This document shows, piece after piece, positions 1 to 64,000 of a stretch of DNA of 64,000 nt. A program made the translations under genes and the position numbers. This stretch comes from Flavobacterium sp. KACC 22763 (lineage in GTDB: Bacteria; Bacteroidota; Bacteroidia; Flavobacteriales; Flavobacteriaceae). The stretch covers positions 1,550,001 through 1,614,000 of the forward strand of contig NZ_CP117879.1 in NCBI RefSeq assembly GCF_028736155.1, read 5' to 3'. Numbering within the stretch: the first letter of the stretch is position 1; the number at the start of each line of letters is the position of its first letter. The notes under the pieces are model-generated. The model saw nothing but the letters and a program-made list of their open reading frames with translations. It had not been told where the DNA came from and searched no databases.

Positions 1-1511
1 TGTATTCAGGTTCAGGATTTAGCAACTGGGAAATTGGAGATGTTGATGTATTTATAGATGAAAAAGGAATTCATCATTTATTTCATTTAATTATTCCTAA
101 TCACGATTATATAGCACATGCAGTCTCAAAAGATGGTCTTTCGTGGAAACGAGTAAAAAATGCCTTATTTGTTGGCGATCCAGGAGAATGGGACGACGAT
201 ATGTTATGGACGATGCACATTAGCAAAAAATCGGATGGAGAAGGTTATGAAATGTATTATACCGGTCTAAAACGTCAGGATAAAGGAATTGAACAAAAAG
301 TAGGAAGAGCCATTTCTTCCGATTTAATTACTTGGAAAAAAGAAAACCTATACGGACTTCCCTTTAAAAGCGAAGCGCCACATTATGAAGGTCCAAACAA
401 CAATCCGCGACAATGGATAAGTTTTCGAGATCCTTTTAAATACCAATACAAAGGCGAAGATTATCTGTTAATCTGCGCTCGAAGCGCTTCTGGACCAACA
501 TACCGCAGAGGCTGTATTGGTGTTGCAAAAAGAGAAAAAGAAGGTTTTGTACTTCAAAAACCGCTTCATATTCCGTATGTCTATGATGATGTAGAATGTC
601 CTTGTGTTTTTGAGATTAAAGGAACGCATTATCTTTTAGGATCCATCAGAGAAGATATTAAAGTCCGCTATTGGTCTTCTTCAGAATTTAGAGGAGAATA
701 TTCTGCTTTTCATAACAATGTACTAATGCCTCAAGGAAACTATGCAGCAAGAGTGGTCAAAGAAGGGAAGCATTTTTTGGTTTATAATTTCTATTTTGCA
801 GACGGAAATGTCAATACGCATCGCGTAATTCCGCCTCCAAAAGAACTCGACGTCGATAAAAGCGGACGACTTTTATTAAAAAGTTATTATTATTGGCAGA
901 AACTCTATCAGAAAACAATTCATCAAAAAGATTTGCCTCTACCCTTACCTATTTTAGGAAATCCGACAGCAGAATTTGTTTTAGAAAACGAAAATAAATG
1001 GCGATTTGGATGCCGAAGCGGTTATGAAATTTACGGTTTCGAAAAACCTTCTAATGATTTTGTATGGGAGGGGACATTGTCTGTAGAAGGAATGGGAAAA
1101 ACAGGTTTTGTAATTGAATGTGATAAAGAAGGCACAGGATATTACATTTCGATTGATTTTATGAATGGTTTTGTACAGTTTAGAGCTTGGGGATTCAATG
1201 AAAAGGATGTAAAAAACAATTTTATCTTCGAAAACATTCAGACCAATCAATTTGAAATTAGCGAGGAAAAACAGATTTCTTTTAAGATTATCCGCTATGG
1301 TAATTACTACGAGCTTTCGATTAACGACATTGTCAAGCTGACATTACTAGATTTCAAATACAATGAAGGAAAAATTGGTATTTACGTCTGTTCGGCAGTT
1401 ATCTCTATAAGCGATTCTAAGATTCATGTAATTCCAGAACCTGAAAATGAATATGCCGCTTCAGATCCTGAAAAATATGACAATGAACTACAGCCAAATT
1501 CTTTAATTTAA
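1..1511 (+). CDS. GH32-like glycoside hydrolase, 3' part (5' end outside window)
   Basis: The reading frame is open from base 3, so the gene starts upstream; the ATG at 201 is internal. The protein has the FRDP motif (Asp codon at about 429) and the ECP motif (Glu codon at about 594) typical of the five-bladed propeller of GH32 (fructan/sucrose hydrolases), where these residues are the transition-state stabiliser and the acid/base. The C-terminal third reads as a beta-sandwich of the kind that follows GH32 propellers. The N-terminal nucleophile motif and any signal peptide lie outside the window, so substrate and location cannot be told. A related clan GH-J or GH43-like propeller is the alternative. 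The stop is 5 nt before the next gene, suggesting co-transcription. Confidence 0.7.
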   Translation, partial: YSGSGFSNWEIGDVDVFIDEKGIHHLFHLIIPNHDYIAHAVSKDGLSWKRVKNALFVGDPGEWDDDMLWTMHISKKSDGEGYEMYYTGLKRQDKGIEQKVGRAISSDLITWKKENLYGLPFKSEAPHYEGPNNNPRQWISFRDPFKYQYKGEDYLLICARSASGPTYRRGCIGVAKREKEGFVLQKPLHIPYVYDDVECPCVFEIKGTHYLLGSIREDIKVRYWSSSEFRGEYSAFHNNVLMPQGNYAARVVKEGKHFLVYNFYFADGNVNTHRVIPPPKELDVDKSGRLLLKSYYYWQKLYQKTIHQKDLPLPLPILGNPTAEFVLENENKWRFGCRSGYEIYGFEKPSNDFVWEGTLSVEGMGKTGFVIECDKEGTGYYISIDFMNGFVQFRAWGFNEKDVKNNFIFENIQTNQFEISEEKQISFKIIRYGNYYELSINDIVKLTLLDFKYNEGKIGIYVCSAVISISDSKIHVIPEPENEYAASDPEKYDNELQPNSLI

Positions 1512-1516
1512 TAATC

Positions 1517-2038
1517 ATGAATATTCAACTCCATAAAACCTTTATCGCAATAGTGCTTTTATTCACTTTAAATGCAGCTAATGCACAACAAAAAGATACT
1601 GAAGAATGCCGTTATACCAAGACCAATTATGGATTTCTGATGGTTCTTCGCGAAGGCGATAATGTTTTGGCATTAATTGAAAACTTGGCAAAAGAGCAAA
1701 AAATACCTTCGGCCAATTTTACTGGAATTGGTTTTGCGCAAGAAGCCACTTTCGGTTTTTATGATTTTGGCGAAAAGAAATTTCATCCCAAAACTTTCAA
1801 TAAAGTCGAAATGGGAAGCATTACAGGATCTATTGCCTGGAACGGAGACAAACCTTCTATACACATGCACGGCGTAGCAACCGATGACAAATTTGATGCA
1901 TACGGCGGCCATATTCTTGGACTGAAAGTTGGAACGGGTTCGATGGAGATTTATATCACAGTAAACTCAGAAAAATTAGAACGAAAAGTAGAACAACCGC
2001 TGAATGCGAATGTTTTACAATTGCCTTGTTTAAAATAA
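1517..2038 (+). CDS. PPC/DUF296 domain protein with signal peptide
   Basis: The protein has 173 aa. Residues 1-23 form a signal peptide ending in NAANAQ. The rest matches the PPC (plants and prokaryotes conserved, DUF296) fold: a GDNVLALIENLAKEQ helix, then SANFTGIGFAQEATFGFYD, and the conserved HMHGVATDDKFDAYGGHI block, where the histidines resemble the metal-site histidines of the family. Bacterial PPC proteins are trimers of unclear function; the older 'DNA-binding' label comes from plant AT-hook fusions and does not fit an exported protein. It lies 5 nt after the GH32-like gene and is probably in its operon. Confidence 0.8.
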   Translation: MNIQLHKTFIAIVLLFTLNAANAQQKDTEECRYTKTNYGFLMVLREGDNVLALIENLAKEQKIPSANFTGIGFAQEATFGFYDFGEKKFHPKTFNKVEMGSITGSIAWNGDKPSIHMHGVATDDKFDAYGGHILGLKVGTGSMEIYITVNSEKLERKVEQPLNANVLQLPCLK

Positions 2039-2092
2039 TTTCAAAAATCTGCATTTACTTTTGTATTTTGGCTTAATAAACTGATTTGTGAA

Positions 2093-2311
2093 ATGAACGA
2101 TTCAATAAAAGAGCAAAATGTCAATAACTCGAAAGCTACTTTACGTTTAATTGCCAAGAGATTATTTCGACTTGTACTAATGTGTACTGGCGTTATTGGC
2201 GTTAGATTCATTTTTAATTCTTTTGAACCACTTGATAGATTTGATTTTTTTATCACGATTGCTTTTACAGCTTTTCTTTGGGTACTATTAATAGCAGAAA
2301 ATAAAGTTTAA
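2093..2311 (+). CDS. Small two-helix membrane protein, unknown
   Basis: The protein has 72 aa. A polar N-terminus of about 20 residues is followed by two hydrophobic segments (about 27-43 and 51-68), with Lys/Arg before the first, which suggests a small inner-membrane protein with two spanning helices. No family recognised. The overlapping reverse-strand frame has no such pattern, so the plus frame is preferred. It sits alone between the PPC gene and the Crp/Fnr gene. Confidence 0.5.
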   Translation: MNDSIKEQNVNNSKATLRLIAKRLFRLVLMCTGVIGVRFIFNSFEPLDRFDFFITIAFTAFLWVLLIAENKV

Positions 2312-2429
2312 ACTTTGACAAAGTTGTCAAAACAATCTTCACAAAAAATATAAATAACAGGATAACACAGCTGTTTTTATTTTGAAAGATTAAACTTAAA
2401 TTGGCATTCCAAACTCATATTTTTAAAAA

Positions 2430-3020
2430 ATGCCACAAAATCCGTCTCCAGAAGATGTAAAAAGAATTTTCGAAAAGTATTTTACTGCCGATATGAATAT
2501 CTGGAAAGGGTTTTCGGAGAAAATTAAAGTCCGTGAATTTGAGAAGTCAGAAATTATAAAAGATTATCAAGGTGTCGAAAAATATCTCAATATCATCATT
2601 AAAGGGTCGGCGGGTTTATTTGTTTGGGATGGCAAAAGAGATATCTGCATTAATTTATTGTATGAAAATAGTTTTATAAGCGACTATATGTCTTTTTTAA
2701 ATCAGCAGCCATCGGTTATTAAAACTGAAGCTTTAGAAGATATAGTGCTTTGGTCTATTTCTCATCAAGATTTAAATGAATTGTACCAAAGATCTGAAAC
2801 AGGCTTACGAATCGGAAAAGCTATTTCTGAAATGCTTTATGTGCGTAAACAGCAGGAACAGATTAATCTTTTAACACTTTCGCCACAAGAACGCTATTTA
2901 AAACTTATAGAAGGAAGACCAGAAATTTTTCAGAGAACACCTTTAAAAATCATCGCTTCTTATCTCGGATTAACAGCAGAAAGTCTAAGCCGAATTCGAA
3001 AAAGAGTTATGGAAAAATGA
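2430..3020 (+). CDS. Crp/Fnr-family transcriptional regulator
   Basis: The protein has 196 aa, the usual length of flavobacterial Crp-like proteins. Residues about 20-115 form the cyclic-nucleotide-binding-type beta-barrel (EFEKSEIIKDYQGVEKYLNIIIKG). The C-terminus carries a helix-turn-helix (PLKIIASYLGLTAESLSRIRKR, about 171-193). The phosphate-binding cassette typical of true cAMP receptors is not evident, so the ligand is unknown. It is transcribed alone, 75 nt before a CPBP protease gene with its own promoter-like element. Confidence 0.85.
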   Translation: MPQNPSPEDVKRIFEKYFTADMNIWKGFSEKIKVREFEKSEIIKDYQGVEKYLNIIIKGSAGLFVWDGKRDICINLLYENSFISDYMSFLNQQPSVIKTEALEDIVLWSISHQDLNELYQRSETGLRIGKAISEMLYVRKQQEQINLLTLSPQERYLKLIEGRPEIFQRTPLKIIASYLGLTAESLSRIRKRVMEK

Positions 3021-3060
3021 TTTCTTACCCAAAGTCAATTTTAATTTCATTTATGCGCCA

Positions 3061-3068
3061 TAAGTTTG
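3061..3068 (+). promoter_or_regulatory. Flavobacterial -7 element TAAGTTTG
   Basis: The site matches the Bacteroidota -7 consensus TAnnTTTG, 28 nt before the CPBP start codon. No clear -33 TTG is visible. Confidence 0.4.
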
Positions 3069-3095
3069 CTTCACTAAACCAAACAAATAGAAACG

Positions 3096-3785
3096 ATGAA
3101 AAATAAAATCAACATTGGAGCCATTATAGTTTTTTACGTAGTCGCAGTAATCTGCAGATATGCAGCTGTAAAAACCAATTTATTATCTGGAATAGAAAAT
3201 CCGTATTTAGTGATTTTACTACGCGGTGCTGGTCCTGCTTTAGGAGCTTTGGTTGCGATAAAAATATTCTCCCTTCATAATCCAATGTCTTTAAAGGGAA
3301 TATACAAAAAGGCAATTGTTCCATTTGCGGTTTATTGGATTCTTCCAGCAGTTTTAATTGCTGGTGTTTATTACCTTACAATTGGCAAATTCCCAATTTT
3401 ATTAATGTTTACCGTTCTAGCTTACGGACTTTTGGAAGAAATTGGATGGCGTGGATTTTTACAAGAACAATTAAAATCGCTTCCTAAATTTACTTCTATC
3501 TTGATTATTACAGTTCTTTGGTTTGCTTGGCATTTAAACTTAGAAATGACTCCAAACAACATGATTTTCCTCGGAATTATTTTCTTTGGAACTTGGGGAA
3601 TCGGGAAAGTATATTCTTCTACAGGTTCATTATTAGCAGTCGCAGGAGTACATTCACTAAACAATTTCTTCAGAGATGGATTACACTCGACAGAATTAAC
3701 TTTAATCGCAATTTTATTAATAATTTGGATTGGTTTTATTATTCTTTATAACAGAAAATATAAAGCTGTGGCAAACCCAGCTTAA
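3096..3785 (+). CDS. CPBP-family intramembrane glutamic endopeptidase
   Basis: The protein has 229 aa and about seven hydrophobic helices. All CPBP/Abi motifs are present: EEIGWRG (Glu114-Glu115, Arg119), the FxxxH motif with His146 in FAWH, and HSLNN (His186, Asn190). These build the metal-free glutamic-protease site known from Rce1. In bacteria such proteins are linked to bacteriocin self-immunity or prenyl-protein-like processing; nothing nearby tells which. A strong terminator follows at 3814-3849. Confidence 0.88.
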   Translation: MKNKINIGAIIVFYVVAVICRYAAVKTNLLSGIENPYLVILLRGAGPALGALVAIKIFSLHNPMSLKGIYKKAIVPFAVYWILPAVLIAGVYYLTIGKFPILLMFTVLAYGLLEEIGWRGFLQEQLKSLPKFTSILIITVLWFAWHLNLEMTPNNMIFLGIIFFGTWGIGKVYSSTGSLLAVAGVHSLNNFFRDGLHSTELTLIAILLIIWIGFIILYNRKYKAVANPA

Positions 3786-3813
3786 CCAATAAATTTTAAA
3801 TAGTTTATATAAA

Positions 3814-3849
3814 AAAACTGCGTAAGTCTTAAGTGATTTACGCAGTTTT
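3814..3849 (+). terminator. Rho-independent terminator after the CPBP gene
   Basis: A perfect 12-bp stem (AAAACTGCGTAA / TTACGCAGTTTT) with a 12-nt loop is followed by a T-rich run on the plus strand. Confidence 0.8.
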
Positions 3850-3860
3850 ATTTTTTTTAA

Positions 3861-4008
3861 AACACATAGAAACATAGTTTTAGATTGTGTATAAAGGCAT
3901 TTCACCTGCATTAATACACATAGCTATATGACTTTAATCTATGTGTTAGAAACTAGTTTCTTTCTGTACTCTTTATTTTAGAAATTAATTACTATGTTTC
4001 TATGTGTT
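3861..4008. repeat. Long inverted repeat with 18-nt perfect arms
   Basis: AACACATAGAAACATAGT at 3861-3878 is exactly inverted at 3991-4008. A nested shorter pair (ACACATAG at 3915-3922, CTATGTGT at 3942-3949) lies inside. There is no ORF; it looks like a short non-coding mobile or MITE-like palindrome between convergent genes. Confidence 0.6.
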
Positions 4009-4028
4009 AAAATTAGATAATCTCTATC

Positions 4029-4385
<357 letters not shown>

Positions 4386-4407
4386 TTATGAATGTTGCTA
4401 TTTTTGG

Positions 4408-4415
4408 CAAAAGTA
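4408..4415 (-). promoter_or_regulatory. Candidate -7 element TACTTTTG
   Basis: It matches TAnnTTTG on the minus strand, 23 nt before the 118-aa gene's start. No -33 element was seen. Confidence 0.35.
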
Positions 4416-4555
4416 AAAATTATCTTTTAAATGAATCTTCGTCAATACTACTCTAGAAAAACACTTTTTATTCTTTTAAGATAAAGGTTGAAATTTTGTT
4501 AATTTCTTATCAAATTAAGTAAGGTTCGTGTAAGATTTATGACTAAATTGGTAGT

Positions 4556-5683
4556 ATGAGAACAAATCCTGATGTGCTTATTATTGGTGGCGGTCTTGCT
4601 GGTCTTGCTGGCGCTATACACTTATCCAAAAAAGGATTAAAGGTGATTCTTATCGAAAAAAATACGTTTCCAAAACATAAAGTCTGCGGAGAATATATTT
4701 CAAATGAAATACTTCCTTATTTATTTTGGCTTGATGTGGATGTTCTAAAGCTTCATCCTACTTCTATTTCAAATTTCGAATTTACAGCACAAAATGGTAA
4801 AACGGCAAAAACTAAACTTCCTTTGGGAGGTTTTGGAGTAAGCCGATATGAATTAGACCATTTTCTATCTCAAAAAGCAATGGAAAACGGCTGTACGATT
4901 GTAACAGAAACAGTTACCAATATTTCTTTTGAAAACGACATTTTTACCGTAACCACTTCTGAAGAAATTCTTTCTGCTAAAATCGTTTTGGGCGCTTATG
5001 GCAAAAGATCAAATATAGATCAGGTTTTGTCAAGAGATTTTATTTCTAAAAAATCGCCATGGTTGGCAGTCAAAGGACATTACTCAGGAAATTTTGACGA
5101 AAGTCTTGTTTCTTTGTACAACTTTCAAGGTGGTTATTGCGGTGTTTCAAAAGTCGAAAACGACGTGATAAACATTTGCTATTTGGCCGATTTTGAAACG
5201 TTCAAAAAGTATAAAAACATTGAAGAGTATCAAAAATCAGTACTTTATAAAAACAAGAAACTAAAGGCAATTTTTGAAAACAGCACTTCCCTATTTGAAA
5301 AACCCATAACAATAAGCCAAATATCTTTTGACAGAAAAGAACCTGTAGAAAACCATATTTTAATGATTGGCGATACTGCAGGATTAATTCATCCTATGTG
5401 TGGCAACGGCATGGCAATGGCAATTCACAGCGCCAAAATTGCTTCAGAATTAATATTGGATTTTTATTATGGAAAGATCAAATCAAGAAGCGAATTGGAG
5501 AAAAAGTACATTCAGGAATGGAAAAAGCATTTTAGCAAAAGATTATTCTTTGGACGAATATTAGCCAAAGCGCTGACATACAAAAATTTCACACATGTAA
5601 TGACCACTATTGCAGCTTCGGTTCCGTCATTACTTTCAGTTATTATAAAACAAACACACGGCCGTCTGATAACAGTTGAATAA
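4556..5683 (+). CDS. FAD-dependent oxidoreductase of the type III PKS operon
   Basis: The protein has 375 aa. The N-terminal Rossmann motif GGGLAGLAGAIHLSKKG with Glu at the end of beta-2 binds FAD. KHKVCGEYIS and the later GDTAGLIHPMCGNGMAMA motif place it in the geranylgeranyl-reductase/PHBH-like flavoprotein group, which reduces or hydroxylates lipid or aromatic products. As the first gene of a seven-gene operon it probably tailors the polyketide made by the downstream type III PKS. The next gene begins directly after its stop codon. Confidence 0.85.
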   Translation: MRTNPDVLIIGGGLAGLAGAIHLSKKGLKVILIEKNTFPKHKVCGEYISNEILPYLFWLDVDVLKLHPTSISNFEFTAQNGKTAKTKLPLGGFGVSRYELDHFLSQKAMENGCTIVTETVTNISFENDIFTVTTSEEILSAKIVLGAYGKRSNIDQVLSRDFISKKSPWLAVKGHYSGNFDESLVSLYNFQGGYCGVSKVENDVINICYLADFETFKKYKNIEEYQKSVLYKNKKLKAIFENSTSLFEKPITISQISFDRKEPVENHILMIGDTAGLIHPMCGNGMAMAIHSAKIASELILDFYYGKIKSRSELEKKYIQEWKKHFSKRLFFGRILAKALTYKNFTHVMTTIAASVPSLLSVIIKQTHGRLITVE

Positions 5684-6397
5684 ATGAGTGTAAACACCAA
5701 ATATAGAACAGAAGAAATTGAAATCATGGATGATTTTTCGCTAGAAGGCGAAGAATTGATCGGTGCTTTAGACCAAATTGCTTCTATCAATCAATTGCTT
5801 GGAGGTAATAAACTGACACTTCACGGCATAAAAGAGCTTTTTAAAAAGACTGATATTTCTAAAACAATAATAATCGCAGACATAGGCTGCGGAAATGGAG
5901 ATATGCTCAGAATGCTTGCCAAATATGGAAAAAAGAATAATCTCAGCTTTAAACTAATAGGCATTGATGCCAACGCTTTTACGATCGATTATGCTAAAAG
6001 ACTTTCTAAAGATTTTCCAAATATAGAATACCTCTGTATAGATATTTTTAGCGAAGAATTTCATCAGTTAAAATATGATATTGTGTTGTGTACGCTTACA
6101 TTACATCATTTTACCACAAATCAGATCGCAGATGTAATGAATACTTTGAACAAAAATGCTTCGATAGGAATTGTAGTAAACGATCTTCATAGAAGCAAAC
6201 TAGCTTATCACCTATTCGAACTTATTGGCGTCGTTTTCAATCTCAACAATATGTCACGCAATGACGGATTGATTTCTATTCTTAAAGGATTCAAGAAAAA
6301 TGAATTAGAAAGCTTATCGCAAAAATTAAATTTAAAAAACTACTCCATAAACTGGAAATGGGCTTTTCGCTACCAATGGATAATTACAAAAATATGA
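5684..6397 (+). CDS. Class I SAM-dependent methyltransferase
   Basis: The protein has 237 aa. SAM motif I is IADIGCGNGDML (about 64-75), followed by the acidic GIDAN at the end of beta-2 and CTLTLHHF near motif IV. The fold resembles UbiE or small-molecule O/C-methyltransferases. Zero spacing to the oxidoreductase and an ATGA overlap with the type III PKS start at 6394 make it part of one operon; a methylation of the resorcinol, pyrone or phloroglucinol product is the natural guess. Confidence 0.85.
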   Translation: MSVNTKYRTEEIEIMDDFSLEGEELIGALDQIASINQLLGGNKLTLHGIKELFKKTDISKTIIIADIGCGNGDMLRMLAKYGKKNNLSFKLIGIDANAFTIDYAKRLSKDFPNIEYLCIDIFSEEFHQLKYDIVLCTLTLHHFTTNQIADVMNTLNKNASIGIVVNDLHRSKLAYHLFELIGVVFNLNNMSRNDGLISILKGFKKNELESLSQKLNLKNYSINWKWAFRYQWIITKI

Positions 6398-7446
6398 GTG
6401 TCAAGATAATTACAGCTGTTAAACAGCTTCCGCAATATTCACGTACCACAGAAGAAATTCTTCCGTTTGTCGATATATGGCTCAAAGGTCAGGAAGAACG
6501 TTTTGTCAAGAAAGTGAAAAAAATATTTGAAGGCGCTTCGGTAGACAAACGCTATTCTATTATGCAACCTTCAGAAGTTTTTACTGCCACTTCATTCGAA
6601 GAAAAAAATGATATTTACAGCCGTGAAATGATTGTTTTAGGACATCAGGTTCTTGAGAAAGCATTAGAAAAAACAGGCTGGGATCCCCAGAGTTTAGATT
6701 ATATTATTACCGTAAGTTGCACCGGAATTATGATTCCTTCGCTTGACGCTTATCTAATTAATAAAATGAAATTGAGACAGGACATCGTACGTCTTCCTGT
6801 AACCGAAATGGGTTGCGCCGCTGGAATCTCTGGAATTATTTATGCAAAGAATTTTTTAAAATCAAATCCAGGAAAGCGTGCAGCTGTAATTGCGGTTGAA
6901 TCTCCAACAGCAACTTTCCAGCTTGATGATTTCTCAATGCCCAATATTGTCAGCGCAGCCATTTTTGGAGATGGTGCTGCCTGTTGTTTATTATCTTCCA
7001 AAGAAGAAGATTCGGGTCCTGAAATTCTAGATGAACAAATGTATCATTTTTATGATGCCGAACATATGATGGGCTTCAAACTCACTAACGGTGGATTGCA
7101 AATGGTTCTCGATATTGAAGTTCCAGACACGATTGCTTCTCATTTTGAAGATATTATCCATCCTTTTTTAAAGCAGAATAATCTAGAAATTAAAGACATT
7201 GACCACATGATATTTCATCCGGGCGGAAAAAAAATTGTGACAACTGTAGAATCGCTTTTTGCTGGACTGGAAAAGAATATTGATGATACGAAGGAAGTTC
7301 TCAGAGAATATGGCAATATGTCGAGCGCAACTGTTTTGTATGTTTTAGAAAATATTATGAACCGAAATCCGAAAAAAGGAGAAAAAGGTTTAATGCTGAG
7401 TTTTGGGCCAGGATTCTCGGCACAAAGAGTTTTATTACAATGGTAA
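6394..7446 (+). CDS. Type III polyketide synthase (chalcone/stilbene synthase family)
   Basis: The protein has 350 aa, starting at the ATG that overlaps the methyltransferase stop (ATGA); this gives the family's usual length, whereas an upstream ATG at 6358 would add 12 residues inside the methyltransferase. The Cys-His-Asn triad is intact: Cys141 in EMGCAAG, His275 in FHPGGKK, Asn308 in YGNMSSAT. Such enzymes extend an acyl starter with malonyl-CoA and cyclise the product to alkylresorcinols, alkylpyrones or similar. Position 2 of the active-site loop (MGCAAGIS) resembles bacterial rather than plant enzymes. The neighbouring ketosynthase, dehydratase and ACP suggest the starter comes from a dedicated carrier protein. 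Confidence 0.92.
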   Translation: MSVKIITAVKQLPQYSRTTEEILPFVDIWLKGQEERFVKKVKKIFEGASVDKRYSIMQPSEVFTATSFEEKNDIYSREMIVLGHQVLEKALEKTGWDPQSLDYIITVSCTGIMIPSLDAYLINKMKLRQDIVRLPVTEMGCAAGISGIIYAKNFLKSNPGKRAAVIAVESPTATFQLDDFSMPNIVSAAIFGDGAACCLLSSKEEDSGPEILDEQMYHFYDAEHMMGFKLTNGGLQMVLDIEVPDTIASHFEDIIHPFLKQNNLEIKDIDHMIFHPGGKKIVTTVESLFAGLEKNIDDTKEVLREYGNMSSATVLYVLENIMNRNPKKGEKGLMLSFGPGFSAQRVLLQW

Positions 7447-7457
7447 TTTGAAAGCTT

Positions 7458-7895
7458 ATGGAATTAAATGAGATAATGGCACAACTTCCCTACAGCGAAC
7501 CTTTTTTGTTTGTTGATGAATTGCTTCATGCTGATGAAAACGGTGTGACAGGAACATATACTTTTCGAGAGAATCTTGACTTTTACAGAGGACATTTTAA
7601 AAATAATCCTGTAACTCCGGGAGTTATCTTAACTGAAACAATGGCTCAGATCGGAATGGTTTGTTTAGGAATATTCCTTTTAGGAAATGATTTGGGAGAA
7701 AACACTGTAATCGCTTTTACTTCTGCCGATATGGAGTTTTTGAAACCGGTTTATCCAAATGAAAAAGTAACGGTTACTTCTGAGAAATTGTTTTTTCGTT
7801 TTGGAAAATTAAAGTGTAATGCGGTAATGAAAAATGAAGCTGGACAAGAAGTCTGTCGAGGCGTTCTGGCTGGAATGATAACAAAAAGATTATGA
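7458..7895 (+). CDS. FabZ-like hotdog 3-hydroxyacyl-ACP dehydratase
   Basis: The protein has 145 aa. The FabZ signature is clear: LPYSEPFLFVDELL at 10-23, then YRGHFKNNPVTPGVILTETMAQ with His46 and Glu60 as the catalytic pair. It would dehydrate 3-hydroxyacyl-ACP. The length matches housekeeping FabZ, but the context (between type III PKS and ketosynthase, overlapping the latter by ATGA) marks it as a pathway-specific copy. No ketoreductase or enoyl reductase lies in the operon; these would have to come from primary fatty acid synthesis. Confidence 0.87.
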   Translation: MELNEIMAQLPYSEPFLFVDELLHADENGVTGTYTFRENLDFYRGHFKNNPVTPGVILTETMAQIGMVCLGIFLLGNDLGENTVIAFTSADMEFLKPVYPNEKVTVTSEKLFFRFGKLKCNAVMKNEAGQEVCRGVLAGMITKRL

Positions 7896-9160
7896 AAAAG
7901 CGAGTGGTTATAACTGGTCTTGGGGTTGCTGCACCAAATGGCGTTGGCATTCCTGCGTTTACTCATGCGTTGCAAAACAGCATTTCAGGCATTCGGCATA
8001 ATGCTCAGTTAGAAGAACTGCAATTTTCTTGTCAGATTGCGGGTCAGCCTCAAATATCTGAAGAGTTGAAAGCGCAGTATTTTACAGAACTCGAACTTCG
8101 CGGGCTCAATAGTACAGGGATTTTATATGGCGTTATCGCGGGTATGGAAGCATGGAATAATGCAGGATTACCAATAAATGAAAATCCAGATTGGGACAGC
8201 GGTGCCATTTTTGGAGCTGGAACTTCTGGAATTGACAAATTTCGCGAAAGCATTTATAAAATTGATGAACTTCAAATTCGCAAACTCGGAAGTACAGTTG
8301 TGGCACAAACCATGAATAGCGGTGTCAGCGCGTATCTTGGCGGTAAAATCGGGTTAGGAAATCAGGTTACAACAAATTCTTCGGCTTGTACAACTGGTGC
8401 CGAAGCTATATTAATGGCGTATGACCGAATACAATCTGGACAAGCAAAACGAATATTAGCAGGAAGCACATCTGATAGCGGTCCCTATATTTGGGGCGGT
8501 TTTGATGCGCTTCGTGTCTGCTCATCCAAATTTAATGACAAACCCGAAGAAGGTTCAAGACCAATGAGCGCTTCGGCAGCAGGATTTGTTCCTGGAAGCG
8601 GAGCTGGTGCTTTTGTTATTGAAGATCTGGAAACCGCCCAAGAACGTGGAGCCGTAATCTATGGCGAGATATTAGGCGGAAATATCAATTCTGGCGGACA
8701 AAGAGATGGCGGAACTATGACTGCTCCTAATAGTATAGCCGTACAAAGATGCATTAAAACAGCCATCGAAAATGCAGGAATCAGCGCAAAGGAAATTGAT
8801 GCTATAAATGGTCATTTGACAGCCACAACAAAAGATAGTCTTGAAATTGAAAACTGGACAAAAGCATTGGGTCGAAACGGTACTGATTTTCCATATATTA
8901 ATTCTTTAAAAAGCCTTACAGGACATTGCTTAAGCGCTTCTGGAAGTGTCGAAAGTGTTGCAACAGTTTTACAGCTTCATGAAGAATTTTTGTTTGGAAA
9001 TATAAACTGTTCTGACCTTCACCCTGAAATCGCAGCATTAATTGATCCTTCAAAAGTGCTTTTAAAAACTATTAAATTCAACCCAAAAATAATTGCAAAG
9101 GCCAGTTTTGGTTTTGGCGATGTAAATGCATGTATACTATTTAAAAAATTTGAAAACTAA
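7892..9160 (+). CDS. Beta-ketoacyl-ACP synthase (FabF/APE-type ketosynthase)
   Basis: The protein has 422 aa. The condensing triad is complete: Cys166 (NSSACTTGA), His308 (NGHLTATTKD) and His345 (KSLTGHCLSASG). The usual GTGT loop after the first His reads LTAT, a divergence from housekeeping FabF (GTGTxxND) that suggests a specialised ketosynthase like those of aryl-polyene or flexirubin-type pathways. The gene overlaps the dehydratase stop by 4 nt and is followed 1 nt later by the ACP gene, so ketosynthase and ACP are likely translated together as partners. Confidence 0.9.
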   Translation: MKKRVVITGLGVAAPNGVGIPAFTHALQNSISGIRHNAQLEELQFSCQIAGQPQISEELKAQYFTELELRGLNSTGILYGVIAGMEAWNNAGLPINENPDWDSGAIFGAGTSGIDKFRESIYKIDELQIRKLGSTVVAQTMNSGVSAYLGGKIGLGNQVTTNSSACTTGAEAILMAYDRIQSGQAKRILAGSTSDSGPYIWGGFDALRVCSSKFNDKPEEGSRPMSASAAGFVPGSGAGAFVIEDLETAQERGAVIYGEILGGNINSGGQRDGGTMTAPNSIAVQRCIKTAIENAGISAKEIDAINGHLTATTKDSLEIENWTKALGRNGTDFPYINSLKSLTGHCLSASGSVESVATVLQLHEEFLFGNINCSDLHPEIAALIDPSKVLLKTIKFNPKIIAKASFGFGDVNACILFKKFEN

Positions 9161-9161
9161 G

Positions 9162-9416
9162 ATGGATAGAACTGAACTTATCAAGGAATTAAAAGTAATT
9201 ATCAAGCCTTTTACAGCTAACACAGAAGCATTTGACAATCTAACAGAAGAAACCGACTTTATTAAAGACCTAAACATCAATTCGGCCAATCTGGTTGATA
9301 TTGTATTGGATATTGAAGAAAACTTTGATGTCGTGATTGACAATGCCGATATGGAACGCATGCTTAACGTAAAAGCTGCTGTTGAAATTATCGAAACCAA
9401 ACTCGCCGAAAAATGA
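9162..9416 (+). CDS. Acyl carrier protein
   Basis: The protein has 84 aa, starting at the ATG 1 nt after the ketosynthase stop; a longer in-frame extension back to 9126 would lie inside the ketosynthase and is rejected. The phosphopantetheine site is Ser41 in LNINSANLVDIV, where the standard DSL reads NSA. The helix II pattern after it (IVLDIEENFDVVI) and a C-terminal helix are as in ACPs. It ends with an ATGA overlap with the phosphopantetheinyl transferase gene, which presumably activates it. Confidence 0.88.
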   Translation: MDRTELIKELKVIIKPFTANTEAFDNLTEETDFIKDLNINSANLVDIVLDIEENFDVVIDNADMERMLNVKAAVEIIETKLAEK

Positions 9417-9910
9417 TCGGCAATGATATTATAGATCTTGCGCAGTCACGCGTAGAAAGCCGTTGGCAGCGCAAAGGTTTTATAGAAAAGCTTTTTACTA
9501 AAGAAGAACAGCAATATATAAAAGACTCTGAAAAACCTGAAATTATGGTCTGGCTTTTATGGAGTATGAAAGAAGCTGCTTATAAAATTTATAACCGACA
9601 GACCAAAATACGGGAATTTAGTCCCAAAAAGCTGTGCTGTTCTTTAAATTTTTTAAACTCTAATCTTTCTTTAGGAAAAGTAACCTGCAATGAAAACACG
9701 TATTATACCAAAAGTATATTTTCTTTAGAAAGCATTCATACAATTGCTGTAGATAATTTAGAAAACATCAAAAATATAATTGAAGTTGAAAACAAAAAAA
9801 TTATAAAAGATGAAAATGGAATTCCATATTTAAAAATGGGCAATAGGCTTCAGTATATTTCGATCAGCCATCATGGAAGGTTTGAAAAATGGGTCACTCT
9901 CAGAAAATGA
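9413..9910 (+). CDS. 4'-phosphopantetheinyl transferase
   Basis: The protein has 165 aa. The AcpS/Sfp signatures are visible: GNDIIDL near the N-terminus (metal-binding Asp) and WSMKEAAYK (residues about 50-58, the WxxKEA motif). It transfers the 4'-phosphopantetheine arm from CoA to the Ser of an ACP. Located last in the type III PKS operon and overlapping the ACP stop by 4 nt, it is probably dedicated to that ACP. It is shorter than Sfp and lacks the duplicated first half. Confidence 0.88.
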   Translation: MIGNDIIDLAQSRVESRWQRKGFIEKLFTKEEQQYIKDSEKPEIMVWLLWSMKEAAYKIYNRQTKIREFSPKKLCCSLNFLNSNLSLGKVTCNENTYYTKSIFSLESIHTIAVDNLENIKNIIEVENKKIIKDENGIPYLKMGNRLQYISISHHGRFEKWVTLRK

Positions 9911-9994
9911 TTTTATATGCCCAATATGGCATCTTTGTTCCGCTTTTTCGGTGGTTAACAAATTCAAAAAGAATCAATAACTAAGAAAATTCTT

Positions 9995-10002
9995 TATATT
10001 TG
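9995..10002 (+). promoter_or_regulatory. Flavobacterial -7 element TATATTTG
   Basis: It matches TAnnTTTG, 46 nt before the deacetylase ATG at 10048. Its presence argues that the TTG at 10000 is promoter and not the start codon. Confidence 0.45.
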
Positions 10003-10047
10003 AATTATAATATTCTGCATTCTATTTTTTTTAGCAATCTGAAATCT

Positions 10048-10833
10048 ATGAGAATACTTTTTACTAAACTGGTATTATTTTTATTGTTCTTATCTTTATT
10101 TTCATGTGAAAATAAAAAACCGAAACCTATCGCAAAACCAGCATATAAAGCGGGTGTAATTTTATCTTTTGATGATGCTTATGTCGACGAATGGTCTGAA
10201 GCAGATCGAGCATTGCGAAAATACTCTTGGAAAGCCACTTTTAATGTCTGCCGAATAGATTCTATTGGAGCTCCAGAAATTAAAACATTGTTAGAAATGC
10301 AAAAATATGGTCATGAGATAGCTGGACACGGTTATCATCATTACAATGCGGTTAAGTTTACCAAACAATTTAGCGTCAAAGAATATTTAAAACAAGAAAT
10401 AGATCCTATGATTGTTTCTATGAAGAAAAAGGGATTCAACGTTACTTCTTTTGCATATCCTTACGGAGAAAGATCAGATTCTCTGGATCAAGCTTTATCT
10501 CCTTTATTCAAAATTATAAGAGGACGAGCATTTGGAGGTGAAATTCCAGAGAAACAAGACAGTTATTTTGATAATTCTAAAATTGTATTTGCTTTTGATA
10601 TTGATAATAGCCATATCCATTTTAGTATTCCGTATTTGCTTGAATTATTAGATTATGCCAAAAAGAACAATAAAATCCTAATTCTATGCGGTCATAAACC
10701 TGTCAAGGAAATAACCGAAAACTATCAGGTCAAAATTGAAACTTTAGAATTTATCTGCAAATACATGAAACTGAATGACCTCAAATTCTATCGCCTTTCA
10801 GATTTAGATAATCTGGTTCCGCCTCAGCTTTAA
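10048..10833 (+). CDS. Polysaccharide deacetylase-family lipoprotein
   Basis: The protein has 261 aa from the ATG at 10048. The N-terminus is a lipoprotein signal (MRILFTKLVLFLLFLSLFSC, lipobox LFSC), so it is anchored by its Cys. The NodB-like domain has LSFDDAY (metal-binding Asp pair), then HEIAGHGYHHYN in place of the usual S/T-H-xxx-H motif, and FAYPYGE. Family members remove N- or O-acetyl groups from peptidoglycan, chitin-like or exopolysaccharide chains. The substrate cannot be told. The aspartic protease-like gene follows after 23 nt and may be co-transcribed. Confidence 0.8.
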   Translation: MRILFTKLVLFLLFLSLFSCENKKPKPIAKPAYKAGVILSFDDAYVDEWSEADRALRKYSWKATFNVCRIDSIGAPEIKTLLEMQKYGHEIAGHGYHHYNAVKFTKQFSVKEYLKQEIDPMIVSMKKKGFNVTSFAYPYGERSDSLDQALSPLFKIIRGRAFGGEIPEKQDSYFDNSKIVFAFDIDNSHIHFSIPYLLELLDYAKKNNKILILCGHKPVKEITENYQVKIETLEFICKYMKLNDLKFYRLSDLDNLVPPQL

Positions 10834-10856
10834 TCCCAAAATATAAATTATAAATA

Positions 10857-11981
10857 ATGAAGATACATCTTGTCTTTATGCTCGCTGCCATAACGGTTTG
10901 TCAAGCTCAAGTAAAAAATCGTGTAATCAAAGCTTCTTCAAAAATCTGCTATTTCAAAGAAGATAATGAAGAAAAAACAAAATGGTATTTAGATTCAAAA
11001 GCAAAACCAGATTTGTATGTTACCAATAAAAGTCCGAAAGAAAAAAACATTGCTTTTTATACTAATGAAGACTCTATCTCAATAAAATTAAAACCTGGAA
11101 AAAAGTTTGATTTTACAGTGCTCTTAAATAATACTGATAGCTGTTTTACACGCGTTGAATGTCCGTCATTAAAAAACTTTTCGAAACTCAAACCTGAAAT
11201 GCACGATACAATTCCATTTGTGCTTTCAGAGTATAACAATATCATTTTTAAAGTAAAATTAGACGATAAAGAAACTCTCGACTTAAAATTTGATTCAGGA
11301 ACTAGTGATTTTCTTTTAACAAATGAGGCACTCGATCAGCTAAAATTAAGCAGTTTAAAAGGACATAGTTTTAAACTTGGAAATCAAATCTGGAACGATC
11401 AGGAGATTTTTCCTGTAGAATTATCTGGACAAGGAACCGTGGGCCGTTTTGGATGGAATATATTCGATGGAAAAATAGTAGAAATCGATTATGATAAAAA
11501 ACTCTTTATAGTTCATTCTAAACTATCTAAACGAAGCAAAGAGTATGTAAAACTTGATATGGAATTTACTCGCACTCTATTTTGTGTTCAAGGAAGGCTT
11601 CAAATAAATAATACAGATTATAATGGACGTTTTCTTTTTGATAATGGCTATCAGCGTACCGTAATGCTCGATCAGCAGCTGATGAAGGAACAGCAATATC
11701 CGAAGGAAAATTTACCAGTTCTGAAAAAAGTTATTTTAAAAAACGGACAAGGAGAAGAAATTCCAGTGCTGACGGTGAAAAACGAAAAATTCTATTTAGG
11801 AAATTTATGTTTGAATGATGTGCCTGTACAATTGCTAGCAACAAGCAATCCAGCCCAATTCAAAACCCATATTCTAGGCAACGAAGTTTTAAAAAGATTT
11901 AATACGATATTGGATTTTCAGGAAAACAAAGTTTACCTAAAACCAAATTCGTTGTGGAGCGAACCTTATACCGAAGGCTAA
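10857..11981 (+). CDS. Secreted retropepsin/pepsin-like aspartic protease family protein
   Basis: The protein has 374 aa with a signal peptide (1-18, ending CQAQ). It has two half-sites of the clan AA type in one chain: Asp146-Ser-Gly148 (LKFDSGTSDFLL) and Asp262-Asn-Gly264 (RFLFDNGYQRTV), each followed by a hydrophobic strand. The first reads DSG as in some retropepsin-like bacterial proteins; the second reads DNG, weaker than DTG/DSG, so activity is uncertain. The spacing of about 116 residues between the Asp residues is compatible with a fused pseudo-dimer. A terminator follows at 11993-12033. Confidence 0.65.
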   Translation: MKIHLVFMLAAITVCQAQVKNRVIKASSKICYFKEDNEEKTKWYLDSKAKPDLYVTNKSPKEKNIAFYTNEDSISIKLKPGKKFDFTVLLNNTDSCFTRVECPSLKNFSKLKPEMHDTIPFVLSEYNNIIFKVKLDDKETLDLKFDSGTSDFLLTNEALDQLKLSSLKGHSFKLGNQIWNDQEIFPVELSGQGTVGRFGWNIFDGKIVEIDYDKKLFIVHSKLSKRSKEYVKLDMEFTRTLFCVQGRLQINNTDYNGRFLFDNGYQRTVMLDQQLMKEQQYPKENLPVLKKVILKNGQGEEIPVLTVKNEKFYLGNLCLNDVPVQLLATSNPAQFKTHILGNEVLKRFNTILDFQENKVYLKPNSLWSEPYTEG

Positions 11982-11992
11982 TAAAAGAACTA

Positions 11993-12033
11993 AAAGGATC
12001 CTGTTTAAACTAACTCTTTAAATAGGATTCTTT
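11993..12033 (+). terminator. Rho-independent terminator
   Basis: 17-nt arms pair at 15 of 17 positions (with G-U pairs), loop of 7, followed by eight T. It ends the deacetylase/protease unit. Confidence 0.75.
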
Positions 12034-12080
12034 TTTTTGTATTTTTAATCATTCATAAGTTTTTCTATTACTGATTTAAA

Positions 12081-13154
12081 ATGCTAAAAGAAAGAACAAT
12101 TCAGACTTTATTCTTAGTGATTTTTATTATCTCTTCTCTTCCGACTTGTTACGCACAATACAAGATTTCGGGATATGTTGATGCTGAACAGAAAAACAAA
12201 ACCGTCTATTTGAGTCTTCTGAAATATGATGAAGAAACCATGATTACCGAAAATCAGATTCTTTTTTCAACTCAGACAGATAATTCTGGTTACTTTGAAT
12301 TTAAAGGTCAATTGTTATCTGAAAAAGATAAGCTTTACCGTATTCATTCTAATATCAACTCGATTAAGGGATTACAATTGGTTGCGGATAATGAGAAAAG
12401 CAATTTTTGGAATTTTATTTTTTCTAACAGAGATACAATCTATTTTCCAAAATCTGGCAACAATTGGTTTAGCCAATCTAAAAACAGCAATTTGACAGAC
12501 AAAGAATGGAGAAAACTGAAATCTTTTGAAGAACAATTAGAGAAAAATAATGCTCAAATAAAAAACAAAGAAGCGCAGCAGCAGGCAATACATGATTTTG
12601 CAGAGAAAGTGAAAACATACAGCGAAAAGAGCATTAAACATCCTCTGCTTAAACTTCTGGCTTTTTCGGATATCAAAAGAAATGATTTCAACATAAAAGC
12701 CGATTTTGAAAAAGATGAAACGTTTTATAATGCTATTTCCACTTCATTAAAAAACTACTATGGCGAAACGTCATATTATCTCCAGTATCAAGATGAAATT
12801 TCAAAAATTTCAAATGTTATATTACAGCAAAAATATGCATTTCAGAAAAAGCTCAATTATACTTTAGGTATACTCGTTTTAATTTTGGCTTCTATTTCAA
12901 TTTTTCAATTCAGAAAATTGAAAGTTCTTAAACCTCAAAAAGCAATACAAGAAATCTCAAACCTGACCTTGACCAATCAGGAAGAGAAAATCACCAAACT
13001 GATTTTAAAAGATAAATCAAATAAAGAAATTGCTGATGAACTTTTTATTTCACTAAGTACAGTAAAAACCCATATTCGAAATCTTTACGCGAAATTGGAT
13101 GTTGCAAACCGTCATGAATTGTCTTCTAAATTAAAAAATCATCCTTGGGATTAG
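12081..13154 (+). CDS. Membrane-anchored LuxR-type HTH protein
   Basis: The protein has 357 aa. Signal peptide at 1-25 (ending CYAQ), then an extracytoplasmic beta-rich domain (KISGYVDAEQKNKTVYLSLLKYD) like the DUF4369 modules of Bacteroidota, then a helical region (about 145-260), one transmembrane helix (YTLGILVLILASISIFQF, about 265-282) and a cytoplasmic LuxR helix-turn-helix (KSNKEIADELFISLSTVKTHIRNLYAKL, about 313-340). It could pass an outside signal straight to DNA without a kinase. The target is not evident; the HExxH gene downstream is the nearest candidate. Confidence 0.75.
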   Translation: MLKERTIQTLFLVIFIISSLPTCYAQYKISGYVDAEQKNKTVYLSLLKYDEETMITENQILFSTQTDNSGYFEFKGQLLSEKDKLYRIHSNINSIKGLQLVADNEKSNFWNFIFSNRDTIYFPKSGNNWFSQSKNSNLTDKEWRKLKSFEEQLEKNNAQIKNKEAQQQAIHDFAEKVKTYSEKSIKHPLLKLLAFSDIKRNDFNIKADFEKDETFYNAISTSLKNYYGETSYYLQYQDEISKISNVILQQKYAFQKKLNYTLGILVLILASISIFQFRKLKVLKPQKAIQEISNLTLTNQEEKITKLILKDKSNKEIADELFISLSTVKTHIRNLYAKLDVANRHELSSKLKNHPWD

Positions 13155-13200
13155 TTCCAATTTCAGCCTCTTCTTAACTCATTTTCAAAACTACTCGATC

Positions 13201-13208
13201 TAATTTTG
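13201..13208 (+). promoter_or_regulatory. Flavobacterial -7 element TAATTTTG
   Basis: It matches TAnnTTTG, 27 nt before the start codon of the HExxH gene. Confidence 0.4.
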
Positions 13209-13234
13209 TTTCCGAAATTTTAAATCAATCGGAA

Positions 13235-14590
13235 ATGAAAAGAAATTTTTCACTATTAATCTTCTTTACAATCTTGCAATTTGCTACAGCGCAAGAAGCA
13301 GACAAAGCTTTTAAAAACAGGCAAAATATTCAAGAAAAGCTATTGGAAGCAAAAGTGCTTTTAGAAAACGACAACGGAAAACTTTGGGGAAAGCCTATCT
13401 GGAACGACAGCATTATTGTAATCGATTTTGACAATTCAATCTATAGTTTGGTAAAATTACCGAATAGCAAAACGAATAATGGCGTTTTATATTCTAAAAC
13501 TATGGAACCTAATTCTCTAGTTTTTGTCAATACCACACAAAAGTATGAAGAGAAAGAATATGCCGCGGTTCTGAATAATTATCTGGACGATAAAAGTGCA
13601 ACGATTATTCATGAGTTATTTCATTTGCTTCAAATGAAGTATCGAAAGTTTAATGGAAACCCGATTGAATATCTTGACGAAACCAATGCACGCATTTTAT
13701 TGAGATTGGAATATCAGGCATTAAAAAATACTTTGAAAGCTATTATCGAAAAAAGAAAAACCGATGAGATCAAAAATTATCTTAAAGATGCCGTTCTATT
13801 TCGAAAAGAAAGACAGCATCAATATTCAAAATATCTGAATGTTGAACTAGAAATAGAAACGTTGGAAGGCTTGGCAAATTACACAGGTTTAGTTCTCTCT
13901 TCTTATGACAATAAATATGAAAAAGCTATAGAAGAAATTAACCAGCGAGAAGAAGCTAAAACGTACACCAGACCTTTTCCTTATGCCACAGGACCAGCCT
14001 ATGGATTGATTTTTGACTACTTGAATATTACTTGGAGAAAAAATTTAGATAACATTTATAATTTCACTGATATTTATGAAGTTATGGTTTTTAAATCAAA
14101 ATTAACTATCACTAAAAAGCAATTACAATTAGCCAAATCCCGAAATAATTTTATCGAAATAAACAAACAAGAAATTGCTCGGGAAGAAGAACAAAAAAAG
14201 CTGATTTCTTATTACACCAAATTGCTAATCAATAAACCAATCCTAAAAGTCGCTCTTACCGATATTGACCATTATGGGCGTACTTTTAATATGAATGGAA
14301 CGCTAACTTTAAATGATAAAGGAATTGTGTATTCTAGTATTAAAGGGCGTGATAAATCGGGAAATAACTTTGGAAATTTTGCCACAATCGAAGGAAAAAA
14401 TCAATTGGGAAAAGCTGGTATTTTAAGTTATGATAAAGATGGCAAAACTTATTTTGTTTTTCCGATTCCATCCAAAATTGAAGGAACAAGAGTTACAAAC
14501 GAGTTTTACGAAATAGAGTTAAATCCTGATTGGAAAATTGTAAAACAAAATGACGGAAATATGGAAATTGTAAAAGAATCTAAAAGCTAA
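13235..14590 (+). CDS. Secreted HExxH putative zinc metallopeptidase-like protein
   Basis: The protein has 451 aa. Signal peptide at 1-19 (FATAQ). Residues 126-130 read HELFH inside a helix (ATIIHELFHLLQMKY), the zincin motif; Glu residues about 20-30 further on (EYLDETNARI) could be a gluzincin third ligand. The C-terminal 100 residues look like a beta-rich domain (GTLTLNDKGIVYSSIKG). I do not recognise the family, and peptidase activity is inferred from the motif only. It stands behind its own promoter-like element, after the membrane LuxR gene. Confidence 0.55.
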   Translation: MKRNFSLLIFFTILQFATAQEADKAFKNRQNIQEKLLEAKVLLENDNGKLWGKPIWNDSIIVIDFDNSIYSLVKLPNSKTNNGVLYSKTMEPNSLVFVNTTQKYEEKEYAAVLNNYLDDKSATIIHELFHLLQMKYRKFNGNPIEYLDETNARILLRLEYQALKNTLKAIIEKRKTDEIKNYLKDAVLFRKERQHQYSKYLNVELEIETLEGLANYTGLVLSSYDNKYEKAIEEINQREEAKTYTRPFPYATGPAYGLIFDYLNITWRKNLDNIYNFTDIYEVMVFKSKLTITKKQLQLAKSRNNFIEINKQEIAREEEQKKLISYYTKLLINKPILKVALTDIDHYGRTFNMNGTLTLNDKGIVYSSIKGRDKSGNNFGNFATIEGKNQLGKAGILSYDKDGKTYFVFPIPSKIEGTRVTNEFYEIELNPDWKIVKQNDGNMEIVKESKS

Positions 14591-14645
14591 ATTAAAACTG
14601 TTACAAAACAAAAATATGTTGTTCAAAAGGACAGCTTTTTTTTAA

Positions 14646-14671
14646 GCTTCGGAGAAGCTAAATATTTATAG
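14646..14671 (+). repeat. Dispersed GCTTCGGAGAAGC repeat, copy 1
   Basis: A 26-nt unit that recurs at 22769-22794 (25 of 26 identical) and, inverted, at 22623-22648 (23 of 26). All copies are intergenic. Confidence 0.7.
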
Positions 14672-14695
14672 CAAAAGATAAATCTTTATAACACA

Positions 14696-14757
14696 AAGCT
14701 CCGGAGGAGCGACATATTTCAAGGCTGTAGAAAAAATATGTCGCTCCTCCAGAGCTT
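14696..14757. repeat. 23-bp near-perfect stem-loop (dispersed intergenic element)
   Basis: The arms at 14696-14718 and 14735-14757 pair at 22 of 23 positions around a 16-nt loop and are followed by a T-run on the plus strand. It can serve as terminator for the HExxH gene. A single arm recurs near 22577-22598. A smaller stem, ACCCC-GCT-GGGGT, lies at 14793-14805. The remaining sequence of the 278-bp gap (14591-14868) shows nothing else. Confidence 0.65.
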
Positions 14758-14868
14758 TTTTATTTGTCTTATTGTAATTCTATAAATATTTTACCCCGCT
14801 GGGGTTTTACATATAAAGAATATTTCGTTCCAATTAAAAATCTATCTTTTTGAAACAGTCTATTCTTT

Positions 14869-16650
14869 TTACAACAAAGTTTCCTCATCGTCAGGATTAA
14901 AACTCCCTTCGTCAGGATATTTTATACTTCCTTTTAATTCTTCTACACGTTTTGGGTCAAATTTTGGAAGCTGTAATTCACCATTCTTTTTCCATTTTTT
15001 AACAGTTTTAGCAACTGCTTCCGCTTTTTCATTAGAAACCGGAGTATCCCTAGTCATATAAAGTGTTTGTGAAGGATAAGCCAAAGACGTGCCGCTGCTT
15101 TCAATAATATCAAGCATTCGCAGTAAAAGATCCTCTTGAACTTCTTGTGATGTTTCAAAATTTATTGCTTCAATATAAGCCGTAATCTCAACTTTTAATG
15201 CATCGGCAGTAATACCCGTAAAACGAACTATTGGTGGAGTATTTATAACCGAAGGATGCGCAAGCAGTAAAGATTTTAATTCCACTAAAAGATAACGCAT
15301 TTGATCTGGAGTGGTTTCCATTCTAAAACCAAAAATCGGATTGAATATAAAGCGATCACGATGTGCATAATTTTCTATTTTACTAGCCGAAAGCTGACCA
15401 TTCGGAATTGTTACAATAGTACGGGCTGGTGTACGAAGTGTTGTAGAGCGCATTCCGATTGCTTCTACGGTTCCTTTTATATCATCAACTCGGCAATAAT
15501 CTCCAACACGCAATGGCTGATCTGCAATAAGACTTACACTTCCTACAAAATTTTCTATTGTTTTTTGCGCTCCAAGAGCCAAGGCAATCCCCCCAATTCC
15601 CAGTGCGGCAAGTCCTGCAGTAACATCAACTCCAATAATTCCCAAGAGTGCAATAATCCCAATAACGACAATTGCGGCTTTCATCGTACGGCTTAAAAAC
15701 AAAACCGCAGACACTGCAGAAGCACGTCCTCTATTGTTCATTCTGCTTCGAGTATACATACTCACAAAATCGGTCATTCTCCAAAGCAGGATCAAAAAAG
15801 CTACAATTCCGATCGTGATTATGATTATGCTAAATCGCTGACGAACTATTATTGAAATTCCCATTCGCTGCGTAAAAGCTACGAATAAAATCACCGTTAG
15901 ATACATCTGAACTGGCAATGTAAAAGCATCTATAATTGCGGTTCCTTTTTCAGTATCTGCTTTCTTCCACACTTTTTGAATTAGAAAAATGAGTACGAAA
16001 ATAAGAAGTCTCGACAATAAGTAAGTGACAACTGCCATTACCACCACCACTCCCCAGTGGCCAATTGGAACATTTCCTAATTTTCTATCTTTTAAAAATT
16101 TAGGCAATACCCTATCTAAAAAAGTTTTTTCTCCGCTAATATCTGCTCCACGAATTGCTTCTACTGTTTCTGCAGAAAAAAGCCATAATGCCGGCTCGCT
16201 ATCATCTGATTGATTTTCTAAATAAAGCTGTATGTCTATTTTATCTGTAGATACATTTCCAACCAAATCTATACCGGTTGTCAGATTATCATCTAAGCGT
16301 CCTAGTTCTTTATTACTTAAAATAGATGATGGCGAAAAATTACCTCCCTGATCCAAAAGTTTCTGAAAAGTCTTTGCTATTTCTATTCTTTCAGCTGTTT
16401 TACGATAGGAACGTTTGCTCAGAACAAGATACTGACTGGCACGCAGATAATTCTGATCGCCCAGTGCTTTGATGAATCCGTTGACTGTTCCTTGAGGTGT
16501 TCTTCTTCCTAATGAATCATCTGGAACTTTAACTGGCTCTTCGGTTGTCTTTGCTGCGCCTAAAAGCTGTGCTTCGGCTGTATTGGTGTTGACTAAAAAA
16601 GTCAAACTCAACAAGAAAAAAAACAATATCCGTTTTGTACCTGAAACCAT
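14869..16650 (-). CDS. MscS-family mechanosensitive channel
   Basis: The protein has 593 aa. Signal peptide at 1-27, then a periplasmic domain of about 165 residues, then several membrane helices and the MscS core: the glycine/alanine-rich pore helix (GLAALGIGGIALALGAQKTIENFVG, about 346-370) followed by the beta domain (DYCRVDDIKGTVEAIGMRSTTLRT) and a C-terminal alpha/beta vestibule. It is about twice the length of E. coli MscS, as in MscM/YbdG-type relatives with extra N-terminal parts. It releases solutes on osmotic downshock. It lies 93 nt downstream of the orphan ACT-protein gene on the same strand. Confidence 0.9.
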   Translation of the reverse strand: MVSGTKRILFFFLLSLTFLVNTNTAEAQLLGAAKTTEEPVKVPDDSLGRRTPQGTVNGFIKALGDQNYLRASQYLVLSKRSYRKTAERIEIAKTFQKLLDQGGNFSPSSILSNKELGRLDDNLTTGIDLVGNVSTDKIDIQLYLENQSDDSEPALWLFSAETVEAIRGADISGEKTFLDRVLPKFLKDRKLGNVPIGHWGVVVVMAVVTYLLSRLLIFVLIFLIQKVWKKADTEKGTAIIDAFTLPVQMYLTVILFVAFTQRMGISIIVRQRFSIIIITIGIVAFLILLWRMTDFVSMYTRSRMNNRGRASAVSAVLFLSRTMKAAIVVIGIIALLGIIGVDVTAGLAALGIGGIALALGAQKTIENFVGSVSLIADQPLRVGDYCRVDDIKGTVEAIGMRSTTLRTPARTIVTIPNGQLSASKIENYAHRDRFIFNPIFGFRMETTPDQMRYLLVELKSLLLAHPSVINTPPIVRFTGITADALKVEITAYIEAINFETSQEVQEDLLLRMLDIIESSGTSLAYPSQTLYMTRDTPVSNEKAEAVAKTVKKWKKNGELQLPKFDPKRVEELKGSIKYPDEGSFNPDDEETLL

Positions 16651-16743
16651 ACTCTATCTGCTTTAGTAATGACTATTAAAAATACTAAATATTGAAGAAA
16701 AACAGCAAGGTTTCCGTAAGAAAAAACAGAATCACGTCATTCT

Positions 16744-17250
16744 TTAAATTTCCTCGCAAAAACCCTTATTAGATTTCTCAAGAGCAATTCTTGAACTTGT
16801 AACAAACTCAATCAATCCTAATGAATTTAATTCTTTGGTTAAAACCTCAATTTCATTGTCTGTTCCTGTAGCTTGCAATATCGTATACTCTTTGTGAATT
16901 TCTGAAATTTTAAGATCATTTTCCCTAAGCATTAATTCCATATTGATGTTTTCCATCAATAAAGCGGTCGGAATTTTAAATAAAGCGGTTTGTCTAAAAA
17001 CAATCTCTTCATTCAGATGATAATAGCATTTATAAACCTCAATAATTTTCTCTATCTGTGCTGCTATATTTATGACAGTATCTAAAGTTTCATTTACTAC
17101 GATCGTGTGTCTGTACATTTTATCTATTTCGCAAATAGACATATTAAGACTCAAAACGACTATTTGTTTTCTTATAAACATTGAGCTCAGTCTCGTGATT
17201 AATCTTAATTGATCTTCAGAATAAATGGTAAGAGTAAATTCGTTTTTCAT
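16744..17250 (-). CDS. Orphan acetolactate synthase regulatory-subunit paralogue (IlvN/IlvH-like, ACT domain)
   Basis: The protein has 168 aa, the length of AHAS small subunits. The N-terminal ACT pattern is clear (FTLTIYSEDQ, then LITRLSSMFIRKQIVVLSLN, then YRHTIVVN) and AAQIEKIIEVYKCYYH matches the helix of IlvH. Aligned on the conserved Arg (R20 here, R18 in E. coli IlvH), Gly14 is replaced by Arg16 and Asn29 by Val31. Substitutions at those two E. coli positions are known to give valine-insensitive enzyme. No catalytic subunit, ilvC or ilvD is adjacent. The gene sits behind two tandem isoleucine-leader attenuators. My inference: a feedback-blind alternative subunit made when isoleucine is short. 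Confidence 0.75.
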   Translation of the reverse strand: MKNEFTLTIYSEDQLRLITRLSSMFIRKQIVVLSLNMSICEIDKMYRHTIVVNETLDTVINIAAQIEKIIEVYKCYYHLNEEIVFRQTALFKIPTALLMENINMELMLRENDLKISEIHKEYTILQATGTDNEIEVLTKELNSLGLIEFVTSSRIALEKSNKGFCEEI

Positions 17251-17300
17251 TTCTTGATTTTTATTTGTGCTTCTTTTTTGAATGGGTTAATTGGAAATAA

Positions 17301-17334
17301 AAAAGCCTTTCACATTTGACTGAGAAAGGCTTTT
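17301..17334 (-). terminator. Attenuator terminator 2
   Basis: Perfect 11-bp stem (AAAAGCCTTTC / GAAAGGCTTTT) with a 12-nt loop. On the minus strand it is followed by a run of T and lies between leader peptide 2 and the ACT-protein gene, so it must be read through for expression. Confidence 0.85.
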
Positions 17335-17361
17335 ATGCATAGACAATAGAATCCTGACTCG

Positions 17362-17421
17362 TCATGTGATACGAATAATGATAATTGAAATAATAATGCT
17401 ATTCTGAATTGAATTTTTCAT
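17362..17421 (-). CDS. Isoleucine-rich leader peptide 2
   Basis: A 19-aa ORF, MKNSIQNSIIISIIIIRIT, with nine Ile (seven ATT, two ATC) and no Leu or Val. It ends in TGA 28 nt before terminator 2. It is homologous to leader peptide 1 at both ends (MKNSI start, Ile runs, Arg near the end). Charged tRNA-Ile would set ribosome position. The pairing needed for an antiterminator is weak here: only GAG and AGG segments after the stop can pair with CCUUUCUC. Confidence 0.8.
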   Translation of the reverse strand: MKNSIQNSIIISIIIIRIT

Positions 17422-17437
17422 ACTTGCTGTAAACAAA

Positions 17438-17463
17438 AAAACCTCCCTTAAAAGGGAGGTTTT
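17438..17463 (-). terminator. Attenuator terminator 1
   Basis: Twelve-bp stem (AAAACCTCCCTT / AAGGGAGGTTTT) followed on the minus strand by seven T. It separates leader peptide 1 from leader peptide 2. Confidence 0.88.
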
Positions 17464-17495
17464 CTAAACTGTATATTTTACTTATTTATATAACA

Positions 17496-17503
17496 CCCCC
17501 TTC
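17496..17503 (-). promoter_or_regulatory. Candidate antiterminator arm of attenuator 1
   Basis: The minus-strand RNA reads GAAGGGGG here, starting 4 nt after the leader 1 stop codon. AAGGGGG can pair with CCUCCCUU of terminator 1 (seven pairs, one G-U). A ribosome that reaches the stop would cover this arm and allow the terminator; one stalled upstream at Ile codons would leave it free. Confidence 0.6.
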
Positions 17504-17507
17504 ACTA

Positions 17508-17561
17508 CTATCGAATGATAATTGTGATAATAATTGAAGCGATGTTAATACTATTTTTCAT
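17508..17561 (-). CDS. Isoleucine-rich leader peptide 1
   Basis: A 17-aa ORF, MKNSINIASIIITIIIR, with eight Ile in two runs of three, ending in two tandem TAG codons. An AAGGAA ribosome-binding-like sequence lies just before the ATG. A -7 element lies 19 nt upstream, so the transcript would begin almost at the leader. There is no Leu or Val codon, pointing to isoleucine alone as the sensed amino acid. Confidence 0.85.
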   Translation of the reverse strand: MKNSINIASIIITIIIR

Positions 17562-17579
17562 TTCCTTGATTTGATGTCG

Positions 17580-17587
17580 CAAATATA
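17580..17587 (-). promoter_or_regulatory. -7 element TATATTTG of the leader transcript
   Basis: Perfect match to TAnnTTTG on the minus strand, between the alcohol dehydrogenase stop (17618) and leader peptide 1. The -33 region lacks a clear TTG. Confidence 0.6.
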
Positions 17588-17617
17588 GAGCTATTTTTTA
17601 ATCTGTTACTATTATTT

Positions 17618-18643
17618 TTAAGGTATTAAAACAGCTCTTCCTTTTATTTTTCCTTGTCGCATCCTATCGTACACTTCATTGGCTTCGTCAAGTTTATGTT
17701 TTTCAATTTCGATATGAATTTTCTTTTGTCTTGCCAAACCAACCACCTCCATCAGTTCCGTTCTAGATCCCCAATACGGATTGGTCATGCTCACCCCAAA
17801 AGGCAATCCATTCATGCTGTATTGATAATGTCCTCCGCCAAGACCAACAATAGTAAGATCTCCATCAAGGCTCACTACTTTTGTTCCTAAATCTATCGTA
17901 GAAGTTGCTCCAACAAAATCAAGCACTACTTTGGCTTTTTTGATTCCAGTAATTTTCTGAATCTGCTCTGCAGCATCGGCATCTTTAGAATTAATTACAT
18001 AAGCCGCGCCCAATTCTTTTGCAAAAGCCAATTTATCTTCTGTCACATCGCAGGCAATAATTTCTGCTCCGCTTATTTCTCTTAATATCTGTAATGCAAC
18101 ATGGCCTAATCCCCCAACACCAATTACTACAACATATTCGTCAGCCATTAATTTAGGAAGCGAACGTTTTATCGCAGAATAAGGCGTAAGCGCAGCATCG
18201 GTCAATGGAGCTGCAATAACAGGATCTAAGTCGTAAATGGGTACTAAAAGTCTAGAAGACGGCACCAGCATATAGTCGGCCATACCTCCGTCTAAACCTA
18301 AACCGCCACCATAAGCTTGTTCAGATTGATGATCACAATAATTTTCTTTTGACTGCTGGCAAGGTTTGCAGTGCCCACAGCCCCATGGACCATATACAAG
18401 AACTGCATCTCCTTTTTTATAACCTTCAACATTTTCTCCTATTTCTTCGATCCATCCAGCATTTTCGTGTCCTAATGTAAAAACGGTTCCAACGACTGTT
18501 CCTTCATCTATAATATGCAGATCTGAGTGACAAACACCAGCTCCGCCAATTTTTAACAAAACTTCATCACCCTTAGGAACAGGTCTTTCAATATCATTAA
18601 CAACGCGGACATCTTTGTGTCCAAAAAAACGTACTGCTTTCAT
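17618..18643 (-). CDS. Zinc-dependent NAD(P) alcohol dehydrogenase (MDR)
   Basis: The protein has 341 aa. Catalytic zinc ligands are Cys38 (GVCHSD) and His59-Glu60 (GHE). Structural zinc is bound by Cys89, Cys92, Cys95 and Cys103 (GCGHCKPCQQSKENYC). The Rossmann motif VGGLGHVALQ (about 176-185) ends in Asp199 (ACDV), favouring NAD(H). It oxidises or reduces small alcohols or aldehydes; the substrate is unknown. It lies upstream of the attenuator on the same strand, but the leader has its own promoter, so the two need not be co-expressed. Confidence 0.9.
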   Translation of the reverse strand: MKAVRFFGHKDVRVVNDIERPVPKGDEVLLKIGGAGVCHSDLHIIDEGTVVGTVFTLGHENAGWIEEIGENVEGYKKGDAVLVYGPWGCGHCKPCQQSKENYCDHQSEQAYGGGLGLDGGMADYMLVPSSRLLVPIYDLDPVIAAPLTDAALTPYSAIKRSLPKLMADEYVVVIGVGGLGHVALQILREISGAEIIACDVTEDKLAFAKELGAAYVINSKDADAAEQIQKITGIKKAKVVLDFVGATSTIDLGTKVVSLDGDLTIVGLGGGHYQYSMNGLPFGVSMTNPYWGSRTELMEVVGLARQKKIHIEIEKHKLDEANEVYDRMRQGKIKGRAVLIP

Positions 18644-18814
18644 AAAATAAACTTTTAGATTACTATTCTACTAATTTACAACTTGTATCTTTTAGAAGTT
18701 TTATCACACAAGTTAAGTTTATCCTAATTTATTGCTAATAAGAGCATTTATAGAAAATGATTATGATTTTGAGATATAGCAAAAAATGAAAATCTAATTT
18801 ATTAATACAAAAAA

Positions 18815-18834
18815 AAGAGAACCTAAGTTCTCTT
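18815..18834 (-). terminator. Terminator after the L,D-transpeptidase gene
   Basis: AAGAGAAC-CTAA-GTTCTCTT, followed on the minus strand by a run of eight T, 28 nt after the stop codon of the transpeptidase gene. The 18644-18814 stretch between it and the alcohol dehydrogenase start shows nothing further. Confidence 0.8.
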
Positions 18835-18861
18835 CTTTTATTTATATTTTGGTCTTACTAT

Positions 18862-19464
18862 TTAATAATAAACAGACAATAAGATTTTAGAGTTTGTACT
18901 TTCTATATATTTTGAAAGTCTACCCAAAAATTCTTGACTAACCATCGGACAGCCGTGGCTATTGATGATATAGTATTCTTTTTCATCAGATGGAACCTCT
19001 TTGTAAGAATGCAATACGATAGCACGTTTCATAGCATTATTATTCGTTTCGTCCAATCCAGCAAGTCTGAAAGCTTTTCCGAATATACCTTTATATGGTT
19101 TTTCTACAGAATATCTTCCTAGTGCAGTGCAGTTAGATTCTGGAGCATTACTAAATTGTAAAATGTCGCCTTTTATTCCAGTTTCAGATCCTTTTCCATG
19201 TGCAACCAAACCTTGATCAAGAATTTGATTATTTTCTAGATCGTAAACAAAAAAACGATTTCTTCCTGATTTAATTTTCATATCAACAAGAAAAGCAATT
19301 TTGTTGCTATACTTGTGATTTGACGCCGTAAAAGCCTTAATCTCATTCACATGCTCAGTGAGTCTTGCGAATTCGACTTCGTCTAAAATTTCATCCTCGT
19401 CCCTCATACTTAATGAAGCAAATGAACTTAAGGAAAAAAGCAGTGCCAATAAAAATACTCTCAT
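18862..19464 (-). CDS. Murein L,D-transpeptidase catalytic domain protein (YkuD_2 type)
   Basis: The protein has 200 aa from the ATG at 19464; the frame extends three codons to a TTG, which is rejected because the ATG begins a proper signal peptide (MRVFLLALLFSLSSFAS). The active-site motif is INSHGCPMVS with Cys about 172 and an upstream His about 152 (AIVLHSY), the SHGCP variant of the YkuD SxGCxR motif. It would cross-link or modify peptidoglycan in the periplasm. A TAATTTTG promoter-like element lies at 19523-19530. Confidence 0.85.
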   Translation of the reverse strand: MRVFLLALLFSLSSFASLSMRDEDEILDEVEFARLTEHVNEIKAFTASNHKYSNKIAFLVDMKIKSGRNRFFVYDLENNQILDQGLVAHGKGSETGIKGDILQFSNAPESNCTALGRYSVEKPYKGIFGKAFRLAGLDETNNNAMKRAIVLHSYKEVPSDEKEYYIINSHGCPMVSQEFLGRLSKYIESTNSKILLSVYY

Positions 19465-19522
19465 ATCCGGCAAAATGTTAAGTTAATAGTTATGACTTGG
19501 GATCATTGATAATTTTCTGTTG

Positions 19523-19530
19523 CAAAATTA
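19523..19530 (-). promoter_or_regulatory. -7 element TAATTTTG of the transpeptidase gene
   Basis: Matches TAnnTTTG on the minus strand, 59 nt before the ATG. Confidence 0.35.
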
Positions 19531-19710
19531 TACACAAATGTTATACAATTCCCATATCATAAGTTAAAGATATTATAAATATCTGAAAACAACAATATTA
19601 TCTGTTAATAATCGATTAAAATACCTGATTTAATGTTGAAATGCTACATCCACTGTTAATATTATCCGTTTTTAGCTACGGACTTTTTTTCTTCATCAAT
19701 AAATCAAAAA

Positions 19711-19752
19711 AATAATTTCTGCCAAGTGAAATTTCACTTGACAAAAATTATT
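19711..19752 (-). terminator. Long palindromic terminator of the S37 peptidase gene
   Basis: Two 21-nt arms (19711-19731, 19732-19752) pair at 19 of 21 positions. The core CAAGTGAAATTTCACTTG is a perfect palindrome. On the minus strand a T-rich run follows. It lies 54 nt after the peptidase stop. Confidence 0.75.
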
Positions 19753-19805
19753 AGAAACATAAACGCAATTAGTAATATAATATTTTATCTGTTGCTTTCT
19801 TTTTT

Positions 19806-21086
19806 TTAATTAAGCCATTTTTTTAATGTCTCCATAATTAATTTCTGGTCTTCCGCAGAAAAATGTTTTACTCTGGTTGAATGGCTTCCTTGCGGAAGTA
19901 CCATTTTTAGTGCATCAACACTCGATTTTGGCGTTGGAGAACATGAGAACCAAGTATCATAACCTCCATAGATATATAAAATTTTATCCCCTTTATTCTC
20001 AACATATTTACGCACTTTCTTAATGTATTTTGGATTGTATTTAATCACAACATCTTTTGGAGCAAATCGCGCGTTAGAACTGCTTTTTACAATAGTTAAC
20101 AAATCGGCAACCGGTTCAAGATCAAAACCATAATACCCCAATTCGCTTAAATGCTGGTAATAAGAAGGCAAATACACAAACGACATTTTATCATTGTAAG
20201 TTCCTACTCCAACAATTTTATTCAAATAATCGAAAAGCTCTTTTACAGAGGCGTTTACTGACGGAATTTCATCGCATTTTCCTCCCCATTGCCAAAACGA
20301 AAAAGGAAATTCTAAAACAGCATATTCCAATGCTTCCGCGAAAGGAACTTCTGTAAATTGCATTTTTTTCTCCGCTGCATATTCTTTAAAAACCTCCAAT
20401 ACAGCTTCTCTATTTTGTAAAACAGCTCTTTGGAAAGCTGTTATTTTGGCTCTGCATTCTTCCGTTCCAACAGTTCTTGTGTGAGTTATAGTTCTTGGAT
20501 CTTCGCAAGTATTAATTAGCGGCGCAACATATGGCATTGCCACATCAATATCGTTTGGATAGATTGATTTATAAATTAAGGATGTTTCTCCTCCTTTACT
20601 AATTCCAGTTGAAATCCATTTTCCTGAATATATTTTTTTCAGTTTAGTAACAATGTTATGATAATCTTCAATCGCCTGATCATTGGTTAAATATTCCCAT
20701 TGAATTGGGTTTGGTCTTGATTTTCCGTAAAAACGATATTCAACCGCAACCTGATTGGCTTGTAAAAGACTGCTTACTTCACTCTTAATATTCTCGGTAT
20801 TATAGCCGTGAGTTTCAATTACAGTTGGTCTGTCATAACCTAAATGCGAAAGATAAATATAATGCTGAAAAGTTCCTTTTTCTGGGTGCTTGTGATCTAG
20901 AGGCTCGTCTAAAATTATTTGATACGATTCGGTATAATTTTCTAAGTTATCAATTCGCGTTATGATGGCTTTTGGGAATAATTCAGTCAGTTTTTGCTGT
21001 AGATTTGCTGAAGATTCCTGTGCAGAAACTGCAAAAATGTTGAGGAAAAGAAAGAACAGCGTAATAATAAAGGATTTTCGATTCAT
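19806..21086 (-). CDS. Secreted S37-family tripeptidyl aminopeptidase (PS-10 peptidase)
   Basis: The protein has 426 aa with a signal peptide (1-23, AVSAQ). It is an alpha/beta hydrolase with the nucleophile elbow TGISKGGE (Ser163), an Asp in YGGYDTWF and a His in GSHSTRV near the C-terminus, as in the Streptomyces PS-10 prolyl tripeptidyl peptidase family. Such enzymes remove tripeptides ending in proline from free N-termini. The promoter carries the same 21-bp repeat operator as the hydroxyproline operon and its susC, which ties it to that regulon. The S28 family is a more distant alternative. Confidence 0.8.
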   Translation of the reverse strand: MNRKSFIITLFFLFLNIFAVSAQESSANLQQKLTELFPKAIITRIDNLENYTESYQIILDEPLDHKHPEKGTFQHYIYLSHLGYDRPTVIETHGYNTENIKSEVSSLLQANQVAVEYRFYGKSRPNPIQWEYLTNDQAIEDYHNIVTKLKKIYSGKWISTGISKGGETSLIYKSIYPNDIDVAMPYVAPLINTCEDPRTITHTRTVGTEECRAKITAFQRAVLQNREAVLEVFKEYAAEKKMQFTEVPFAEALEYAVLEFPFSFWQWGGKCDEIPSVNASVKELFDYLNKIVGVGTYNDKMSFVYLPSYYQHLSELGYYGFDLEPVADLLTIVKSSSNARFAPKDVVIKYNPKYIKKVRKYVENKGDKILYIYGGYDTWFSCSPTPKSSVDALKMVLPQGSHSTRVKHFSAEDQKLIMETLKKWLN

Positions 21087-21111
21087 TTTTAATCTTGTTA
21101 TTTTAAAATTT

Positions 21112-21119
21112 TAAAAGTA
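21112..21119 (-). promoter_or_regulatory. -7 element TACTTTTA of the S37 gene
   Basis: Seven of eight match to TAnnTTTG, 26 nt before the start. It lies exactly 35 bp from the operator repeat, as at the other two regulon promoters. Confidence 0.55.
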
Positions 21120-21146
21120 AGCGCAATATCCAGCAAAAACTGATAT

Positions 21147-21176
21147 TATATTACCCTTAAAATGTAATATTTTATC
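21147..21176. promoter_or_regulatory. Candidate operator (TATATTACC repeat) upstream of the S37 gene
   Basis: TATATTACC at 21147-21155 and TATTTTATC at 21168-21176 (7 of 9) are direct repeats 21 bp apart. The region also contains ATATTAC inverted as GTAATAT (21148-21170). It lies between the divergent S37 and M24 genes. Confidence 0.6.
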
Positions 21177-21293
21177 TAGTTTACATTAACATAGGACAAA
21201 ATAAAAATAATCCTTTAATTTTATTGAAAAATTGAACTTTGCGTCAATTTTATAATTTACACTATAATTAAATACTAACCTAAAAAATAAAAA

Positions 21294-22505
21294 ATGGCAA
21301 TTGGAGTTGGCGGATCAACTATAGATATCGAATTAGGAAAAATACAAAACATGACACTTGATGTTGTACCAATAGCGCTTCCAGAATACAAACAGCGTAT
21401 CAAAAAAGCAGTTTCTTTAATGAAAGAACAAAATTGCAAAGCGCTTTATGTAAATGCTGGAACGAATCTGTATTATTTTACAGGAACAAAATGGAATCCG
21501 TCTGAGCGTATGGTTGGCGCCATAATTCTTGAAGATGAAACGGTTGAATATATTGTTCCAAAATTTGAAGAAGGAACTTTTAAGACTTTCATGAAAATTG
21601 AAGGAAATCTAAATTTCTGGGAAGAACACGAGAGCCCTTCTGAATTGTTTGGCAATATTCTGAAAAATAAAAATATCACTGATGGCAATATTGCGCTGGA
21701 TGAATCGGCTGCTTTTTTTCTAATAGATGCAATCTCAAAAGCGAATTCAAACTTTAGTTTTGTAAATGCTCAACCGATAACAGCAGGTTGCAGAATGCAT
21801 AAGTCAGCAAATGAAATTGCTATTATTCAAAAAGCGAAAGATATTACTATGGTGGTTCAAAAAGCAGCTGCCAGTATATTATATCCGGGCATTCCAGTAA
21901 GTACAGTTGTAGATTTCATTCATAGAGCACATATTAAGGCTGGTATTGCATCTGGTTCTTATTTCTGTATTGTTCTTTTCGGAGAAGATTCTCAGTATCC
22001 GCATGGAGTTACTGCTCCTCAAAATTTAGTTGACAATGATGTAGTTTTGATTGATACAGGATGTCGCTTAGAAGGCTATTTGTCTGATATCACTAGAACT
22101 TATGTATACGGAACTCCAAGTGACGAGCACAGAAAAATATGGAATCTTGAAAAAGCAACTCAAAAAGCAGCTTTTGATGCCGCTCAAATTGGAGCAACAT
22201 GTGGTTCTGTAGATGATGCCGCTCGTAAAGTTTTGGCAGAAGCAGGTTTAAGCGGAGATTACGAAATTCCAGGATTGCCACACCGCGTGGGTCATGGAAC
22301 AGGTTTAGATATTCATGAATATCCATATTTAGTACGAGGAAATCAAACTATCCTGAAAGAAGGAATGGTAGTTAGCAACGAGCCTATGATCTGTATGCCA
22401 GGTCAATTTGGTATTCGTCATGAAGATCATTTTTATATGACGGCTGAAGGTCCAAAATGGTTTACCGAGCCAATGCAGAGCATTGATAATCCGTTCGGTT
22501 TATAA
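21294..22505 (+). CDS. M24-family Xaa-Pro aminopeptidase/creatinase-like protein
   Basis: The protein has 403 aa without a signal peptide. An N-terminal creatinase-like domain (about 20-165) precedes the pita-bread domain. All five metal ligands are visible: Asp254 (LIDTG), Asp265 (SDITR), His334 (GHGTG), Glu363 (NEPM) and Glu377 (RHEDH). It would cleave N-terminal Xaa-Pro bonds in the cytoplasm, feeding proline or hydroxyproline to catabolism. It is divergent from the S37 gene and shares the operator-bearing intergenic region. A creatinase-type activity is the alternative, but the context favours a peptidase. Confidence 0.85.
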   Translation: MAIGVGGSTIDIELGKIQNMTLDVVPIALPEYKQRIKKAVSLMKEQNCKALYVNAGTNLYYFTGTKWNPSERMVGAIILEDETVEYIVPKFEEGTFKTFMKIEGNLNFWEEHESPSELFGNILKNKNITDGNIALDESAAFFLIDAISKANSNFSFVNAQPITAGCRMHKSANEIAIIQKAKDITMVVQKAAASILYPGIPVSTVVDFIHRAHIKAGIASGSYFCIVLFGEDSQYPHGVTAPQNLVDNDVVLIDTGCRLEGYLSDITRTYVYGTPSDEHRKIWNLEKATQKAAFDAAQIGATCGSVDDAARKVLAEAGLSGDYEIPGLPHRVGHGTGLDIHEYPYLVRGNQTILKEGMVVSNEPMICMPGQFGIRHEDHFYMTAEGPKWFTEPMQSIDNPFGL

Positions 22506-22536
22506 GGTTAAAATAATTTTGATTCAATATTTTCAG

Positions 22537-22564
22537 AAGAGCTATTCTATTTAAGATGGCTCTT
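22537..22564 (+). terminator. Terminator of the M24 gene
   Basis: AAGAGC / GCTCTT stem with a 16-nt loop, followed by T7, 32 nt after the stop. Confidence 0.6.
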
Positions 22565-22576
22565 TTTTTATTAGAT

Positions 22577-22845
22577 ATATGTCGATCCTCTGGAGCTTTC
22601 TGATCTTTAATGATGTTTTATTCTATAAATATTATGCTTCTCTGAAGCTTTTGAACATCTGGTGATTCTCTTTGTGTTCCAATGGTTGAAACCATTGGCT
22701 ATGTTTAAATTTAAATTTGATTTTTATTAAATATCCACTCCACTAAAGTTTTTTCTAATATTTTAAATGCTTCGGAGAAGCAAAATATTTATAGAAAAAA
22801 TACAATTTCCAAATATAAAAAAGCCCCGGCGGGCGAAATATTAAA
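22577..22845. repeat. Cluster of dispersed repeat fragments between convergent genes
   Basis: This non-coding stretch holds one arm of the 14.7-kb stem-loop (22577-22598), two copies of the GCTTCGGAGAAGC unit in opposite orientation (22623-22648 inverted, 22769-22794 direct), a copy of the GGTTGAAACCATTGG element (about 22683-22700) also found at 36.8 kb, and a GC-rich CCCCGGCGGG segment (about 22824-22833). Confidence 0.65.
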
Positions 22846-22870
22846 TCATTAATAAAGGGTAAAAAAAATA

Positions 22871-22896
22871 GGGCTGTCCATTTTCGTAGACAGCCC
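22871..22896. terminator. Bidirectional terminator between the M24 and M43 genes
   Basis: Eight-bp stem GGGCTGTC / GACAGCCC with A-run on the left and T-run on the right, so it can act in both directions; the M43 gene ends 27 nt away. Confidence 0.85.
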
Positions 22897-22922
22897 TTTT
22901 TCATTTTTAACTAAATCAACTA

Positions 22923-25900
22923 TTATTCAACCAATAATTTTTTCTTTTCTACAAACTTACCATCTGTAGCCACAACAATATAAACTCCTTTATTTAAATA
23001 TTTAAGAGAATAAACGGTTGTATTATGTATTGTATCTACCAAATGACCTGTGCTGTTGTAAATTGACACTTTAACTTTATTGATATCAATATTTTCAAAA
23101 GTAAAGTTTACAACATCTGAAGCTGGGTTTGGATACATTGTGAATGCCTTTGCCGTATTTGTATTTATGCCTGGCAAACCAGCACTTCCAGATTGTAGAT
23201 CAATTGTATGAGAAGCGCTCCATTCGCTAAAAGCCGTTCCATTTATTGCTCTTACTCTAAATTCATATACGGTTTGAGTTCCTTGTTTCGGAATCCATAA
23301 ATAATATGTTGTAGAAGTTCCTGCGGATGTCCATCCAGAAGAAGTATTCAATTGCACTTCATAAGATGCAGCATCTGTAGATGTTGCCCAAGAAGCATAA
23401 AACCCTGATGAATATACACCTGCATTTCCAAGATTAGCTGGAATTGTTAAAGTTGCTGGATTTGGTGGAACAGAAGTTCCTGCTTGAACCGTATAATCTT
23501 CGATTTCACCATCTCCTAGATTTCCACAAGTTGAAGACGGATTAGCATTATATTTCATCACAACTCTCATTTTAGTAGTACCTGTAAATGACGCAGGTGT
23601 AAAACTTGTAGTTACTGCAGCGTTTGATGAAACATTATTAATTACTCTTTCAGATGCTTCAAACTGATTGTTTTTATTGTAGTCAATCCAAACTCCCCAA
23701 TATTCTGTATAGGCAGAACCACTAAAACCAGGAGTTAAAGTAACGCTTGTATTTGCATTCGGATTCAAAGTAATCACTTTTGAAGTATAATCTGCATAAC
23801 CGTTTGTTTCTTTTCCTGATGCATTTACAAAACTTCCTACTGCTACAGAACTTATATATTCATAACCGTTTGTTCCTTGCGCACTGCATAATGGAGCTGC
23901 AGGAATTGTCACAGTAGCCACATTTGAATAAGCAGAATAATCAGCACCTGATTTTGCTCTAGCTCTATATTTATAAGTGCTGTCGGCAGTTAAACCTGTA
24001 TTGGTATAAGTAGCTACATTGTTAGCTAGTGTCGCAATTTCAGCATAAACATCATCTGAACCTGCTCTTTCGATAATTACATTTGTAGCATTTGTAGCAT
24101 TATTAGTCCAGTTAAGCACAGCTTGTAAATTAGTCACAGTTGCTGTTAAATTTGTTGGAGCCAATACTGTATTTGTTGTTTGCACTCCTGCTAAAATTGG
24201 CTCATTTGGTTTGGTGTTATAAGCATAATCCAACACAGTATACCCTACTCCGCCAGCTTCTACTTTTACATGCATCCATCCGTAGCAAACACGTCCCCTG
24301 CTTGTATATTCAAAACCAACATATCCTGTTTTATTATCCCAATTTGTATAAGTAGCTGTTCTCAAATCTAATTGATTCGGATATGCTCCAGGTGCAGCAA
24401 AATTACTAGAAGCTCCAATAGAAGTACCTTGTGATAAGAAAGATATATTTCTTGTTCCCGCTTCGGAAACCAGTCTTTTTCCGTAAGTTTCTATTTTTAA
24501 AGCTGCGGCCGCATATTGCCATGCTCCATACTCCGTATTGTCTCCAATACCCATATCAAAATACTGCCAAGTTGATGCTGCATTGGCCGTATAATCTGGA
24601 TTGTTTACATAAAACACTCCGTAAGGCGCATCGAATTTTAAATTGATTGTTTTAGTAGCGGTATCCAAAGTCGCTATTCCGCCTGTAATGGCTGCATCTT
24701 TAAACGTAACTGTAATAACAGCATCGTTTGTTGTATTGTGTGCCGTTGCTTTTCCTGTAAAAGAAAGTACCGTTTTAGAATTGCTTTCAAGAGTTAAAAC
24801 AGCGGTTAAACCAGCTGGTACGCCTGTAATTGTATAATCGGTTCCTGCTGTAAAAGTCCCACTGCTTTTTGTAAATGTGCCATTATTAGTGCTCAAAGCA
24901 ATTGTCGCTGTTGAAGTTATGCTTCCGTCATTTACTTCAGCTTCATACAATGTTTCTGGTGATAAAGTTGTTGCCGTTTTATCGGTCATTCCTGTGTAAA
25001 TTGGAGTGTTCGGTTTTGTATTATAAGCATATTCCAAAATTGTATAACCGTCACCATCAGCGTTTACTTTTACTTTAAACCATCCATAACAGGTAAGACC
25101 ATCCATTAAATAATCAAATCCTACATAACCAGTTTTTCCATCCCAAGCTGTATAACTCGCTGTTCTTAAATCCAACTGATTTGGATAAGCACCTGGAGCA
25201 GTCATATTGCTTGTTGGACCAACTGCTGTGTTTGCATTCAATAATGAAATATTTCTAGTACCCGTTTCGCAAACTAGTTTCTTTGCATACGTTTCAATTT
25301 TTAAAGCATTCGCCGCATAACGCCAGCCTCCAAATGCACGATCATCTCCTTTTGCGATTTCAAAATATTTCCATGTCAATGCTGACGAAACCGTAACATC
25401 TGGCATGTCAACAAAGAAGATTCCGTATGGATCTGAGAATTTAAAATTAAAGTATAAAGAAGTACAAGATAAATCAGCTGTTCCGCCTGCAAAAGCTGCT
25501 GGTAAAAAACTAATTCCACCAGATGTATTGTTGCTTAATGCATGATTTGTTGCTTTTCCAGTTAATGTAACTGTAATTTGATTGTTGGAGTTTACAGTAA
25601 GTACAGGTGTAATTCCTGCTGGAAAAGTATGTGTAAAATGAGTTCCTGCTGTCATTGTTCCAGAAGAAACCGCAAAAGTTTTAGTTCCGTTTAATTTGAT
25701 TATGGATGAAGTATCAAAAGAACCGTCATTTACAATCGCTTCTTTAAAAGCTACAGCCGATGCAGTAAGCGTACTTCCTGTTGAATTAACACCTGTATCA
25801 ATTAAGTTTTGTGCTTGCCAAAGAGATTTTCTCGCAGGGTGTTCTAAAGCAGCGAGCATTCTGTCAATCTGACCTTGTGTATACATTTTATAGCAACCTT

Positions 25901-26771
25901 GTGCTCCATTATATCCCATGTAGTTTTCGAAATTTACTTTATCGCCACTGCAATTTGTTCCTGGAGTACAGCCTAAAGTATGTTTTCCGTCTTCCGCAGG
26001 AGTATCAGAAACTTCATCAGTTCCTGTACAACCTCCTTCAAAAGTATGAATCAGATTAAGAAAGTGACCAAATTCGTGAGTAAGCGTTGCTGAGAATTCT
26101 TTGCTATATGAGTTATCATACAAATAAGCTCCGTTGAAAACAACACGAGCTGTATTGTTTGCTGTCATATCTGAACTTGGATACCAAGCCACACCTGAAT
26201 TATTTGTAGCGCCGTCATTATACAAATCATTCTGTATATAGACATTCATATATTTGGTGTTGTCCCAAGCATCAGCTGCAATCTGGTCATCGTAGCCTCC
26301 ACCGTTTCCGTAACCGTTTTTAGTTGGATGGAAAACAACACCTGTCGTACAACCACCATTAGGATCTTTTTTCGCAAGCTTAAATTCAATATTCAGCGTT
26401 CCGCGGCGTGCTTGAAAAAAAGATTCAACGGTCTGATAATCTGCGTTACGCCCATTAAAATCATCATTAAGCTGAGCTAAGTGATTGACAATCTTTTCGT
26501 AGGTTACCGTTTTTCCGCCTTGTACATCACCATAAATATGAAATACTACTGGAATTGTGTAAGTAGTAACTGCAGCCGTTTTTGCTGTAGAAGATTTACG
26601 CTGTGCTGCAAAATTTTTACTGAAAACATCAAAGTTCTTTTTCTCTTGAAGTGCATGAGGGTTATTCCGGTACACTTTTTCATTTTCTTCGCTTGTCCGA
26701 CAAGGCAGACCTTGTGCACTAATTTTCACTGAACTGAAAATCAGAAAGCAGATTAGTAATTTTAATTTCAT
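22923..26771 (-). CDS. Secreted multidomain M43 (pappalysin-like) metalloprotease with T9SS sorting domain
   Basis: The protein has 1282 aa. Signal peptide 1-20; M43-type zinc site HEFGHFLNLIH (232-242) with Met-turn NYMGY (283-287); the usual Gly of HExxHxxGxxH is Asn239. A duplicated module of about 260 residues follows (about 335-595 and 604-862; both copies share APGAYPNQLDLRTA and KTGYVGF). Then come a fibronectin III domain (about 870-950), a GEVED domain (about 957-1090, WIDYNKNNQFE and GEIEDYTV), a second FN3 (about 1100-1190) and a type A T9SS sorting domain (from MYPNPASD, about 1210-1282). It is probably surface-exposed or released and begins protein breakdown for the SusCD and peptidase system upstream. 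Confidence 0.88.
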   Translation of the reverse strand: MKLKLLICFLIFSSVKISAQGLPCRTSEENEKVYRNNPHALQEKKNFDVFSKNFAAQRKSSTAKTAAVTTYTIPVVFHIYGDVQGGKTVTYEKIVNHLAQLNDDFNGRNADYQTVESFFQARRGTLNIEFKLAKKDPNGGCTTGVVFHPTKNGYGNGGGYDDQIAADAWDNTKYMNVYIQNDLYNDGATNNSGVAWYPSSDMTANNTARVVFNGAYLYDNSYSKEFSATLTHEFGHFLNLIHTFEGGCTGTDEVSDTPAEDGKHTLGCTPGTNCSGDKVNFENYMGYNGAQGCYKMYTQGQIDRMLAALEHPARKSLWQAQNLIDTGVNSTGSTLTASAVAFKEAIVNDGSFDTSSIIKLNGTKTFAVSSGTMTAGTHFTHTFPAGITPVLTVNSNNQITVTLTGKATNHALSNNTSGGISFLPAAFAGGTADLSCTSLYFNFKFSDPYGIFFVDMPDVTVSSALTWKYFEIAKGDDRAFGGWRYAANALKIETYAKKLVCETGTRNISLLNANTAVGPTSNMTAPGAYPNQLDLRTASYTAWDGKTGYVGFDYLMDGLTCYGWFKVKVNADGDGYTILEYAYNTKPNTPIYTGMTDKTATTLSPETLYEAEVNDGSITSTATIALSTNNGTFTKSSGTFTAGTDYTITGVPAGLTAVLTLESNSKTVLSFTGKATAHNTTNDAVITVTFKDAAITGGIATLDTATKTINLKFDAPYGVFYVNNPDYTANAASTWQYFDMGIGDNTEYGAWQYAAAALKIETYGKRLVSEAGTRNISFLSQGTSIGASSNFAAPGAYPNQLDLRTATYTNWDNKTGYVGFEYTSRGRVCYGWMHVKVEAGGVGYTVLDYAYNTKPNEPILAGVQTTNTVLAPTNLTATVTNLQAVLNWTNNATNATNVIIERAGSDDVYAEIATLANNVATYTNTGLTADSTYKYRARAKSGADYSAYSNVATVTIPAAPLCSAQGTNGYEYISSVAVGSFVNASGKETNGYADYTSKVITLNPNANTSVTLTPGFSGSAYTEYWGVWIDYNKNNQFEASERVINNVSSNAAVTTSFTPASFTGTTKMRVVMKYNANPSSTCGNLGDGEIEDYTVQAGTSVPPNPATLTIPANLGNAGVYSSGFYASWATSTDAASYEVQLNTSSGWTSAGTSTTYYLWIPKQGTQTVYEFRVRAINGTAFSEWSASHTIDLQSGSAGLPGINTNTAKAFTMYPNPASDVVNFTFENIDINKVKVSIYNSTGHLVDTIHNTTVYSLKYLNKGVYIVVATDGKFVEKKKLLVE

Positions 26772-26990
26772 TTGTTTAGGTTTTTCATTAGTAATTGATC
26801 AAAATTACCGCAGAAGCTTCTATCTTTCTGATAGTATTTTATTCAGAATTAATACATAATTATCATATTTTTAACCATAAAAAAACACATAATCAAAAAA
26901 TACTTATAATAAAATATTAAAATCAAAAACCAATCGACTTAACTAAAAAACATCCGTCATCCCTTACAAATACTATAAAACAAAAAAAAA

Positions 26991-27010
26991 CCAGCACTTA
27001 AAAGTGCTGG
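26991..27010 (-). terminator. Terminator after susD 1
   Basis: CCAGCACT-TAAA-AGTGCTGG, followed on the minus strand by nine T; it lies 28 nt after the SusD stop and separates it from the M43 gene. Confidence 0.88.
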
Positions 27011-27038
27011 CTCAAAAACAAATTAAACTAACTCAAAA

Positions 27039-28499
27039 TTAAAATTTGTCCCAAAAAATCTTCGTTGTCATTAAATCTCCCCCTATTGCTGTTGAAGCTG
27101 CTTCATAATTAGCTGCATTCAACGTTTTATCTGATGTGGAATAAATATTTCTAACTGGAACTTTACCATTTGCTTCTTGCACCGCTGTTGGAGGCGCTAC
27201 CAGTATAGGATAATCTAACCTTCTGTATTCAGTCCAAGCTTCAAAACCACGATTGTAGTAAGCGATCCAAAGCTGGTAGGCAATTTTTTGCTTGTCTGTT
27301 CCTGTTGCTGTAGCAAAAGCAACATCAGGACGTGCTAAATAAGTTTGGATATTCGCATCAGAAACTCCCCAAAATTTCATGCTAGCTTCTATTCCTTTTG
27401 CATAATAGGTTGCAGCATCAGCCCCTACACTAAAGCCTCGGCTTGCCGCATCTGCCAGTAAAAAACAGGTTTCTGTATAATCGAATATAACTCCTGGATT
27501 TGTTTCCTTTCTCAACCTGAGTCCTGTATTTGAATAATCTACATATTTAACTAGCTGAGCATATGGAGCACCTTTGTATTTACCGTTTATTTTTGAAGCC
27601 GGATCAAAGAAAATATCACGTCTTGGATCTTCTTTTGCATTTAATTCATTAACAAAAAACTCTGCTATGTTAATTTGGCTACTATTTACCAAACTATCAT
27701 ATAACGGATTCATATCTATTACTGACGAATAATACTGAAACAAAGCCGTATCTGCCTCTTTGCTCATTACCCCAGAACTATAAGCGCTTTCTACCATAGC
27801 TTTTGCTCTTGCAGGATCGACATCAGCAAGATGCAAACCCATTTTTAGTTTTACGCTATTTGCCAATACTTTCCATTTAGCAACATTTCCTTGAAAAACT
27901 AAATCTGCTTTTTTATCAAAACTTGCGTTTGCGGTATCTAAATTTGCAATAGCTACATCCAAACGGGAAGCTAAATCCAAATAGATTGTTTTAGCATCGT
28001 CATATTTTGGAAGAGGGAACTTTTTAATATCTAAAGCTTCGGTATACGCTACATTTCCAAACAAATCAACCAATGTCTGATACGTCATTACAATTTGTAC
28101 CTCAAGAATTGCCAACTGATTTTTTTGCACCGCTTCTTCTACTGGACCTAATGCTTTTATTTCTTTGATTTGTTTTTGCGCATTTGATAAATCCTGTAAT
28201 ACATCTCTATAAAGCAATACAGCATGATTGCTTCCTAGATTTCTTTTTGCCTGATTGTAATTAGCTTCATCTGTATAAGTCGAAGTCGACCAATGTTGAA
28301 CATAAGCTCTGAAATTGTTCGAATTAACAGAAGCATTAGTCAAGAAATAAGCATAATTTACTTGAGCACTAGTCATTAATGCTGCGGGTACCGCTGTTTC
28401 ATAACCTTTTTTGTCCTGATTCATATTGTCCAGGTTATCGCATGAAGCTATTGTACATAGAATAGCTCCAGCAAAAAATATTGTTTTTATAATTCTCAT
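27039..28499 (-). CDS. SusD/RagB-family surface nutrient-binding lipoprotein (peptide locus)
   Basis: The protein has 486 aa. It begins with a lipoprotein signal (lipobox ending ASC, Cys about 20). The helical SusD core with TPR-like repeats is seen in the N-terminal half (NQLAILEVQIVMTYQTLVDLFGNVAYTEAL) and the conserved YNRGFEAWTEYRRLDYP near the C-terminus. It forms the lid of the SusC channel downstream-coded pair. Given neighbours it likely binds oligopeptides, as RagB does in Porphyromonas, and not glycans. It starts 11 nt after the SusC stop. Confidence 0.9.
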   Translation of the reverse strand: MRIIKTIFFAGAILCTIASCDNLDNMNQDKKGYETAVPAALMTSAQVNYAYFLTNASVNSNNFRAYVQHWSTSTYTDEANYNQAKRNLGSNHAVLLYRDVLQDLSNAQKQIKEIKALGPVEEAVQKNQLAILEVQIVMTYQTLVDLFGNVAYTEALDIKKFPLPKYDDAKTIYLDLASRLDVAIANLDTANASFDKKADLVFQGNVAKWKVLANSVKLKMGLHLADVDPARAKAMVESAYSSGVMSKEADTALFQYYSSVIDMNPLYDSLVNSSQINIAEFFVNELNAKEDPRRDIFFDPASKINGKYKGAPYAQLVKYVDYSNTGLRLRKETNPGVIFDYTETCFLLADAASRGFSVGADAATYYAKGIEASMKFWGVSDANIQTYLARPDVAFATATGTDKQKIAYQLWIAYYNRGFEAWTEYRRLDYPILVAPPTAVQEANGKVPVRNIYSTSDKTLNAANYEAASTAIGGDLMTTKIFWDKF

Positions 28500-28510
28500 G
28501 TCTATATTTT

Positions 28511-31500
28511 TTAGAATTGAACTTTCAATGTAAAACTATACTCTTTTGTTGTCGGTAAAACCCCTGATTGAAAGCCTTGTAAATTACCCGAAGATGCTCC
28601 CGCTTCTGGATCTGCGTAAGGAAGATTTTTGTGAATGATCCAAAGGTTGCTTCCATTAACAGCGAAGACCATATTATTGATAAACGTATTAGTTAAGAAT
28701 CTTTTTGGAAATCTGTAGCTTAACCCAACTTCACGTAATTTTACATAAGATGCATCATAAACATATTCTTGCTGTGGCATAGAACCATAAAAATCGTATC
28801 CTGCAGCATCTGCGATTTCTGCAACCACAGTATTTGGTGCTCCATCTGCTTGAACTCCGTTTAGCAATACACCGCCGCCATTAGCAACAGGCTCACGCTG
28901 CGGAACTCCATTATGGTTTTTACTCACTGTACTTTCATAGATACCTGTCTGATGTCCAAATTGTTGATCTAAAGAGTATACATCTCCTCCTTTTTTAACA
29001 TCTATTAAGAAGTTGAAAGAAATATTCTTATACGTTAAAACGTTATTAAAACCACCAATCCAATCAGGATTTACATCTCCGATCACTACTCCTGAAGTTT
29101 TTTGATAGGTTCCGTTTGAGTTAATAACTCTCTGCCCATTTAAATAAGTATAACCAGAACCCACAAGCTGACCAACTGGTTTACCAACTTCTGCTACATA
29201 ACTAATTCCTTGGAAACCTCCTAATGAAATCTGATTTGCTCCTGCTAAAGAAATTACTTCATTTTTATTAGTAGACCAGTTTACAGTTGCCTGCCATGTA
29301 AAATTGTTTGTTTTGATTGGAGTAGCATTTACCGTTAACTCAAATCCTTTGTTTTGAACATCTCCTCCATTAATCCATGCTCTTGTGTATCCTGTTTGTG
29401 TAGGCGTTTCAATAGATAGAATCTGATTTGTTGTATTTGTTTTGTAATAAGAAAAGTCAACTCCTAATCTGTTTTTGAAGAACTTAAGCTCAAGACCTGC
29501 CTCAAAACCTTTTGTCAACTCACTTTTTAAATCAGAATTGCTTCTGCTATCTTCTGTTGAAAAACGAATTCCGTTTGGACCAAAATTATTATTTTTAGAA
29601 TATCTCGGAGAAGTTACTGCAAATTGAGCATCGTTTCCTGTTTCAGCATAGTTTAAACGCAGCTTACCAAAAGATAGCCAATCTGCTTTGATATGATTAC
29701 TAAAAATATAAGTTCCTGTGATTGAAGGATAAGAATAAGTATTATTCGCCTTTGGCAAAGTAGAAGACTGATCTATTCTGTATGTTCCTTCTACAAAAAA
29801 TGTATCAAGATAAGCAAAATTAGCTGTCCCATAAATACTGTTTGTCCCAATAGTCTGCTCTGCCTCGCCAGGATAGTTGATTAGATTTATTGAGTTTGTC
29901 AAAGCGTAAATTCCTGGAACAACCAATCCGCCATTTGTCTCAGCATAAATAGAATTTAATACAGAACGTCTAGAGTTTCCTCCTAACATCCCCGTAAAAT
30001 TTAGACCTTCTGTAATAGCCGTTTTAAAATTCAAAACTAAATCTAAGTTGATTTCACGAAAGTTTTTATCATATCTAGAGTATTGTCCTAATCCGTTTGA
30101 TGTTCTTTTTGAACCCACAGCTATGCGCTCTTCTTGTAACTGATGATAAAAATCGACAGCACCTCTCCCCATGATATCAAACCAATTTGTAACTTCTGTT
30201 TTTAAGATTACATTTCCAAAGAAACGATCTCTTTTCATCGAGTTGTAATTGTTATAACGCTGAAAATACGGATTATCATGAAACAAAACGGTCAACTTAG
30301 TTGGCGATTGCACATTCCATGTTATATTTTTACCTGTTAATTCGTAAGCCTCTTTAAGATCACCAAAATCAGCACTTGTACTGTACCATTGTCTTACACT
30401 GCTCAAATAGTTGTTTCCGCCATCTCCATATCCAGTCTCATTCATACCAATCGCATCTGATTTCATATAATTTGATGATGCTGAAATTCTAGTTTTTGGC
30501 GCAATTTTATAGCTAGCAGAAAAATTAAAATTATCTTTTCTGTTATTGCTATTAGGCAGAATTCCTTGCTGCTGATTGTAGTTAGTGTAACCAAATCTAA
30601 AATCACCCTGATCATTCGAACCAGAAATAGCGATATTATTGATATAAGTTAAACTGTTTTGATAAAAACTGTTTGGATTCTTTTTTACCGCTGTATAAGG
30701 TGATAATTTCCCACAAGTTGGTAGATTAGGATAAAAAGAAGTCCAATTGTACACCAAAACAGAAGGATCAAATTTTGGCCCCCAAGAAGCATCTTCTATA
30801 CTTACAGACGGATGAGAACCGCTCCCTAAATCTACAGTTGATCCAAAAGATCCATATCCTCCACCATATTGGTTTTGATATTCTGGCAATGTTTCTTTAT
30901 CAACCACCCCAACGTTTATTCCGGTGCTGAAATCTATACCTAAACCTCCTTTAGCTTTGCTGCCTTTTTTAAGTGTTACGATAATAACTCCATTTGAAGC
31001 TCTTGATCCATATAACGCTGTTGCTGCAGCACCTTTTAAAACGTTCATGGTTTCAATATCATCAGGGTTTATATCTGAGGCAGCATTACCATAATCATAT
31101 CCTCCTTTATTACCACTTGATTTCTGGTCACTTGTATTGGTGTTGTCATTGTTTAATATAATTCCATCCACAACCCACAAGGCCTGATTGTTTCCTGTCA
31201 AAGAAGTTGTACCACGAATGACAACGTTTGTAGATCCTCCAATATTATTATTTCTTCTAATTTGTACACCCGCAATTTTTCCTGAAATATTATTCGAAAC
31301 GTTACCAGTATTTATTTTTGTAAGCTGATCTCCATTTATTTCTTGCGTAGCATAACCCAAAGATTTTTTCTCTCTTTTAAGTCCCAATGCTGTAACTACA
31401 ATTTCCTGCAATTGCGTAGATCCTGCAGACATTTTTACGTTTACGCTATTACTACGAGCCGGAACTTCTTTAGTTTGCATTCCAATAAAACTAAACACAA

Positions 31501-31717
31501 GTACCGCATTTGCATCAGCTTTTATTGAATATTTCCCATCAAAATCAGTCTGAGAACCTGTTTGAGTTCCTTTTACCAGTATTCCAACACCTGGCAATGG
31601 AATTCCATTCTCATCTGAAACAATTCCTGACACCACCCGATCTTGGGCAAAGGTCAGTTTCGTCAACAGCACAAAAAAGAGTACTGCAATTTTTCTAACA
31701 TTAATCTTGAATTTCAT
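28511..31717 (-). CDS. SusC/RagA-family TonB-dependent outer-membrane transporter (peptide locus)
   Basis: The protein has 1068 aa with a signal peptide (1-24). A carboxypeptidase-regulatory-like domain (SGIVSDENGIPLPGVGILVKG) is followed by the TonB box/plug region (LKRE, then NVLKGAAATALYGSRASNGVIIVT) and the 22-strand barrel ending in an aromatic residue (TLKVQF). There is no STN domain, unlike the second SusC here, so no sigma/anti-sigma signalling is expected. The promoter carries three TATATTACC repeats. It likely imports proline/hydroxyproline-rich oligopeptides into the periplasm, where DPP IV-like and S37 peptidases act. Confidence 0.92.
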   Translation of the reverse strand: MKFKINVRKIAVLFFVLLTKLTFAQDRVVSGIVSDENGIPLPGVGILVKGTQTGSQTDFDGKYSIKADANAVLVFSFIGMQTKEVPARSNSVNVKMSAGSTQLQEIVVTALGLKREKKSLGYATQEINGDQLTKINTGNVSNNISGKIAGVQIRRNNNIGGSTNVVIRGTTSLTGNNQALWVVDGIILNNDNTNTSDQKSSGNKGGYDYGNAASDINPDDIETMNVLKGAAATALYGSRASNGVIIVTLKKGSKAKGGLGIDFSTGINVGVVDKETLPEYQNQYGGGYGSFGSTVDLGSGSHPSVSIEDASWGPKFDPSVLVYNWTSFYPNLPTCGKLSPYTAVKKNPNSFYQNSLTYINNIAISGSNDQGDFRFGYTNYNQQQGILPNSNNRKDNFNFSASYKIAPKTRISASSNYMKSDAIGMNETGYGDGGNNYLSSVRQWYSTSADFGDLKEAYELTGKNITWNVQSPTKLTVLFHDNPYFQRYNNYNSMKRDRFFGNVILKTEVTNWFDIMGRGAVDFYHQLQEERIAVGSKRTSNGLGQYSRYDKNFREINLDLVLNFKTAITEGLNFTGMLGGNSRRSVLNSIYAETNGGLVVPGIYALTNSINLINYPGEAEQTIGTNSIYGTANFAYLDTFFVEGTYRIDQSSTLPKANNTYSYPSITGTYIFSNHIKADWLSFGKLRLNYAETGNDAQFAVTSPRYSKNNNFGPNGIRFSTEDSRSNSDLKSELTKGFEAGLELKFFKNRLGVDFSYYKTNTTNQILSIETPTQTGYTRAWINGGDVQNKGFELTVNATPIKTNNFTWQATVNWSTNKNEVISLAGANQISLGGFQGISYVAEVGKPVGQLVGSGYTYLNGQRVINSNGTYQKTSGVVIGDVNPDWIGGFNNVLTYKNISFNFLIDVKKGGDVYSLDQQFGHQTGIYESTVSKNHNGVPQREPVANGGGVLLNGVQADGAPNTVVAEIADAAGYDFYGSMPQQEYVYDASYVKLREVGLSYRFPKRFLTNTFINNMVFAVNGSNLWIIHKNLPYADPEAGASSGNLQGFQSGVLPTTKEYSFTLKVQF

Positions 31718-31741
31718 AAAATGGTTTTATAATTAATGTGG

Positions 31742-31749
31742 CAAATATT
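31742..31749 (-). promoter_or_regulatory. -7 element AATATTTG of susC 1
   Basis: Seven of eight match to TAnnTTTG, 25 nt before the start codon and exactly 35 bp from the first operator repeat. Confidence 0.55.
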
Positions 31750-31776
31750 TTGCTTTTTAGATAATTTTTCTGATAA

Positions 31777-31848
31777 TATATTACCGAAAAACCTGCTTAT
31801 ATTACCCTATAAATATCAATTTCGCAATTACACATTTACTATATTACC
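31777..31848. promoter_or_regulatory. Candidate operator: three TATATTACC direct repeats upstream of susC 1
   Basis: Identical 9-mers at 31777-31785, 31798-31806 and 31840-31848 are spaced by 21 and 42 bp, i.e. two and four helical turns, so they lie on one face of the DNA just upstream of the -33 position. Confidence 0.72.
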
Positions 31849-31909
31849 TTTTTAGAAAGATTTCAAAATCAAACAATTAACTTAGTTCCAAATAACATAA
31901 ATCAAAAAA

Positions 31910-31943
31910 AAAGGAGAATTTCAATTTGATGAAACTCTCCTTT
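31910..31943 (-). terminator. Terminator after the DPP IV-like gene
   Basis: AAAGGAGA / TCTCCTTT stem with an inner TTTCA/TGAAA pair, then T-run on the minus strand. It separates the catabolic operon from susC. Confidence 0.8.
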
Positions 31944-31964
31944 CTTTTATAATATGTATTTTTA

Positions 31965-34121
31965 TTATTTTGCTCCTGGCGGGCAATTTTTTTCAATAAA
32001 TCTGACAAAAGTATCTACTAGATGTTTTTCTGTTCCTTCTCCTTCATCAATACTATGAGAACGGTTTGGATAAATCATTAAATCAAACATTTTATCGTAT
32101 TTGATTAATTCGTTTATTAAAACTTCTGCATTCTTATAATGTACATTATCATCGCCTGTTCCGTGAATATATAGTAAATTTCCTTTCAGATTTTTAGCAT
32201 GTGTTACAGGAGAAGCCTGAATATAAGCTGCCTGATTTTCGTCTGGCAATCCCATATAGCGCTCTGTATAGATATTATCATAAAAATGCTGATCTGTTAC
32301 TGCTGCAATCGCAATTCCAGTTTTGTAGATTTCTGGATACTGAAACATTAAGTTTAAAGTTACTGCTCCACCGCCGCTCCAGCCATGAATCGCCACACGA
32401 TCAGAATCGATGAAGTTCCATTTTAAAACTTCTTTGGCTGCCATTGCCTGATCACGCGTATTGATAATCCCGATATTTTTGTAAATAGATTTTCTCCATT
32501 GTGTTCCTTTCATTACAGGAGTTCCTCTATTATCCATAGCAATTCCGATATATCCTTTTGGAATCAATTCAGCGATAAAACCATTAAAATACGGTTTGTC
32601 ATTGGCTACTGAAGCCATCGGTTCTCCATAAACATAGAAGAAAACAGGATATTTTTTTGAAGGATCAAAATCCAATGGTTTTGCCATTACACCATCAATT
32701 TCAACTCCATCTTCAGTTTTTACTTTAAACTTCTCCATTGAATAATTTCGTCTTGGAGCCACAAAAACATCTGCTTCTTTTGGATAAATCTTTTGATGCC
32801 CCGACAAGGCAATCAACCTCTGATTGTAATCTCTCGAAATGCTAGAATTGGTATGTCTTGCATAAGCTGCATCTGTAGAAAAAACATATCGGTTTGTACC
32901 GTCAAAAATTGCTGGAGTTATTCTTTTTGTTTTTTTCGAACTTAAATTTGTTTCATACAAGTAACGCTGAGTAGCATCTTCTGGACTAGCAATAAAATAT
33001 ATTGTTTTGGTCTTTTCATTATAGGCTTTAAAATAAGCATCAAAATTAGTTTTAGTGATTAACTCTTTTGATTTTCCGTCAAGGCTTATTTTGTAAATAT
33101 GCATCCATCCGTCTGCGTCAGAACTCCATAAAAAGGCTTTTCCGTTGTCTACAAACTGACAAGGAAAAACGTCATATTCACCAGCAGAAGTATCAAACAC
33201 GTCAATCCATGCTTTTGATTCTTCTTTATAAATCACTCTCGCTGCACCCGATTTTGCATTGCAATCGTACATCGTAACCTGATTCTGGTTTCTATTTAAC
33301 TGAACTACCATAATAGATTCATTGCTAAGCCATTTCATTCGAACCAAATAATTATTATCTGGTTCTCCAGGAATATTTAACCAATTGGTTTGAAGAGAAT
33401 CAATATTTACAATTCCGATTTTTACAGAAGAAGGTTTATCTCCAGCTTTTGGATATTCCACAGGAATAATTGTCGGATATAACGAATCTGTATTATTGAT
33501 CATGAAATGGAATTTGGTAGATGTAGCATCTACTCTCCAAAAAGCAATGCTTTTTCCGTCTGGACTCCATCTGAATCCGTCACGAGCAGCTAGTTCTTCT
33601 TCATAAACCCAATCAAAAGTTCCGTTAATAATTTTATCTGTACCGTCTGTAGTTACTGGCGTAATTTTTCCAGAATTCAGATTTTCAACATATATGTTGT
33701 GTTTTGAAACGTAGGCAACATTTTCATTATCGCTAGAAAACTTAGCAAACATTAAAGATGACGCATCCAAGTTTTTGCCTAATTGTTTTCCTTTTCCTGT
33801 GGCCAAATCAAAATACCAATAATCACCTCTAGTATTGTCTCTCCAAACTTTCTTAGAATTTGTATAGACTAATACTTTTGTTTTTGAATCGTTCCAAACC
33901 AATTGTTCAATTTCGCCTGTAAATCCAGCAGCAGCTAATTGTGCTTTTGATAAAATAGTGTTTTGTTTATCTAGCTTATCAACATCATAAACGACCACGT
34001 TACTGTCTTGATTCACCCAAAAAGAATGAGAATTTGGCAACCAATTTAGATTGTTAATATCAATCTTCTGTGCGAAAACAGATGTACATATAAACAGTAC
34101 CAACAACAAATATTTTCTCAT
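31965..34121 (-). CDS. Dipeptidyl peptidase IV-like S9 prolyl peptidase
   Basis: The protein has 718 aa. Signal peptide 1-17. An N-terminal eight-bladed beta-propeller (about 30-460) contains DWVYEEE (170-176), the Glu pair that in DPP IV binds the substrate N-terminus. The catalytic domain has Ser582 (GWSGGGA, where GWSYGGY is usual), Asp657/658 (HGTGDDNVH) and His689 (RSHSI). It removes Xaa-Pro (possibly Xaa-Hyp) dipeptides in the periplasm. It is last in the hydroxyproline operon, 1 nt after the aminopeptidase P gene, and supplies dipeptides for that enzyme. Confidence 0.9.
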   Translation of the reverse strand: MRKYLLLVLFICTSVFAQKIDINNLNWLPNSHSFWVNQDSNVVVYDVDKLDKQNTILSKAQLAAAGFTGEIEQLVWNDSKTKVLVYTNSKKVWRDNTRGDYWYFDLATGKGKQLGKNLDASSLMFAKFSSDNENVAYVSKHNIYVENLNSGKITPVTTDGTDKIINGTFDWVYEEELAARDGFRWSPDGKSIAFWRVDATSTKFHFMINNTDSLYPTIIPVEYPKAGDKPSSVKIGIVNIDSLQTNWLNIPGEPDNNYLVRMKWLSNESIMVVQLNRNQNQVTMYDCNAKSGAARVIYKEESKAWIDVFDTSAGEYDVFPCQFVDNGKAFLWSSDADGWMHIYKISLDGKSKELITKTNFDAYFKAYNEKTKTIYFIASPEDATQRYLYETNLSSKKTKRITPAIFDGTNRYVFSTDAAYARHTNSSISRDYNQRLIALSGHQKIYPKEADVFVAPRRNYSMEKFKVKTEDGVEIDGVMAKPLDFDPSKKYPVFFYVYGEPMASVANDKPYFNGFIAELIPKGYIGIAMDNRGTPVMKGTQWRKSIYKNIGIINTRDQAMAAKEVLKWNFIDSDRVAIHGWSGGGAVTLNLMFQYPEIYKTGIAIAAVTDQHFYDNIYTERYMGLPDENQAAYIQASPVTHAKNLKGNLLYIHGTGDDNVHYKNAEVLINELIKYDKMFDLMIYPNRSHSIDEGEGTEKHLVDTFVRFIEKNCPPGAK

Positions 34122-34122
34122 C

Positions 34123-35424
34123 TTATCCTTTTTTATTTTTAATTAAATTTTCAATTTCGGCAATTTCAATAGGCATAGCTTCACTCAGATTGATATTTCC
34201 ATTTTCTGTTATCAGATAATCATTTTCCAAACGGCATCCTATTCCTTCTTCTCTAATGTAAATTCCAGGTTCGCAAGTAAGCACCATTCCCTTTTCAAAA
34301 GGTCTTGAATACAAACCAACATCATGAACATCAAGTCCTAAATGATGCGCAGTTCCATGCATGAAATATTTCTTGTAAGCAGGTTTTTCTGGATCTTGAG
34401 ATTTAATTTCTTCTTCAGTAATTAATCCTAATTTTACCAATTCAGCTTCAATTAATTTAGCCATTTGAAGTTCATAATCTTTCGATAAAACTCCAGGCTT
34501 TAGTAATTTAGAACCTTCTTTCAAACAATGCAAAACAGATTCGTAAACCTCTTTTTGCCTAGGACTGAAAGTTCCGTTAACCGGAATACATCTTGTGGTA
34601 TCTGAATTATAGTTGGCATAACAGCTTCCAAAATCGAGAAGAACCATTTCATTCTCTTCGCAAATATCATCATTAGTATTATAATGCAATGAGCATGCAT
34701 TTCCACCAGAGGCTATAATTGATTTAAAAGCTTGTCTTGTTCCTCCATTTTTTACGGTAGCGTACAACAACTCGGCCTCTAATTCATATTCGTTTATATT
34801 AGGACGAATGGTATTTAAAATTCTATGAAAACCTTCAACACTTATTGCTGTTGCTTTTTTAATTAAATCAACTTCCTCGTTCGATTTAATTGGACGCAAT
34901 TCGCGCGTTATTTTTGCCACACGCTCGTATTGATGCAATGGATACTTTTCTTTGCACCATTTAATCATTCGGTCTTGTCTGGTTTCCATTTCAGCCGTTA
35001 CCCTTTTGATATGCTCATTGTGACCTAAATAAAAAACATCTGATTCAAAGGCAAAAAGCTGTAAAGCCTTCTCAAACTCATGAATCCATTTGATATTTTT
35101 GATTCCAGAAATAGCCGTGGCCTGTTCTTTGGTTAAAAAATCACCGTCCCAAGTCAGCGTATGTTCATTTGCTTCTTTTACAAAAAGTATAGCTCTGTTT
35201 TCTTCTTTAAAAGCATCTGGATAAAGCACCAGAATAGTTTCATCCTGATCAATACCAGACAGATAAAACAAATCATTATTTTGAGCAAAACCCATAACAT
35301 CATCAGCGTTATTAGGCATTACGTCATTTGAAGTTAAAATGGCCAAACTATTTGGCAGCATTTTTTCGGTAAATCTTTTTCGGTTTTCTATAAACAAAGA
35401 AACCGGAATCTGGTTGTATCTCAT
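34123..35424 (-). CDS. Aminopeptidase P-type M24 Xaa-Pro aminopeptidase
   Basis: The protein has 433 aa and is cytoplasmic. An AMP_N domain (about 1-150) precedes the pita-bread fold. Metal ligands are Asp264 (LLDFG), Asp275 (SDTTR), His360 (HGTAHHLGLDVHD), Glu385 (CEPG) and Glu400 (RLENDYLIT), the full aminopeptidase P set. It frees the N-terminal residue before proline. It lies between the D-hydroxyproline oxidoreductase (3 nt) and the DPP IV-like gene (1 nt), so peptide breakdown and hydroxyproline oxidation are translated from one message. Confidence 0.9.
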   Translation of the reverse strand: MRYNQIPVSLFIENRKRFTEKMLPNSLAILTSNDVMPNNADDVMGFAQNNDLFYLSGIDQDETILVLYPDAFKEENRAILFVKEANEHTLTWDGDFLTKEQATAISGIKNIKWIHEFEKALQLFAFESDVFYLGHNEHIKRVTAEMETRQDRMIKWCKEKYPLHQYERVAKITRELRPIKSNEEVDLIKKATAISVEGFHRILNTIRPNINEYELEAELLYATVKNGGTRQAFKSIIASGGNACSLHYNTNDDICEENEMVLLDFGSCYANYNSDTTRCIPVNGTFSPRQKEVYESVLHCLKEGSKLLKPGVLSKDYELQMAKLIEAELVKLGLITEEEIKSQDPEKPAYKKYFMHGTAHHLGLDVHDVGLYSRPFEKGMVLTCEPGIYIREEGIGCRLENDYLITENGNINLSEAMPIEIAEIENLIKNKKG

Positions 35425-35427
35425 ATT

Positions 35428-36663
35428 TTATATTTGGAATCTGTCAATAGCTACAGAAGTCGGTTTTCCAGAAATAATTTCTGTTATGATTTTTCCTGTT
35501 GCCGGTGCGAGACTTAATCCCATCATGGCATGTCCTGTTGCTAAGGTCAAATTTACGATTTTTTTGTCTCTAGCAATAATTGGCATTCCGGATGGCGTGC
35601 ATGGTCTAAACCCAAACCAAGTGTCTTCTGTTTTTGGCATTTCCACTTTCATGTCAGGATAAAAATCATTGATGCTATTTATAATTCCTTGAAGCCTGTT
35701 TGCGTTTATTTTATTGTCTTTGGTGTGTGTTATTTCCATAGTTCCTCCAAATCTAATATCATTTGCCATTGGAGTTACGGCCACTTTTCCTTCGCATAAA
35801 ATAGATGGAATACTTGGTTTTTGGGATTTATCTTTTAAAGTAAAACTGTATCCTTTTCCTGGTAAAATAGAAATTGAGATATTTAATTTTTTAGCCAAAA
35901 AAGGACTCCAAGATCCTGATGCCAAAACCACTTCGTCAGTTCTAAAAAGCCCTTTATCGGTAACAATTTTTTCAATTTTATTTCCTTCTAAAACAAAATC
36001 TTTAACGCTGGTTTGTGAGTGGATTTCGACTTTTAAACGAGATAATTCCTCTTTGATAAAAGCCATAAATTTTTGCGGATACAAATGAGCATCACTTTTA
36101 TAATGAACTCCCCCAATTACATTGGTATTGGTTCCTTTTTCTAAAAGTGCCACTTCAGATTTTGAGAGATAATCTACTTCAAGTCCTAGACGTTCTGCTT
36201 CTTTTCCTTCGTGATGCATTTCTTCTCCTACTTTATCACTTTTATAAAGCATTAAAAGTCCTTTTTCTTCATAAAAGAAAGAATTATTCTCTTTGGCAAA
36301 ATCCTGATATAATTCTTTACTTAATAAAGATAGGTCACGTAAAGCAGGCATCGCATTTTCTACATGGCGTAAATTGGCATGTTTATAAAACTGCATTCCC
36401 CAGTTTATTAAATCTTTGCTTAAACGCGGTTTTACATAAAATGGACTACGGCTGTCAAACATCCATTTTATTCCTTGAGCAATCATACCCGGCTGTGCCA
36501 GCGGAATAATGTGTGATGGTACAATCATACCTGCGTTTCCATACGAACAGCCATTGCTCATATCAGATTCATCAAATACACTCACCTCGTAACCTTCCTT
36601 TGCAAGATAATAGGCAGAACATAAGCCAATAATTCCACCGCCGATAACAGCAACTTTTTTCAT
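35428..36663 (-). CDS. FAD-dependent D-amino acid oxidoreductase, likely cis-4-hydroxy-D-proline dehydrogenase
   Basis: The protein has 411 aa. The FAD motif GGGIIGLCSAYYLAKEG begins at residue 8, and the DAO/DadA pattern recurs near the C-terminus (FGFRPCTPSGMPII, ATGHAMMGLSLAPATGK). DadA-like enzymes next to hydroxyproline 2-epimerase genes oxidise cis-4-hydroxy-D-proline to 1-pyrroline-4-hydroxy-2-carboxylate. The other three pathway enzymes are all here, which supports the assignment. General D-amino acid dehydrogenase activity is the alternative. A 454-bp repeat-bearing gap separates it from the epimerase gene, so a second promoter is possible. Confidence 0.82.
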   Translation of the reverse strand: MKKVAVIGGGIIGLCSAYYLAKEGYEVSVFDESDMSNGCSYGNAGMIVPSHIIPLAQPGMIAQGIKWMFDSRSPFYVKPRLSKDLINWGMQFYKHANLRHVENAMPALRDLSLLSKELYQDFAKENNSFFYEEKGLLMLYKSDKVGEEMHHEGKEAERLGLEVDYLSKSEVALLEKGTNTNVIGGVHYKSDAHLYPQKFMAFIKEELSRLKVEIHSQTSVKDFVLEGNKIEKIVTDKGLFRTDEVVLASGSWSPFLAKKLNISISILPGKGYSFTLKDKSQKPSIPSILCEGKVAVTPMANDIRFGGTMEITHTKDNKINANRLQGIINSINDFYPDMKVEMPKTEDTWFGFRPCTPSGMPIIARDKKIVNLTLATGHAMMGLSLAPATGKIITEIISGKPTSVAIDRFQI

Positions 36664-36796
36664 AAATTTTATTTCGTTAAGAGTTCTTTGAACTACTAAT
36701 TATATTTTAAATCTGTTGGATTAGATTATATGTTTCATTAAGCTAAAACCAATTGCCTTGGACTTTGCTTATCAATTATTTTTTTGACTCCGTTTT

Positions 36797-36882
36797 TAAA
36801 CATAACCCGTGGTTTCAACCACGGGTATGCAATCAAAAAACAATCTATATGGGCCCGCGGTTGAAACCACTGGCTATATCTA
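36797..36882. repeat. Inverted pair of the GGTTGAAACCAC dispersed element
   Basis: GTGGTTTCAACCACGGG on the left is inverted as GCCCGCGGTTGAAACCAC on the right; the flank TGGCTATATCTAA resembles that of the 22.68-kb copy. No ORF. Confidence 0.65.
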
Positions 36883-36958
36883 AATATTATTTATTCTATG
36901 CTCAAATCTGAAATCAAAAATCTCTTAACTTAAGACATTGATCTTTAGATAGTAATTA

Positions 36959-37031
36959 AAATTGTAAAAGATGGTTTTAGCTTAAACAACAACCATGTTA
37001 ATTTGGCTAAAGCCCATCTTATTTACAATTT
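36959..37031. repeat. Large imperfect hairpin, intergenic
   Basis: AAATTGTAAAAGATGG-TTTTAGC pairs with GCTAAA-GCCCATCTTATTTACAATTT across about 24 nt. Together with the previous repeat it fills the 36664-37117 gap; no gene or promoter was seen there. Confidence 0.55.
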
Positions 37032-37117
37032 CTAAAATCCCATAGTTAAAACTAGAGACTATTCAAAAAACAATAATATAATTTAACCAACAGCTTAATT
37101 ATATTATAAACTGATTT

Positions 37118-38128
37118 TTAAATAACCTGAAATCCAAATGCATATGGATCGTCGCTTTCATCAATTATAATATTATTATATCCGTATACTTTTGCCCATC
37201 CTTGAATGCTTGGAACAATAGCTGGAATATCTCCGATAGAAGTTTCTTCTACGACTTTTCCAATAAACTTACTTCCAATATAACTTTCGTGAATAAACTC
37301 TTCTCCTTTTTTCAATTTTCCTTTAGCGTGCAATTGTGCCATTCGGGCTGATGTACCCGTTCCACATGGTGAACGGTCGATTGCTTTGTCACCATAAAAA
37401 ACAGCATTTCTGCCAGATGATGTTGAGTCAATAGGCGATCCTGTCCATAACATATGTGATACATCTCGAATTGTATCATTCTCTGGGTGGATGAAATAAT
37501 CTGGATATTTTTCGTTAATTTTTTTACGCACTTCCTGACTATACTGAACAATTTTACTTGCTGTAAAATCCTGAACACCAGAAAAATTCTTTTGCGGATC
37601 GACAATGGCATAGTAATTTCCTCCGTAAGCCACATCAAAAACAATTTCGCCCAATTCTGGACAATCAATAGTAAGTCCTTCTGCCGCTAGATACGATTTA
37701 ACGTTGGTCAGACGTACCCAATCTACCTTTTTGCCTGTTTGTTGATATTCGATGTGCACTAAACCTGCAGGCGCTTCCATTTTAATAATTCCAGGAACTT
37801 TTGGAGTCACCAAACCTTCTTCGACAGCAATTGTAATAGTTCCAATTGTTCCGTGTCCGCACATTGGCAGACAGCCAGAAGTTTCAATAAACAAAATTCC
37901 AAAATCATTATCAGGATTACTTGGCGGATACAAAATGCTTCCGCTCATCATATCGTGCCCTCTTGGTTCAAACATTAATCCTTTACGAATCCAATCATAT
38001 TCTTTTAAGAAATGCTGCCGTTTTTCGCTCATCGAATTGCCTTGTAGATTTGGTCCGCCACCGGCAACAACCCTAACTGGATTCCCGCACGTATGAGCAT
38101 CTACGCAAAAAAAAGTTTTCTTTACCAT
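37118..38128 (-). CDS. 4-hydroxyproline 2-epimerase (proline racemase family)
   Basis: The protein has 336 aa, the family's length. Both catalytic cysteines are present: Cys90 in CLPMCGHGTIG and Cys255 in RSPCGTGTSA; a Cys at the second site with the MCGH context is typical of hydroxyproline epimerases and proline racemases, while 3-hydroxyproline dehydratases have Thr there. It converts trans-4-hydroxy-L-proline to cis-4-hydroxy-D-proline. It starts 1 nt after the aldehyde dehydrogenase stop. Confidence 0.9.
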   Translation of the reverse strand: MVKKTFFCVDAHTCGNPVRVVAGGGPNLQGNSMSEKRQHFLKEYDWIRKGLMFEPRGHDMMSGSILYPPSNPDNDFGILFIETSGCLPMCGHGTIGTITIAVEEGLVTPKVPGIIKMEAPAGLVHIEYQQTGKKVDWVRLTNVKSYLAAEGLTIDCPELGEIVFDVAYGGNYYAIVDPQKNFSGVQDFTASKIVQYSQEVRKKINEKYPDYFIHPENDTIRDVSHMLWTGSPIDSTSSGRNAVFYGDKAIDRSPCGTGTSARMAQLHAKGKLKKGEEFIHESYIGSKFIGKVVEETSIGDIPAIVPSIQGWAKVYGYNNIIIDESDDPYAFGFQVI

Positions 38129-38129
38129 T

Positions 38130-39713
38130 TTATATTTGAGATAGTGTTAGTTTATTATTTACTGTACGAACAATTTGCAGCGGATTCTCGTTTTGTAATT
38201 CAGCTGGCAGCAAATGATCTGGCCAATTCTGAAAACTTACTGGACGCACCCATCTATACACTGCATCTATACCAACTGCTGTGTAACGTGAATCTGAAGA
38301 TGCAGGATAAGGTCCTCCGTGAAGCATAGAAGCACAAACTTCTACACCTGTAGGAACACCATTATAGATCAAACGACCTACACGATTCTGTAAAGCACCA
38401 ATTATTCCTTTATGAGATTCAATTTCGTTCTCCTCACTTATGATTGTTCCTGTCAGCTGTCCTTCAAGCTTAGAAATTACCTCTATTAATTCAGCTTCAT
38501 TTTCGCATTCAATTAAAATAGAAAATGGTCCAAAAACTTCATTGTGCAATACTGCATTTTTTAAAAATTCTTTTCCATCAACTTTTAAGACAGTTGAAGC
38601 ACCGTGATTTGGTGTTGTCTCTCCTTTAAATTGCGCTATTCTTGAAACTCCATTCTGCTCTTCTATTTTTGCAATTCCGTTATTAAAATCAGCATAAATA
38701 GAAGGGTGCAGCATACAGCCTGGCTGAATTTTTTCGATTGCCTGATCCAACTTTTCAGTAAAATCATTTAATTCTTCTCCTTTCAAAGCAAGCAATAACC
38801 CTGGATTCGTACAAAATTGCCCAGCTCCCAAAGTAATAGAACCCGCATAAGCCGTTGCCCATTTTTGGCTATTTTTTTTCAAAGCATTAGGCAATAATAC
38901 CACTGGATTAATACTTCCCATTTCGGCAAATACTGGAATTGGTTCTGGGCGCTGTGCAGCTAAATCGCACAAAGCTCGTCCGCCTTTAATGCTTCCTGTA
39001 AAACCAACTCCTTTTACCAATGGATGTTTTACCAAACTTGTCCCAAGCGTTCTTCCATCACCTATAAGGTTAGAAAAAACACCCTCTGGCATATTAGTTT
39101 TCTTAGCCGCTTTTATGATTGCCGAAGCAACCATTTCGCCTGTTCCTATATGCATAGAGTGGCTTTTTACAATAACTGGACAACCCGCAGCCAAAGCTGA
39201 AGCTGTATCTCCTCCGCTTGTAGAGAATGCAAAAGGAAAGTTACTTGATCCAAAAACCACAATTGGTCCTAGAGGTGTTAACATTTTGCGTAAATCTTCT
39301 TTTGGCGCAGGCTGTCTGTCAATTATTGCTGTATCTATTGTAGCTTGCACCCAGCTTCCTTCTGTAAGCATATCGGCAAAAGCTTTCAACTGGCCGATTG
39401 TTCTTCCGCGTTCTCCTTCTGCTCTACCTCTCGGATAACCCGATTCGGTGCAATATTGAACTAAAAGATCATCTCCTAATGCTAAAATTTCATCTGCAAT
39501 AGCGTTTAAAAATTTAGCTTTTTCAATACCAGAATAATTTTTATAACTCGCAAATGCTTGATTGGCTAGCGCAACCGCTTCTTCAATTTCATCTTGAGTT
39601 GCCTCTGTAAAAACCCATGGATTTTCTGTATTCAATAGCGGATTAAACGTTTTTAGTATTTTTGTACCGCCTGCTTTTAGCTGGCTTCCTATATAATTTT
39701 TTCCTGTAATCAT
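38130..39713 (-). CDS. Aldehyde dehydrogenase, likely 2-oxoglutarate semialdehyde (2,5-dioxovalerate) dehydrogenase
   Basis: The protein has 527 aa, in the KGSADH-like length range. Catalytic Cys301 (GAGQFCTNPG) and Glu264 (FAEMGSINP) are present, with the NAD-binding FTGSIKGG at about 238-245. The GQFCTNPG form is the one seen in 2-oxoglutarate-semialdehyde dehydrogenases of hydroxyproline and sugar-acid pathways. It would oxidise the product of the DHDPS-like deaminase to 2-oxoglutarate. It is adjacent to the epimerase (1 nt). Confidence 0.88.
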   Translation of the reverse strand: MITGKNYIGSQLKAGGTKILKTFNPLLNTENPWVFTEATQDEIEEAVALANQAFASYKNYSGIEKAKFLNAIADEILALGDDLLVQYCTESGYPRGRAEGERGRTIGQLKAFADMLTEGSWVQATIDTAIIDRQPAPKEDLRKMLTPLGPIVVFGSSNFPFAFSTSGGDTASALAAGCPVIVKSHSMHIGTGEMVASAIIKAAKKTNMPEGVFSNLIGDGRTLGTSLVKHPLVKGVGFTGSIKGGRALCDLAAQRPEPIPVFAEMGSINPVVLLPNALKKNSQKWATAYAGSITLGAGQFCTNPGLLLALKGEELNDFTEKLDQAIEKIQPGCMLHPSIYADFNNGIAKIEEQNGVSRIAQFKGETTPNHGASTVLKVDGKEFLKNAVLHNEVFGPFSILIECENEAELIEVISKLEGQLTGTIISEENEIESHKGIIGALQNRVGRLIYNGVPTGVEVCASMLHGGPYPASSDSRYTAVGIDAVYRWVRPVSFQNWPDHLLPAELQNENPLQIVRTVNNKLTLSQI

Positions 39714-39912
39714 GTTTTTTTCTTATAAATGAATTAAATGCCATTGTAGTTTTCAGCCACGATTTTAGTCTCAAGTTTCAGTCGCAGCCCCAGTAAACGC
39801 AGTAACCGAAAACCCTGACTGTAAATGGAAACTGAAAAACTGAGACTGCGACTGAAAGCTGAGAACCGAGACTGAAAACTAAAAAAGCAAAGCCAATCTT
39901 TTAAATATGCTA
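39714..39912. repeat. Intergenic purine-rich ACTGAAA-type repeat
   Basis: About 39,755-39,880 holds degenerate CTGAGACTG / ACTGAAAAC units in both orientations (GTTTCAGTCGCAG against CTGCGACTGAAAG), forming an imperfect inverted repeat. No ORF. Confidence 0.45.
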
Positions 39913-40827
39913 TTATAAATTTTTATAATCTGGTAAAGTTGGTCTTGTGCGCAATCCTTCAGCAATAATCGCTAAAACTCTTTCTCTTTCTGCTCCTTGC
40001 AATGGTAATCTTGGCGCACGAACATATTCTGAACCAATTCCTGTTGCAACTTCTGCCAATTTAATATTCTGAACTAAAAATGCATTAATATCCAATTCTA
40101 ATAAAGGTAAGAACCATCTATAGATTTTCAACGCTTCATCAAATCTTCCCGCTTTTGCCAATTTGTAAATTGCCACTGTTTCTTCAGGGAAAGCGCAAAC
40201 CAATCCAGAAACCCATCCATCAGAACCCATAAATAAGCTTTCTAATGCTAATGTGTCTACTCCTGATAATATTTTTAAACGATCTCCAAAGCGGTTGATC
40301 ATTCTAGTTACGTTAGAGATATCTCTAGTTGATTCTTTTACTGCTTGAATGTTATCGTATTTTAATAATTCTTCAAACATATCTAGAGTAACTTCAATTT
40401 TATAGTCGACTGGATTGTTGTAAACCATAATAGGAAGAGAAGTGTTTTTTGCCACTTCACTATAAAAAGTAACCGTTTCAAAATCAGATGCTTTGTAACG
40501 CATTGGAGGAAGCATCATTAATCCTTTTGCTCCATCTTGTTCAGCTTTATTAGCGGCCAAAATTGCATTTTTTGTAGACTGCTCTGCAATGTTCATAATT
40601 ACAGGCACTTTATTTTCTGTTAGTGCAACAGTATGTTTTACTAATTCTCTTTTTTCCTCCTCTAAAAGCGTACTGGCTTCACCTAAAGTCCCTCCTAAAA
40701 TAATTCCTGAAACTCCAGCATTTAATTGTGCCTTCATATTAACTTCAAACATATTGAAGTCTAATTTGTCATCTGCAGTAAATTTTGTAGTTACCGCTGG
40801 CATAACGCCATTCCATTGAATACTCAT
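39913..40827 (-). CDS. DHDPS/NAL-family lyase, likely 1-pyrroline-4-hydroxy-2-carboxylate deaminase
   Basis: The protein has 304 aa. Schiff-base Lys164 (IQAVKEST) and Tyr136 (IMVYNNP) are present, with GGTLGEAST in place of the GTTGE phosphate/carboxylate loop. DHDPS-like proteins in hydroxyproline clusters deaminate 1-pyrroline-4-hydroxy-2-carboxylate to 2,5-dioxovalerate. A true DapA role is unlikely, as dapA would be elsewhere with lysine genes. It is the first gene of the operon, divergent from the AraC regulator, behind a -7 element and the 21-bp repeat operator. Confidence 0.85.
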   Translation of the reverse strand: MSIQWNGVMPAVTTKFTADDKLDFNMFEVNMKAQLNAGVSGIILGGTLGEASTLLEEEKRELVKHTVALTENKVPVIMNIAEQSTKNAILAANKAEQDGAKGLMMLPPMRYKASDFETVTFYSEVAKNTSLPIMVYNNPVDYKIEVTLDMFEELLKYDNIQAVKESTRDISNVTRMINRFGDRLKILSGVDTLALESLFMGSDGWVSGLVCAFPEETVAIYKLAKAGRFDEALKIYRWFLPLLELDINAFLVQNIKLAEVATGIGSEYVRAPRLPLQGAERERVLAIIAEGLRTRPTLPDYKNL

Positions 40828-40849
40828 AATTTTAATTTTTTATTAAGGC

Positions 40850-40857
40850 CAAAATTA
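40850..40857 (-). promoter_or_regulatory. -7 element TAATTTTG of the hydroxyproline operon
   Basis: Perfect TAnnTTTG match 23 nt before the start codon; no -33 TTG, which fits an activator-dependent promoter. Confidence 0.6.
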
Positions 40858-40884
40858 TCTAGAAACAACAGAGCGCACCCTTTA

Positions 40885-40914
40885 AAAATTACCACAAAAT
40901 GATACTATATTACC
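40885..40914. promoter_or_regulatory. Candidate operator: AAAATTACC / TATATTACC, 21-bp direct repeat
   Basis: 9-mers at 40885-40893 and 40906-40914 are spaced by 21 bp. The first begins exactly 35 bp from the start of the -7 element. The region lies between the operon and the divergent AraC gene. Confidence 0.68.
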
Positions 40915-40976
40915 CTCTATAGTGGTAAATTTTAAAAAACTGAACATTATAGCATCATTTTTTTATTCAAATACAA

Positions 40977-40984
40977 TATATTTG
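40977..40984 (+). promoter_or_regulatory. -7 element TATATTTG of the AraC gene
   Basis: Perfect TAnnTTTG match 23 nt before the ATG. Confidence 0.5.
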
Positions 40985-41006
40985 ATCATAACTAACTAAC
41001 CACTAT

Positions 41007-41852
41007 ATGAAAGTTTTCCCATTTAAAATTCCAAAATCTGGAGAAGATCCCCTTATATATCAAGAAGATATCGAAGTATCATTCTATGATAAACTTCATC
41101 AGCATGAAGAAATTCAAATTAGTTTTATAGAAAAAGGAGAAGGAGCCGTTTTTGCCGGTGATACTATTTCGCAGTATCATGAAGGCGATATACTCGTAAT
41201 TGGAAGCAATTTGCCACATGTTTTTAGAAGCGACATTCAAGAAAATGTAATTTCTGTAATGCGTACTTTATTCTTTACATTCAATTCGTTCGGAAGAGAT
41301 TTTTTTGAATTGCCTACTTTTAGAAATATCCATCCCATTCTAGAAAGCAGTAAAAACGGATTCATAATTCATAACGCGCCCAAAAAAGTAGTCAAGTATT
41401 TTAAGAAACTAAAAAAAGCTGACAGCTATACCCGTTTTATATTATTTCTGGATATTTTAAAATGGCTCTCAACATCAGAAACTACTCCGCTTTCTAATTA
41501 TTTATATCAAAAGAAAATAACAGATAACGAAGGAAAAAGAATGCAGATTGTGTTTGAATATGTAATGACCAATTTCCACAAAAATATCACGCTTGATGAA
41601 ATTGCTTCGATTGCCAGTATGACCAAAAATGCCTTTTGCCGGTATTTTAAAGTCCGGACCAACAAGTCTTTTTTTCAATTTCTAATTGAAGTACGAATTG
41701 AGAGAGCGGCAAAATTATTATCTAATAATGAAGAACTCTCTGTTTTGGAAATTGCCGAATTATGCGGTTTCAATAATATTTCCAATTTTAATCGAAAGTT
41801 TAAGGAATTAAAACAGCTTTCGCCTTTACAATATAGAAAACTGAATTTGTAA
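41007..41852 (+). CDS. AraC-family regulator of the hydroxyproline/peptide locus
   Basis: The protein has 281 aa. The N-terminal cupin-like domain (HQHEEIQISFIEKGEGAVFAG, GDILVIGSNLPHVFRSD) senses an effector. The C-terminal 100 residues hold two helix-turn-helix motifs (ITLDEIASIASMTKNAFCRYFK and LSVLEIAELCGFNNISNFNRKFK). It is divergent from the operon's first gene. Three promoters in the locus share a 21-bp direct repeat placed like an AraC activator site, so I infer that this protein activates them, with hydroxyproline or a pathway intermediate as the likely signal. Confidence 0.88.
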   Translation: MKVFPFKIPKSGEDPLIYQEDIEVSFYDKLHQHEEIQISFIEKGEGAVFAGDTISQYHEGDILVIGSNLPHVFRSDIQENVISVMRTLFFTFNSFGRDFFELPTFRNIHPILESSKNGFIIHNAPKKVVKYFKKLKKADSYTRFILFLDILKWLSTSETTPLSNYLYQKKITDNEGKRMQIVFEYVMTNFHKNITLDEIASIASMTKNAFCRYFKVRTNKSFFQFLIEVRIERAAKLLSNNEELSVLEIAELCGFNNISNFNRKFKELKQLSPLQYRKLNL

Positions 41853-42034
41853 TATTTCATGTAGATTTTAAATGATTAAAGCAGATCAAAAAAATCTATA
41901 AAATCTGCTAAATCTGCGAGAGAAAAAATTGCTCGCAAAGTCGCCAAATCGCAAAGTTTTTTTTAGCCACAGATTATCAAGATTAAAAGGATTTTAGAAG
42001 CTGTGAGAGAAAAAAACATTCGCAAAGACACAAG

Positions 42035-42113
42035 GTAGAGACGCACTGCAGTGCGTCTAATGTATTGCAGATATACGTTGCGTAGACGCACTGCGGTATA
42101 TCTCTACAGATTA
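42035..42113. repeat. GACGCACTGCAGTGCGTC palindromic element, copy 1
   Basis: About 79 bp framed by GTAGAGACGC and a CTCTACAGATTA end. The left part is an 18-nt perfect palindrome; near-identical copies lie at 61351-61429 and 61533-61611. The stretch 41853-42034 before it is ordinary non-coding AT-rich sequence. Confidence 0.75.
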
Positions 42114-42131
42114 AACTTTCTCTTATATCAT

Positions 42132-42169
42132 AAAAAGGCTTTGATTTCATCAGAAATCAAAGCCTTTTT
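42132..42169. terminator. Bidirectional terminator between AraC and GH35 genes
   Basis: Perfect 16-bp stem (AAAAAGGCTTTGATTT / AAATCAAAGCCTTTTT) with a 6-nt loop, flanked by A and T runs. Confidence 0.88.
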
Positions 42170-42194
42170 TGTTATTTACGAAAAATAATCATTC

Positions 42195-44060
42195 TTACTT
42201 AACTTCACCTTTTTCAGGCTGTAAGTCCTCTAGAATTGGAGTTTCGGTCGATTTCACACTTGTTTGAATTTTGTCATTTTTTTGTTCAAAAATTACAATT
42301 TCATTAGTTCCCTCCTTCAGCCAACATCCTGGCACATATAAGGTTTGTTGTGGCCCAACACTCCAGTAACGTCCAATATTGATTCCGTTGATAAATACAA
42401 TACCTTTACCCCAATCACGCATATCAAGAAAAGTATCTCCTTTCTTAGTCAAATTAAAAGTCCCCTGATAAAGAGCAGGCTGTCCCGCTTTTGCATTGTT
42501 TTTGGCCTCAACAAGATTTGGCATTTTATCCATTGGCAAAGGATACATATTCCAGTCGCCAGTTATGGTTTGCCCGTTGATGATTACAGGCGAAATTATA
42601 CCTTTTGTACTATTTATGATTTTTGCTCCATAATTAATACGCCCCATGTTTTCAACGATAATGTCTAAAGTTGCATTAAAAGGAACGTCAATCGTACATT
42701 CATAGTTTTTGTAATAACTATTCAACTCAGCAACTTTTTGTCCATTAACATAAACAATAGCATAATCGCGAAGTCCTTTTAGCTCTAATTTCCCGCTAAT
42801 AGGCTGTTTGAATTTTTTGCTGTACCAAACATAACCGTACCCTTGATTCAATTCTTCAAAAGTCATCGGTTTTTCATTGTTTACCGGTTTAATTTTATTC
42901 TTCAACGATTCTAAAGCGACTGCTTTAGTTAATTTGATTTCTGGTATTGCAATGACATTAATTTTTGCGGGAACATTAGGTGTATTTGCTGTTTTTAATA
43001 AATCTCGAAGAGCATTATACTTTTCGGTTGCCCAGCCCGCCTCACTAATTGGAGCGTCATAATCATAGGAAGTTAAATCAGGTTGAATGTCATGATTTCC
43101 GTCATAATTAGCACCAGAGGTAAATCCGAAATTTGTTCCTCCATGAACCATATAATAGTTAAAAGAAACGCCAGCATCAAGATACTTTTTAGTTTGTTTT
43201 GCCACTTCTTCTGCACTTACTTTTGGAAAAGGTTCTGCCCAATGATCCAACCAGCCCGGATAAAATTCGGCAACCATATAAGGCCCCTTTCCTCCATTAA
43301 ATTTGTTTACTACTTCTTTTAACTTCGTAACATCGTCTTCTCCGTTAGCCGTTGGCAAAGCCCCTGGAAGTGCACCTTCAGCAAATAACCAGCTTCCGTC
43401 TGATGTGAAAAATGGCACATTAAAACCTACATCTTTTAACTGTTGGAAAACCGCAGCGCTATATTTTTTATGTTCCTCTATCGAAATATCTTTGCGTTGC
43501 GCAACATACGAACCAAATTCGTTTTCGCCCTGAACCATGATAATTGGTCCGCCATTGGTTACCAGTAAATTTTTCACCTGTCCATAAAGTGCTGTGAAAT
43601 ATGCTTTTGTCGCTGCCAAATACTGTTTGTTATTTCCTCTAATTACCATGTCTGGTACTTTTTGTAAAAACCAAGGATAGCCACCAAACTCCCATTCGGC
43701 ACACACATACGGACCAGGACGCAATATTACATAAAGCCCTTCTTCCTGAGCGATCTTGATATACTCAGCTACGTTTCTATTTTCGGTTTTAAAGTCCCAT
43801 ACTCCGGGAGCGGTCTCATGATAATTCCAAAAAACATACGTTGCCACGGCATTTAATCCCATGGCTTTCATCATTTGCAAGCGATGGCGCCAATATTCTT
43901 TAGGAATTCTGGCGTAATGCATCTCGCCACTATGAATTTGAATAGGCTTGCCGTCTAATACAAAATTGCTGTCTTTAATAGCAAATGTATGTTTTGTTTG
44001 CGCATTTGCTTTTCCGACCAGCAAAAGGAAAACAGATAAAATAAAAAGACTTTTTTTCAT
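42195..44060 (-). CDS. GH35 beta-galactosidase (short form)
   Basis: The protein has 621 aa with a signal peptide (1-20, KANA-Q). The TIM barrel holds the GH35 signature GPYVCAEWEFGGYPWFL, the acid/base Glu181 (QGENEFGS) and the nucleophile Glu265 (VAEFYPGW). C-terminal beta domains carry a galactose-binding-like fold. It removes terminal beta-galactose. It is the last gene of the galactoside locus, 125 nt after the GH2 gene, and ends at a strong bidirectional terminator. Confidence 0.92.
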   Translation of the reverse strand: MKKSLFILSVFLLLVGKANAQTKHTFAIKDSNFVLDGKPIQIHSGEMHYARIPKEYWRHRLQMMKAMGLNAVATYVFWNYHETAPGVWDFKTENRNVAEYIKIAQEEGLYVILRPGPYVCAEWEFGGYPWFLQKVPDMVIRGNNKQYLAATKAYFTALYGQVKNLLVTNGGPIIMVQGENEFGSYVAQRKDISIEEHKKYSAAVFQQLKDVGFNVPFFTSDGSWLFAEGALPGALPTANGEDDVTKLKEVVNKFNGGKGPYMVAEFYPGWLDHWAEPFPKVSAEEVAKQTKKYLDAGVSFNYYMVHGGTNFGFTSGANYDGNHDIQPDLTSYDYDAPISEAGWATEKYNALRDLLKTANTPNVPAKINVIAIPEIKLTKAVALESLKNKIKPVNNEKPMTFEELNQGYGYVWYSKKFKQPISGKLELKGLRDYAIVYVNGQKVAELNSYYKNYECTIDVPFNATLDIIVENMGRINYGAKIINSTKGIISPVIINGQTITGDWNMYPLPMDKMPNLVEAKNNAKAGQPALYQGTFNLTKKGDTFLDMRDWGKGIVFINGINIGRYWSVGPQQTLYVPGCWLKEGTNEIVIFEQKNDKIQTSVKSTETPILEDLQPEKGEVK

Positions 44061-44185
44061 TTGATGATATTTAGATTATTATATATTTTTTTAAAACACT
44101 GTTTTATTTCAATTTTCTGTTATTATTAATAGGGTTTACTTTGGTTCATTTTCGTACTTATGGAACCTCTATAAAAATTTCTCAT

Positions 44186-47164
44186 TTACATTGGAACACC
44201 GTATAATTCTATGTCTTTGATTGCTGCTTTACTATTCTCAGGCTGTACATCCAAAATAATTACTCTCACATATTTTATGTTTTCATACTTAAATAGTAAA
44301 GGTTTGTAATCCTGACCAGAAACTTTTATTTCCTTAAACACATTAGCCCATTTTGCACCATCTTCTGAGACTTCTAGAGAATAGGTATACCAATCGCTAT
44401 CTTTTCCCCAAACGATTTTACTTCCTTGCAACATCATTTTTTTTCCCAAATCTATTTGCATTACAACTGGTAAATCTTTTTTTGAAGACGACCACAATGT
44501 CGACGGATTTGCGTCTAAAATATTCTCCAATCCTTTGTTATCGATTTTAGTTGAAAAACTTACTTGATTTGCAACAAGTTTTATGACTGGAGGCAATGCT
44601 TCTGATTTTGTTTTATTTGAAAATGACTGCTCACTACTGGTTTCTTTCTCTTCGTCCCACTTTGCATGATCACCGTCGGGAACATATTCTCCTTGGTATT
44701 GAACCGTTTTAATAACTGTTTTGGCTGATTTAAGCCCTTGACTGGAAGCTGTTATTACAATATCTCCAGCTTGATTCGTTGTCTGGATTATTCCATACCC
44801 GATTCCGCCCTCTGTTTGTTGTGTAGCTATTTTAACGCGTGGAATATTTGCGCCAATCAATCTTCCGTTTCCTAAAACTTCTACATTAACTTGATACGTT
44901 TCTAATGCATTTTTATTACTGAGAACAGTTCCGTTTTTATCACAAACTTTAATATAAAAAGGAACCATATCAGAGCCATCGGCGATTGGATTAATTCCAC
45001 GATCTGCGACTTCTATTTCAAGATGATCGGCTTCTCCCGGAGTTTTAATAGCATGAGAACAAACAACTTTTTTATCGATTATCCCTTCCGCCTTTAATTC
45101 ACCAGCTTGATAACCTTTTGTCCTAAACTTAAAATACGGGCTTCCGCCTTTGGCTGATACAAAAGGAGCTGTTTTGGCATTCTCCCTTCTTGTCATTTCA
45201 CCGACAAATACATCATTTCGATATAATCGAACCTTATCACAATTAGAAAAAACAGTTATAACCGAATCCAGATCTGGGCGATTATTGTAACTGGCCACAT
45301 ATACCATTGGCCCATAAACAGAGTTACGAGCATCCTGCATCGCTTTAAGCTGATAGTATCCAAATTTTTCGTAACGGTCTATATCGACCACTCCGCTAAA
45401 AGCCGTGATGCTATCGGTTCCTCTCGTGTAATCGTTGTAACTCCACAAGAAATATCCTCCAATTCTTTTATTGGCATCGAGTCTGGCATGATCCCAGTAG
45501 GCGCCTTCTTCTTCGAGCATACTTCCGTTAAGTGCATTTTGTCTTAAATAACATTGTGCTAAAAGTCCTTTTTCGGTATAAATTCGCGAAGCTCTAAGTC
45601 CATTTTCTTTTTCAGGATCTGCCATCCAAGTGTCCCCCCATTCACGAGTAAGTGAAGGCATTGTAATCATAGGATCTGTACCATCTTCGTTAATTACTTT
45701 GTAACTTACATCATAGAATTTTTTCCCTTTTGCAAAGAAATCATCAGAAGTAAACATTTGATCGTTTGGCATTTCCTGATGCGCAATCTTTACTATTTCT
45801 TTTGCCCAATAATCTGGTGTAGGTGATTCGTTAAGAGAAGTTTCCCATAAAAATACCGAAGGCCTATTACGGTCTCTTCTAATCATTTCTCTCACATTTT
45901 GATGCGTGCGTGCTATAAAAACAGAATCTTTATTAAAAAACTGCCAGCTCGGCTCACATTCAACAACCAGCAAACCAATCTCGTCACAAGCATCTAAAAA
46001 AGCTGGAGATTGAGGATAATGAGACGCTCTTACAGCATTAAACCCTCCTTTTTTGATTTGTAAAGCATCGCGGTACTGCATCGAATTTGATGCTGCATCT
46101 CCAATATTCTGATAACTTTGATGGCGGTTTGCTCCACGCAGATAGAGCTTTTTGCCATTGATATAAAAACCGTCTGCTTCTCCTGTCGGTGATTTAAAAG
46201 AAATAGTACGGACTCCTATTTTTGTTGTCTTCACATCTATAAGCTCTTTTCCCTCATAAATTTCAGAAACGACTTGATACAAATAAGGATGATCCGGATG
46301 CCATAATTTTGGCTTTAAAACAGTAAGATTTTGCAAAAAGTTTTTTTCTCCAAAAAAAGATTCTACAGTGCTCATCTTTGCAACTTCTACTCCCTCTTTA
46401 TTCCTAATAGTTGTTTTTAAAAGAACTGGTTTATTTTCTTTGGTCTGATTGACAACATGTGTTTTTATGGTTACTTCTGCTTTATCATTACTCACTTTTG
46501 GGTACGTAATAAAAAGTCCTCCTCCTGCAATTTTATTTGCTTCGAGCGGATCTGAGACATACAGTTTATTTGTTACAATAAGATCTACATTACGATAAAT
46601 TCCACCATAATAGTAAAAATCCAATCCGGATTGTGGTTTTCCTGGAGGTGTCAATGGATCATTTTCACTAGAAACTCTAACGGCCAAAACGTTGTTATTA
46701 TCATACTTAGCCTTATTGGTTATATCGATCACAAAACCAAGGTAGCCACCATAATGCGTTGTAAGTTTTTCTCCATTCAAAAACACTTCACAATTCATTT
46801 GAACACCTTCAAAGCTTAAGGTGATTCTTTTGTTTTGATTCTGTTTATCCAATTTAAAATAACGGCGATACCAGCCAATTCCCTGATAAATGGCATTGCC
46901 TCCATTGTGTTTTTTTTCAAGACGCATGGTATGCGGAATACTGATCGAAGCCCAGTCTTTGTCCTGATAATTTACTGTTTCTGCTCCCTTGGCATCACCT
47001 CTAAAAAAAGCCCAGTTGGTATTTAAATTTAAAGCATTCCTAGGATTTTTAGCAGATACCGTTATTCTTTTTGATGCTGACTTCTGAGCAAATACTCCTA
47101 CATTATTCTGCAAAAAAAAGAGGCATAACAGAACCAAATATTGATTGATTTTGAACATAATCAT
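44186..47164 (-). CDS. GH2 family glycosidase (beta-galactosidase-like) with F5/8-type C-terminal domain
   Basis: The protein has 992 aa. Signal peptide at 1-26 (start could also be the ATG at 47158, two codons in). The order is GH2 sugar-binding sandwich (RITLSFEGVQMNCEVFLNGEKL), Ig-like domain, TIM barrel (LRGANRHQ, acid/base Glu in WETSLNES, nucleophile Glu in LTREWGD), a long beta region, and a discoidin-like C-terminus (IMQIDLGKKMMLQGSKIVWG). Beta-galactosidase is most likely from the neighbours; beta-glucuronidase or beta-mannosidase cannot be excluded. It lies 29 nt before the upstream GH35 stop. Confidence 0.87.
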   Translation of the reverse strand: MIMFKINQYLVLLCLFFLQNNVGVFAQKSASKRITVSAKNPRNALNLNTNWAFFRGDAKGAETVNYQDKDWASISIPHTMRLEKKHNGGNAIYQGIGWYRRYFKLDKQNQNKRITLSFEGVQMNCEVFLNGEKLTTHYGGYLGFVIDITNKAKYDNNNVLAVRVSSENDPLTPPGKPQSGLDFYYYGGIYRNVDLIVTNKLYVSDPLEANKIAGGGLFITYPKVSNDKAEVTIKTHVVNQTKENKPVLLKTTIRNKEGVEVAKMSTVESFFGEKNFLQNLTVLKPKLWHPDHPYLYQVVSEIYEGKELIDVKTTKIGVRTISFKSPTGEADGFYINGKKLYLRGANRHQSYQNIGDAASNSMQYRDALQIKKGGFNAVRASHYPQSPAFLDACDEIGLLVVECEPSWQFFNKDSVFIARTHQNVREMIRRDRNRPSVFLWETSLNESPTPDYWAKEIVKIAHQEMPNDQMFTSDDFFAKGKKFYDVSYKVINEDGTDPMITMPSLTREWGDTWMADPEKENGLRASRIYTEKGLLAQCYLRQNALNGSMLEEEGAYWDHARLDANKRIGGYFLWSYNDYTRGTDSITAFSGVVDIDRYEKFGYYQLKAMQDARNSVYGPMVYVASYNNRPDLDSVITVFSNCDKVRLYRNDVFVGEMTRRENAKTAPFVSAKGGSPYFKFRTKGYQAGELKAEGIIDKKVVCSHAIKTPGEADHLEIEVADRGINPIADGSDMVPFYIKVCDKNGTVLSNKNALETYQVNVEVLGNGRLIGANIPRVKIATQQTEGGIGYGIIQTTNQAGDIVITASSQGLKSAKTVIKTVQYQGEYVPDGDHAKWDEEKETSSEQSFSNKTKSEALPPVIKLVANQVSFSTKIDNKGLENILDANPSTLWSSSKKDLPVVMQIDLGKKMMLQGSKIVWGKDSDWYTYSLEVSEDGAKWANVFKEIKVSGQDYKPLLFKYENIKYVRVIILDVQPENSKAAIKDIELYGVPM

Positions 47165-47194
47165 TTTAATTTTTAGGACTAAACAATCTTCAGC

Positions 47195-49546
47195 TTATAA
47201 ACCCTTAAACAGTTCTTTGCTGATATAAATGTTATACTCTTTTATTTGTCCGTTTGGAGAATTTTGACGTGGAAGAAATTTCATTCCGCCAATGCTTTTA
47301 ATATTCCCTAAATCAATTACGATCTGATGAGGGAACCTGTCTTCTGTTTCTGAATATTGCGTATGCCAATACGTGGTACTTTGCAAATCAAACACATTAT
47401 CTGCCTTTCCGTCTTCGCTTTCTATTTCTTCGCTGTCAGCATAAACCACTTTCCATTTGGCACGCGGAATTTCTTTTCCATTTTCGTCAAAAAGATATAA
47501 TTCGGCTAAACAAGCGTAAGGGCTTTTTTCCTGATATCCGTTTAAAGCTTCAAAACATACATAACGTCCATTTACACTTTTAAACTTTGCTTCCTGCCAT
47601 TCAATCGAAGGTTTAGCTTTACCAATAAATGCAGGCACCTGATTTTGCAACTGCAATTTTTGATTCTCTTTTTTGTGCTTTGTTCTTACTAAAGAAGGCG
47701 CTAAAGCATCAAGTATAGGAAGCTCCATTCCTGACAGTATATTTTTTGAAGGCCCCATATAGTCTAAAACAACCACCTCGTTATTTCCTTTTTTAAGCCA
47801 AGGTCCTGGAACATACATAGATTGCGTAGGTCCAATATTCCAAAATCTCCCTAAACAATGCCCGTTTATCCAAACCAAACCTTTACCCCAAGTAGATACA
47901 TTTAGAAATGTGTCGCCTGTTTCATCTAGTGTGAAGTTTCCTTTATGAAAGGCTGGCATTGTTGTATTTCCTGTTTCGAATTTTAAATGGTCAGGAGTTT
48001 TGTTATTGTTTAAGGCAATTGGAAAAACTTTCCAGTTATATAAATCAATACTTTTTGAATCAATATCGGTTAGAAATACTTTTTCAGTAATACCTTTTCT
48101 ATCATGTAATGCACCGCCATAATTTACTCTGCCCGTTGCTTCAACCAAAATATCCAAAACAGCTCCTTTTCTTGTGGCAGGTATTTGACAGCTGTTTTCT
48201 TCTTTTCTTCGGTCAAGACTTGCTATTTTTTTTCCATCAATAAAAATCCATGCATAATCATGTATTTCTTTTATGTTTAAAGTAGCTGCTTTTCCTCCCT
48301 TCAATGTTGTTCGATACAAAATACTTCCGAATCCCTGATTGTATTCTTCCATGTTCTGCGGAATTCTGTCTTCAATAAAATCAGGCAGATTAGAAAATAA
48401 AGGGGCTATTTTTGTCGTCGCAAATTCTGGTATTTTGATGACTTTATTTCTCGCAGGAACTTCTGGCAATGTTTCTCCTTCCTGCAAATAACCTGCAAAT
48501 AGTTTACGCAAAGCATAAAACTTCTCTGTATCCCACCCTGCTTCACTTATTGGAGCATCATAATCATAGCTTGAAGTCTGAGGCAAATAAGGAGGACTGT
48601 TAGCACCTGTCCACATTCCAAATGTAGTACCGCCATGAGCCATGTATATACTGAAAGACGCTTTATGGTCTAACATATATTTTATTTCTTTTGCTACATT
48701 GTCAACAGAACCCGTATGATGCTTAGTTCCCCAAGAGTCAAACCAACCGGGATAATATTCTCCGCACATTAAAGGACCTTTAGGACGAATTTCTCTTAAT
48801 GATTTAAAAGCCGATTCAGGATTTCCTCCAAAGTTTACTACACTAAAAATATCCTCTCTCACATCATTTTTTAACTGTGAAGGCCCATCACAAGTAAAAA
48901 GCGGAACAGTAAAACCTGCCTCTTTCAAATAATCTCTTATTTTACCCAAATATTCTTTATCTGTTCCATAAGAACCATATTCGTTCTCTACCTGAGTCAT
49001 TATAATATTGCCTCCGTTATTGATTTGATATGGAGCCAAAACGCGTCCGACCTCTTTTAAATATATGCGACAGCGCTCCAAATAATAAGGATCTTGCGTG
49101 CGAAGTTTAATGTCTTTCTTTTTAAGAAGCCACCACGGAAAACCGCCAAAATCCCATTCTGCACAAGCATAAGGCCCCGGACGCAAAATAACGTACAATC
49201 CCTCTTGTTGTGCCAGTTTGCAAAATTCAGCGGCATCAGCCATTCCTGTCCAGTTAAATTTTCCCGGTTCTGGCTCATGCATATTCCAAAACAAATAGGC
49301 GCAAACCGTATTTAATCCCATCGCTTTTGCCATTTTTAAACGATGCACCCAATATTCTTTAGGAATTCTTGCAAAATGCATTTCACCACATCTTACAACA
49401 TATGGCTTTCCGTTAAGCATGAAATCATTTTCTCCTATTTCGAAATTGGCTGTCTGATTTACTGATAGTTGACTTGCTGTTTTATTTTGTGATGAAGCTG
49501 TTCCTACAATAAACAGCAAGGTTAAAAGTGCAATTGTGTTTTTCAT
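47195..49546 (-). CDS. GH35 beta-galactosidase (long form with C-terminal F5/8-type domain)
   Basis: The protein has 783 aa from the ATG at 49546, which opens a proper signal peptide (MKNTIALLTLLFIVGTASSQ); an in-frame TTG 24 nt upstream is rejected. GH35 signature GPYACAEWDFGGFPWWL, acid/base Glu189 (VENEYGS) and nucleophile Glu263 (GEYYPGW) are present. Unlike the short GH35 it has an extra C-terminal discoidin-like region of about 130 residues (FDLQSTTYWHTQY, IVIDLGNIKSIGGMKFLPR). The two GH35 enzymes share barrel motifs but differ in accessory domains, suggesting different galactosidic linkages or locations. Confidence 0.92.
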   Translation of the reverse strand: MKNTIALLTLLFIVGTASSQNKTASQLSVNQTANFEIGENDFMLNGKPYVVRCGEMHFARIPKEYWVHRLKMAKAMGLNTVCAYLFWNMHEPEPGKFNWTGMADAAEFCKLAQQEGLYVILRPGPYACAEWDFGGFPWWLLKKKDIKLRTQDPYYLERCRIYLKEVGRVLAPYQINNGGNIIMTQVENEYGSYGTDKEYLGKIRDYLKEAGFTVPLFTCDGPSQLKNDVREDIFSVVNFGGNPESAFKSLREIRPKGPLMCGEYYPGWFDSWGTKHHTGSVDNVAKEIKYMLDHKASFSIYMAHGGTTFGMWTGANSPPYLPQTSSYDYDAPISEAGWDTEKFYALRKLFAGYLQEGETLPEVPARNKVIKIPEFATTKIAPLFSNLPDFIEDRIPQNMEEYNQGFGSILYRTTLKGGKAATLNIKEIHDYAWIFIDGKKIASLDRRKEENSCQIPATRKGAVLDILVEATGRVNYGGALHDRKGITEKVFLTDIDSKSIDLYNWKVFPIALNNNKTPDHLKFETGNTTMPAFHKGNFTLDETGDTFLNVSTWGKGLVWINGHCLGRFWNIGPTQSMYVPGPWLKKGNNEVVVLDYMGPSKNILSGMELPILDALAPSLVRTKHKKENQKLQLQNQVPAFIGKAKPSIEWQEAKFKSVNGRYVCFEALNGYQEKSPYACLAELYLFDENGKEIPRAKWKVVYADSEEIESEDGKADNVFDLQSTTYWHTQYSETEDRFPHQIVIDLGNIKSIGGMKFLPRQNSPNGQIKEYNIYISKELFKGL

Positions 49547-49633
49547 TATTACATTTTTTAGACAGATCAATAATTGATTTTACCTTTTTTATGATTAAAG
49601 AACTGGTTATAATACTAAACCACTTTCTACTAA

Positions 49634-52600
49634 TCAATATTCTCTTACTTCCATTCCTTTTATCTCTGCACCATTTATGGTTTGGCGAAGCTGAATGCTG
49701 ATGACATTTTTTTCGTTCTTTCCAAAACGAAGCCAGCATTCCGGCAAATAGAATTCGCGTTGCGGCCCCGCCTCCCAATGTCTGCCAATATTATGTCCGT
49801 TCAAATACATATAGCCATTACCTGAAGCATTAATTAAAAGTTTCCATGTTTTTTCAGCATCAGCATTTTCGTTAAGTTCAAATTCTGTTCGATACCACGT
49901 AACTAAATTATTGGGATCTGCTTTAACTGGAGCTCCGTTTCCTTTCTTCAAAAGTTCTGTAGTGGTGTCAAGATTAATTTTTTTCCATTTAGAAGTTTTC
50001 AATTCTGGTTTGGTAAATCCTGCTGTAATACCCCCTAAATCTTTAGCAATTTCCCATTTCAGTTCGAAGTTTATTTTAGCCGTAGAATCAGATAAACCTG
50101 CACGTCTTATACCCGCCAATTCTTCCATTGGCATATAACCATGTGCATGTCCTAAGTTTTCATAAACTACTATAATTTCGTTGTTTCCTTCTTTCAATAA
50201 TCCCGACACGTCAAACTGATTGTCAAACACCTCTGATCCAATACGGATAAAACAATCACGGGTTGGCCAAGATTGCGCATCGGCTTTATCCGGAGCTATT
50301 CTTTTGGCCATTTGCCCATTTACCTCTGCATTAACAATGTCACGGGTAAACATATTGAACAATAGCTTATTTTGACTAATTGCCTGTTCTCTTGTAAGTG
50401 TAATGCTTGTTTTATAATAGCTGTATCTAAAATCATTTACTCCGTTTTCTGAAAGCGAAGTTGCTGCTTTCAAAGGCTCCCATACCGCACTTTCTTTCGG
50501 ATCATCTTTCATTAATACTTTTGAAATACGAATGCTTTTCTGAGCTGAATTCTTTTTTTCAATAGTATTATTCTTTGGCCACCACTCGCCTTCCGAAGGA
50601 TTTTTTCCGGGCGGAATTACCAATACTTTTGCATCGAGATCGGCTAGTTTGAAATCAACATCCAAGGCAGGAATATTTACAATTTCTTTTGAATTTGCTC
50701 CTGTCGTTTCAATTAAGACTTTCTCCCCATTCTGATTAATGTTATAAATTGGCTCGCTGCTTCTATTGATTTTTCCTGGAATAAGAGTTACTTTTCCTGA
50801 TATCGGATTTTTATCATCTGTATTATGCAGGAAGACAAATTTTGTTCCATCGGCAGCCATACGAACTCCACCAAAAAGATTTTTCGGAGCTGGTTTCCCA
50901 TCTATACTCAAATCACATGGTCCGCCTTCAGATTGCATTAATTTTGTGCCATATAATTTTAAGAAATCTCCAATTTCTTTTGCAACGTAATATTTAGCAC
51001 TTAGATCTCCATTTTCTCTAATGGGTGCATTATAATCGTATGAAGTTGTCATGCCGCGGGCTCCCCATCCTTCAAAATGGGTTCCGCCAAAAAACATATA
51101 AGCATTTATTCCAGAAGCTCCTCCTAATAAACTCATTAGATTGATTGCTTTGTAATGACGCGCATCTGAATAATTATCTTCGCTCAATCTTCCATTAACC
51201 AAAGAAAACCATCCACCCTGAAGTTCGGTTACAAATCCAGGTGCATTAGGTTGTTTATTTCTCAGATCTGCCATTCTAATAGCACAACCCGGAGCTTCAT
51301 TAAGACCTACATAATAATTATCACAATCAAAAACCTGAGAAAGTTCGACATCTTTACTGTTACGACATTCATTGGTCAGACAAGTAAACATCGGTATATC
51401 AATTCCGTTTTCTTTAACTGATTTGTAAAGTCCTTTTAAAAGAACTTCTTTGTTTGAGGATTCATCAGCATCGTATTCGTTTTCGATCTGTAACAGAATA
51501 ATGCCTTTTTCTCCTTTTGCTTTACGCGAAATTTGTTCGTTTTCTAATGCTTTGCATACGGCACTATACCAATGCTGTGACCACTTTATATGTTCGGGAT
51601 CGGCACTGCGAAGCCAAAAAGTTTCTTTTCCCGGACTGTATTTTGCCAGCCATTGCGGATAACCGCCTCCTGACCACTCAGCACAAATAAAAGGCCCCGG
51701 ACGAACAATGGTATAGAAACCAAACTCTTCGTGCGCCATTTTTAACCAAGCCAGTAAATCTGTAAAATCAAGTTTAGAATAATCGTTAATATTGTCTGGC
51801 ATTTCACGTTCATGCCAGTTCCAGGGCACATAAGTCTCGACAGTATTAAAACCAGCTTCTTTGATTTTTTTAAACCGGTCTCTCCAAAGTTCTTTTGGGC
51901 AACGGAAATAATGGAATGCTGCACTATAGGTAAAAAATTCTTTTCCTTCAATATACATTCCTTTTCCGTCATAACGAACGCGTTCAGGATGCGCAAATTT
52001 TTTCGGAACTACTGATGCTTCTTCTTTTTTGAATGCGTTTTCATTATTGAAATGAAACCAGTTAAAATCGGCAAATCCATCCACGCCTGCAGTTGTGGTA
52101 CTAAAACTAAACAAAGCAAAACGATTGGCTGTCCAGTCTAAACCAAGTCCCATTTTTAAAGTATTCCCGATAGGCTGAAATTTTTTGCCATCAGTACTGT
52201 ATTCAAAAGTTGCGATATAGTTCTCATGCGTTACATTGGCTTTAAGCCAAACGGTATTTCCTGTAAATTTTACTGATGTTATGATAGTATCATTATTAAC
52301 CATCACCAGATTTTTTTCTTTTCCTTTTTGTTGTACAGCTACATACGCATAAGGAACCTGAAAAATACCAAAACCAGCGGTATTTCCATCCTTTAAACCC
52401 TTCACATTCATTTCTACAGTTCCTGTTGAATATGGTCCTTGAACTCTTTGGGTTAAAGTATTTTGGGCTTCGTAAAGTTTACTGGCTTTCAACGCCTTTA
52501 ATCGCATATAACCTTTATGCTCTTTAAGTGACCATTTTTTATCATTTGGATTGTGATTCCACTGCCATTGTAATCCAAGATTTGAATTGTTGAATTCATC

Positions 52601-53596
52601 AGATGCAGCAGGAACTTTGATCGTAGATGTTTCATTGACAATAGGCTTTTTATGCGTTTCCACTCCTTTGCCGTTAACACCTAACATTGGCCATCCATCA
52701 ATCCAAGTCACAGGTTCTAAATTTGGCGTACGGCCAATTGGCCCACGATCCTGCATAATGATAAACCACCATGATCCGTCTTTTAACTGCACCATTCCGC
52801 CCTGATGCAAACCGTTTCCGGGATAAGTATGATCATCATTAATAACTACTTTAGATTCATAAGGCCCATAAATATTATCAGATCTCAAACAGACTTGTCG
52901 GCCTTTTGTGCCACCTGTAGAACCCAAAATGTAATATTTTCCATTTACTTTATACATATGCGATCCCTCGAGATAAGGATACTCTCGATTATCGTAAATT
53001 TCTTTTTGAGGAGTTTTAACAGATAAAGCATTGGCATTTAGTTCTGTTATATACAATTTTTGCTGTCCATGTGCCACATATACTTTTCCGTTATCATCAA
53101 AAAACAAACCTGGGTCATATAAATATTCTGGAAAAATAGTTCTAGTCCACGGACCATTGATATTTTTTGCTGTACATATCGAAAAATTCCCTTTTTCTTT
53201 ATCCCAGTTTGGCGTACAAAACCCGACATAAAACAATCCGTTATAATGACGAATTGTCGCTGCCCAAGAACCTCTCAAATATCGGTCTCCTCCTTGTAGA
53301 TTGTAGCGTTGATCTTCATTGTATTTATCTACTGCATAACCTGCCATTTCCCAATTGACCAAATCTTTCGACTTTAGAATTGGACATCCGGGCACATAAT
53401 GCATACTGGTAGAAACAAAGTAAAATTCATCTCCAACACGAATCAAATCAGGATCGGGCCAATCACCCCACAGCAATGGGTTTTTAAAAGTCCCGTCGCC
53501 ATTATCGGGTGTCCATATTGGCAATGTTGTTTGTGCTGTAAGTATTGTTGTTTTTGCAGAAAAAACGAAAAGCAACAACAGAAATACTTTTTTCAT
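49634..53596 (-). CDS. GH43-GH35 fusion enzyme
   Basis: The protein has 1320 aa with a signal peptide (1-22). Residues about 25-320 are a GH43 five-bladed propeller with all three acids: Asp48/Asp50 in WPDPD, Asp161 in YDPG and Glu210 in LEGSH. Residues about 330-515 form a beta-sandwich as in GH43_12-type enzymes. Residues about 535-900 are a GH35 barrel (GPFICAEWSGGGYPQWL, acid/base Glu707 in ENEYD, nucleophile Glu791 in VTELQGGW). C-terminal beta domains follow. One chain could thus cleave an arabinofuranoside, xyloside or galactoside and the adjacent beta-galactoside. It is the first hydrolase gene after susD 2. Confidence 0.9.
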   Translation of the reverse strand: MKKVFLLLLFVFSAKTTILTAQTTLPIWTPDNGDGTFKNPLLWGDWPDPDLIRVGDEFYFVSTSMHYVPGCPILKSKDLVNWEMAGYAVDKYNEDQRYNLQGGDRYLRGSWAATIRHYNGLFYVGFCTPNWDKEKGNFSICTAKNINGPWTRTIFPEYLYDPGLFFDDNGKVYVAHGQQKLYITELNANALSVKTPQKEIYDNREYPYLEGSHMYKVNGKYYILGSTGGTKGRQVCLRSDNIYGPYESKVVINDDHTYPGNGLHQGGMVQLKDGSWWFIIMQDRGPIGRTPNLEPVTWIDGWPMLGVNGKGVETHKKPIVNETSTIKVPAASDEFNNSNLGLQWQWNHNPNDKKWSLKEHKGYMRLKALKASKLYEAQNTLTQRVQGPYSTGTVEMNVKGLKDGNTAGFGIFQVPYAYVAVQQKGKEKNLVMVNNDTIITSVKFTGNTVWLKANVTHENYIATFEYSTDGKKFQPIGNTLKMGLGLDWTANRFALFSFSTTTAGVDGFADFNWFHFNNENAFKKEEASVVPKKFAHPERVRYDGKGMYIEGKEFFTYSAAFHYFRCPKELWRDRFKKIKEAGFNTVETYVPWNWHEREMPDNINDYSKLDFTDLLAWLKMAHEEFGFYTIVRPGPFICAEWSGGGYPQWLAKYSPGKETFWLRSADPEHIKWSQHWYSAVCKALENEQISRKAKGEKGIILLQIENEYDADESSNKEVLLKGLYKSVKENGIDIPMFTCLTNECRNSKDVELSQVFDCDNYYVGLNEAPGCAIRMADLRNKQPNAPGFVTELQGGWFSLVNGRLSEDNYSDARHYKAINLMSLLGGASGINAYMFFGGTHFEGWGARGMTTSYDYNAPIRENGDLSAKYYVAKEIGDFLKLYGTKLMQSEGGPCDLSIDGKPAPKNLFGGVRMAADGTKFVFLHNTDDKNPISGKVTLIPGKINRSSEPIYNINQNGEKVLIETTGANSKEIVNIPALDVDFKLADLDAKVLVIPPGKNPSEGEWWPKNNTIEKKNSAQKSIRISKVLMKDDPKESAVWEPLKAATSLSENGVNDFRYSYYKTSITLTREQAISQNKLLFNMFTRDIVNAEVNGQMAKRIAPDKADAQSWPTRDCFIRIGSEVFDNQFDVSGLLKEGNNEIIVVYENLGHAHGYMPMEELAGIRRAGLSDSTAKINFELKWEIAKDLGGITAGFTKPELKTSKWKKINLDTTTELLKKGNGAPVKADPNNLVTWYRTEFELNENADAEKTWKLLINASGNGYMYLNGHNIGRHWEAGPQREFYLPECWLRFGKNEKNVISIQLRQTINGAEIKGMEVREY

Positions 53597-53762
53597 AAAT
53601 GCATTTTATTAAAATTATCTATCTGATAGTTCGCCATAGCATCAACAATTCTACAATAGAACTTTTATGCTTTTGATTTTTTAGTTTCTCTACTTTTAGC
53701 AATTAAAATGTACTATGCACAACTGCTTCGAGAAACCATAACGGCAAACTATAAAATTAAAA

Positions 53763-53782
53763 AGAGGAGCTGGAGCTCCTCT
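53763..53782 (-). terminator. Terminator after susD 2
   Basis: AGAGGAGCT-GG-AGCTCCTCT, followed on the minus strand by a T-run, 51 nt after the SusD stop. The 53597-53762 stretch before the fusion gene shows nothing else, so the hydrolases may have their own promoter there. Confidence 0.82.
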
Positions 53783-53833
53783 CTCTCTATTTAATTCAAA
53801 ACTAAAAACAAAAAAACAAAAACCTACAAAACA

Positions 53834-55444
53834 CTAGTATCCAGCATTTTGTTTCAAATTTTTATTGATATCTATTTCATTCTGCTTAATTGGCAGAACA
53901 TAATGTTTAGGATTGGTAAAAACACGTGTTGTAACCTCTTTAACGGTATTAGGTATTAATGTTAAATTACCATTTGAATGATCTACAGATCCTTCTAAAA
54001 TTCCTTTTACTACACCTGGCATCACATCTTGTGCAATTTTCCAGCGTCTTGTGTCAATAAATCTTAATCCTTCAAAAGCTAATTCTACTCTTCGCTCTCT
54101 ACGGATTAACTCACGCATTTTTGACTGATTATTATACACCGTTTTGTCCACATTAGGCATTCCGGCTCTGGTTCTAACTTTATTGATGGCATCATATACA
54201 GACTCATCAAGCTGATTCAACTCAATTTTAGCCTCTGCATAAGTCAGTAAAACCTCTGCATATCTAATTACCATTATGGCTCCACCAACATTGTCAATAT
54301 CAGTACCGTAATCTGTTCCTCTATAATCGTCTAGATTAGAAATGTATTTTTTAAGATTATATCCTGTTTGCGATGTATTATCCATTACTAAATTGTAATC
54401 ATCATCACCCTGATACGGATCAAAATAAGATCCCATATAGAAAGATCCTGGTCTAATGATACTCATGTCTAAACGTGGATCTCTTTTTTTGTAAGGTTGC
54501 AATGGATCATAGGTCGCATCTTCTTCTATTGTTTTTCCATTAATCGTTTCATAGGTATCAACAAGTGATTGCGTTGGTGCATAAGAACTCCATCCTCCTT
54601 GTGATTTAGGAGCATATACTATTGGATACCATTCAGAATTAAGATCTTTTAAAGACTGGCAATTAAGCAATGTTTCCTGATTATCATGATTCATTGGTCT
54701 AAAAAGCTCTTCAAAATTTGGAAATAAAGTATACGTAAAAGGAGCTGACATCAATAATGCAGAAGTTGTTGCTGCTCCAGCAAAATCGCCTTGAATAAGC
54801 TGAATTCTCGCCTTTAATCCCAGTGTAGCTCCTCTGGTAATACGCCCTATATCTGCACCTGAATAATTAACGGGAAGAAAAGATGCAATTGCATCCAGTT
54901 CTGACATAATAAATGCCACAACCTCTGCTTTTGGAGTTCTAGCAATTGTGTTTGACTCAGCAGGAGTTAATGCAGTTGTTACCAAAGGCACATCTCCATA
55001 ATAATTTGTCATTTTATAATATTGATAAGCTCTCAAAAAACGAACTTCAGATTTCATTCTGTTTTTTAATTCTTCGTTCAAAGAAGATGCAGGTGTTTTA
55101 TCAACATTACTAAGAAACCAGTTGCATCGCTGAATGGTTTTATAGCTCCAATAATTAGGAAACCACTCATCGCCTGGAGTTACTAATCCAGAGGCCATTG
55201 GTTCATATCCATCCCAGCCAAACTGATCAAAACCATTATCTGTAAAACAGTCGTCGCCAATAATAGCAGATCCAGTTTCCCAGCCAGCATAACACCCGTT
55301 TAAAGCTGCTGTAGCATCTGCTTTTGAAGACCATAATGAAGCATCACTATAAGCATCTTTTGGAGTTCTTTCCAAAAAATCATCCTGACAACCACCTAAA
55401 CTTGAGATAGCAGCAAAAAATATAAAAAGAAGTATTTTCTTCAT
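53834..55444 (-). CDS. SusD/RagB-family glycan-binding lipoprotein (galactoside locus)
   Basis: The protein has 536 aa. Lipoprotein signal with lipobox LGGC (Cys19). SusD hallmarks: DDFLERTPKDAYSDASLWSS at the N-terminus, FLRAYQYYKMTNYYGDVPLV and the C-terminal RRERRVELAFEGLRFIDTRRW. It captures the target oligosaccharide at the cell surface together with the SusC gene 25 nt upstream. Confidence 0.92.
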   Translation of the reverse strand: MKKILLFIFFAAISSLGGCQDDFLERTPKDAYSDASLWSSKADATAALNGCYAGWETGSAIIGDDCFTDNGFDQFGWDGYEPMASGLVTPGDEWFPNYWSYKTIQRCNWFLSNVDKTPASSLNEELKNRMKSEVRFLRAYQYYKMTNYYGDVPLVTTALTPAESNTIARTPKAEVVAFIMSELDAIASFLPVNYSGADIGRITRGATLGLKARIQLIQGDFAGAATTSALLMSAPFTYTLFPNFEELFRPMNHDNQETLLNCQSLKDLNSEWYPIVYAPKSQGGWSSYAPTQSLVDTYETINGKTIEEDATYDPLQPYKKRDPRLDMSIIRPGSFYMGSYFDPYQGDDDYNLVMDNTSQTGYNLKKYISNLDDYRGTDYGTDIDNVGGAIMVIRYAEVLLTYAEAKIELNQLDESVYDAINKVRTRAGMPNVDKTVYNNQSKMRELIRRERRVELAFEGLRFIDTRRWKIAQDVMPGVVKGILEGSVDHSNGNLTLIPNTVKEVTTRVFTNPKHYVLPIKQNEIDINKNLKQNAGY

Positions 55445-55469
55445 AACGTATTGTTTAAAAAGTCTTTAA

Positions 55470-58400
55470 TTAAAAATTGACACTAAGTCCAATCGAATTT
55501 GTTACTACTTGTGGATAGCTATAAATACTAGCGTTCGAACCTACTTCTGGATCTATCCAAGAATAAAAATCGGTAAACGTTAGAATATTCTGTCCACTGT
55601 AATAAATCTTAGCATTTGCAATTCCAAGCTTTTTATTCAGACTTTCTGGAAAATTAAAAGCAACCATTAAAGATTTCAAACGTAGATAAGAAGCGTCTTT
55701 TACCCAAAAAGATGATGGCGTGCTTTCTGGATCATTTTGCTTGTACGAAGTCCAAAGTCTAGGGAAAGAAGCATCTGGATTATCAACTGTCCAGTTGTCT
55801 AAAAATGCTGTTGTCGGTTTAGAACTTGATCCTCCTATTTGTCCAATCATAGTTGATACGTTTGCTTTTACGCCAGCTGCTCCTTGAAAAAATGCAGAGA
55901 CCTCAAACGCTTTGTAAGTTGCGCCAATATTAAAACCATATGTAGTTTTAGGGAAATAAGTTCCAAGATAGGTTCTGTCTGAGGCATCAATTTTACCATC
56001 ATGATTAATATCTTCGTATTTCAAATCTCCAGGAGCTGTATTTGCATTTTGTTTTGCATGATTAGCAACTTCTTCACTTGTTCTGAAGATTCCCTCACAT
56101 TTATAACCGTATAAAGAATTGATTGGGTATCCAACTTGCTGAAATGTTATACTTCCAGAACCGATTATCGGCCCTACTCCTTTTAAATCGGTAATTTCGT
56201 TGTTGATGTATGTAAGGTTTGCCCCAACATCAAGTTTAACATCATTGATTTTTGTACTGTATCTTCCTGAAAATTCCCATCCTTTATTAGATACTGAACC
56301 AGCATTTACAATCGGAGCCTTTAAACCATATACTTCTCCAACCGGCAAAGTCATTAAGATATCATCTGTATCTTTAGTAAAATAATCAACTGTAAATGAC
56401 AAACTGTTGTTTAGTACCGAAATATCAAGTCCAAAATCTGTAGCCGTAGTAGTTTCCCATTTAGCATCGCTATTGGCACCACTATTAGGAGCAATACCTG
56501 GAGCCAAAGACTGATTGAAAGAGTAATCCTCTCCAGATTCAATAGTTGCATAAGTAGGGTAAGTCGTAGCTACTCCGTTAACCGTTGTTTGCTGATTTCC
56601 TAGTTTACCCCATGATGCTCTAAATTTTAATGAATTAATTACATCTTTAACAGGCTCAAAAAACTGTTCATTAGAAATATTCCAACCTGCAGAGAACGAA
56701 GGGAATGACGCCCATCTATTGTCTCCTTTAAAACGAGAAGAACCATCATACCTGAAATTTGCTTCAAACAAATAACGATCATTATAATTGTAATTAAATC
56801 TCCCAAAATAGCCTTGTAAAGCCCAATCATTAGAATAACCTTCTGATTTTTGTCCAGTTGAAGGACCTGCATTTATTTCTGTAAGTTCGTTATTTAAAAA
56901 ATCTTGTCTGTAGGCAGAAACATATTCATAAAGACTATATTCTTTCGTAGCTCCACCTAGAAATGTCAAATGATGATTTTCTCCCAAATCTAATTTATAG
57001 TCTAGTAAAGCCTGTAAATTGTAATAGGTATTTTTATCCCAAACTTGGTACAATTGGTTAGGTCCTTGAGTTTTTGTTGCCGCACCAGTTGTCTGACTAA
57101 AATACTCGATTTTTTCCATAAACTGTTTTCTTTGGCTTGACGTACCACGATATTGCACTGCTGGTCTGAAATGCAAGTTTTTTACAAGTTCCCAATCGGC
57201 ACCAATATTTGCTGTAAGGGTATTGGCTATAGTTTTATTCTCAGAACCTGAATCTAGCCAAGCCATAGGGTTTCCATCTCCAACATAACCATACTGACCA
57301 TTTGGATATTGATTAACCACTGTATTTGAGATGCGATTAAGAAGCTTTAACATAGAACTAAAGCTAGGCGCATAAGAACTTATTGGCTCCTGTGTAGGCA
57401 TATATTGATAGGCAATATTACCATTGACACTTAACTTTTCGCTCACTTTTGAATTGATGTTGAATCTGCTTGAATATTTTTGGTTTCGTAAACCATCAAC
57501 ATTACCATTCTGATCAAAATACCCTAGAGAAAAAGAATATTGTGAGTTGCCATCGCCTCCGCTTACTCTAAGATAATGATTGGTCTGTAAGGCCGCACGT
57601 TTATAAAACGCCCCCAACCAATCTGTATCAGGGTAATTATAGGGATCGCTTCCGTCTTTTAATTTCTGAATTTTATCTGCACTCCACGGCAAATTGTCTG
57701 CAGAAGTTCCTTCATTCAGCTTTGCCTGATTAAACATTGATGCTTGCTGCCAAGCAGGTAAATAACTTGGCAATGGCCCAAGATGCTGAATTCCTGTATT
57801 GGATTCAAAATGCACCTGAACTCCTCCTTTTTTTCCTTTTTTAGTAGTAACCAAAATCACTCCGTTTGCTGCTCTTGAACCGTAAATAGCCGAAGAAGCC
57901 GCATCTTTTAAAACAGTTACATTTTCAACATCAGAAGGATTCACCTCACTCATTGAGGCTATTACCCCATCAACTACAACTAAAGGATTGCTATTATTTA
58001 AAGTACCAATACCACGAATTTTTATAGACGCGCCATCTTTTCCCGGCTGACCATTGGTCGTAGTAACGGTTACTCCTGACATTGTTCCCTGAAGACCTGT
58101 TGTCAAACTTGTAATAGGACGATCTTCAAGTGCTTTTTGGGTTACAGAAGCCTGTGCTCCGGTAAGTGTCTTTTTCTTTTGGGTTCCGTAAGCAACTTGC
58201 ACTAAAACTTCTTCTAATTTTTGTTTTTGTGGAGTCAAAGTAACAGATAGAAACTCGCTAGATGCTTTTACCTCTTTGGTTTCCATACCGACATAAGAAA
58301 TAACCAAAATACTATTTGATGACTGTACTGTAATAGAAAAGCTTCCATCTACATCAGTTTGTACAGAAGCCGTTCCATTTTTTTCCTTAACATTAGCTCC

Positions 58401-58841
58401 TGGAATAGGCATCCCTGCATCGTCAAGCACTTTACCTTTAATCTGCTTTTGCATTATTACTGTACTAGGGCTCTTCGTTTTCTCTGCATTAAGCGCAAAA
58501 GAAATTGTTTTTCCTTCAATAATCCATGTAATAGACTGATTTGCGAAAGTCTGCTGTAATACTTTCTCTATTGGAGCGTTGACTACGTTTAAAGAAATTG
58601 GTTTAAGATTTTTCAGAATCTCAACGTCATAGAAAAAAACATAATTCGTTTGATTTTTTATGACTGATAGTACTTTTTTAACTGCGACGTTTTTTCCTGA
58701 AAAAGTAACAGTCTGCGATGATACTGATGCTGAGACTTGTAAAGTCATGACAACAACCAGTATGGAGGCTAATTTCATAACTTTCCGGGTTTTTGATGAG
58801 AGCCAATGTTTCTTTGGCTTTGGTTTTGGTAATAATTTCAT
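55470..58841 (-). CDS. SusC-family TonB-dependent transducer with STN domain (galactoside locus)
   Basis: The protein has 1123 aa from the ATG at 58841. A longer frame to 58952 would translate through two hairpins and is rejected. After a signal segment (VMKLASILVVVMTLQVSASVSSQ) comes an STN domain (VKKVLSVIKNQTNYVFFYD and IEKVLQQTFANQSITW), then a carboxypeptidase-regulatory-like domain (KGKVLDDAGMPIPGANV), plug (NVTVLKDAASSAIYGSRAANGVILV) and barrel. The STN domain is what contacts FecR-type anti-sigma factors, so this transporter can signal glycan binding to the FecR/sigma pair coded just upstream. Confidence 0.93.
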   Translation of the reverse strand: MKLLPKPKPKKHWLSSKTRKVMKLASILVVVMTLQVSASVSSQTVTFSGKNVAVKKVLSVIKNQTNYVFFYDVEILKNLKPISLNVVNAPIEKVLQQTFANQSITWIIEGKTISFALNAEKTKSPSTVIMQKQIKGKVLDDAGMPIPGANVKEKNGTASVQTDVDGSFSITVQSSNSILVISYVGMETKEVKASSEFLSVTLTPQKQKLEEVLVQVAYGTQKKKTLTGAQASVTQKALEDRPITSLTTGLQGTMSGVTVTTTNGQPGKDGASIKIRGIGTLNNSNPLVVVDGVIASMSEVNPSDVENVTVLKDAASSAIYGSRAANGVILVTTKKGKKGGVQVHFESNTGIQHLGPLPSYLPAWQQASMFNQAKLNEGTSADNLPWSADKIQKLKDGSDPYNYPDTDWLGAFYKRAALQTNHYLRVSGGDGNSQYSFSLGYFDQNGNVDGLRNQKYSSRFNINSKVSEKLSVNGNIAYQYMPTQEPISSYAPSFSSMLKLLNRISNTVVNQYPNGQYGYVGDGNPMAWLDSGSENKTIANTLTANIGADWELVKNLHFRPAVQYRGTSSQRKQFMEKIEYFSQTTGAATKTQGPNQLYQVWDKNTYYNLQALLDYKLDLGENHHLTFLGGATKEYSLYEYVSAYRQDFLNNELTEINAGPSTGQKSEGYSNDWALQGYFGRFNYNYNDRYLFEANFRYDGSSRFKGDNRWASFPSFSAGWNISNEQFFEPVKDVINSLKFRASWGKLGNQQTTVNGVATTYPTYATIESGEDYSFNQSLAPGIAPNSGANSDAKWETTTATDFGLDISVLNNSLSFTVDYFTKDTDDILMTLPVGEVYGLKAPIVNAGSVSNKGWEFSGRYSTKINDVKLDVGANLTYINNEITDLKGVGPIIGSGSITFQQVGYPINSLYGYKCEGIFRTSEEVANHAKQNANTAPGDLKYEDINHDGKIDASDRTYLGTYFPKTTYGFNIGATYKAFEVSAFFQGAAGVKANVSTMIGQIGGSSSKPTTAFLDNWTVDNPDASFPRLWTSYKQNDPESTPSSFWVKDASYLRLKSLMVAFNFPESLNKKLGIANAKIYYSGQNILTFTDFYSWIDPEVGSNASIYSYPQVVTNSIGLSVNF

Positions 58842-58909
58842 ACTTTCGTAATGGTTTTGGTTAATACTAAATTCTCCTTGCTTGGTTTGTTTATCTATTT
58901 TCCATAACT

Positions 58910-58961
58910 GTTCCTTAATTTTGAGGAACAAGCCAGCGAATGCTACCAACATTAGCTGGCT
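58910..58961. promoter_or_regulatory. Two consecutive hairpins in the susC 2 leader
   Basis: Hairpin A: GTTCCTT / GAGGAAC (58910-58929). Hairpin B: AGCCAGCGAATG / CATTAGCTGGCT (58931-58961, 11 of 12 paired), with T7 on the plus strand. They lie 69-120 nt before the chosen susC start, between fecR and susC. Confidence 0.5.
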
Positions 58962-59012
58962 TTTTTTATGAATCGTAAATAAATATTTTTAAAAAGGATT
59001 TATTCCTTTTGT

Positions 59013-60194
59013 TTAATCTGGCATCACTCTCAAAATCTTACCTTCAATTTTAAAATGAACTTTATTTTTTTCTAAAATTCGCAGTACTTGCGACAAATTA
59101 AGATCTCTTTGAATTTCTCCTTCAAATGATCTTGAAGGCACACCTTTCTCATACACTACTTCTACATCATACCAACGGCTCAATTGGCGCAAAACCTTCT
59201 GAAGATTTGCATTTTCAAAATAGAACAAACCGTTTTTCCACCCCATTACTTCTTCCGTGTTTATATTATCATTGACAGCAATTACCCCAGATTTAAGTTT
59301 TTGCGCCTGCTGTCCTGGTTTTAAAAGTATCTTTTTAGTGTTCTGAGTAATTAACACACTTCCTTCTAAAAGTGTTGTATTTATGGTTGCCTCATCTTCG
59401 TAAGCGTTTACATTAAAATGAGTTCCTAATACATTTACTTGCATATCGTTAACCAAAACCCTAAATGGTTTTGTTTTATCTTTGGCTACTTCAAAATAGA
59501 CTTCTCCTGTTATTTTAACTTTTCGCTCGTTTGCAGCAAATGAAGTTGGAAATGTAATTGATGACGATGCATTAAGCCATACTTTTGTACCATCTGATAA
59601 TTGCAGATGATATTGGTGAGCTCTTGGTGTAGTCATCGTATTGTAAACCACTTGTGCATTGTCATCTGCATTATATACAAGTCCTCCATTCTTTTTTGAA
59701 ACAGTGGTATGGCTTTGATTCGCCAACAACCCGTTTCCAACACTGTCTAATACTATTTTAGAACCGTTGGAGAGAGTAAGTATAGCACCTGTTTTTCCTG
59801 GCGCCTTATCTTCGATCTTTTTTGATGCCAATTGTAAAGACTGTCTATCTTTATTTTGCGTAAAAAAATGTATTCCATATCCAACGGCAAATAAAAGACT
59901 AGCCGCAACTGCAATTTTTCGCCAATTGAATAAGCTAAAAACAAATGATTGCGAATCTTCTTCTTCTGGAGAAACATCCATTTTCTTTCTTAGCTCACTT
60001 ACAAATTTATCCGTCGTTTCAGGACTTACTGGCGGAATTTCAATAGAATCATAATTTTCCCGAAGAATAGTATCAAACTCCTCCGAATATTCAGGATTGT
60101 CAAGCATAGCAAGTAAAGTTGCCTTTCCTTCAGATGAAATTTCACCTGAGACAAACTGCTCCATGAGTACTTTAAATTGTTCTTTTTGATACAT
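59013..60194 (-). CDS. FecR-family anti-sigma factor
   Basis: The protein has 393 aa from the ATG at 60194 (an ATG 30 nt upstream is also in frame). A cytoplasmic N-terminal sigma-binding region (about 1-80) is followed by one membrane helix (KIAVAASLLFAVGYGIHFF), a periplasmic FecR domain (VYFEVAKDKTKPFRVLVNDMQ, VLGTHFNVNAY) and a C-terminal DUF4974-like domain (VLRQLSRWYDVEVVYE). It keeps the ECF sigma factor coded upstream inactive until the STN domain of SusC signals. Confidence 0.92.
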   Translation of the reverse strand: MYQKEQFKVLMEQFVSGEISSEGKATLLAMLDNPEYSEEFDTILRENYDSIEIPPVSPETTDKFVSELRKKMDVSPEEEDSQSFVFSLFNWRKIAVAASLLFAVGYGIHFFTQNKDRQSLQLASKKIEDKAPGKTGAILTLSNGSKIVLDSVGNGLLANQSHTTVSKKNGGLVYNADDNAQVVYNTMTTPRAHQYHLQLSDGTKVWLNASSSITFPTSFAANERKVKITGEVYFEVAKDKTKPFRVLVNDMQVNVLGTHFNVNAYEDEATINTTLLEGSVLITQNTKKILLKPGQQAQKLKSGVIAVNDNINTEEVMGWKNGLFYFENANLQKVLRQLSRWYDVEVVYEKGVPSRSFEGEIQRDLNLSQVLRILEKNKVHFKIEGKILRVMPD

Positions 60195-60281
60195 ACATAC
60201 AAGTTTTTTGAAATGCCAAAACATGCCTTCAATTATAAAGACGAGGTTTGGTTGTTAAAGTGGCAATGAAAAATGAAAAAA

Positions 60282-60959
60282 TTATGAAAAAAAATACGCG
60301 GTAAATAAAATTAACATCAATACATCGACATTATACTGTTGATGAAGGTGGTTTCTAAGGAAGTTTAATGACTGTAATAAATGCCAGCGCACAGTTCTCG
60401 TTGCAATACCAAGTTCCTTACTAATATAGTCTGTATCTCTACCTTCCATTCGGCTTAACAAGAAAACAGAACGTCTTGGTTCCTGCAAAAGTGCGGCACC
60501 TTCGTTTATAATTTCAACCAATTCTTTGAACTCATACTGTTCATCAGGCTTAAAAAATAACTCTTGCAATTTTTCCCCTTTAAGAGAATCTGTTTCAATT
60601 AATTTTTTTCGAATATGAGTAATAATCAGATTTCGGCTAATGATAAAAAGATAATTATCAAAGCTGTTTACTTCGGCTAATTTTTCACGTTTATTCCAAA
60701 TTTGAAGAAAGACGTCTTGGGTTAATTCCTCAGCAACTGGATATGATTTTACAAAACTGAGCGCATGTTGTAATACCTTTTGCCAGTACTTTTCGACAAG
60801 TTCTGTATAAATCAATTCATTTCCAGCCGCTACTTTCGATAAAGCAACGGATTCATTTAGTAAAATCAATTGTGAGTGAATTTTCGCCACTGGGTAATTA
60901 CTTTTTATAAAATACACAAACTCAAAAACAGTATTTGGACAACTGTTTTTTTTAAACAT
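60282..60959 (-). CDS. ECF RNA polymerase sigma factor (FecI-like)
   Basis: The protein has 225 aa. Region 2 (YTELVEKYWQKVLQHALSF, then AEELTQDVFLQIWNKR) and region 4 (EPRRSVFLLSRMEGRDTDYI, then LGIATRTVRWHLLQSLNFLR) are present. An N-terminal stretch of about 38 residues (MFKKNSCPNTVF and on) precedes the usual start of region 2; no internal ATG offers a shorter start, so it is either a real extension or a non-ATG start follows. It is expected to transcribe the susCD unit and hydrolases. Confidence 0.88.
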   Translation of the reverse strand: MFKKNSCPNTVFEFVYFIKSNYPVAKIHSQLILLNESVALSKVAAGNELIYTELVEKYWQKVLQHALSFVKSYPVAEELTQDVFLQIWNKREKLAEVNSFDNYLFIISRNLIITHIRKKLIETDSLKGEKLQELFFKPDEQYEFKELVEIINEGAALLQEPRRSVFLLSRMEGRDTDYISKELGIATRTVRWHLLQSLNFLRNHLHQQYNVDVLMLILFTAYFFS

Positions 60960-61160
60960 TTTAGCCTTGCAATAGTAGTTGTGTTTTTCTGCTTTAAAAC
61001 AGCATAGTCACAATCTACCAAATTCAATTATTAACAACCAATCTCTTTATAGAAAATTATAATTCAATTTTATCTACATAAAATTTTAAATTTGATAAAT
61101 ATTATTATCATTTAGCGCCAAATGTATATATTAAGTTTTAATAAAAAAAAGAAAAACATA

Positions 61161-61184
61161 AAAAATGTGCTCGAACACATTTTT
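61161..61184. terminator. Short bidirectional hairpin upstream of the sigma gene
   Basis: AAAAATGTG / CACATTTTT with a 6-nt loop and flanking A/T runs. Confidence 0.5.
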
Positions 61185-61278
61185 TTTCTATCACCTACAA
61201 AAAAGTAAACTGTTTTAGAAAATTGACGATTTGTCCTAATCATTTTAAATCTGCCTGAAAAATCTTAATGTAAAAATA

Positions 61279-61622
61279 TTTCACGCAGATCTAGCAGATT
61301 GAGCAGACTAAATTAGATTTTTAATAAATGAGATTTCGATCCAATTTTCCGTAGAGACGCACTGCAGTGCGTCTAACGTATTGTGGATATGCGTTGTGTA
61401 GACGCACTGCGGTGCGTCTACACAGATTAAATCTGCGTGGAAAAATCTATACCCAAAAGTATTTCACGCAGATCTAGCAGATTGAGCAGATTAAATTAGA
61501 TTTTTAATAAATGAGATTTCGTTCCAATTTTCCGTAGAGACGCACTGCAGTGCGTCTAACGTATTGTGGATATGCGTTGTGTAGACGCACTGCGGTGCGT
61601 CTCTACAGATTAAAAATAAATC
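61279..61622. repeat. Tandem 182-bp duplication containing two GACGCACTGCAGTGCGTC elements
   Basis: A 182-bp unit is repeated nearly identically (for example TCACGCAGATCTAGCAGATT at 61281 and 61463). Each unit holds one palindromic element (61351-61429, 61533-61611), also found at 42035-42113. A truncated third start of the unit lies at 61682. No ORF; this explains most of the 832-bp gap 60960-61791. Confidence 0.82.
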
Positions 61623-61722
61623 TGTCTACATCTGCCAAAATCATTTTAAATCTGCGTGAAAAATCTAGACATAAAAATATTTCACGCAGAATTAGCAGAT
61701 TAAATTAGATTTTAATTAAAAC

Positions 61723-61772
61723 AAATCAGCTGTTTAATCTCGTTACTTTAAACGAGATCAAACAGCTGATTT
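61723..61772 (-). terminator. Terminator of the GH36 gene
   Basis: 22-nt arms (61723-61744, 61751-61772) pair at 21 of 22 positions around a 6-nt loop, 20 nt after the GH36 stop on the minus strand. Confidence 0.82.
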
Positions 61773-61791
61773 ACTTTAGAAAAAATGTTTT

Positions 61792-63996
61792 TTAATTTCC
61801 AGACACTGCTGTGATTTCAAGCACAACACTTGATTCTACTTTTGAAGAAGAAACTCTCAAACCCACATTCATTAAATAATCTCCTGTAAAAGGTTCTCCA
61901 GATTCTTGTAGCGTTTGCTTTGCTTCAGGCATTAAGTTGATTTCTTCCACTTTATACTTTTTATTGGCATCTAAACCTTGAAAACGAACCAAATTATATT
62001 GCGGATCATAAAGCGGATGAAGTGTATACGAAAATAAAACGGCTTTGTCTTTTGATTCGTCAACATACATTAAAACGGCACGACTGTCTTCATAAGGAGA
62101 AACAATTCTATACATATCGCCATGCCAGATTACAGAACTTAATCTTTTATAGTTAGCTACTGCATCTTGAGTATATTTTAGTTCTTTTTCTTTCAGTTCT
62201 TTTACATTAATGTCAAAACCTAATTTTCCCATCATGGCAACATCTGTTTTGAATTTAATAGACTGATTTCCCCAAGATGTTACGTGATTGCAAATTGCAA
62301 AAGCTGGAAAAAACTGTGAATACCCCCACTGAATAAATACTCTGTTGTAAGGATCAGTATTGTCACTAGCCCAAAACTCTGTAAAATATTTTAAGAAAGC
62401 ATAATCTGTTCTTCCGCCACCGCCTGCACAAAGCATCATTGGCAAATGCGGATATTTAGTTTTAATTCTTTCTAAAACTTTATACAAACCTCTGGTGTAT
62501 TCAATAAACAAATGCGATTGCTGATTTTTTAAATACGTAGAATACGCGTTGGTCATCATACGATTACAATCCCATTTAAAGAATGCTACACCGCCATTTG
62601 TCTGCATAATATCGTCAACCGTTTTAAACACAAAATCCTGCACTTTAGGATTTGATAAATCTAAAACCAATTGCGTACGATAGTAGCTTTCTGCTCTATT
62701 TGGCAATTTTAAAACCCAGTCTGGATGTTTTTCATACAATTCGCTTTTCGGATTTACCATTTCTGGTTCAATCCAGATTCCGAATTTAACTCCTGTTTTT
62801 TCAGCCTGCTGCATTAGAAAACCTAAACCATTTGGTAGTTTTGTTTTCGTTGCTTGCCAATCTCCTAAACCAGATTTGTCTCCGCTTCTCGGATATTTAT
62901 TTCCAAACCATCCGTCGTCTAATAAAAACATATCAACACCCAATGTTTTAGAATCTTCAAACATTTCTGTTAATTTCTTTTCGTCGAAATTAAAAAAAGT
63001 AGTTTCCCAATTGTTCAATAAAGTCAAACGAGATTTATCCCCATCTTTTACGCCATAGTTTTTTGCCCAAGAATGCAAATTTCTACTTGCTTGTCCTTTT
63101 CCTTTGTTCGAAAAAGTATAAATAAAAGACGGCGTTGTAAATACTTCACCCGGCTGAAGACTATATTCTGAAGCAAACGGGTTAATTCCAGAACTGATTC
63201 TCAGTGATTTTTTATTATCCAATTCAAAAGTAAATTTAAAATTTCCCGACCAGGCAATAGTTCCTGCCACAAGCTCTCCAGTGTTCTCTTTTGCTTTGTC
63301 ATTCAATGCCAAAAAGAAGACTGGCGTCTGGTACATATTGGTTCTTACACCTAATTTAGAATCGATTACTTTGGCACCGCTCGTTAATTCGCTTTCCTGC
63401 ATTCTAACTTCTTTTGCCCAATCGCCATGAAATTGAGTCAACCAATATTTATCAGCATCAAAATGCAGCATAGACGAAGCATAGTTATACAACGTTACAG
63501 GTTTCTTCTCGCGATGCACAATCTCTGTCCATTGCTCAATAACATTTTCTTTGTAGAAAGACTTATAATGAAGCGTAACTTCTACAGGATAAACCGGATC
63601 TTTCATTTTTATGCTAGTTTCAGTCGTATTACCATCAATCTTTATGGTCTGATGACTTACATAAACCAGCTCCAAAGCAGGATTCCCATCATTATGCGTC
63701 ATCCTGATAGCCGATTCAAACAAATTATCTGTTCCGTAAGTTGGATATGCCTGATGTCTTAGATTAAGCAATGGATTTCCGTCGTTTATAACAAATGTTC
63801 TTTCAGTTTCTTTAGAAAGCGCATTATATGCTGAAGCTTCCAATTTTGTCCCTAAATAAGACTGGTAAAGCAATCCGTTTTTTGCTACTTTTAAGATCAA
63901 TGCCGTATTCTGGGTTTCTATAGCAATAGGATCATTTTGTGCATTAGTCTTCCAAAATAAAGTAGTCAGAACTAATAGGAATAGTACTTTTTTCAT
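61792..63996 (-). CDS. GH36 alpha-galactosidase
   Basis: The protein has 734 aa; the signal peptide (1-20, KTNAQ) starts 5 nt from the window edge, so upstream context is missing. N-terminal beta-supersandwich (about 25-320), then the TIM barrel with LLDDGWFG, the nucleophile Asp476 in FFKWDCNRM and the acid/base region WASDNTD (Asp545/Asp548), all as in GH36. C-terminal beta domain. It hydrolyses terminal alpha-galactosides. Its own terminator and a repeat-filled gap separate it from the sigma gene, so it may be regulated apart from the susCD unit. Confidence 0.93.
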   Translation of the reverse strand: MKKVLFLLVLTTLFWKTNAQNDPIAIETQNTALILKVAKNGLLYQSYLGTKLEASAYNALSKETERTFVINDGNPLLNLRHQAYPTYGTDNLFESAIRMTHNDGNPALELVYVSHQTIKIDGNTTETSIKMKDPVYPVEVTLHYKSFYKENVIEQWTEIVHREKKPVTLYNYASSMLHFDADKYWLTQFHGDWAKEVRMQESELTSGAKVIDSKLGVRTNMYQTPVFFLALNDKAKENTGELVAGTIAWSGNFKFTFELDNKKSLRISSGINPFASEYSLQPGEVFTTPSFIYTFSNKGKGQASRNLHSWAKNYGVKDGDKSRLTLLNNWETTFFNFDEKKLTEMFEDSKTLGVDMFLLDDGWFGNKYPRSGDKSGLGDWQATKTKLPNGLGFLMQQAEKTGVKFGIWIEPEMVNPKSELYEKHPDWVLKLPNRAESYYRTQLVLDLSNPKVQDFVFKTVDDIMQTNGGVAFFKWDCNRMMTNAYSTYLKNQQSHLFIEYTRGLYKVLERIKTKYPHLPMMLCAGGGGRTDYAFLKYFTEFWASDNTDPYNRVFIQWGYSQFFPAFAICNHVTSWGNQSIKFKTDVAMMGKLGFDINVKELKEKELKYTQDAVANYKRLSSVIWHGDMYRIVSPYEDSRAVLMYVDESKDKAVLFSYTLHPLYDPQYNLVRFQGLDANKKYKVEEINLMPEAKQTLQESGEPFTGDYLMNVGLRVSSSKVESSVVLEITAVSGN

Positions 63997-64000
63997 AAAA

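Follow-up and report, generated by a model that had tools for sequence, protein, structure and literature searches.

A 21-bp direct-repeat pair at a fixed distance from the -7 box, the likely AraC-type operator of a hydroxyproline-peptide regulon in Flavobacterium

Why should genes for a secreted protease, a SusCD importer, peptidases and hydroxyproline breakdown carry the same short repeats in front of their promoters, and which protein would read them? The question arises from about 20 kb of Flavobacterium sp. KACC 22763, within the 64,000-nucleotide stretch of contig NZ_CP117879.1 that was analysed (the window). The genes concerned are these:

41007..41852, + strand, AraC-type regulator (HTH_18, AraC_binding), the proposed activator, divergent from the hydroxyproline operon
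39913..40827, - strand, DHDPS-family protein (Pfam), presumed from context to be pyrroline-4-hydroxy-2-carboxylate deaminase
38130..39713, - strand, aldehyde dehydrogenase, presumed 2-oxoglutarate semialdehyde dehydrogenase
37118..38128, - strand, 4-hydroxyproline epimerase (NF010578, 591 bits, cut-off 376)
35428..36663, - strand, presumed FAD-dependent D-amino-acid (hydroxyproline) oxidoreductase (PF01266)
34123..35424, - strand, Xaa-Pro aminopeptidase-like M24 peptidase (PF05195, PF00557)
31965..34121, - strand, S9 dipeptidyl-peptidase-like protein (PF00930, PF00326)
28511..31717, - strand, SusC/RagA transporter (TIGR04056)
27039..28499, - strand, SusD-like lipoprotein (PF12771)
22923..26771, - strand, secreted M43 metalloprotease with a secretion-system C-terminal sorting domain (PF05572, PF18962)
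19806..21086, - strand, S37-family peptidase (PF05576)

The trans-4-hydroxy-L-proline catabolic cluster is recognized by its epimerase. Its oxidase, deaminase and semialdehyde dehydrogenase fall into the superfamilies DAO, DHDPS and Aldedh, with no model at cut-off among the best 25 of 53, 7 of 7 and 25 of 38 matches, respectively. The AraC protein is a one-component regulator of 281 amino acids. It has the C-terminal double helix-turn-helix of its family (HTH_18, 70.2 bits, positions 1-79 of 80, cut-off 33.6) and an N-terminal AraC-like ligand-binding cupin domain (PF02311, 24.8 bits, cut-off 21.1); Cupin_2, at 25.2 bits, stays under its cut-off of 27.2.

The original prediction placed a shared operator at three promoters, those of the hydroxyproline operon, susC and the S37 gene. 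All three do carry the repeat pair, and a fourth copy had been overlooked, at 26800-26864 in front of the M43 protease gene:

40900..40914, - strand, distal half-site, hydroxyproline operon, GGTAATATAGTATCA (direct reading; footprint in 66 relatives)
40879..40893, - strand, proximal half-site, hydroxyproline operon, 21 bp downstream, GGTAATTTTTAAAGG
40850..40857, - strand, -7 box, hydroxyproline operon, TAATTTTG, +36 from the proximal half-site
31834..31848, - strand, accessory upstream half-site, susC, 42 bp from the distal half-site
31792..31806, - strand, distal half-site, susC, GGTAATATAAGCAGG
31771..31785, - strand, proximal half-site, susC, GGTAATATATTATCA
31742..31749, - strand, -7 box, susC, AATATTTG, +36
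26850..26864, - strand, distal half-site, M43 metalloprotease (new), GATAATTATGTATTA
26829..26843, - strand, proximal half-site, M43 metalloprotease, AATAAAATACTATCA
26800..26807, - strand, -7 box, M43 gene, TAATTTTG, +36
21162..21176, - strand, distal half-site, S37 peptidase, GATAAAATATTACAT
21141..21155, - strand, proximal half-site, S37 peptidase, GGTAATATAATATCA
21112..21119, - strand, -7 box, S37 gene, TACTTTTA, +36

Read in gene orientation, GRTAATATAnTATYA is followed 21 bp downstream by a second half-site, G-N-TAA, and a TAnnTTTG -7 box begins 36 bp after this proximal copy. Two half-sites in the same orientation with a 21-bp period, found at the window promoters and in relatives, have the layout of an AraC-type direct-repeat operator. 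The geometry had been read correctly: the repeats are spaced by 21, 21+42 and 21 bp, the -7 box has its left edge 35 bp away (36 when counted from the first proximal G to the T of TA), and the 23-26 nt announced between -7 box and start codon are 23 (operon), 25 (susC) and 26 nt (S37). The letters require more nuance. Seven copies of the 9-mer TATATTACC had been claimed and five are exact (21147, 31777, 31798, 31840 and 40906), while 40885 reads AAAATTACC and 21168 reads TATTTTATC, each with two mismatches. A TAnnTTTG-like -7 box is present at all three promoters, and it is exact only at the operon. S37 and susC have their strongest half-site in the proximal position, the hydroxyproline operon has it in the distal position; the constant unit is therefore the pair, set at one distance from the -7 box, rather than a single 9-mer. 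Indeed, once up to one mismatch is allowed, the window shows no enrichment of TATATTACC (23 copies against 17.5 expected), which rules the 9-mer out as the defining unit.

Is the motif equally common at unrelated promoters? In strict form it is not, with four occurrences genome-wide; with one mismatch it comes near background. The 5.56-Mb genome holds 31 exact copies of TATATTACC, five of them within these 20 kb, and four exact copies of the long half-site GRTAATATANTATYA, at the three promoters first proposed and at a place 508 bp past the window end; with one mismatch the long half-site is matched 34 times and its reversed pattern 24 times, which is near background. That fourth place is conserved, and was left out of the targets because it has no -7 box at +36. 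The complete grammar pattern, without mismatch, also occurs four times: at S37, at the hydroxyproline operon, at an operon adjoining a paralogous AraC gene, and at 2293608, which adjoins short unnamed ORFs and was taken as chance. Allowing one mismatch gives 22 matches against 15 for the reversed pattern, and since these include susC and miss M43, the relaxed pattern is unfit to list the regulon. While the complete genome was searched by pattern, a matrix was applied to the window, trained on 59 sites from relatives below 95% AraC identity (7 of 66 sites being omitted as too close to the window). Its top ranks are the operon, S37, M43 and susC sites. Composite sites, combining a matrix score of at least 10 with TAnnTTTG at 5/6 or better at +36/37, number exactly four in the window, again operon, susC, S37 and M43, against 0.026 expected from the 2 found in 10 Mb of simulated sequence. 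Together with conservation, this count rules out chance occurrence in AT-rich DNA. The pair with its fixed -7 distance marks at least four promoters of genes for digestion, import and catabolism of peptides rich in proline and hydroxyproline; it is most likely where an AraC-type activator encoded nearby lands.

The footprint was drawn from 66 non-redundant loci (out of 101) covering the operon/araC intergenic region in several flavobacterial genera. G and TA of the distal half-site are kept in 66/66, an invariance partly built in, the half-site having been chosen as the best consensus match; independently of that choice, the proximal half-site keeps its G in 62/66 and its TA in 66/66. Being AT-rich and two helical turns apart, the half-sites could be thought of as phased repeats, an intrinsic promoter feature such as curved DNA or an UP-like element, with no dedicated regulator. 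This is hardly credible: information is highest in the two G's, and next in the TAA cores, rather than in A-tracts, and the strict pattern, scarce genome-wide, tracks one regulator gene, as will be seen. The element also remains beside the araC gene even where the neighbouring gene changes. F. johnsoniae strain CI04 is among the bacteria that carry the locus.

The distance to the promoter is kept as well. An exact TAnnTTTG stands at +36 in 46 of the 66 loci and at +37 in 9 more (55/66 in total). Four Leeuwenhoekiella and two Galbibacter loci have no TAnnTTTG at +36/+37 of the element nearest araC; the Galbibacter loci have another element some 116 bp further along, with TAGTTTTA at +36. Offset spectra are not independent evidence, because rows scoring under 18 with the matrix had been kept only if a -7 box lay between +35 and +38; for the M1 targets, 27 ties with 37 (5/7 each). 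Upstream of susC, the pair is found in 27/27 non-redundant relatives and a -7 box of at least 5/6 in 24/27 as scored, two of the three misses being in register in another analysis; in this scoring L067 and L074 were read in a shifted frame; an in-frame copy of the accessory half-site lies 41-42 bp upstream in 16/27. Window included, the site precedes 15 of 16 S37 genes, the -7 box having counted in the choice of frame, and is present at 11 of 13 M43 loci, one judged by eye; two M43 genes are without it. In one AraC-bearing genome with tandem S37 genes, G056, one copy has the site and the second does not. This persistence of pair and 36/37-bp distance, across genera and at further targets, bears out the proposal of an AraC-type operator adjoining the -33 position.

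A -33 TTG had been reported as missing at the operon and susC promoters, and relatives agree: only 1 of 55 has a TTG starting 20-26 bp before TA (3 more at 19, 2 at 27), a range set by the usual -33 spacing. With a proximal site that stands where a -33 element would be and keeps its distance to the -7 box, these promoters have, as far as letters can tell, the layout of class II promoters. Some AraC-family proteins repress, and the third half-site upstream of susC could permit looping; a repressing or dual role is nevertheless quite improbable here, as the half-sites, placed upstream, leave the -7 box uncovered, and the absence of TTG at -33 fits the need for an activator.

Which protein, then, would be the activator? 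In a scan of the genus, 15 of the 21 genomes that have this AraC gene contain the strict pair pattern (29 matches) and the other 6 do not, against 10 of 100 that lack the gene (10 matches); reversed, the pattern matches 6 times in AraC-bearing and 7 times in AraC-lacking genomes. The S37 gene follows suit, in 13/21 AraC-bearing genomes against 1 of the 67 searched among the 100 lacking AraC, that one at 35% identity. A local regulon spanning 20 kb, as first proposed, is supported: its shared pair is conserved at its targets and tracks the presence of the AraC gene.

The operator might nonetheless be AraC-type with another regulator as its main binder, for example a paralogous AraC or a hybrid two-component system. 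Beside altronate dehydratase, the same genome has an AraC gene (33% identity) with the same geometry, GATAATTAAAGATTA-N6-GATAATATTA followed by TAATTTTA at +36, and another of its AraC genes, L228, has a weaker copy of the operator; with related proteins and similar sites in one genome, more than one AraC protein could bind. We hold a different main binder to be unlikely, since the pair adjoins the 41007-41852-type gene in 62/66 loci with strict G at +21 and in 66/66 by the TA core, and drops to background in genus members without it. The survey of AraC-type genes in the genome points the same way. From 61 HTH_18 matches 30 loci were derived; 3 were dropped with starts near the locus edge, and of the 27 scored, L216, L221 and L236 were excluded because they belong to long proteins that begin beyond the locus, leaving 24. 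The composite is upstream of three of these, one being 41007-41852, and no operator rule common to all the genome's AraC proteins emerges from them.

Where loci have the motif in common, their AraC proteins look alike, by eye, around both recognition helices; L212, in the same genome, has similar helices, but the composite is absent. Among ten AraC-type loci, some of them (L030, L034 and others) preselected by matrix score, the geometry is present in eight (L030-L032, L034, L035, L037, L038, L208) and absent in L033 and L036. Tentatively, and with a little less than even confidence, we suggest a clade of flavobacterial one-component AraCs using one operator code (G-N-TAA, 21-bp repeat, second copy 36 bp before TAnnTTTG), in which the DNA code would stay constant while ligand and target vary (hydroxyproline peptides, altronate, perhaps arabinofuranosides). 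Were this true, substrates of many unstudied AraC proteins could be assigned from promoter sequence, and cross-talk between paralogues would be measurable.

Returning to the AraC protein 41007-41852, we consider it very probable that the repeats are its operator, bound as a dimer on direct repeats for class II activation. If the -7 box lies at -12 to -5, as the F. psychrophilum start-site map would have it, the half-sites, GRTAAT-ATA-nTATYA and G-N-TAA(T), 21 bp or two helical turns apart at each promoter, would begin near -69 and -48, respectively, so that the proximal subunit would end where sigma region 4 would contact a -33 element. The dimer, on one face of the DNA, would recruit RNA polymerase, its proximal subunit replacing the -33 element that these promoters lack. 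The ligand, bound in the cupin-like N-terminal domain, would probably be hydroxyproline or a breakdown product. The regulon would join the secreted M43 protease, SusCD peptide import, proline-specific peptidases and hydroxyproline catabolism, with S37 expressed from its own promoter and the S9 and M24 genes placed further down the hydroxyproline cluster, if the operon extends that far.

Such a prediction would say, at the level of a transcription factor, how flavobacteria connect protein digestion outside the cell with SusCD uptake of peptides and breakdown of hydroxyproline, the chemistry needed for use of collagen or plant hydroxyproline-rich proteins. Given the rigid -7 distance, the regulon can be read off flavobacterial genome sequences, and the geometry between activator and sigma factor can be tested cleanly in a phylum whose promoter is unusual. 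Among the matches listed, no description of this regulon was found in the open-licence literature.

With reference to known systems, E. coli AraC at araI1-I2 also uses two direct half-sites 21 bp apart, the proximal one adjoining -35, with another sequence, sigma factor and promoter boxes. As 21-bp direct repeats have already been predicted for Bacteroides AraC-type regulators, the operator type is known; new are the regulon, its rigid coupling to the -7 box and the fact that some AraC paralogues share it. In the excerpts matched, RhaR of Bacteroides, Bacillales and Enterococcus (PMC3870299) is likewise an AraC-type regulator of a catabolic pathway, compared here by description rather than motif letters, and its substrate, unlike ours, is rhamnose; these excerpts mention no spacing between its operator and a -7 box; in B. 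thetaiotaomicron it is given a single target operon (PMC3878776), against at least four promoters here. LhpR of Pseudomonas aeruginosa, an AraC-family activator of hydroxyproline (lhp) genes, is alike by description, whereas the passage citing it (PMC6608401) mentions no SusCD or secreted protease. Finally, the hybrid two-component systems of B. thetaiotaomicron, as excerpted from PMC3878776, share an AraC-type DNA-binding domain, direct repeats averaging 21 bp and control of SusCD; they are membrane sensor kinases for glycans, whereas a one-component protein beside amino-acid catabolism would do this work here.

The regulon proposed here would join genes of peptide and hydroxyproline use that lie close together in the window (G000:C1:1550001-1614000), in a genome of 5.56 Mb on one contig:

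Minus strand: hydroxyproline operon, with genes for a DHDPS-family protein, an aldehyde dehydrogenase, a 4-hydroxyproline epimerase and an FAD oxidoreductase
Minus strand, with the hydroxyproline operon: Xaa-Pro aminopeptidase-like M24 gene and S9 dipeptidyl-peptidase-like gene
Minus strand: susC, susD, then secreted M43 metalloprotease and S37 peptidase genes
41007-41852, plus strand: AraC-type gene, oriented away from the hydroxyproline operon

Among the matches listed, the epimerase is the only one of the four catabolic enzymes to reach a curated equivalog cut-off; the other three probably act as their families and context indicate.

The original prediction placed seven copies of a 9-mer at the operon, susC and S37 promoters. 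Five are exact, and those at 40885 and 21168 carry two mismatches each. In the direction of the genes, the strong copies lengthen to GGTAATATAnTATCA at 21155, 31785 and 40914. The strong copy is proximal at S37 and susC and distal at the operon, so that the constant unit is the pair of half-sites together with its distance to the -7 box (TAnnTTTG). The predicted fixed spacing does hold at all three promoters: 36 bp separate the first G of the proximal half-site from the TA of the box. A further site, before the M43 gene, came to light with a matrix built from 59 operon sites (relatives below 95% AraC identity). Composites of matrix match and box number exactly four in the window versus 0.026 expected under a second-order Markov model; for the intergenic DNA alone the expectation is 0.009 (simulations of 10 Mb gave 2 and 7 sites, respectively). 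Orthologues of the operon site were among those used for training, which leaves three independent finds.

Conservation was followed promoter by promoter. At susC the pair is present in all 27 non-redundant relatives, and a box matching at least 5/6 stands at +36, counted from the initial G of the proximal half-site, in 24/27 as scored; among the misses, L067 and L074 were scored in a shifted frame and are otherwise in register, and L065 matches at 4/6. In 16/27 a third half-site precedes the distal one by 41-42 bp. Counting the window, 15 of the 16 S37 genes have the site; genome G056 has two tandem copies, with the site at the first and not at the second. It also occurs at 11 of 13 M43 loci, again counting the window: ten were scored with the box at +36, and L204 was read by eye in its frame. 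Both M43 misses are in G056, one of these genes lying behind a co-directional S9 gene. The intergenic region of the S37 operator is shared with a divergent second M24 peptidase gene (21294-22505), on whose strand no composite occurs.

For the operon and araC region, 101 loci with an AraC protein more than 50% identical (a named set and a genus set, some genomes being in both before redundancy removal) gave 66 non-redundant upstream regions. At the distal half-site, position 0 is G and positions 2-3 are TA in 66/66, an invariance partly built in, as the best match was picked by consensus. The second half-site played no part in the picking; it has G at +21 in 62/66 and TA at +23/24 in 66/66. Information falls off outside both. 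Searched from +10 to +80, an exact TAnnTTTG lies at +36 in 46 regions, at +37 in nine and at +45 in one, and is absent from ten. Five of these ten (L103, L109, L110, L117, L118) have a one-mismatch box at +36/37 and a DHDPS-family neighbour; at the other five (L100, L102, L112, L113, L116) and at the +45 case (L105) the neighbour is a different gene. It is arabinofuranosidase-like at four Leeuwenhoekiella loci (judged by Pfam at L102 alone), and S9-like at two loci of Galbibacter; about 116 bp on, the latter have a second element with TAGTTTTA at +36. The Leeuwenhoekiella loci (L102, L105, L113, L116) keep the operator beside an AraC 56-58% identical and have no adjacent hydroxyproline genes; the link is possibly, and speculatively, plant hydroxyproline-rich glycoproteins, which carry arabinose. 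Upstream of araC itself, TATATTTG at 40977-40984, 30 nt before the gene, may be its own -7 box; TAnnTTTG occurs 18-45 nt from the araC start in 29/66 relatives.

The targets drift. In other clades the 21/36 grammar stands before a peptidase of M1 type, at seven of the loci L080-L088 (typed by Pfam at L080), and, among L091-L106, L112 and L114, before further S9 peptidases and a different SusC (the S9 of L092 typed by Pfam). Their shared theme is peptide use, the Leeuwenhoekiella arabinofuranosidase being the exception.

Operator and regulator also travel together. Among 121 Flavobacterium genomes, GRTAATATAN12GNTAATWT is found in 15 of the 21 with this AraC (54% identity or more; 29 hits) versus 10 of the 100 without it (10 hits); the reversed pattern gave 6 and 7 hits, respectively. 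The S37 gene is present in 13/21 AraC-bearing genomes versus 1/67 searched among the 100 lacking it, that lone match being 35% identical. In F. columnare and F. davisii it lies immediately 3' of araC, with matching grammar.

The same distances recur before some paralogous AraC genes. In this genome, the altronate dehydratase locus (AraC 33% identical) has GATAATTAAAGATTA-N6-GATAATATTA and TAATTTTA at +36, an arrangement that two relatives share; at L206 (3517-6233) the paralogue is divergent to altronate dehydratase, in 21/36 geometry. Among loci of other genomes with an AraC about 36-37% identical, the distances recur at L030-L032, L034 and L037 and were not found at L033 and L036. Composites precede 3 of the 24 judgeable AraC-type genes of this genome: the present araC, its altronate paralogue and L228, whose weaker version reads GAGAATATAGCATAT-N6-GAAAATATAG, with TAACTTTG at +36, and whose protein resembles that of L037. 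By eye, motif-sharing proteins are alike around both recognition helices and most others aligned differ; L212 has similar helices, yet lacks a composite.

Just beyond the window end, L207 (G000:C1:1612000-1624000) has sites at genome positions 1614508-1614522 and 1614355-1614369. They comprise a perfect GATAATATAGTATCA and also GCTAATATG and GGTAATAAAATATCA, which are 63 bp apart, and lie upstream both of a GH36 gene (61792-63996) and of a susC that diverges from it. The half-sites are kept in four relatives with diverging flanks; no -7 box stands at +36. Between araC and the GH36 gene lies a glycosidase/SusCD/FecR-sigma cluster (42195-60959) with three GH35-domain genes, one fused to GH43, and a GH2. 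By coordinates, the GH36 start region is about 2.5-2.8 kb from the araC end in four relatives, which suggests an insertion in this genome.

A TTG starting 20-26 bp before the TA, which we take to be the place of the -33 element, occurs at 1/55 promoters, with three more at 19 and two at 27. An AraC dimer would span the two direct repeats, set two turns apart, and place its proximal subunit where the -33 is missing, an arrangement that would amount to class II activation; the DNA binding of this AraC, its ligand and its role as activator we infer. With the box at -12 to -5, as the accessible text of PMC9723704 has it for F. psychrophilum, the half-sites start near -48 and -69.

The accessible parts of PMC11253607 and PMC12125979 contain nothing on the operator spacing in Bacteroidota, and among the matches listed in the open-licence literature we found no earlier description of this regulon. 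Excerpts of other work offer parallels: LhpR is an AraC-family activator of hydroxyproline genes (as cited in PMC6608401), and F. psychrophilum up-regulates a collagenase along with a SusCD pair, the regulator not being named there (PMC9723704). A 21-bp direct repeat was predicted for AraC-family RhaR regulators (PMC3870299), and the repeats of B. thetaiotaomicron hybrid two-component systems are likewise predicted to average 21 bp (PMC3878776). AraC-type operators with 21-bp direct repeats were thus predicted already; the proposed regulon and its rigid distance rule appear to be new.
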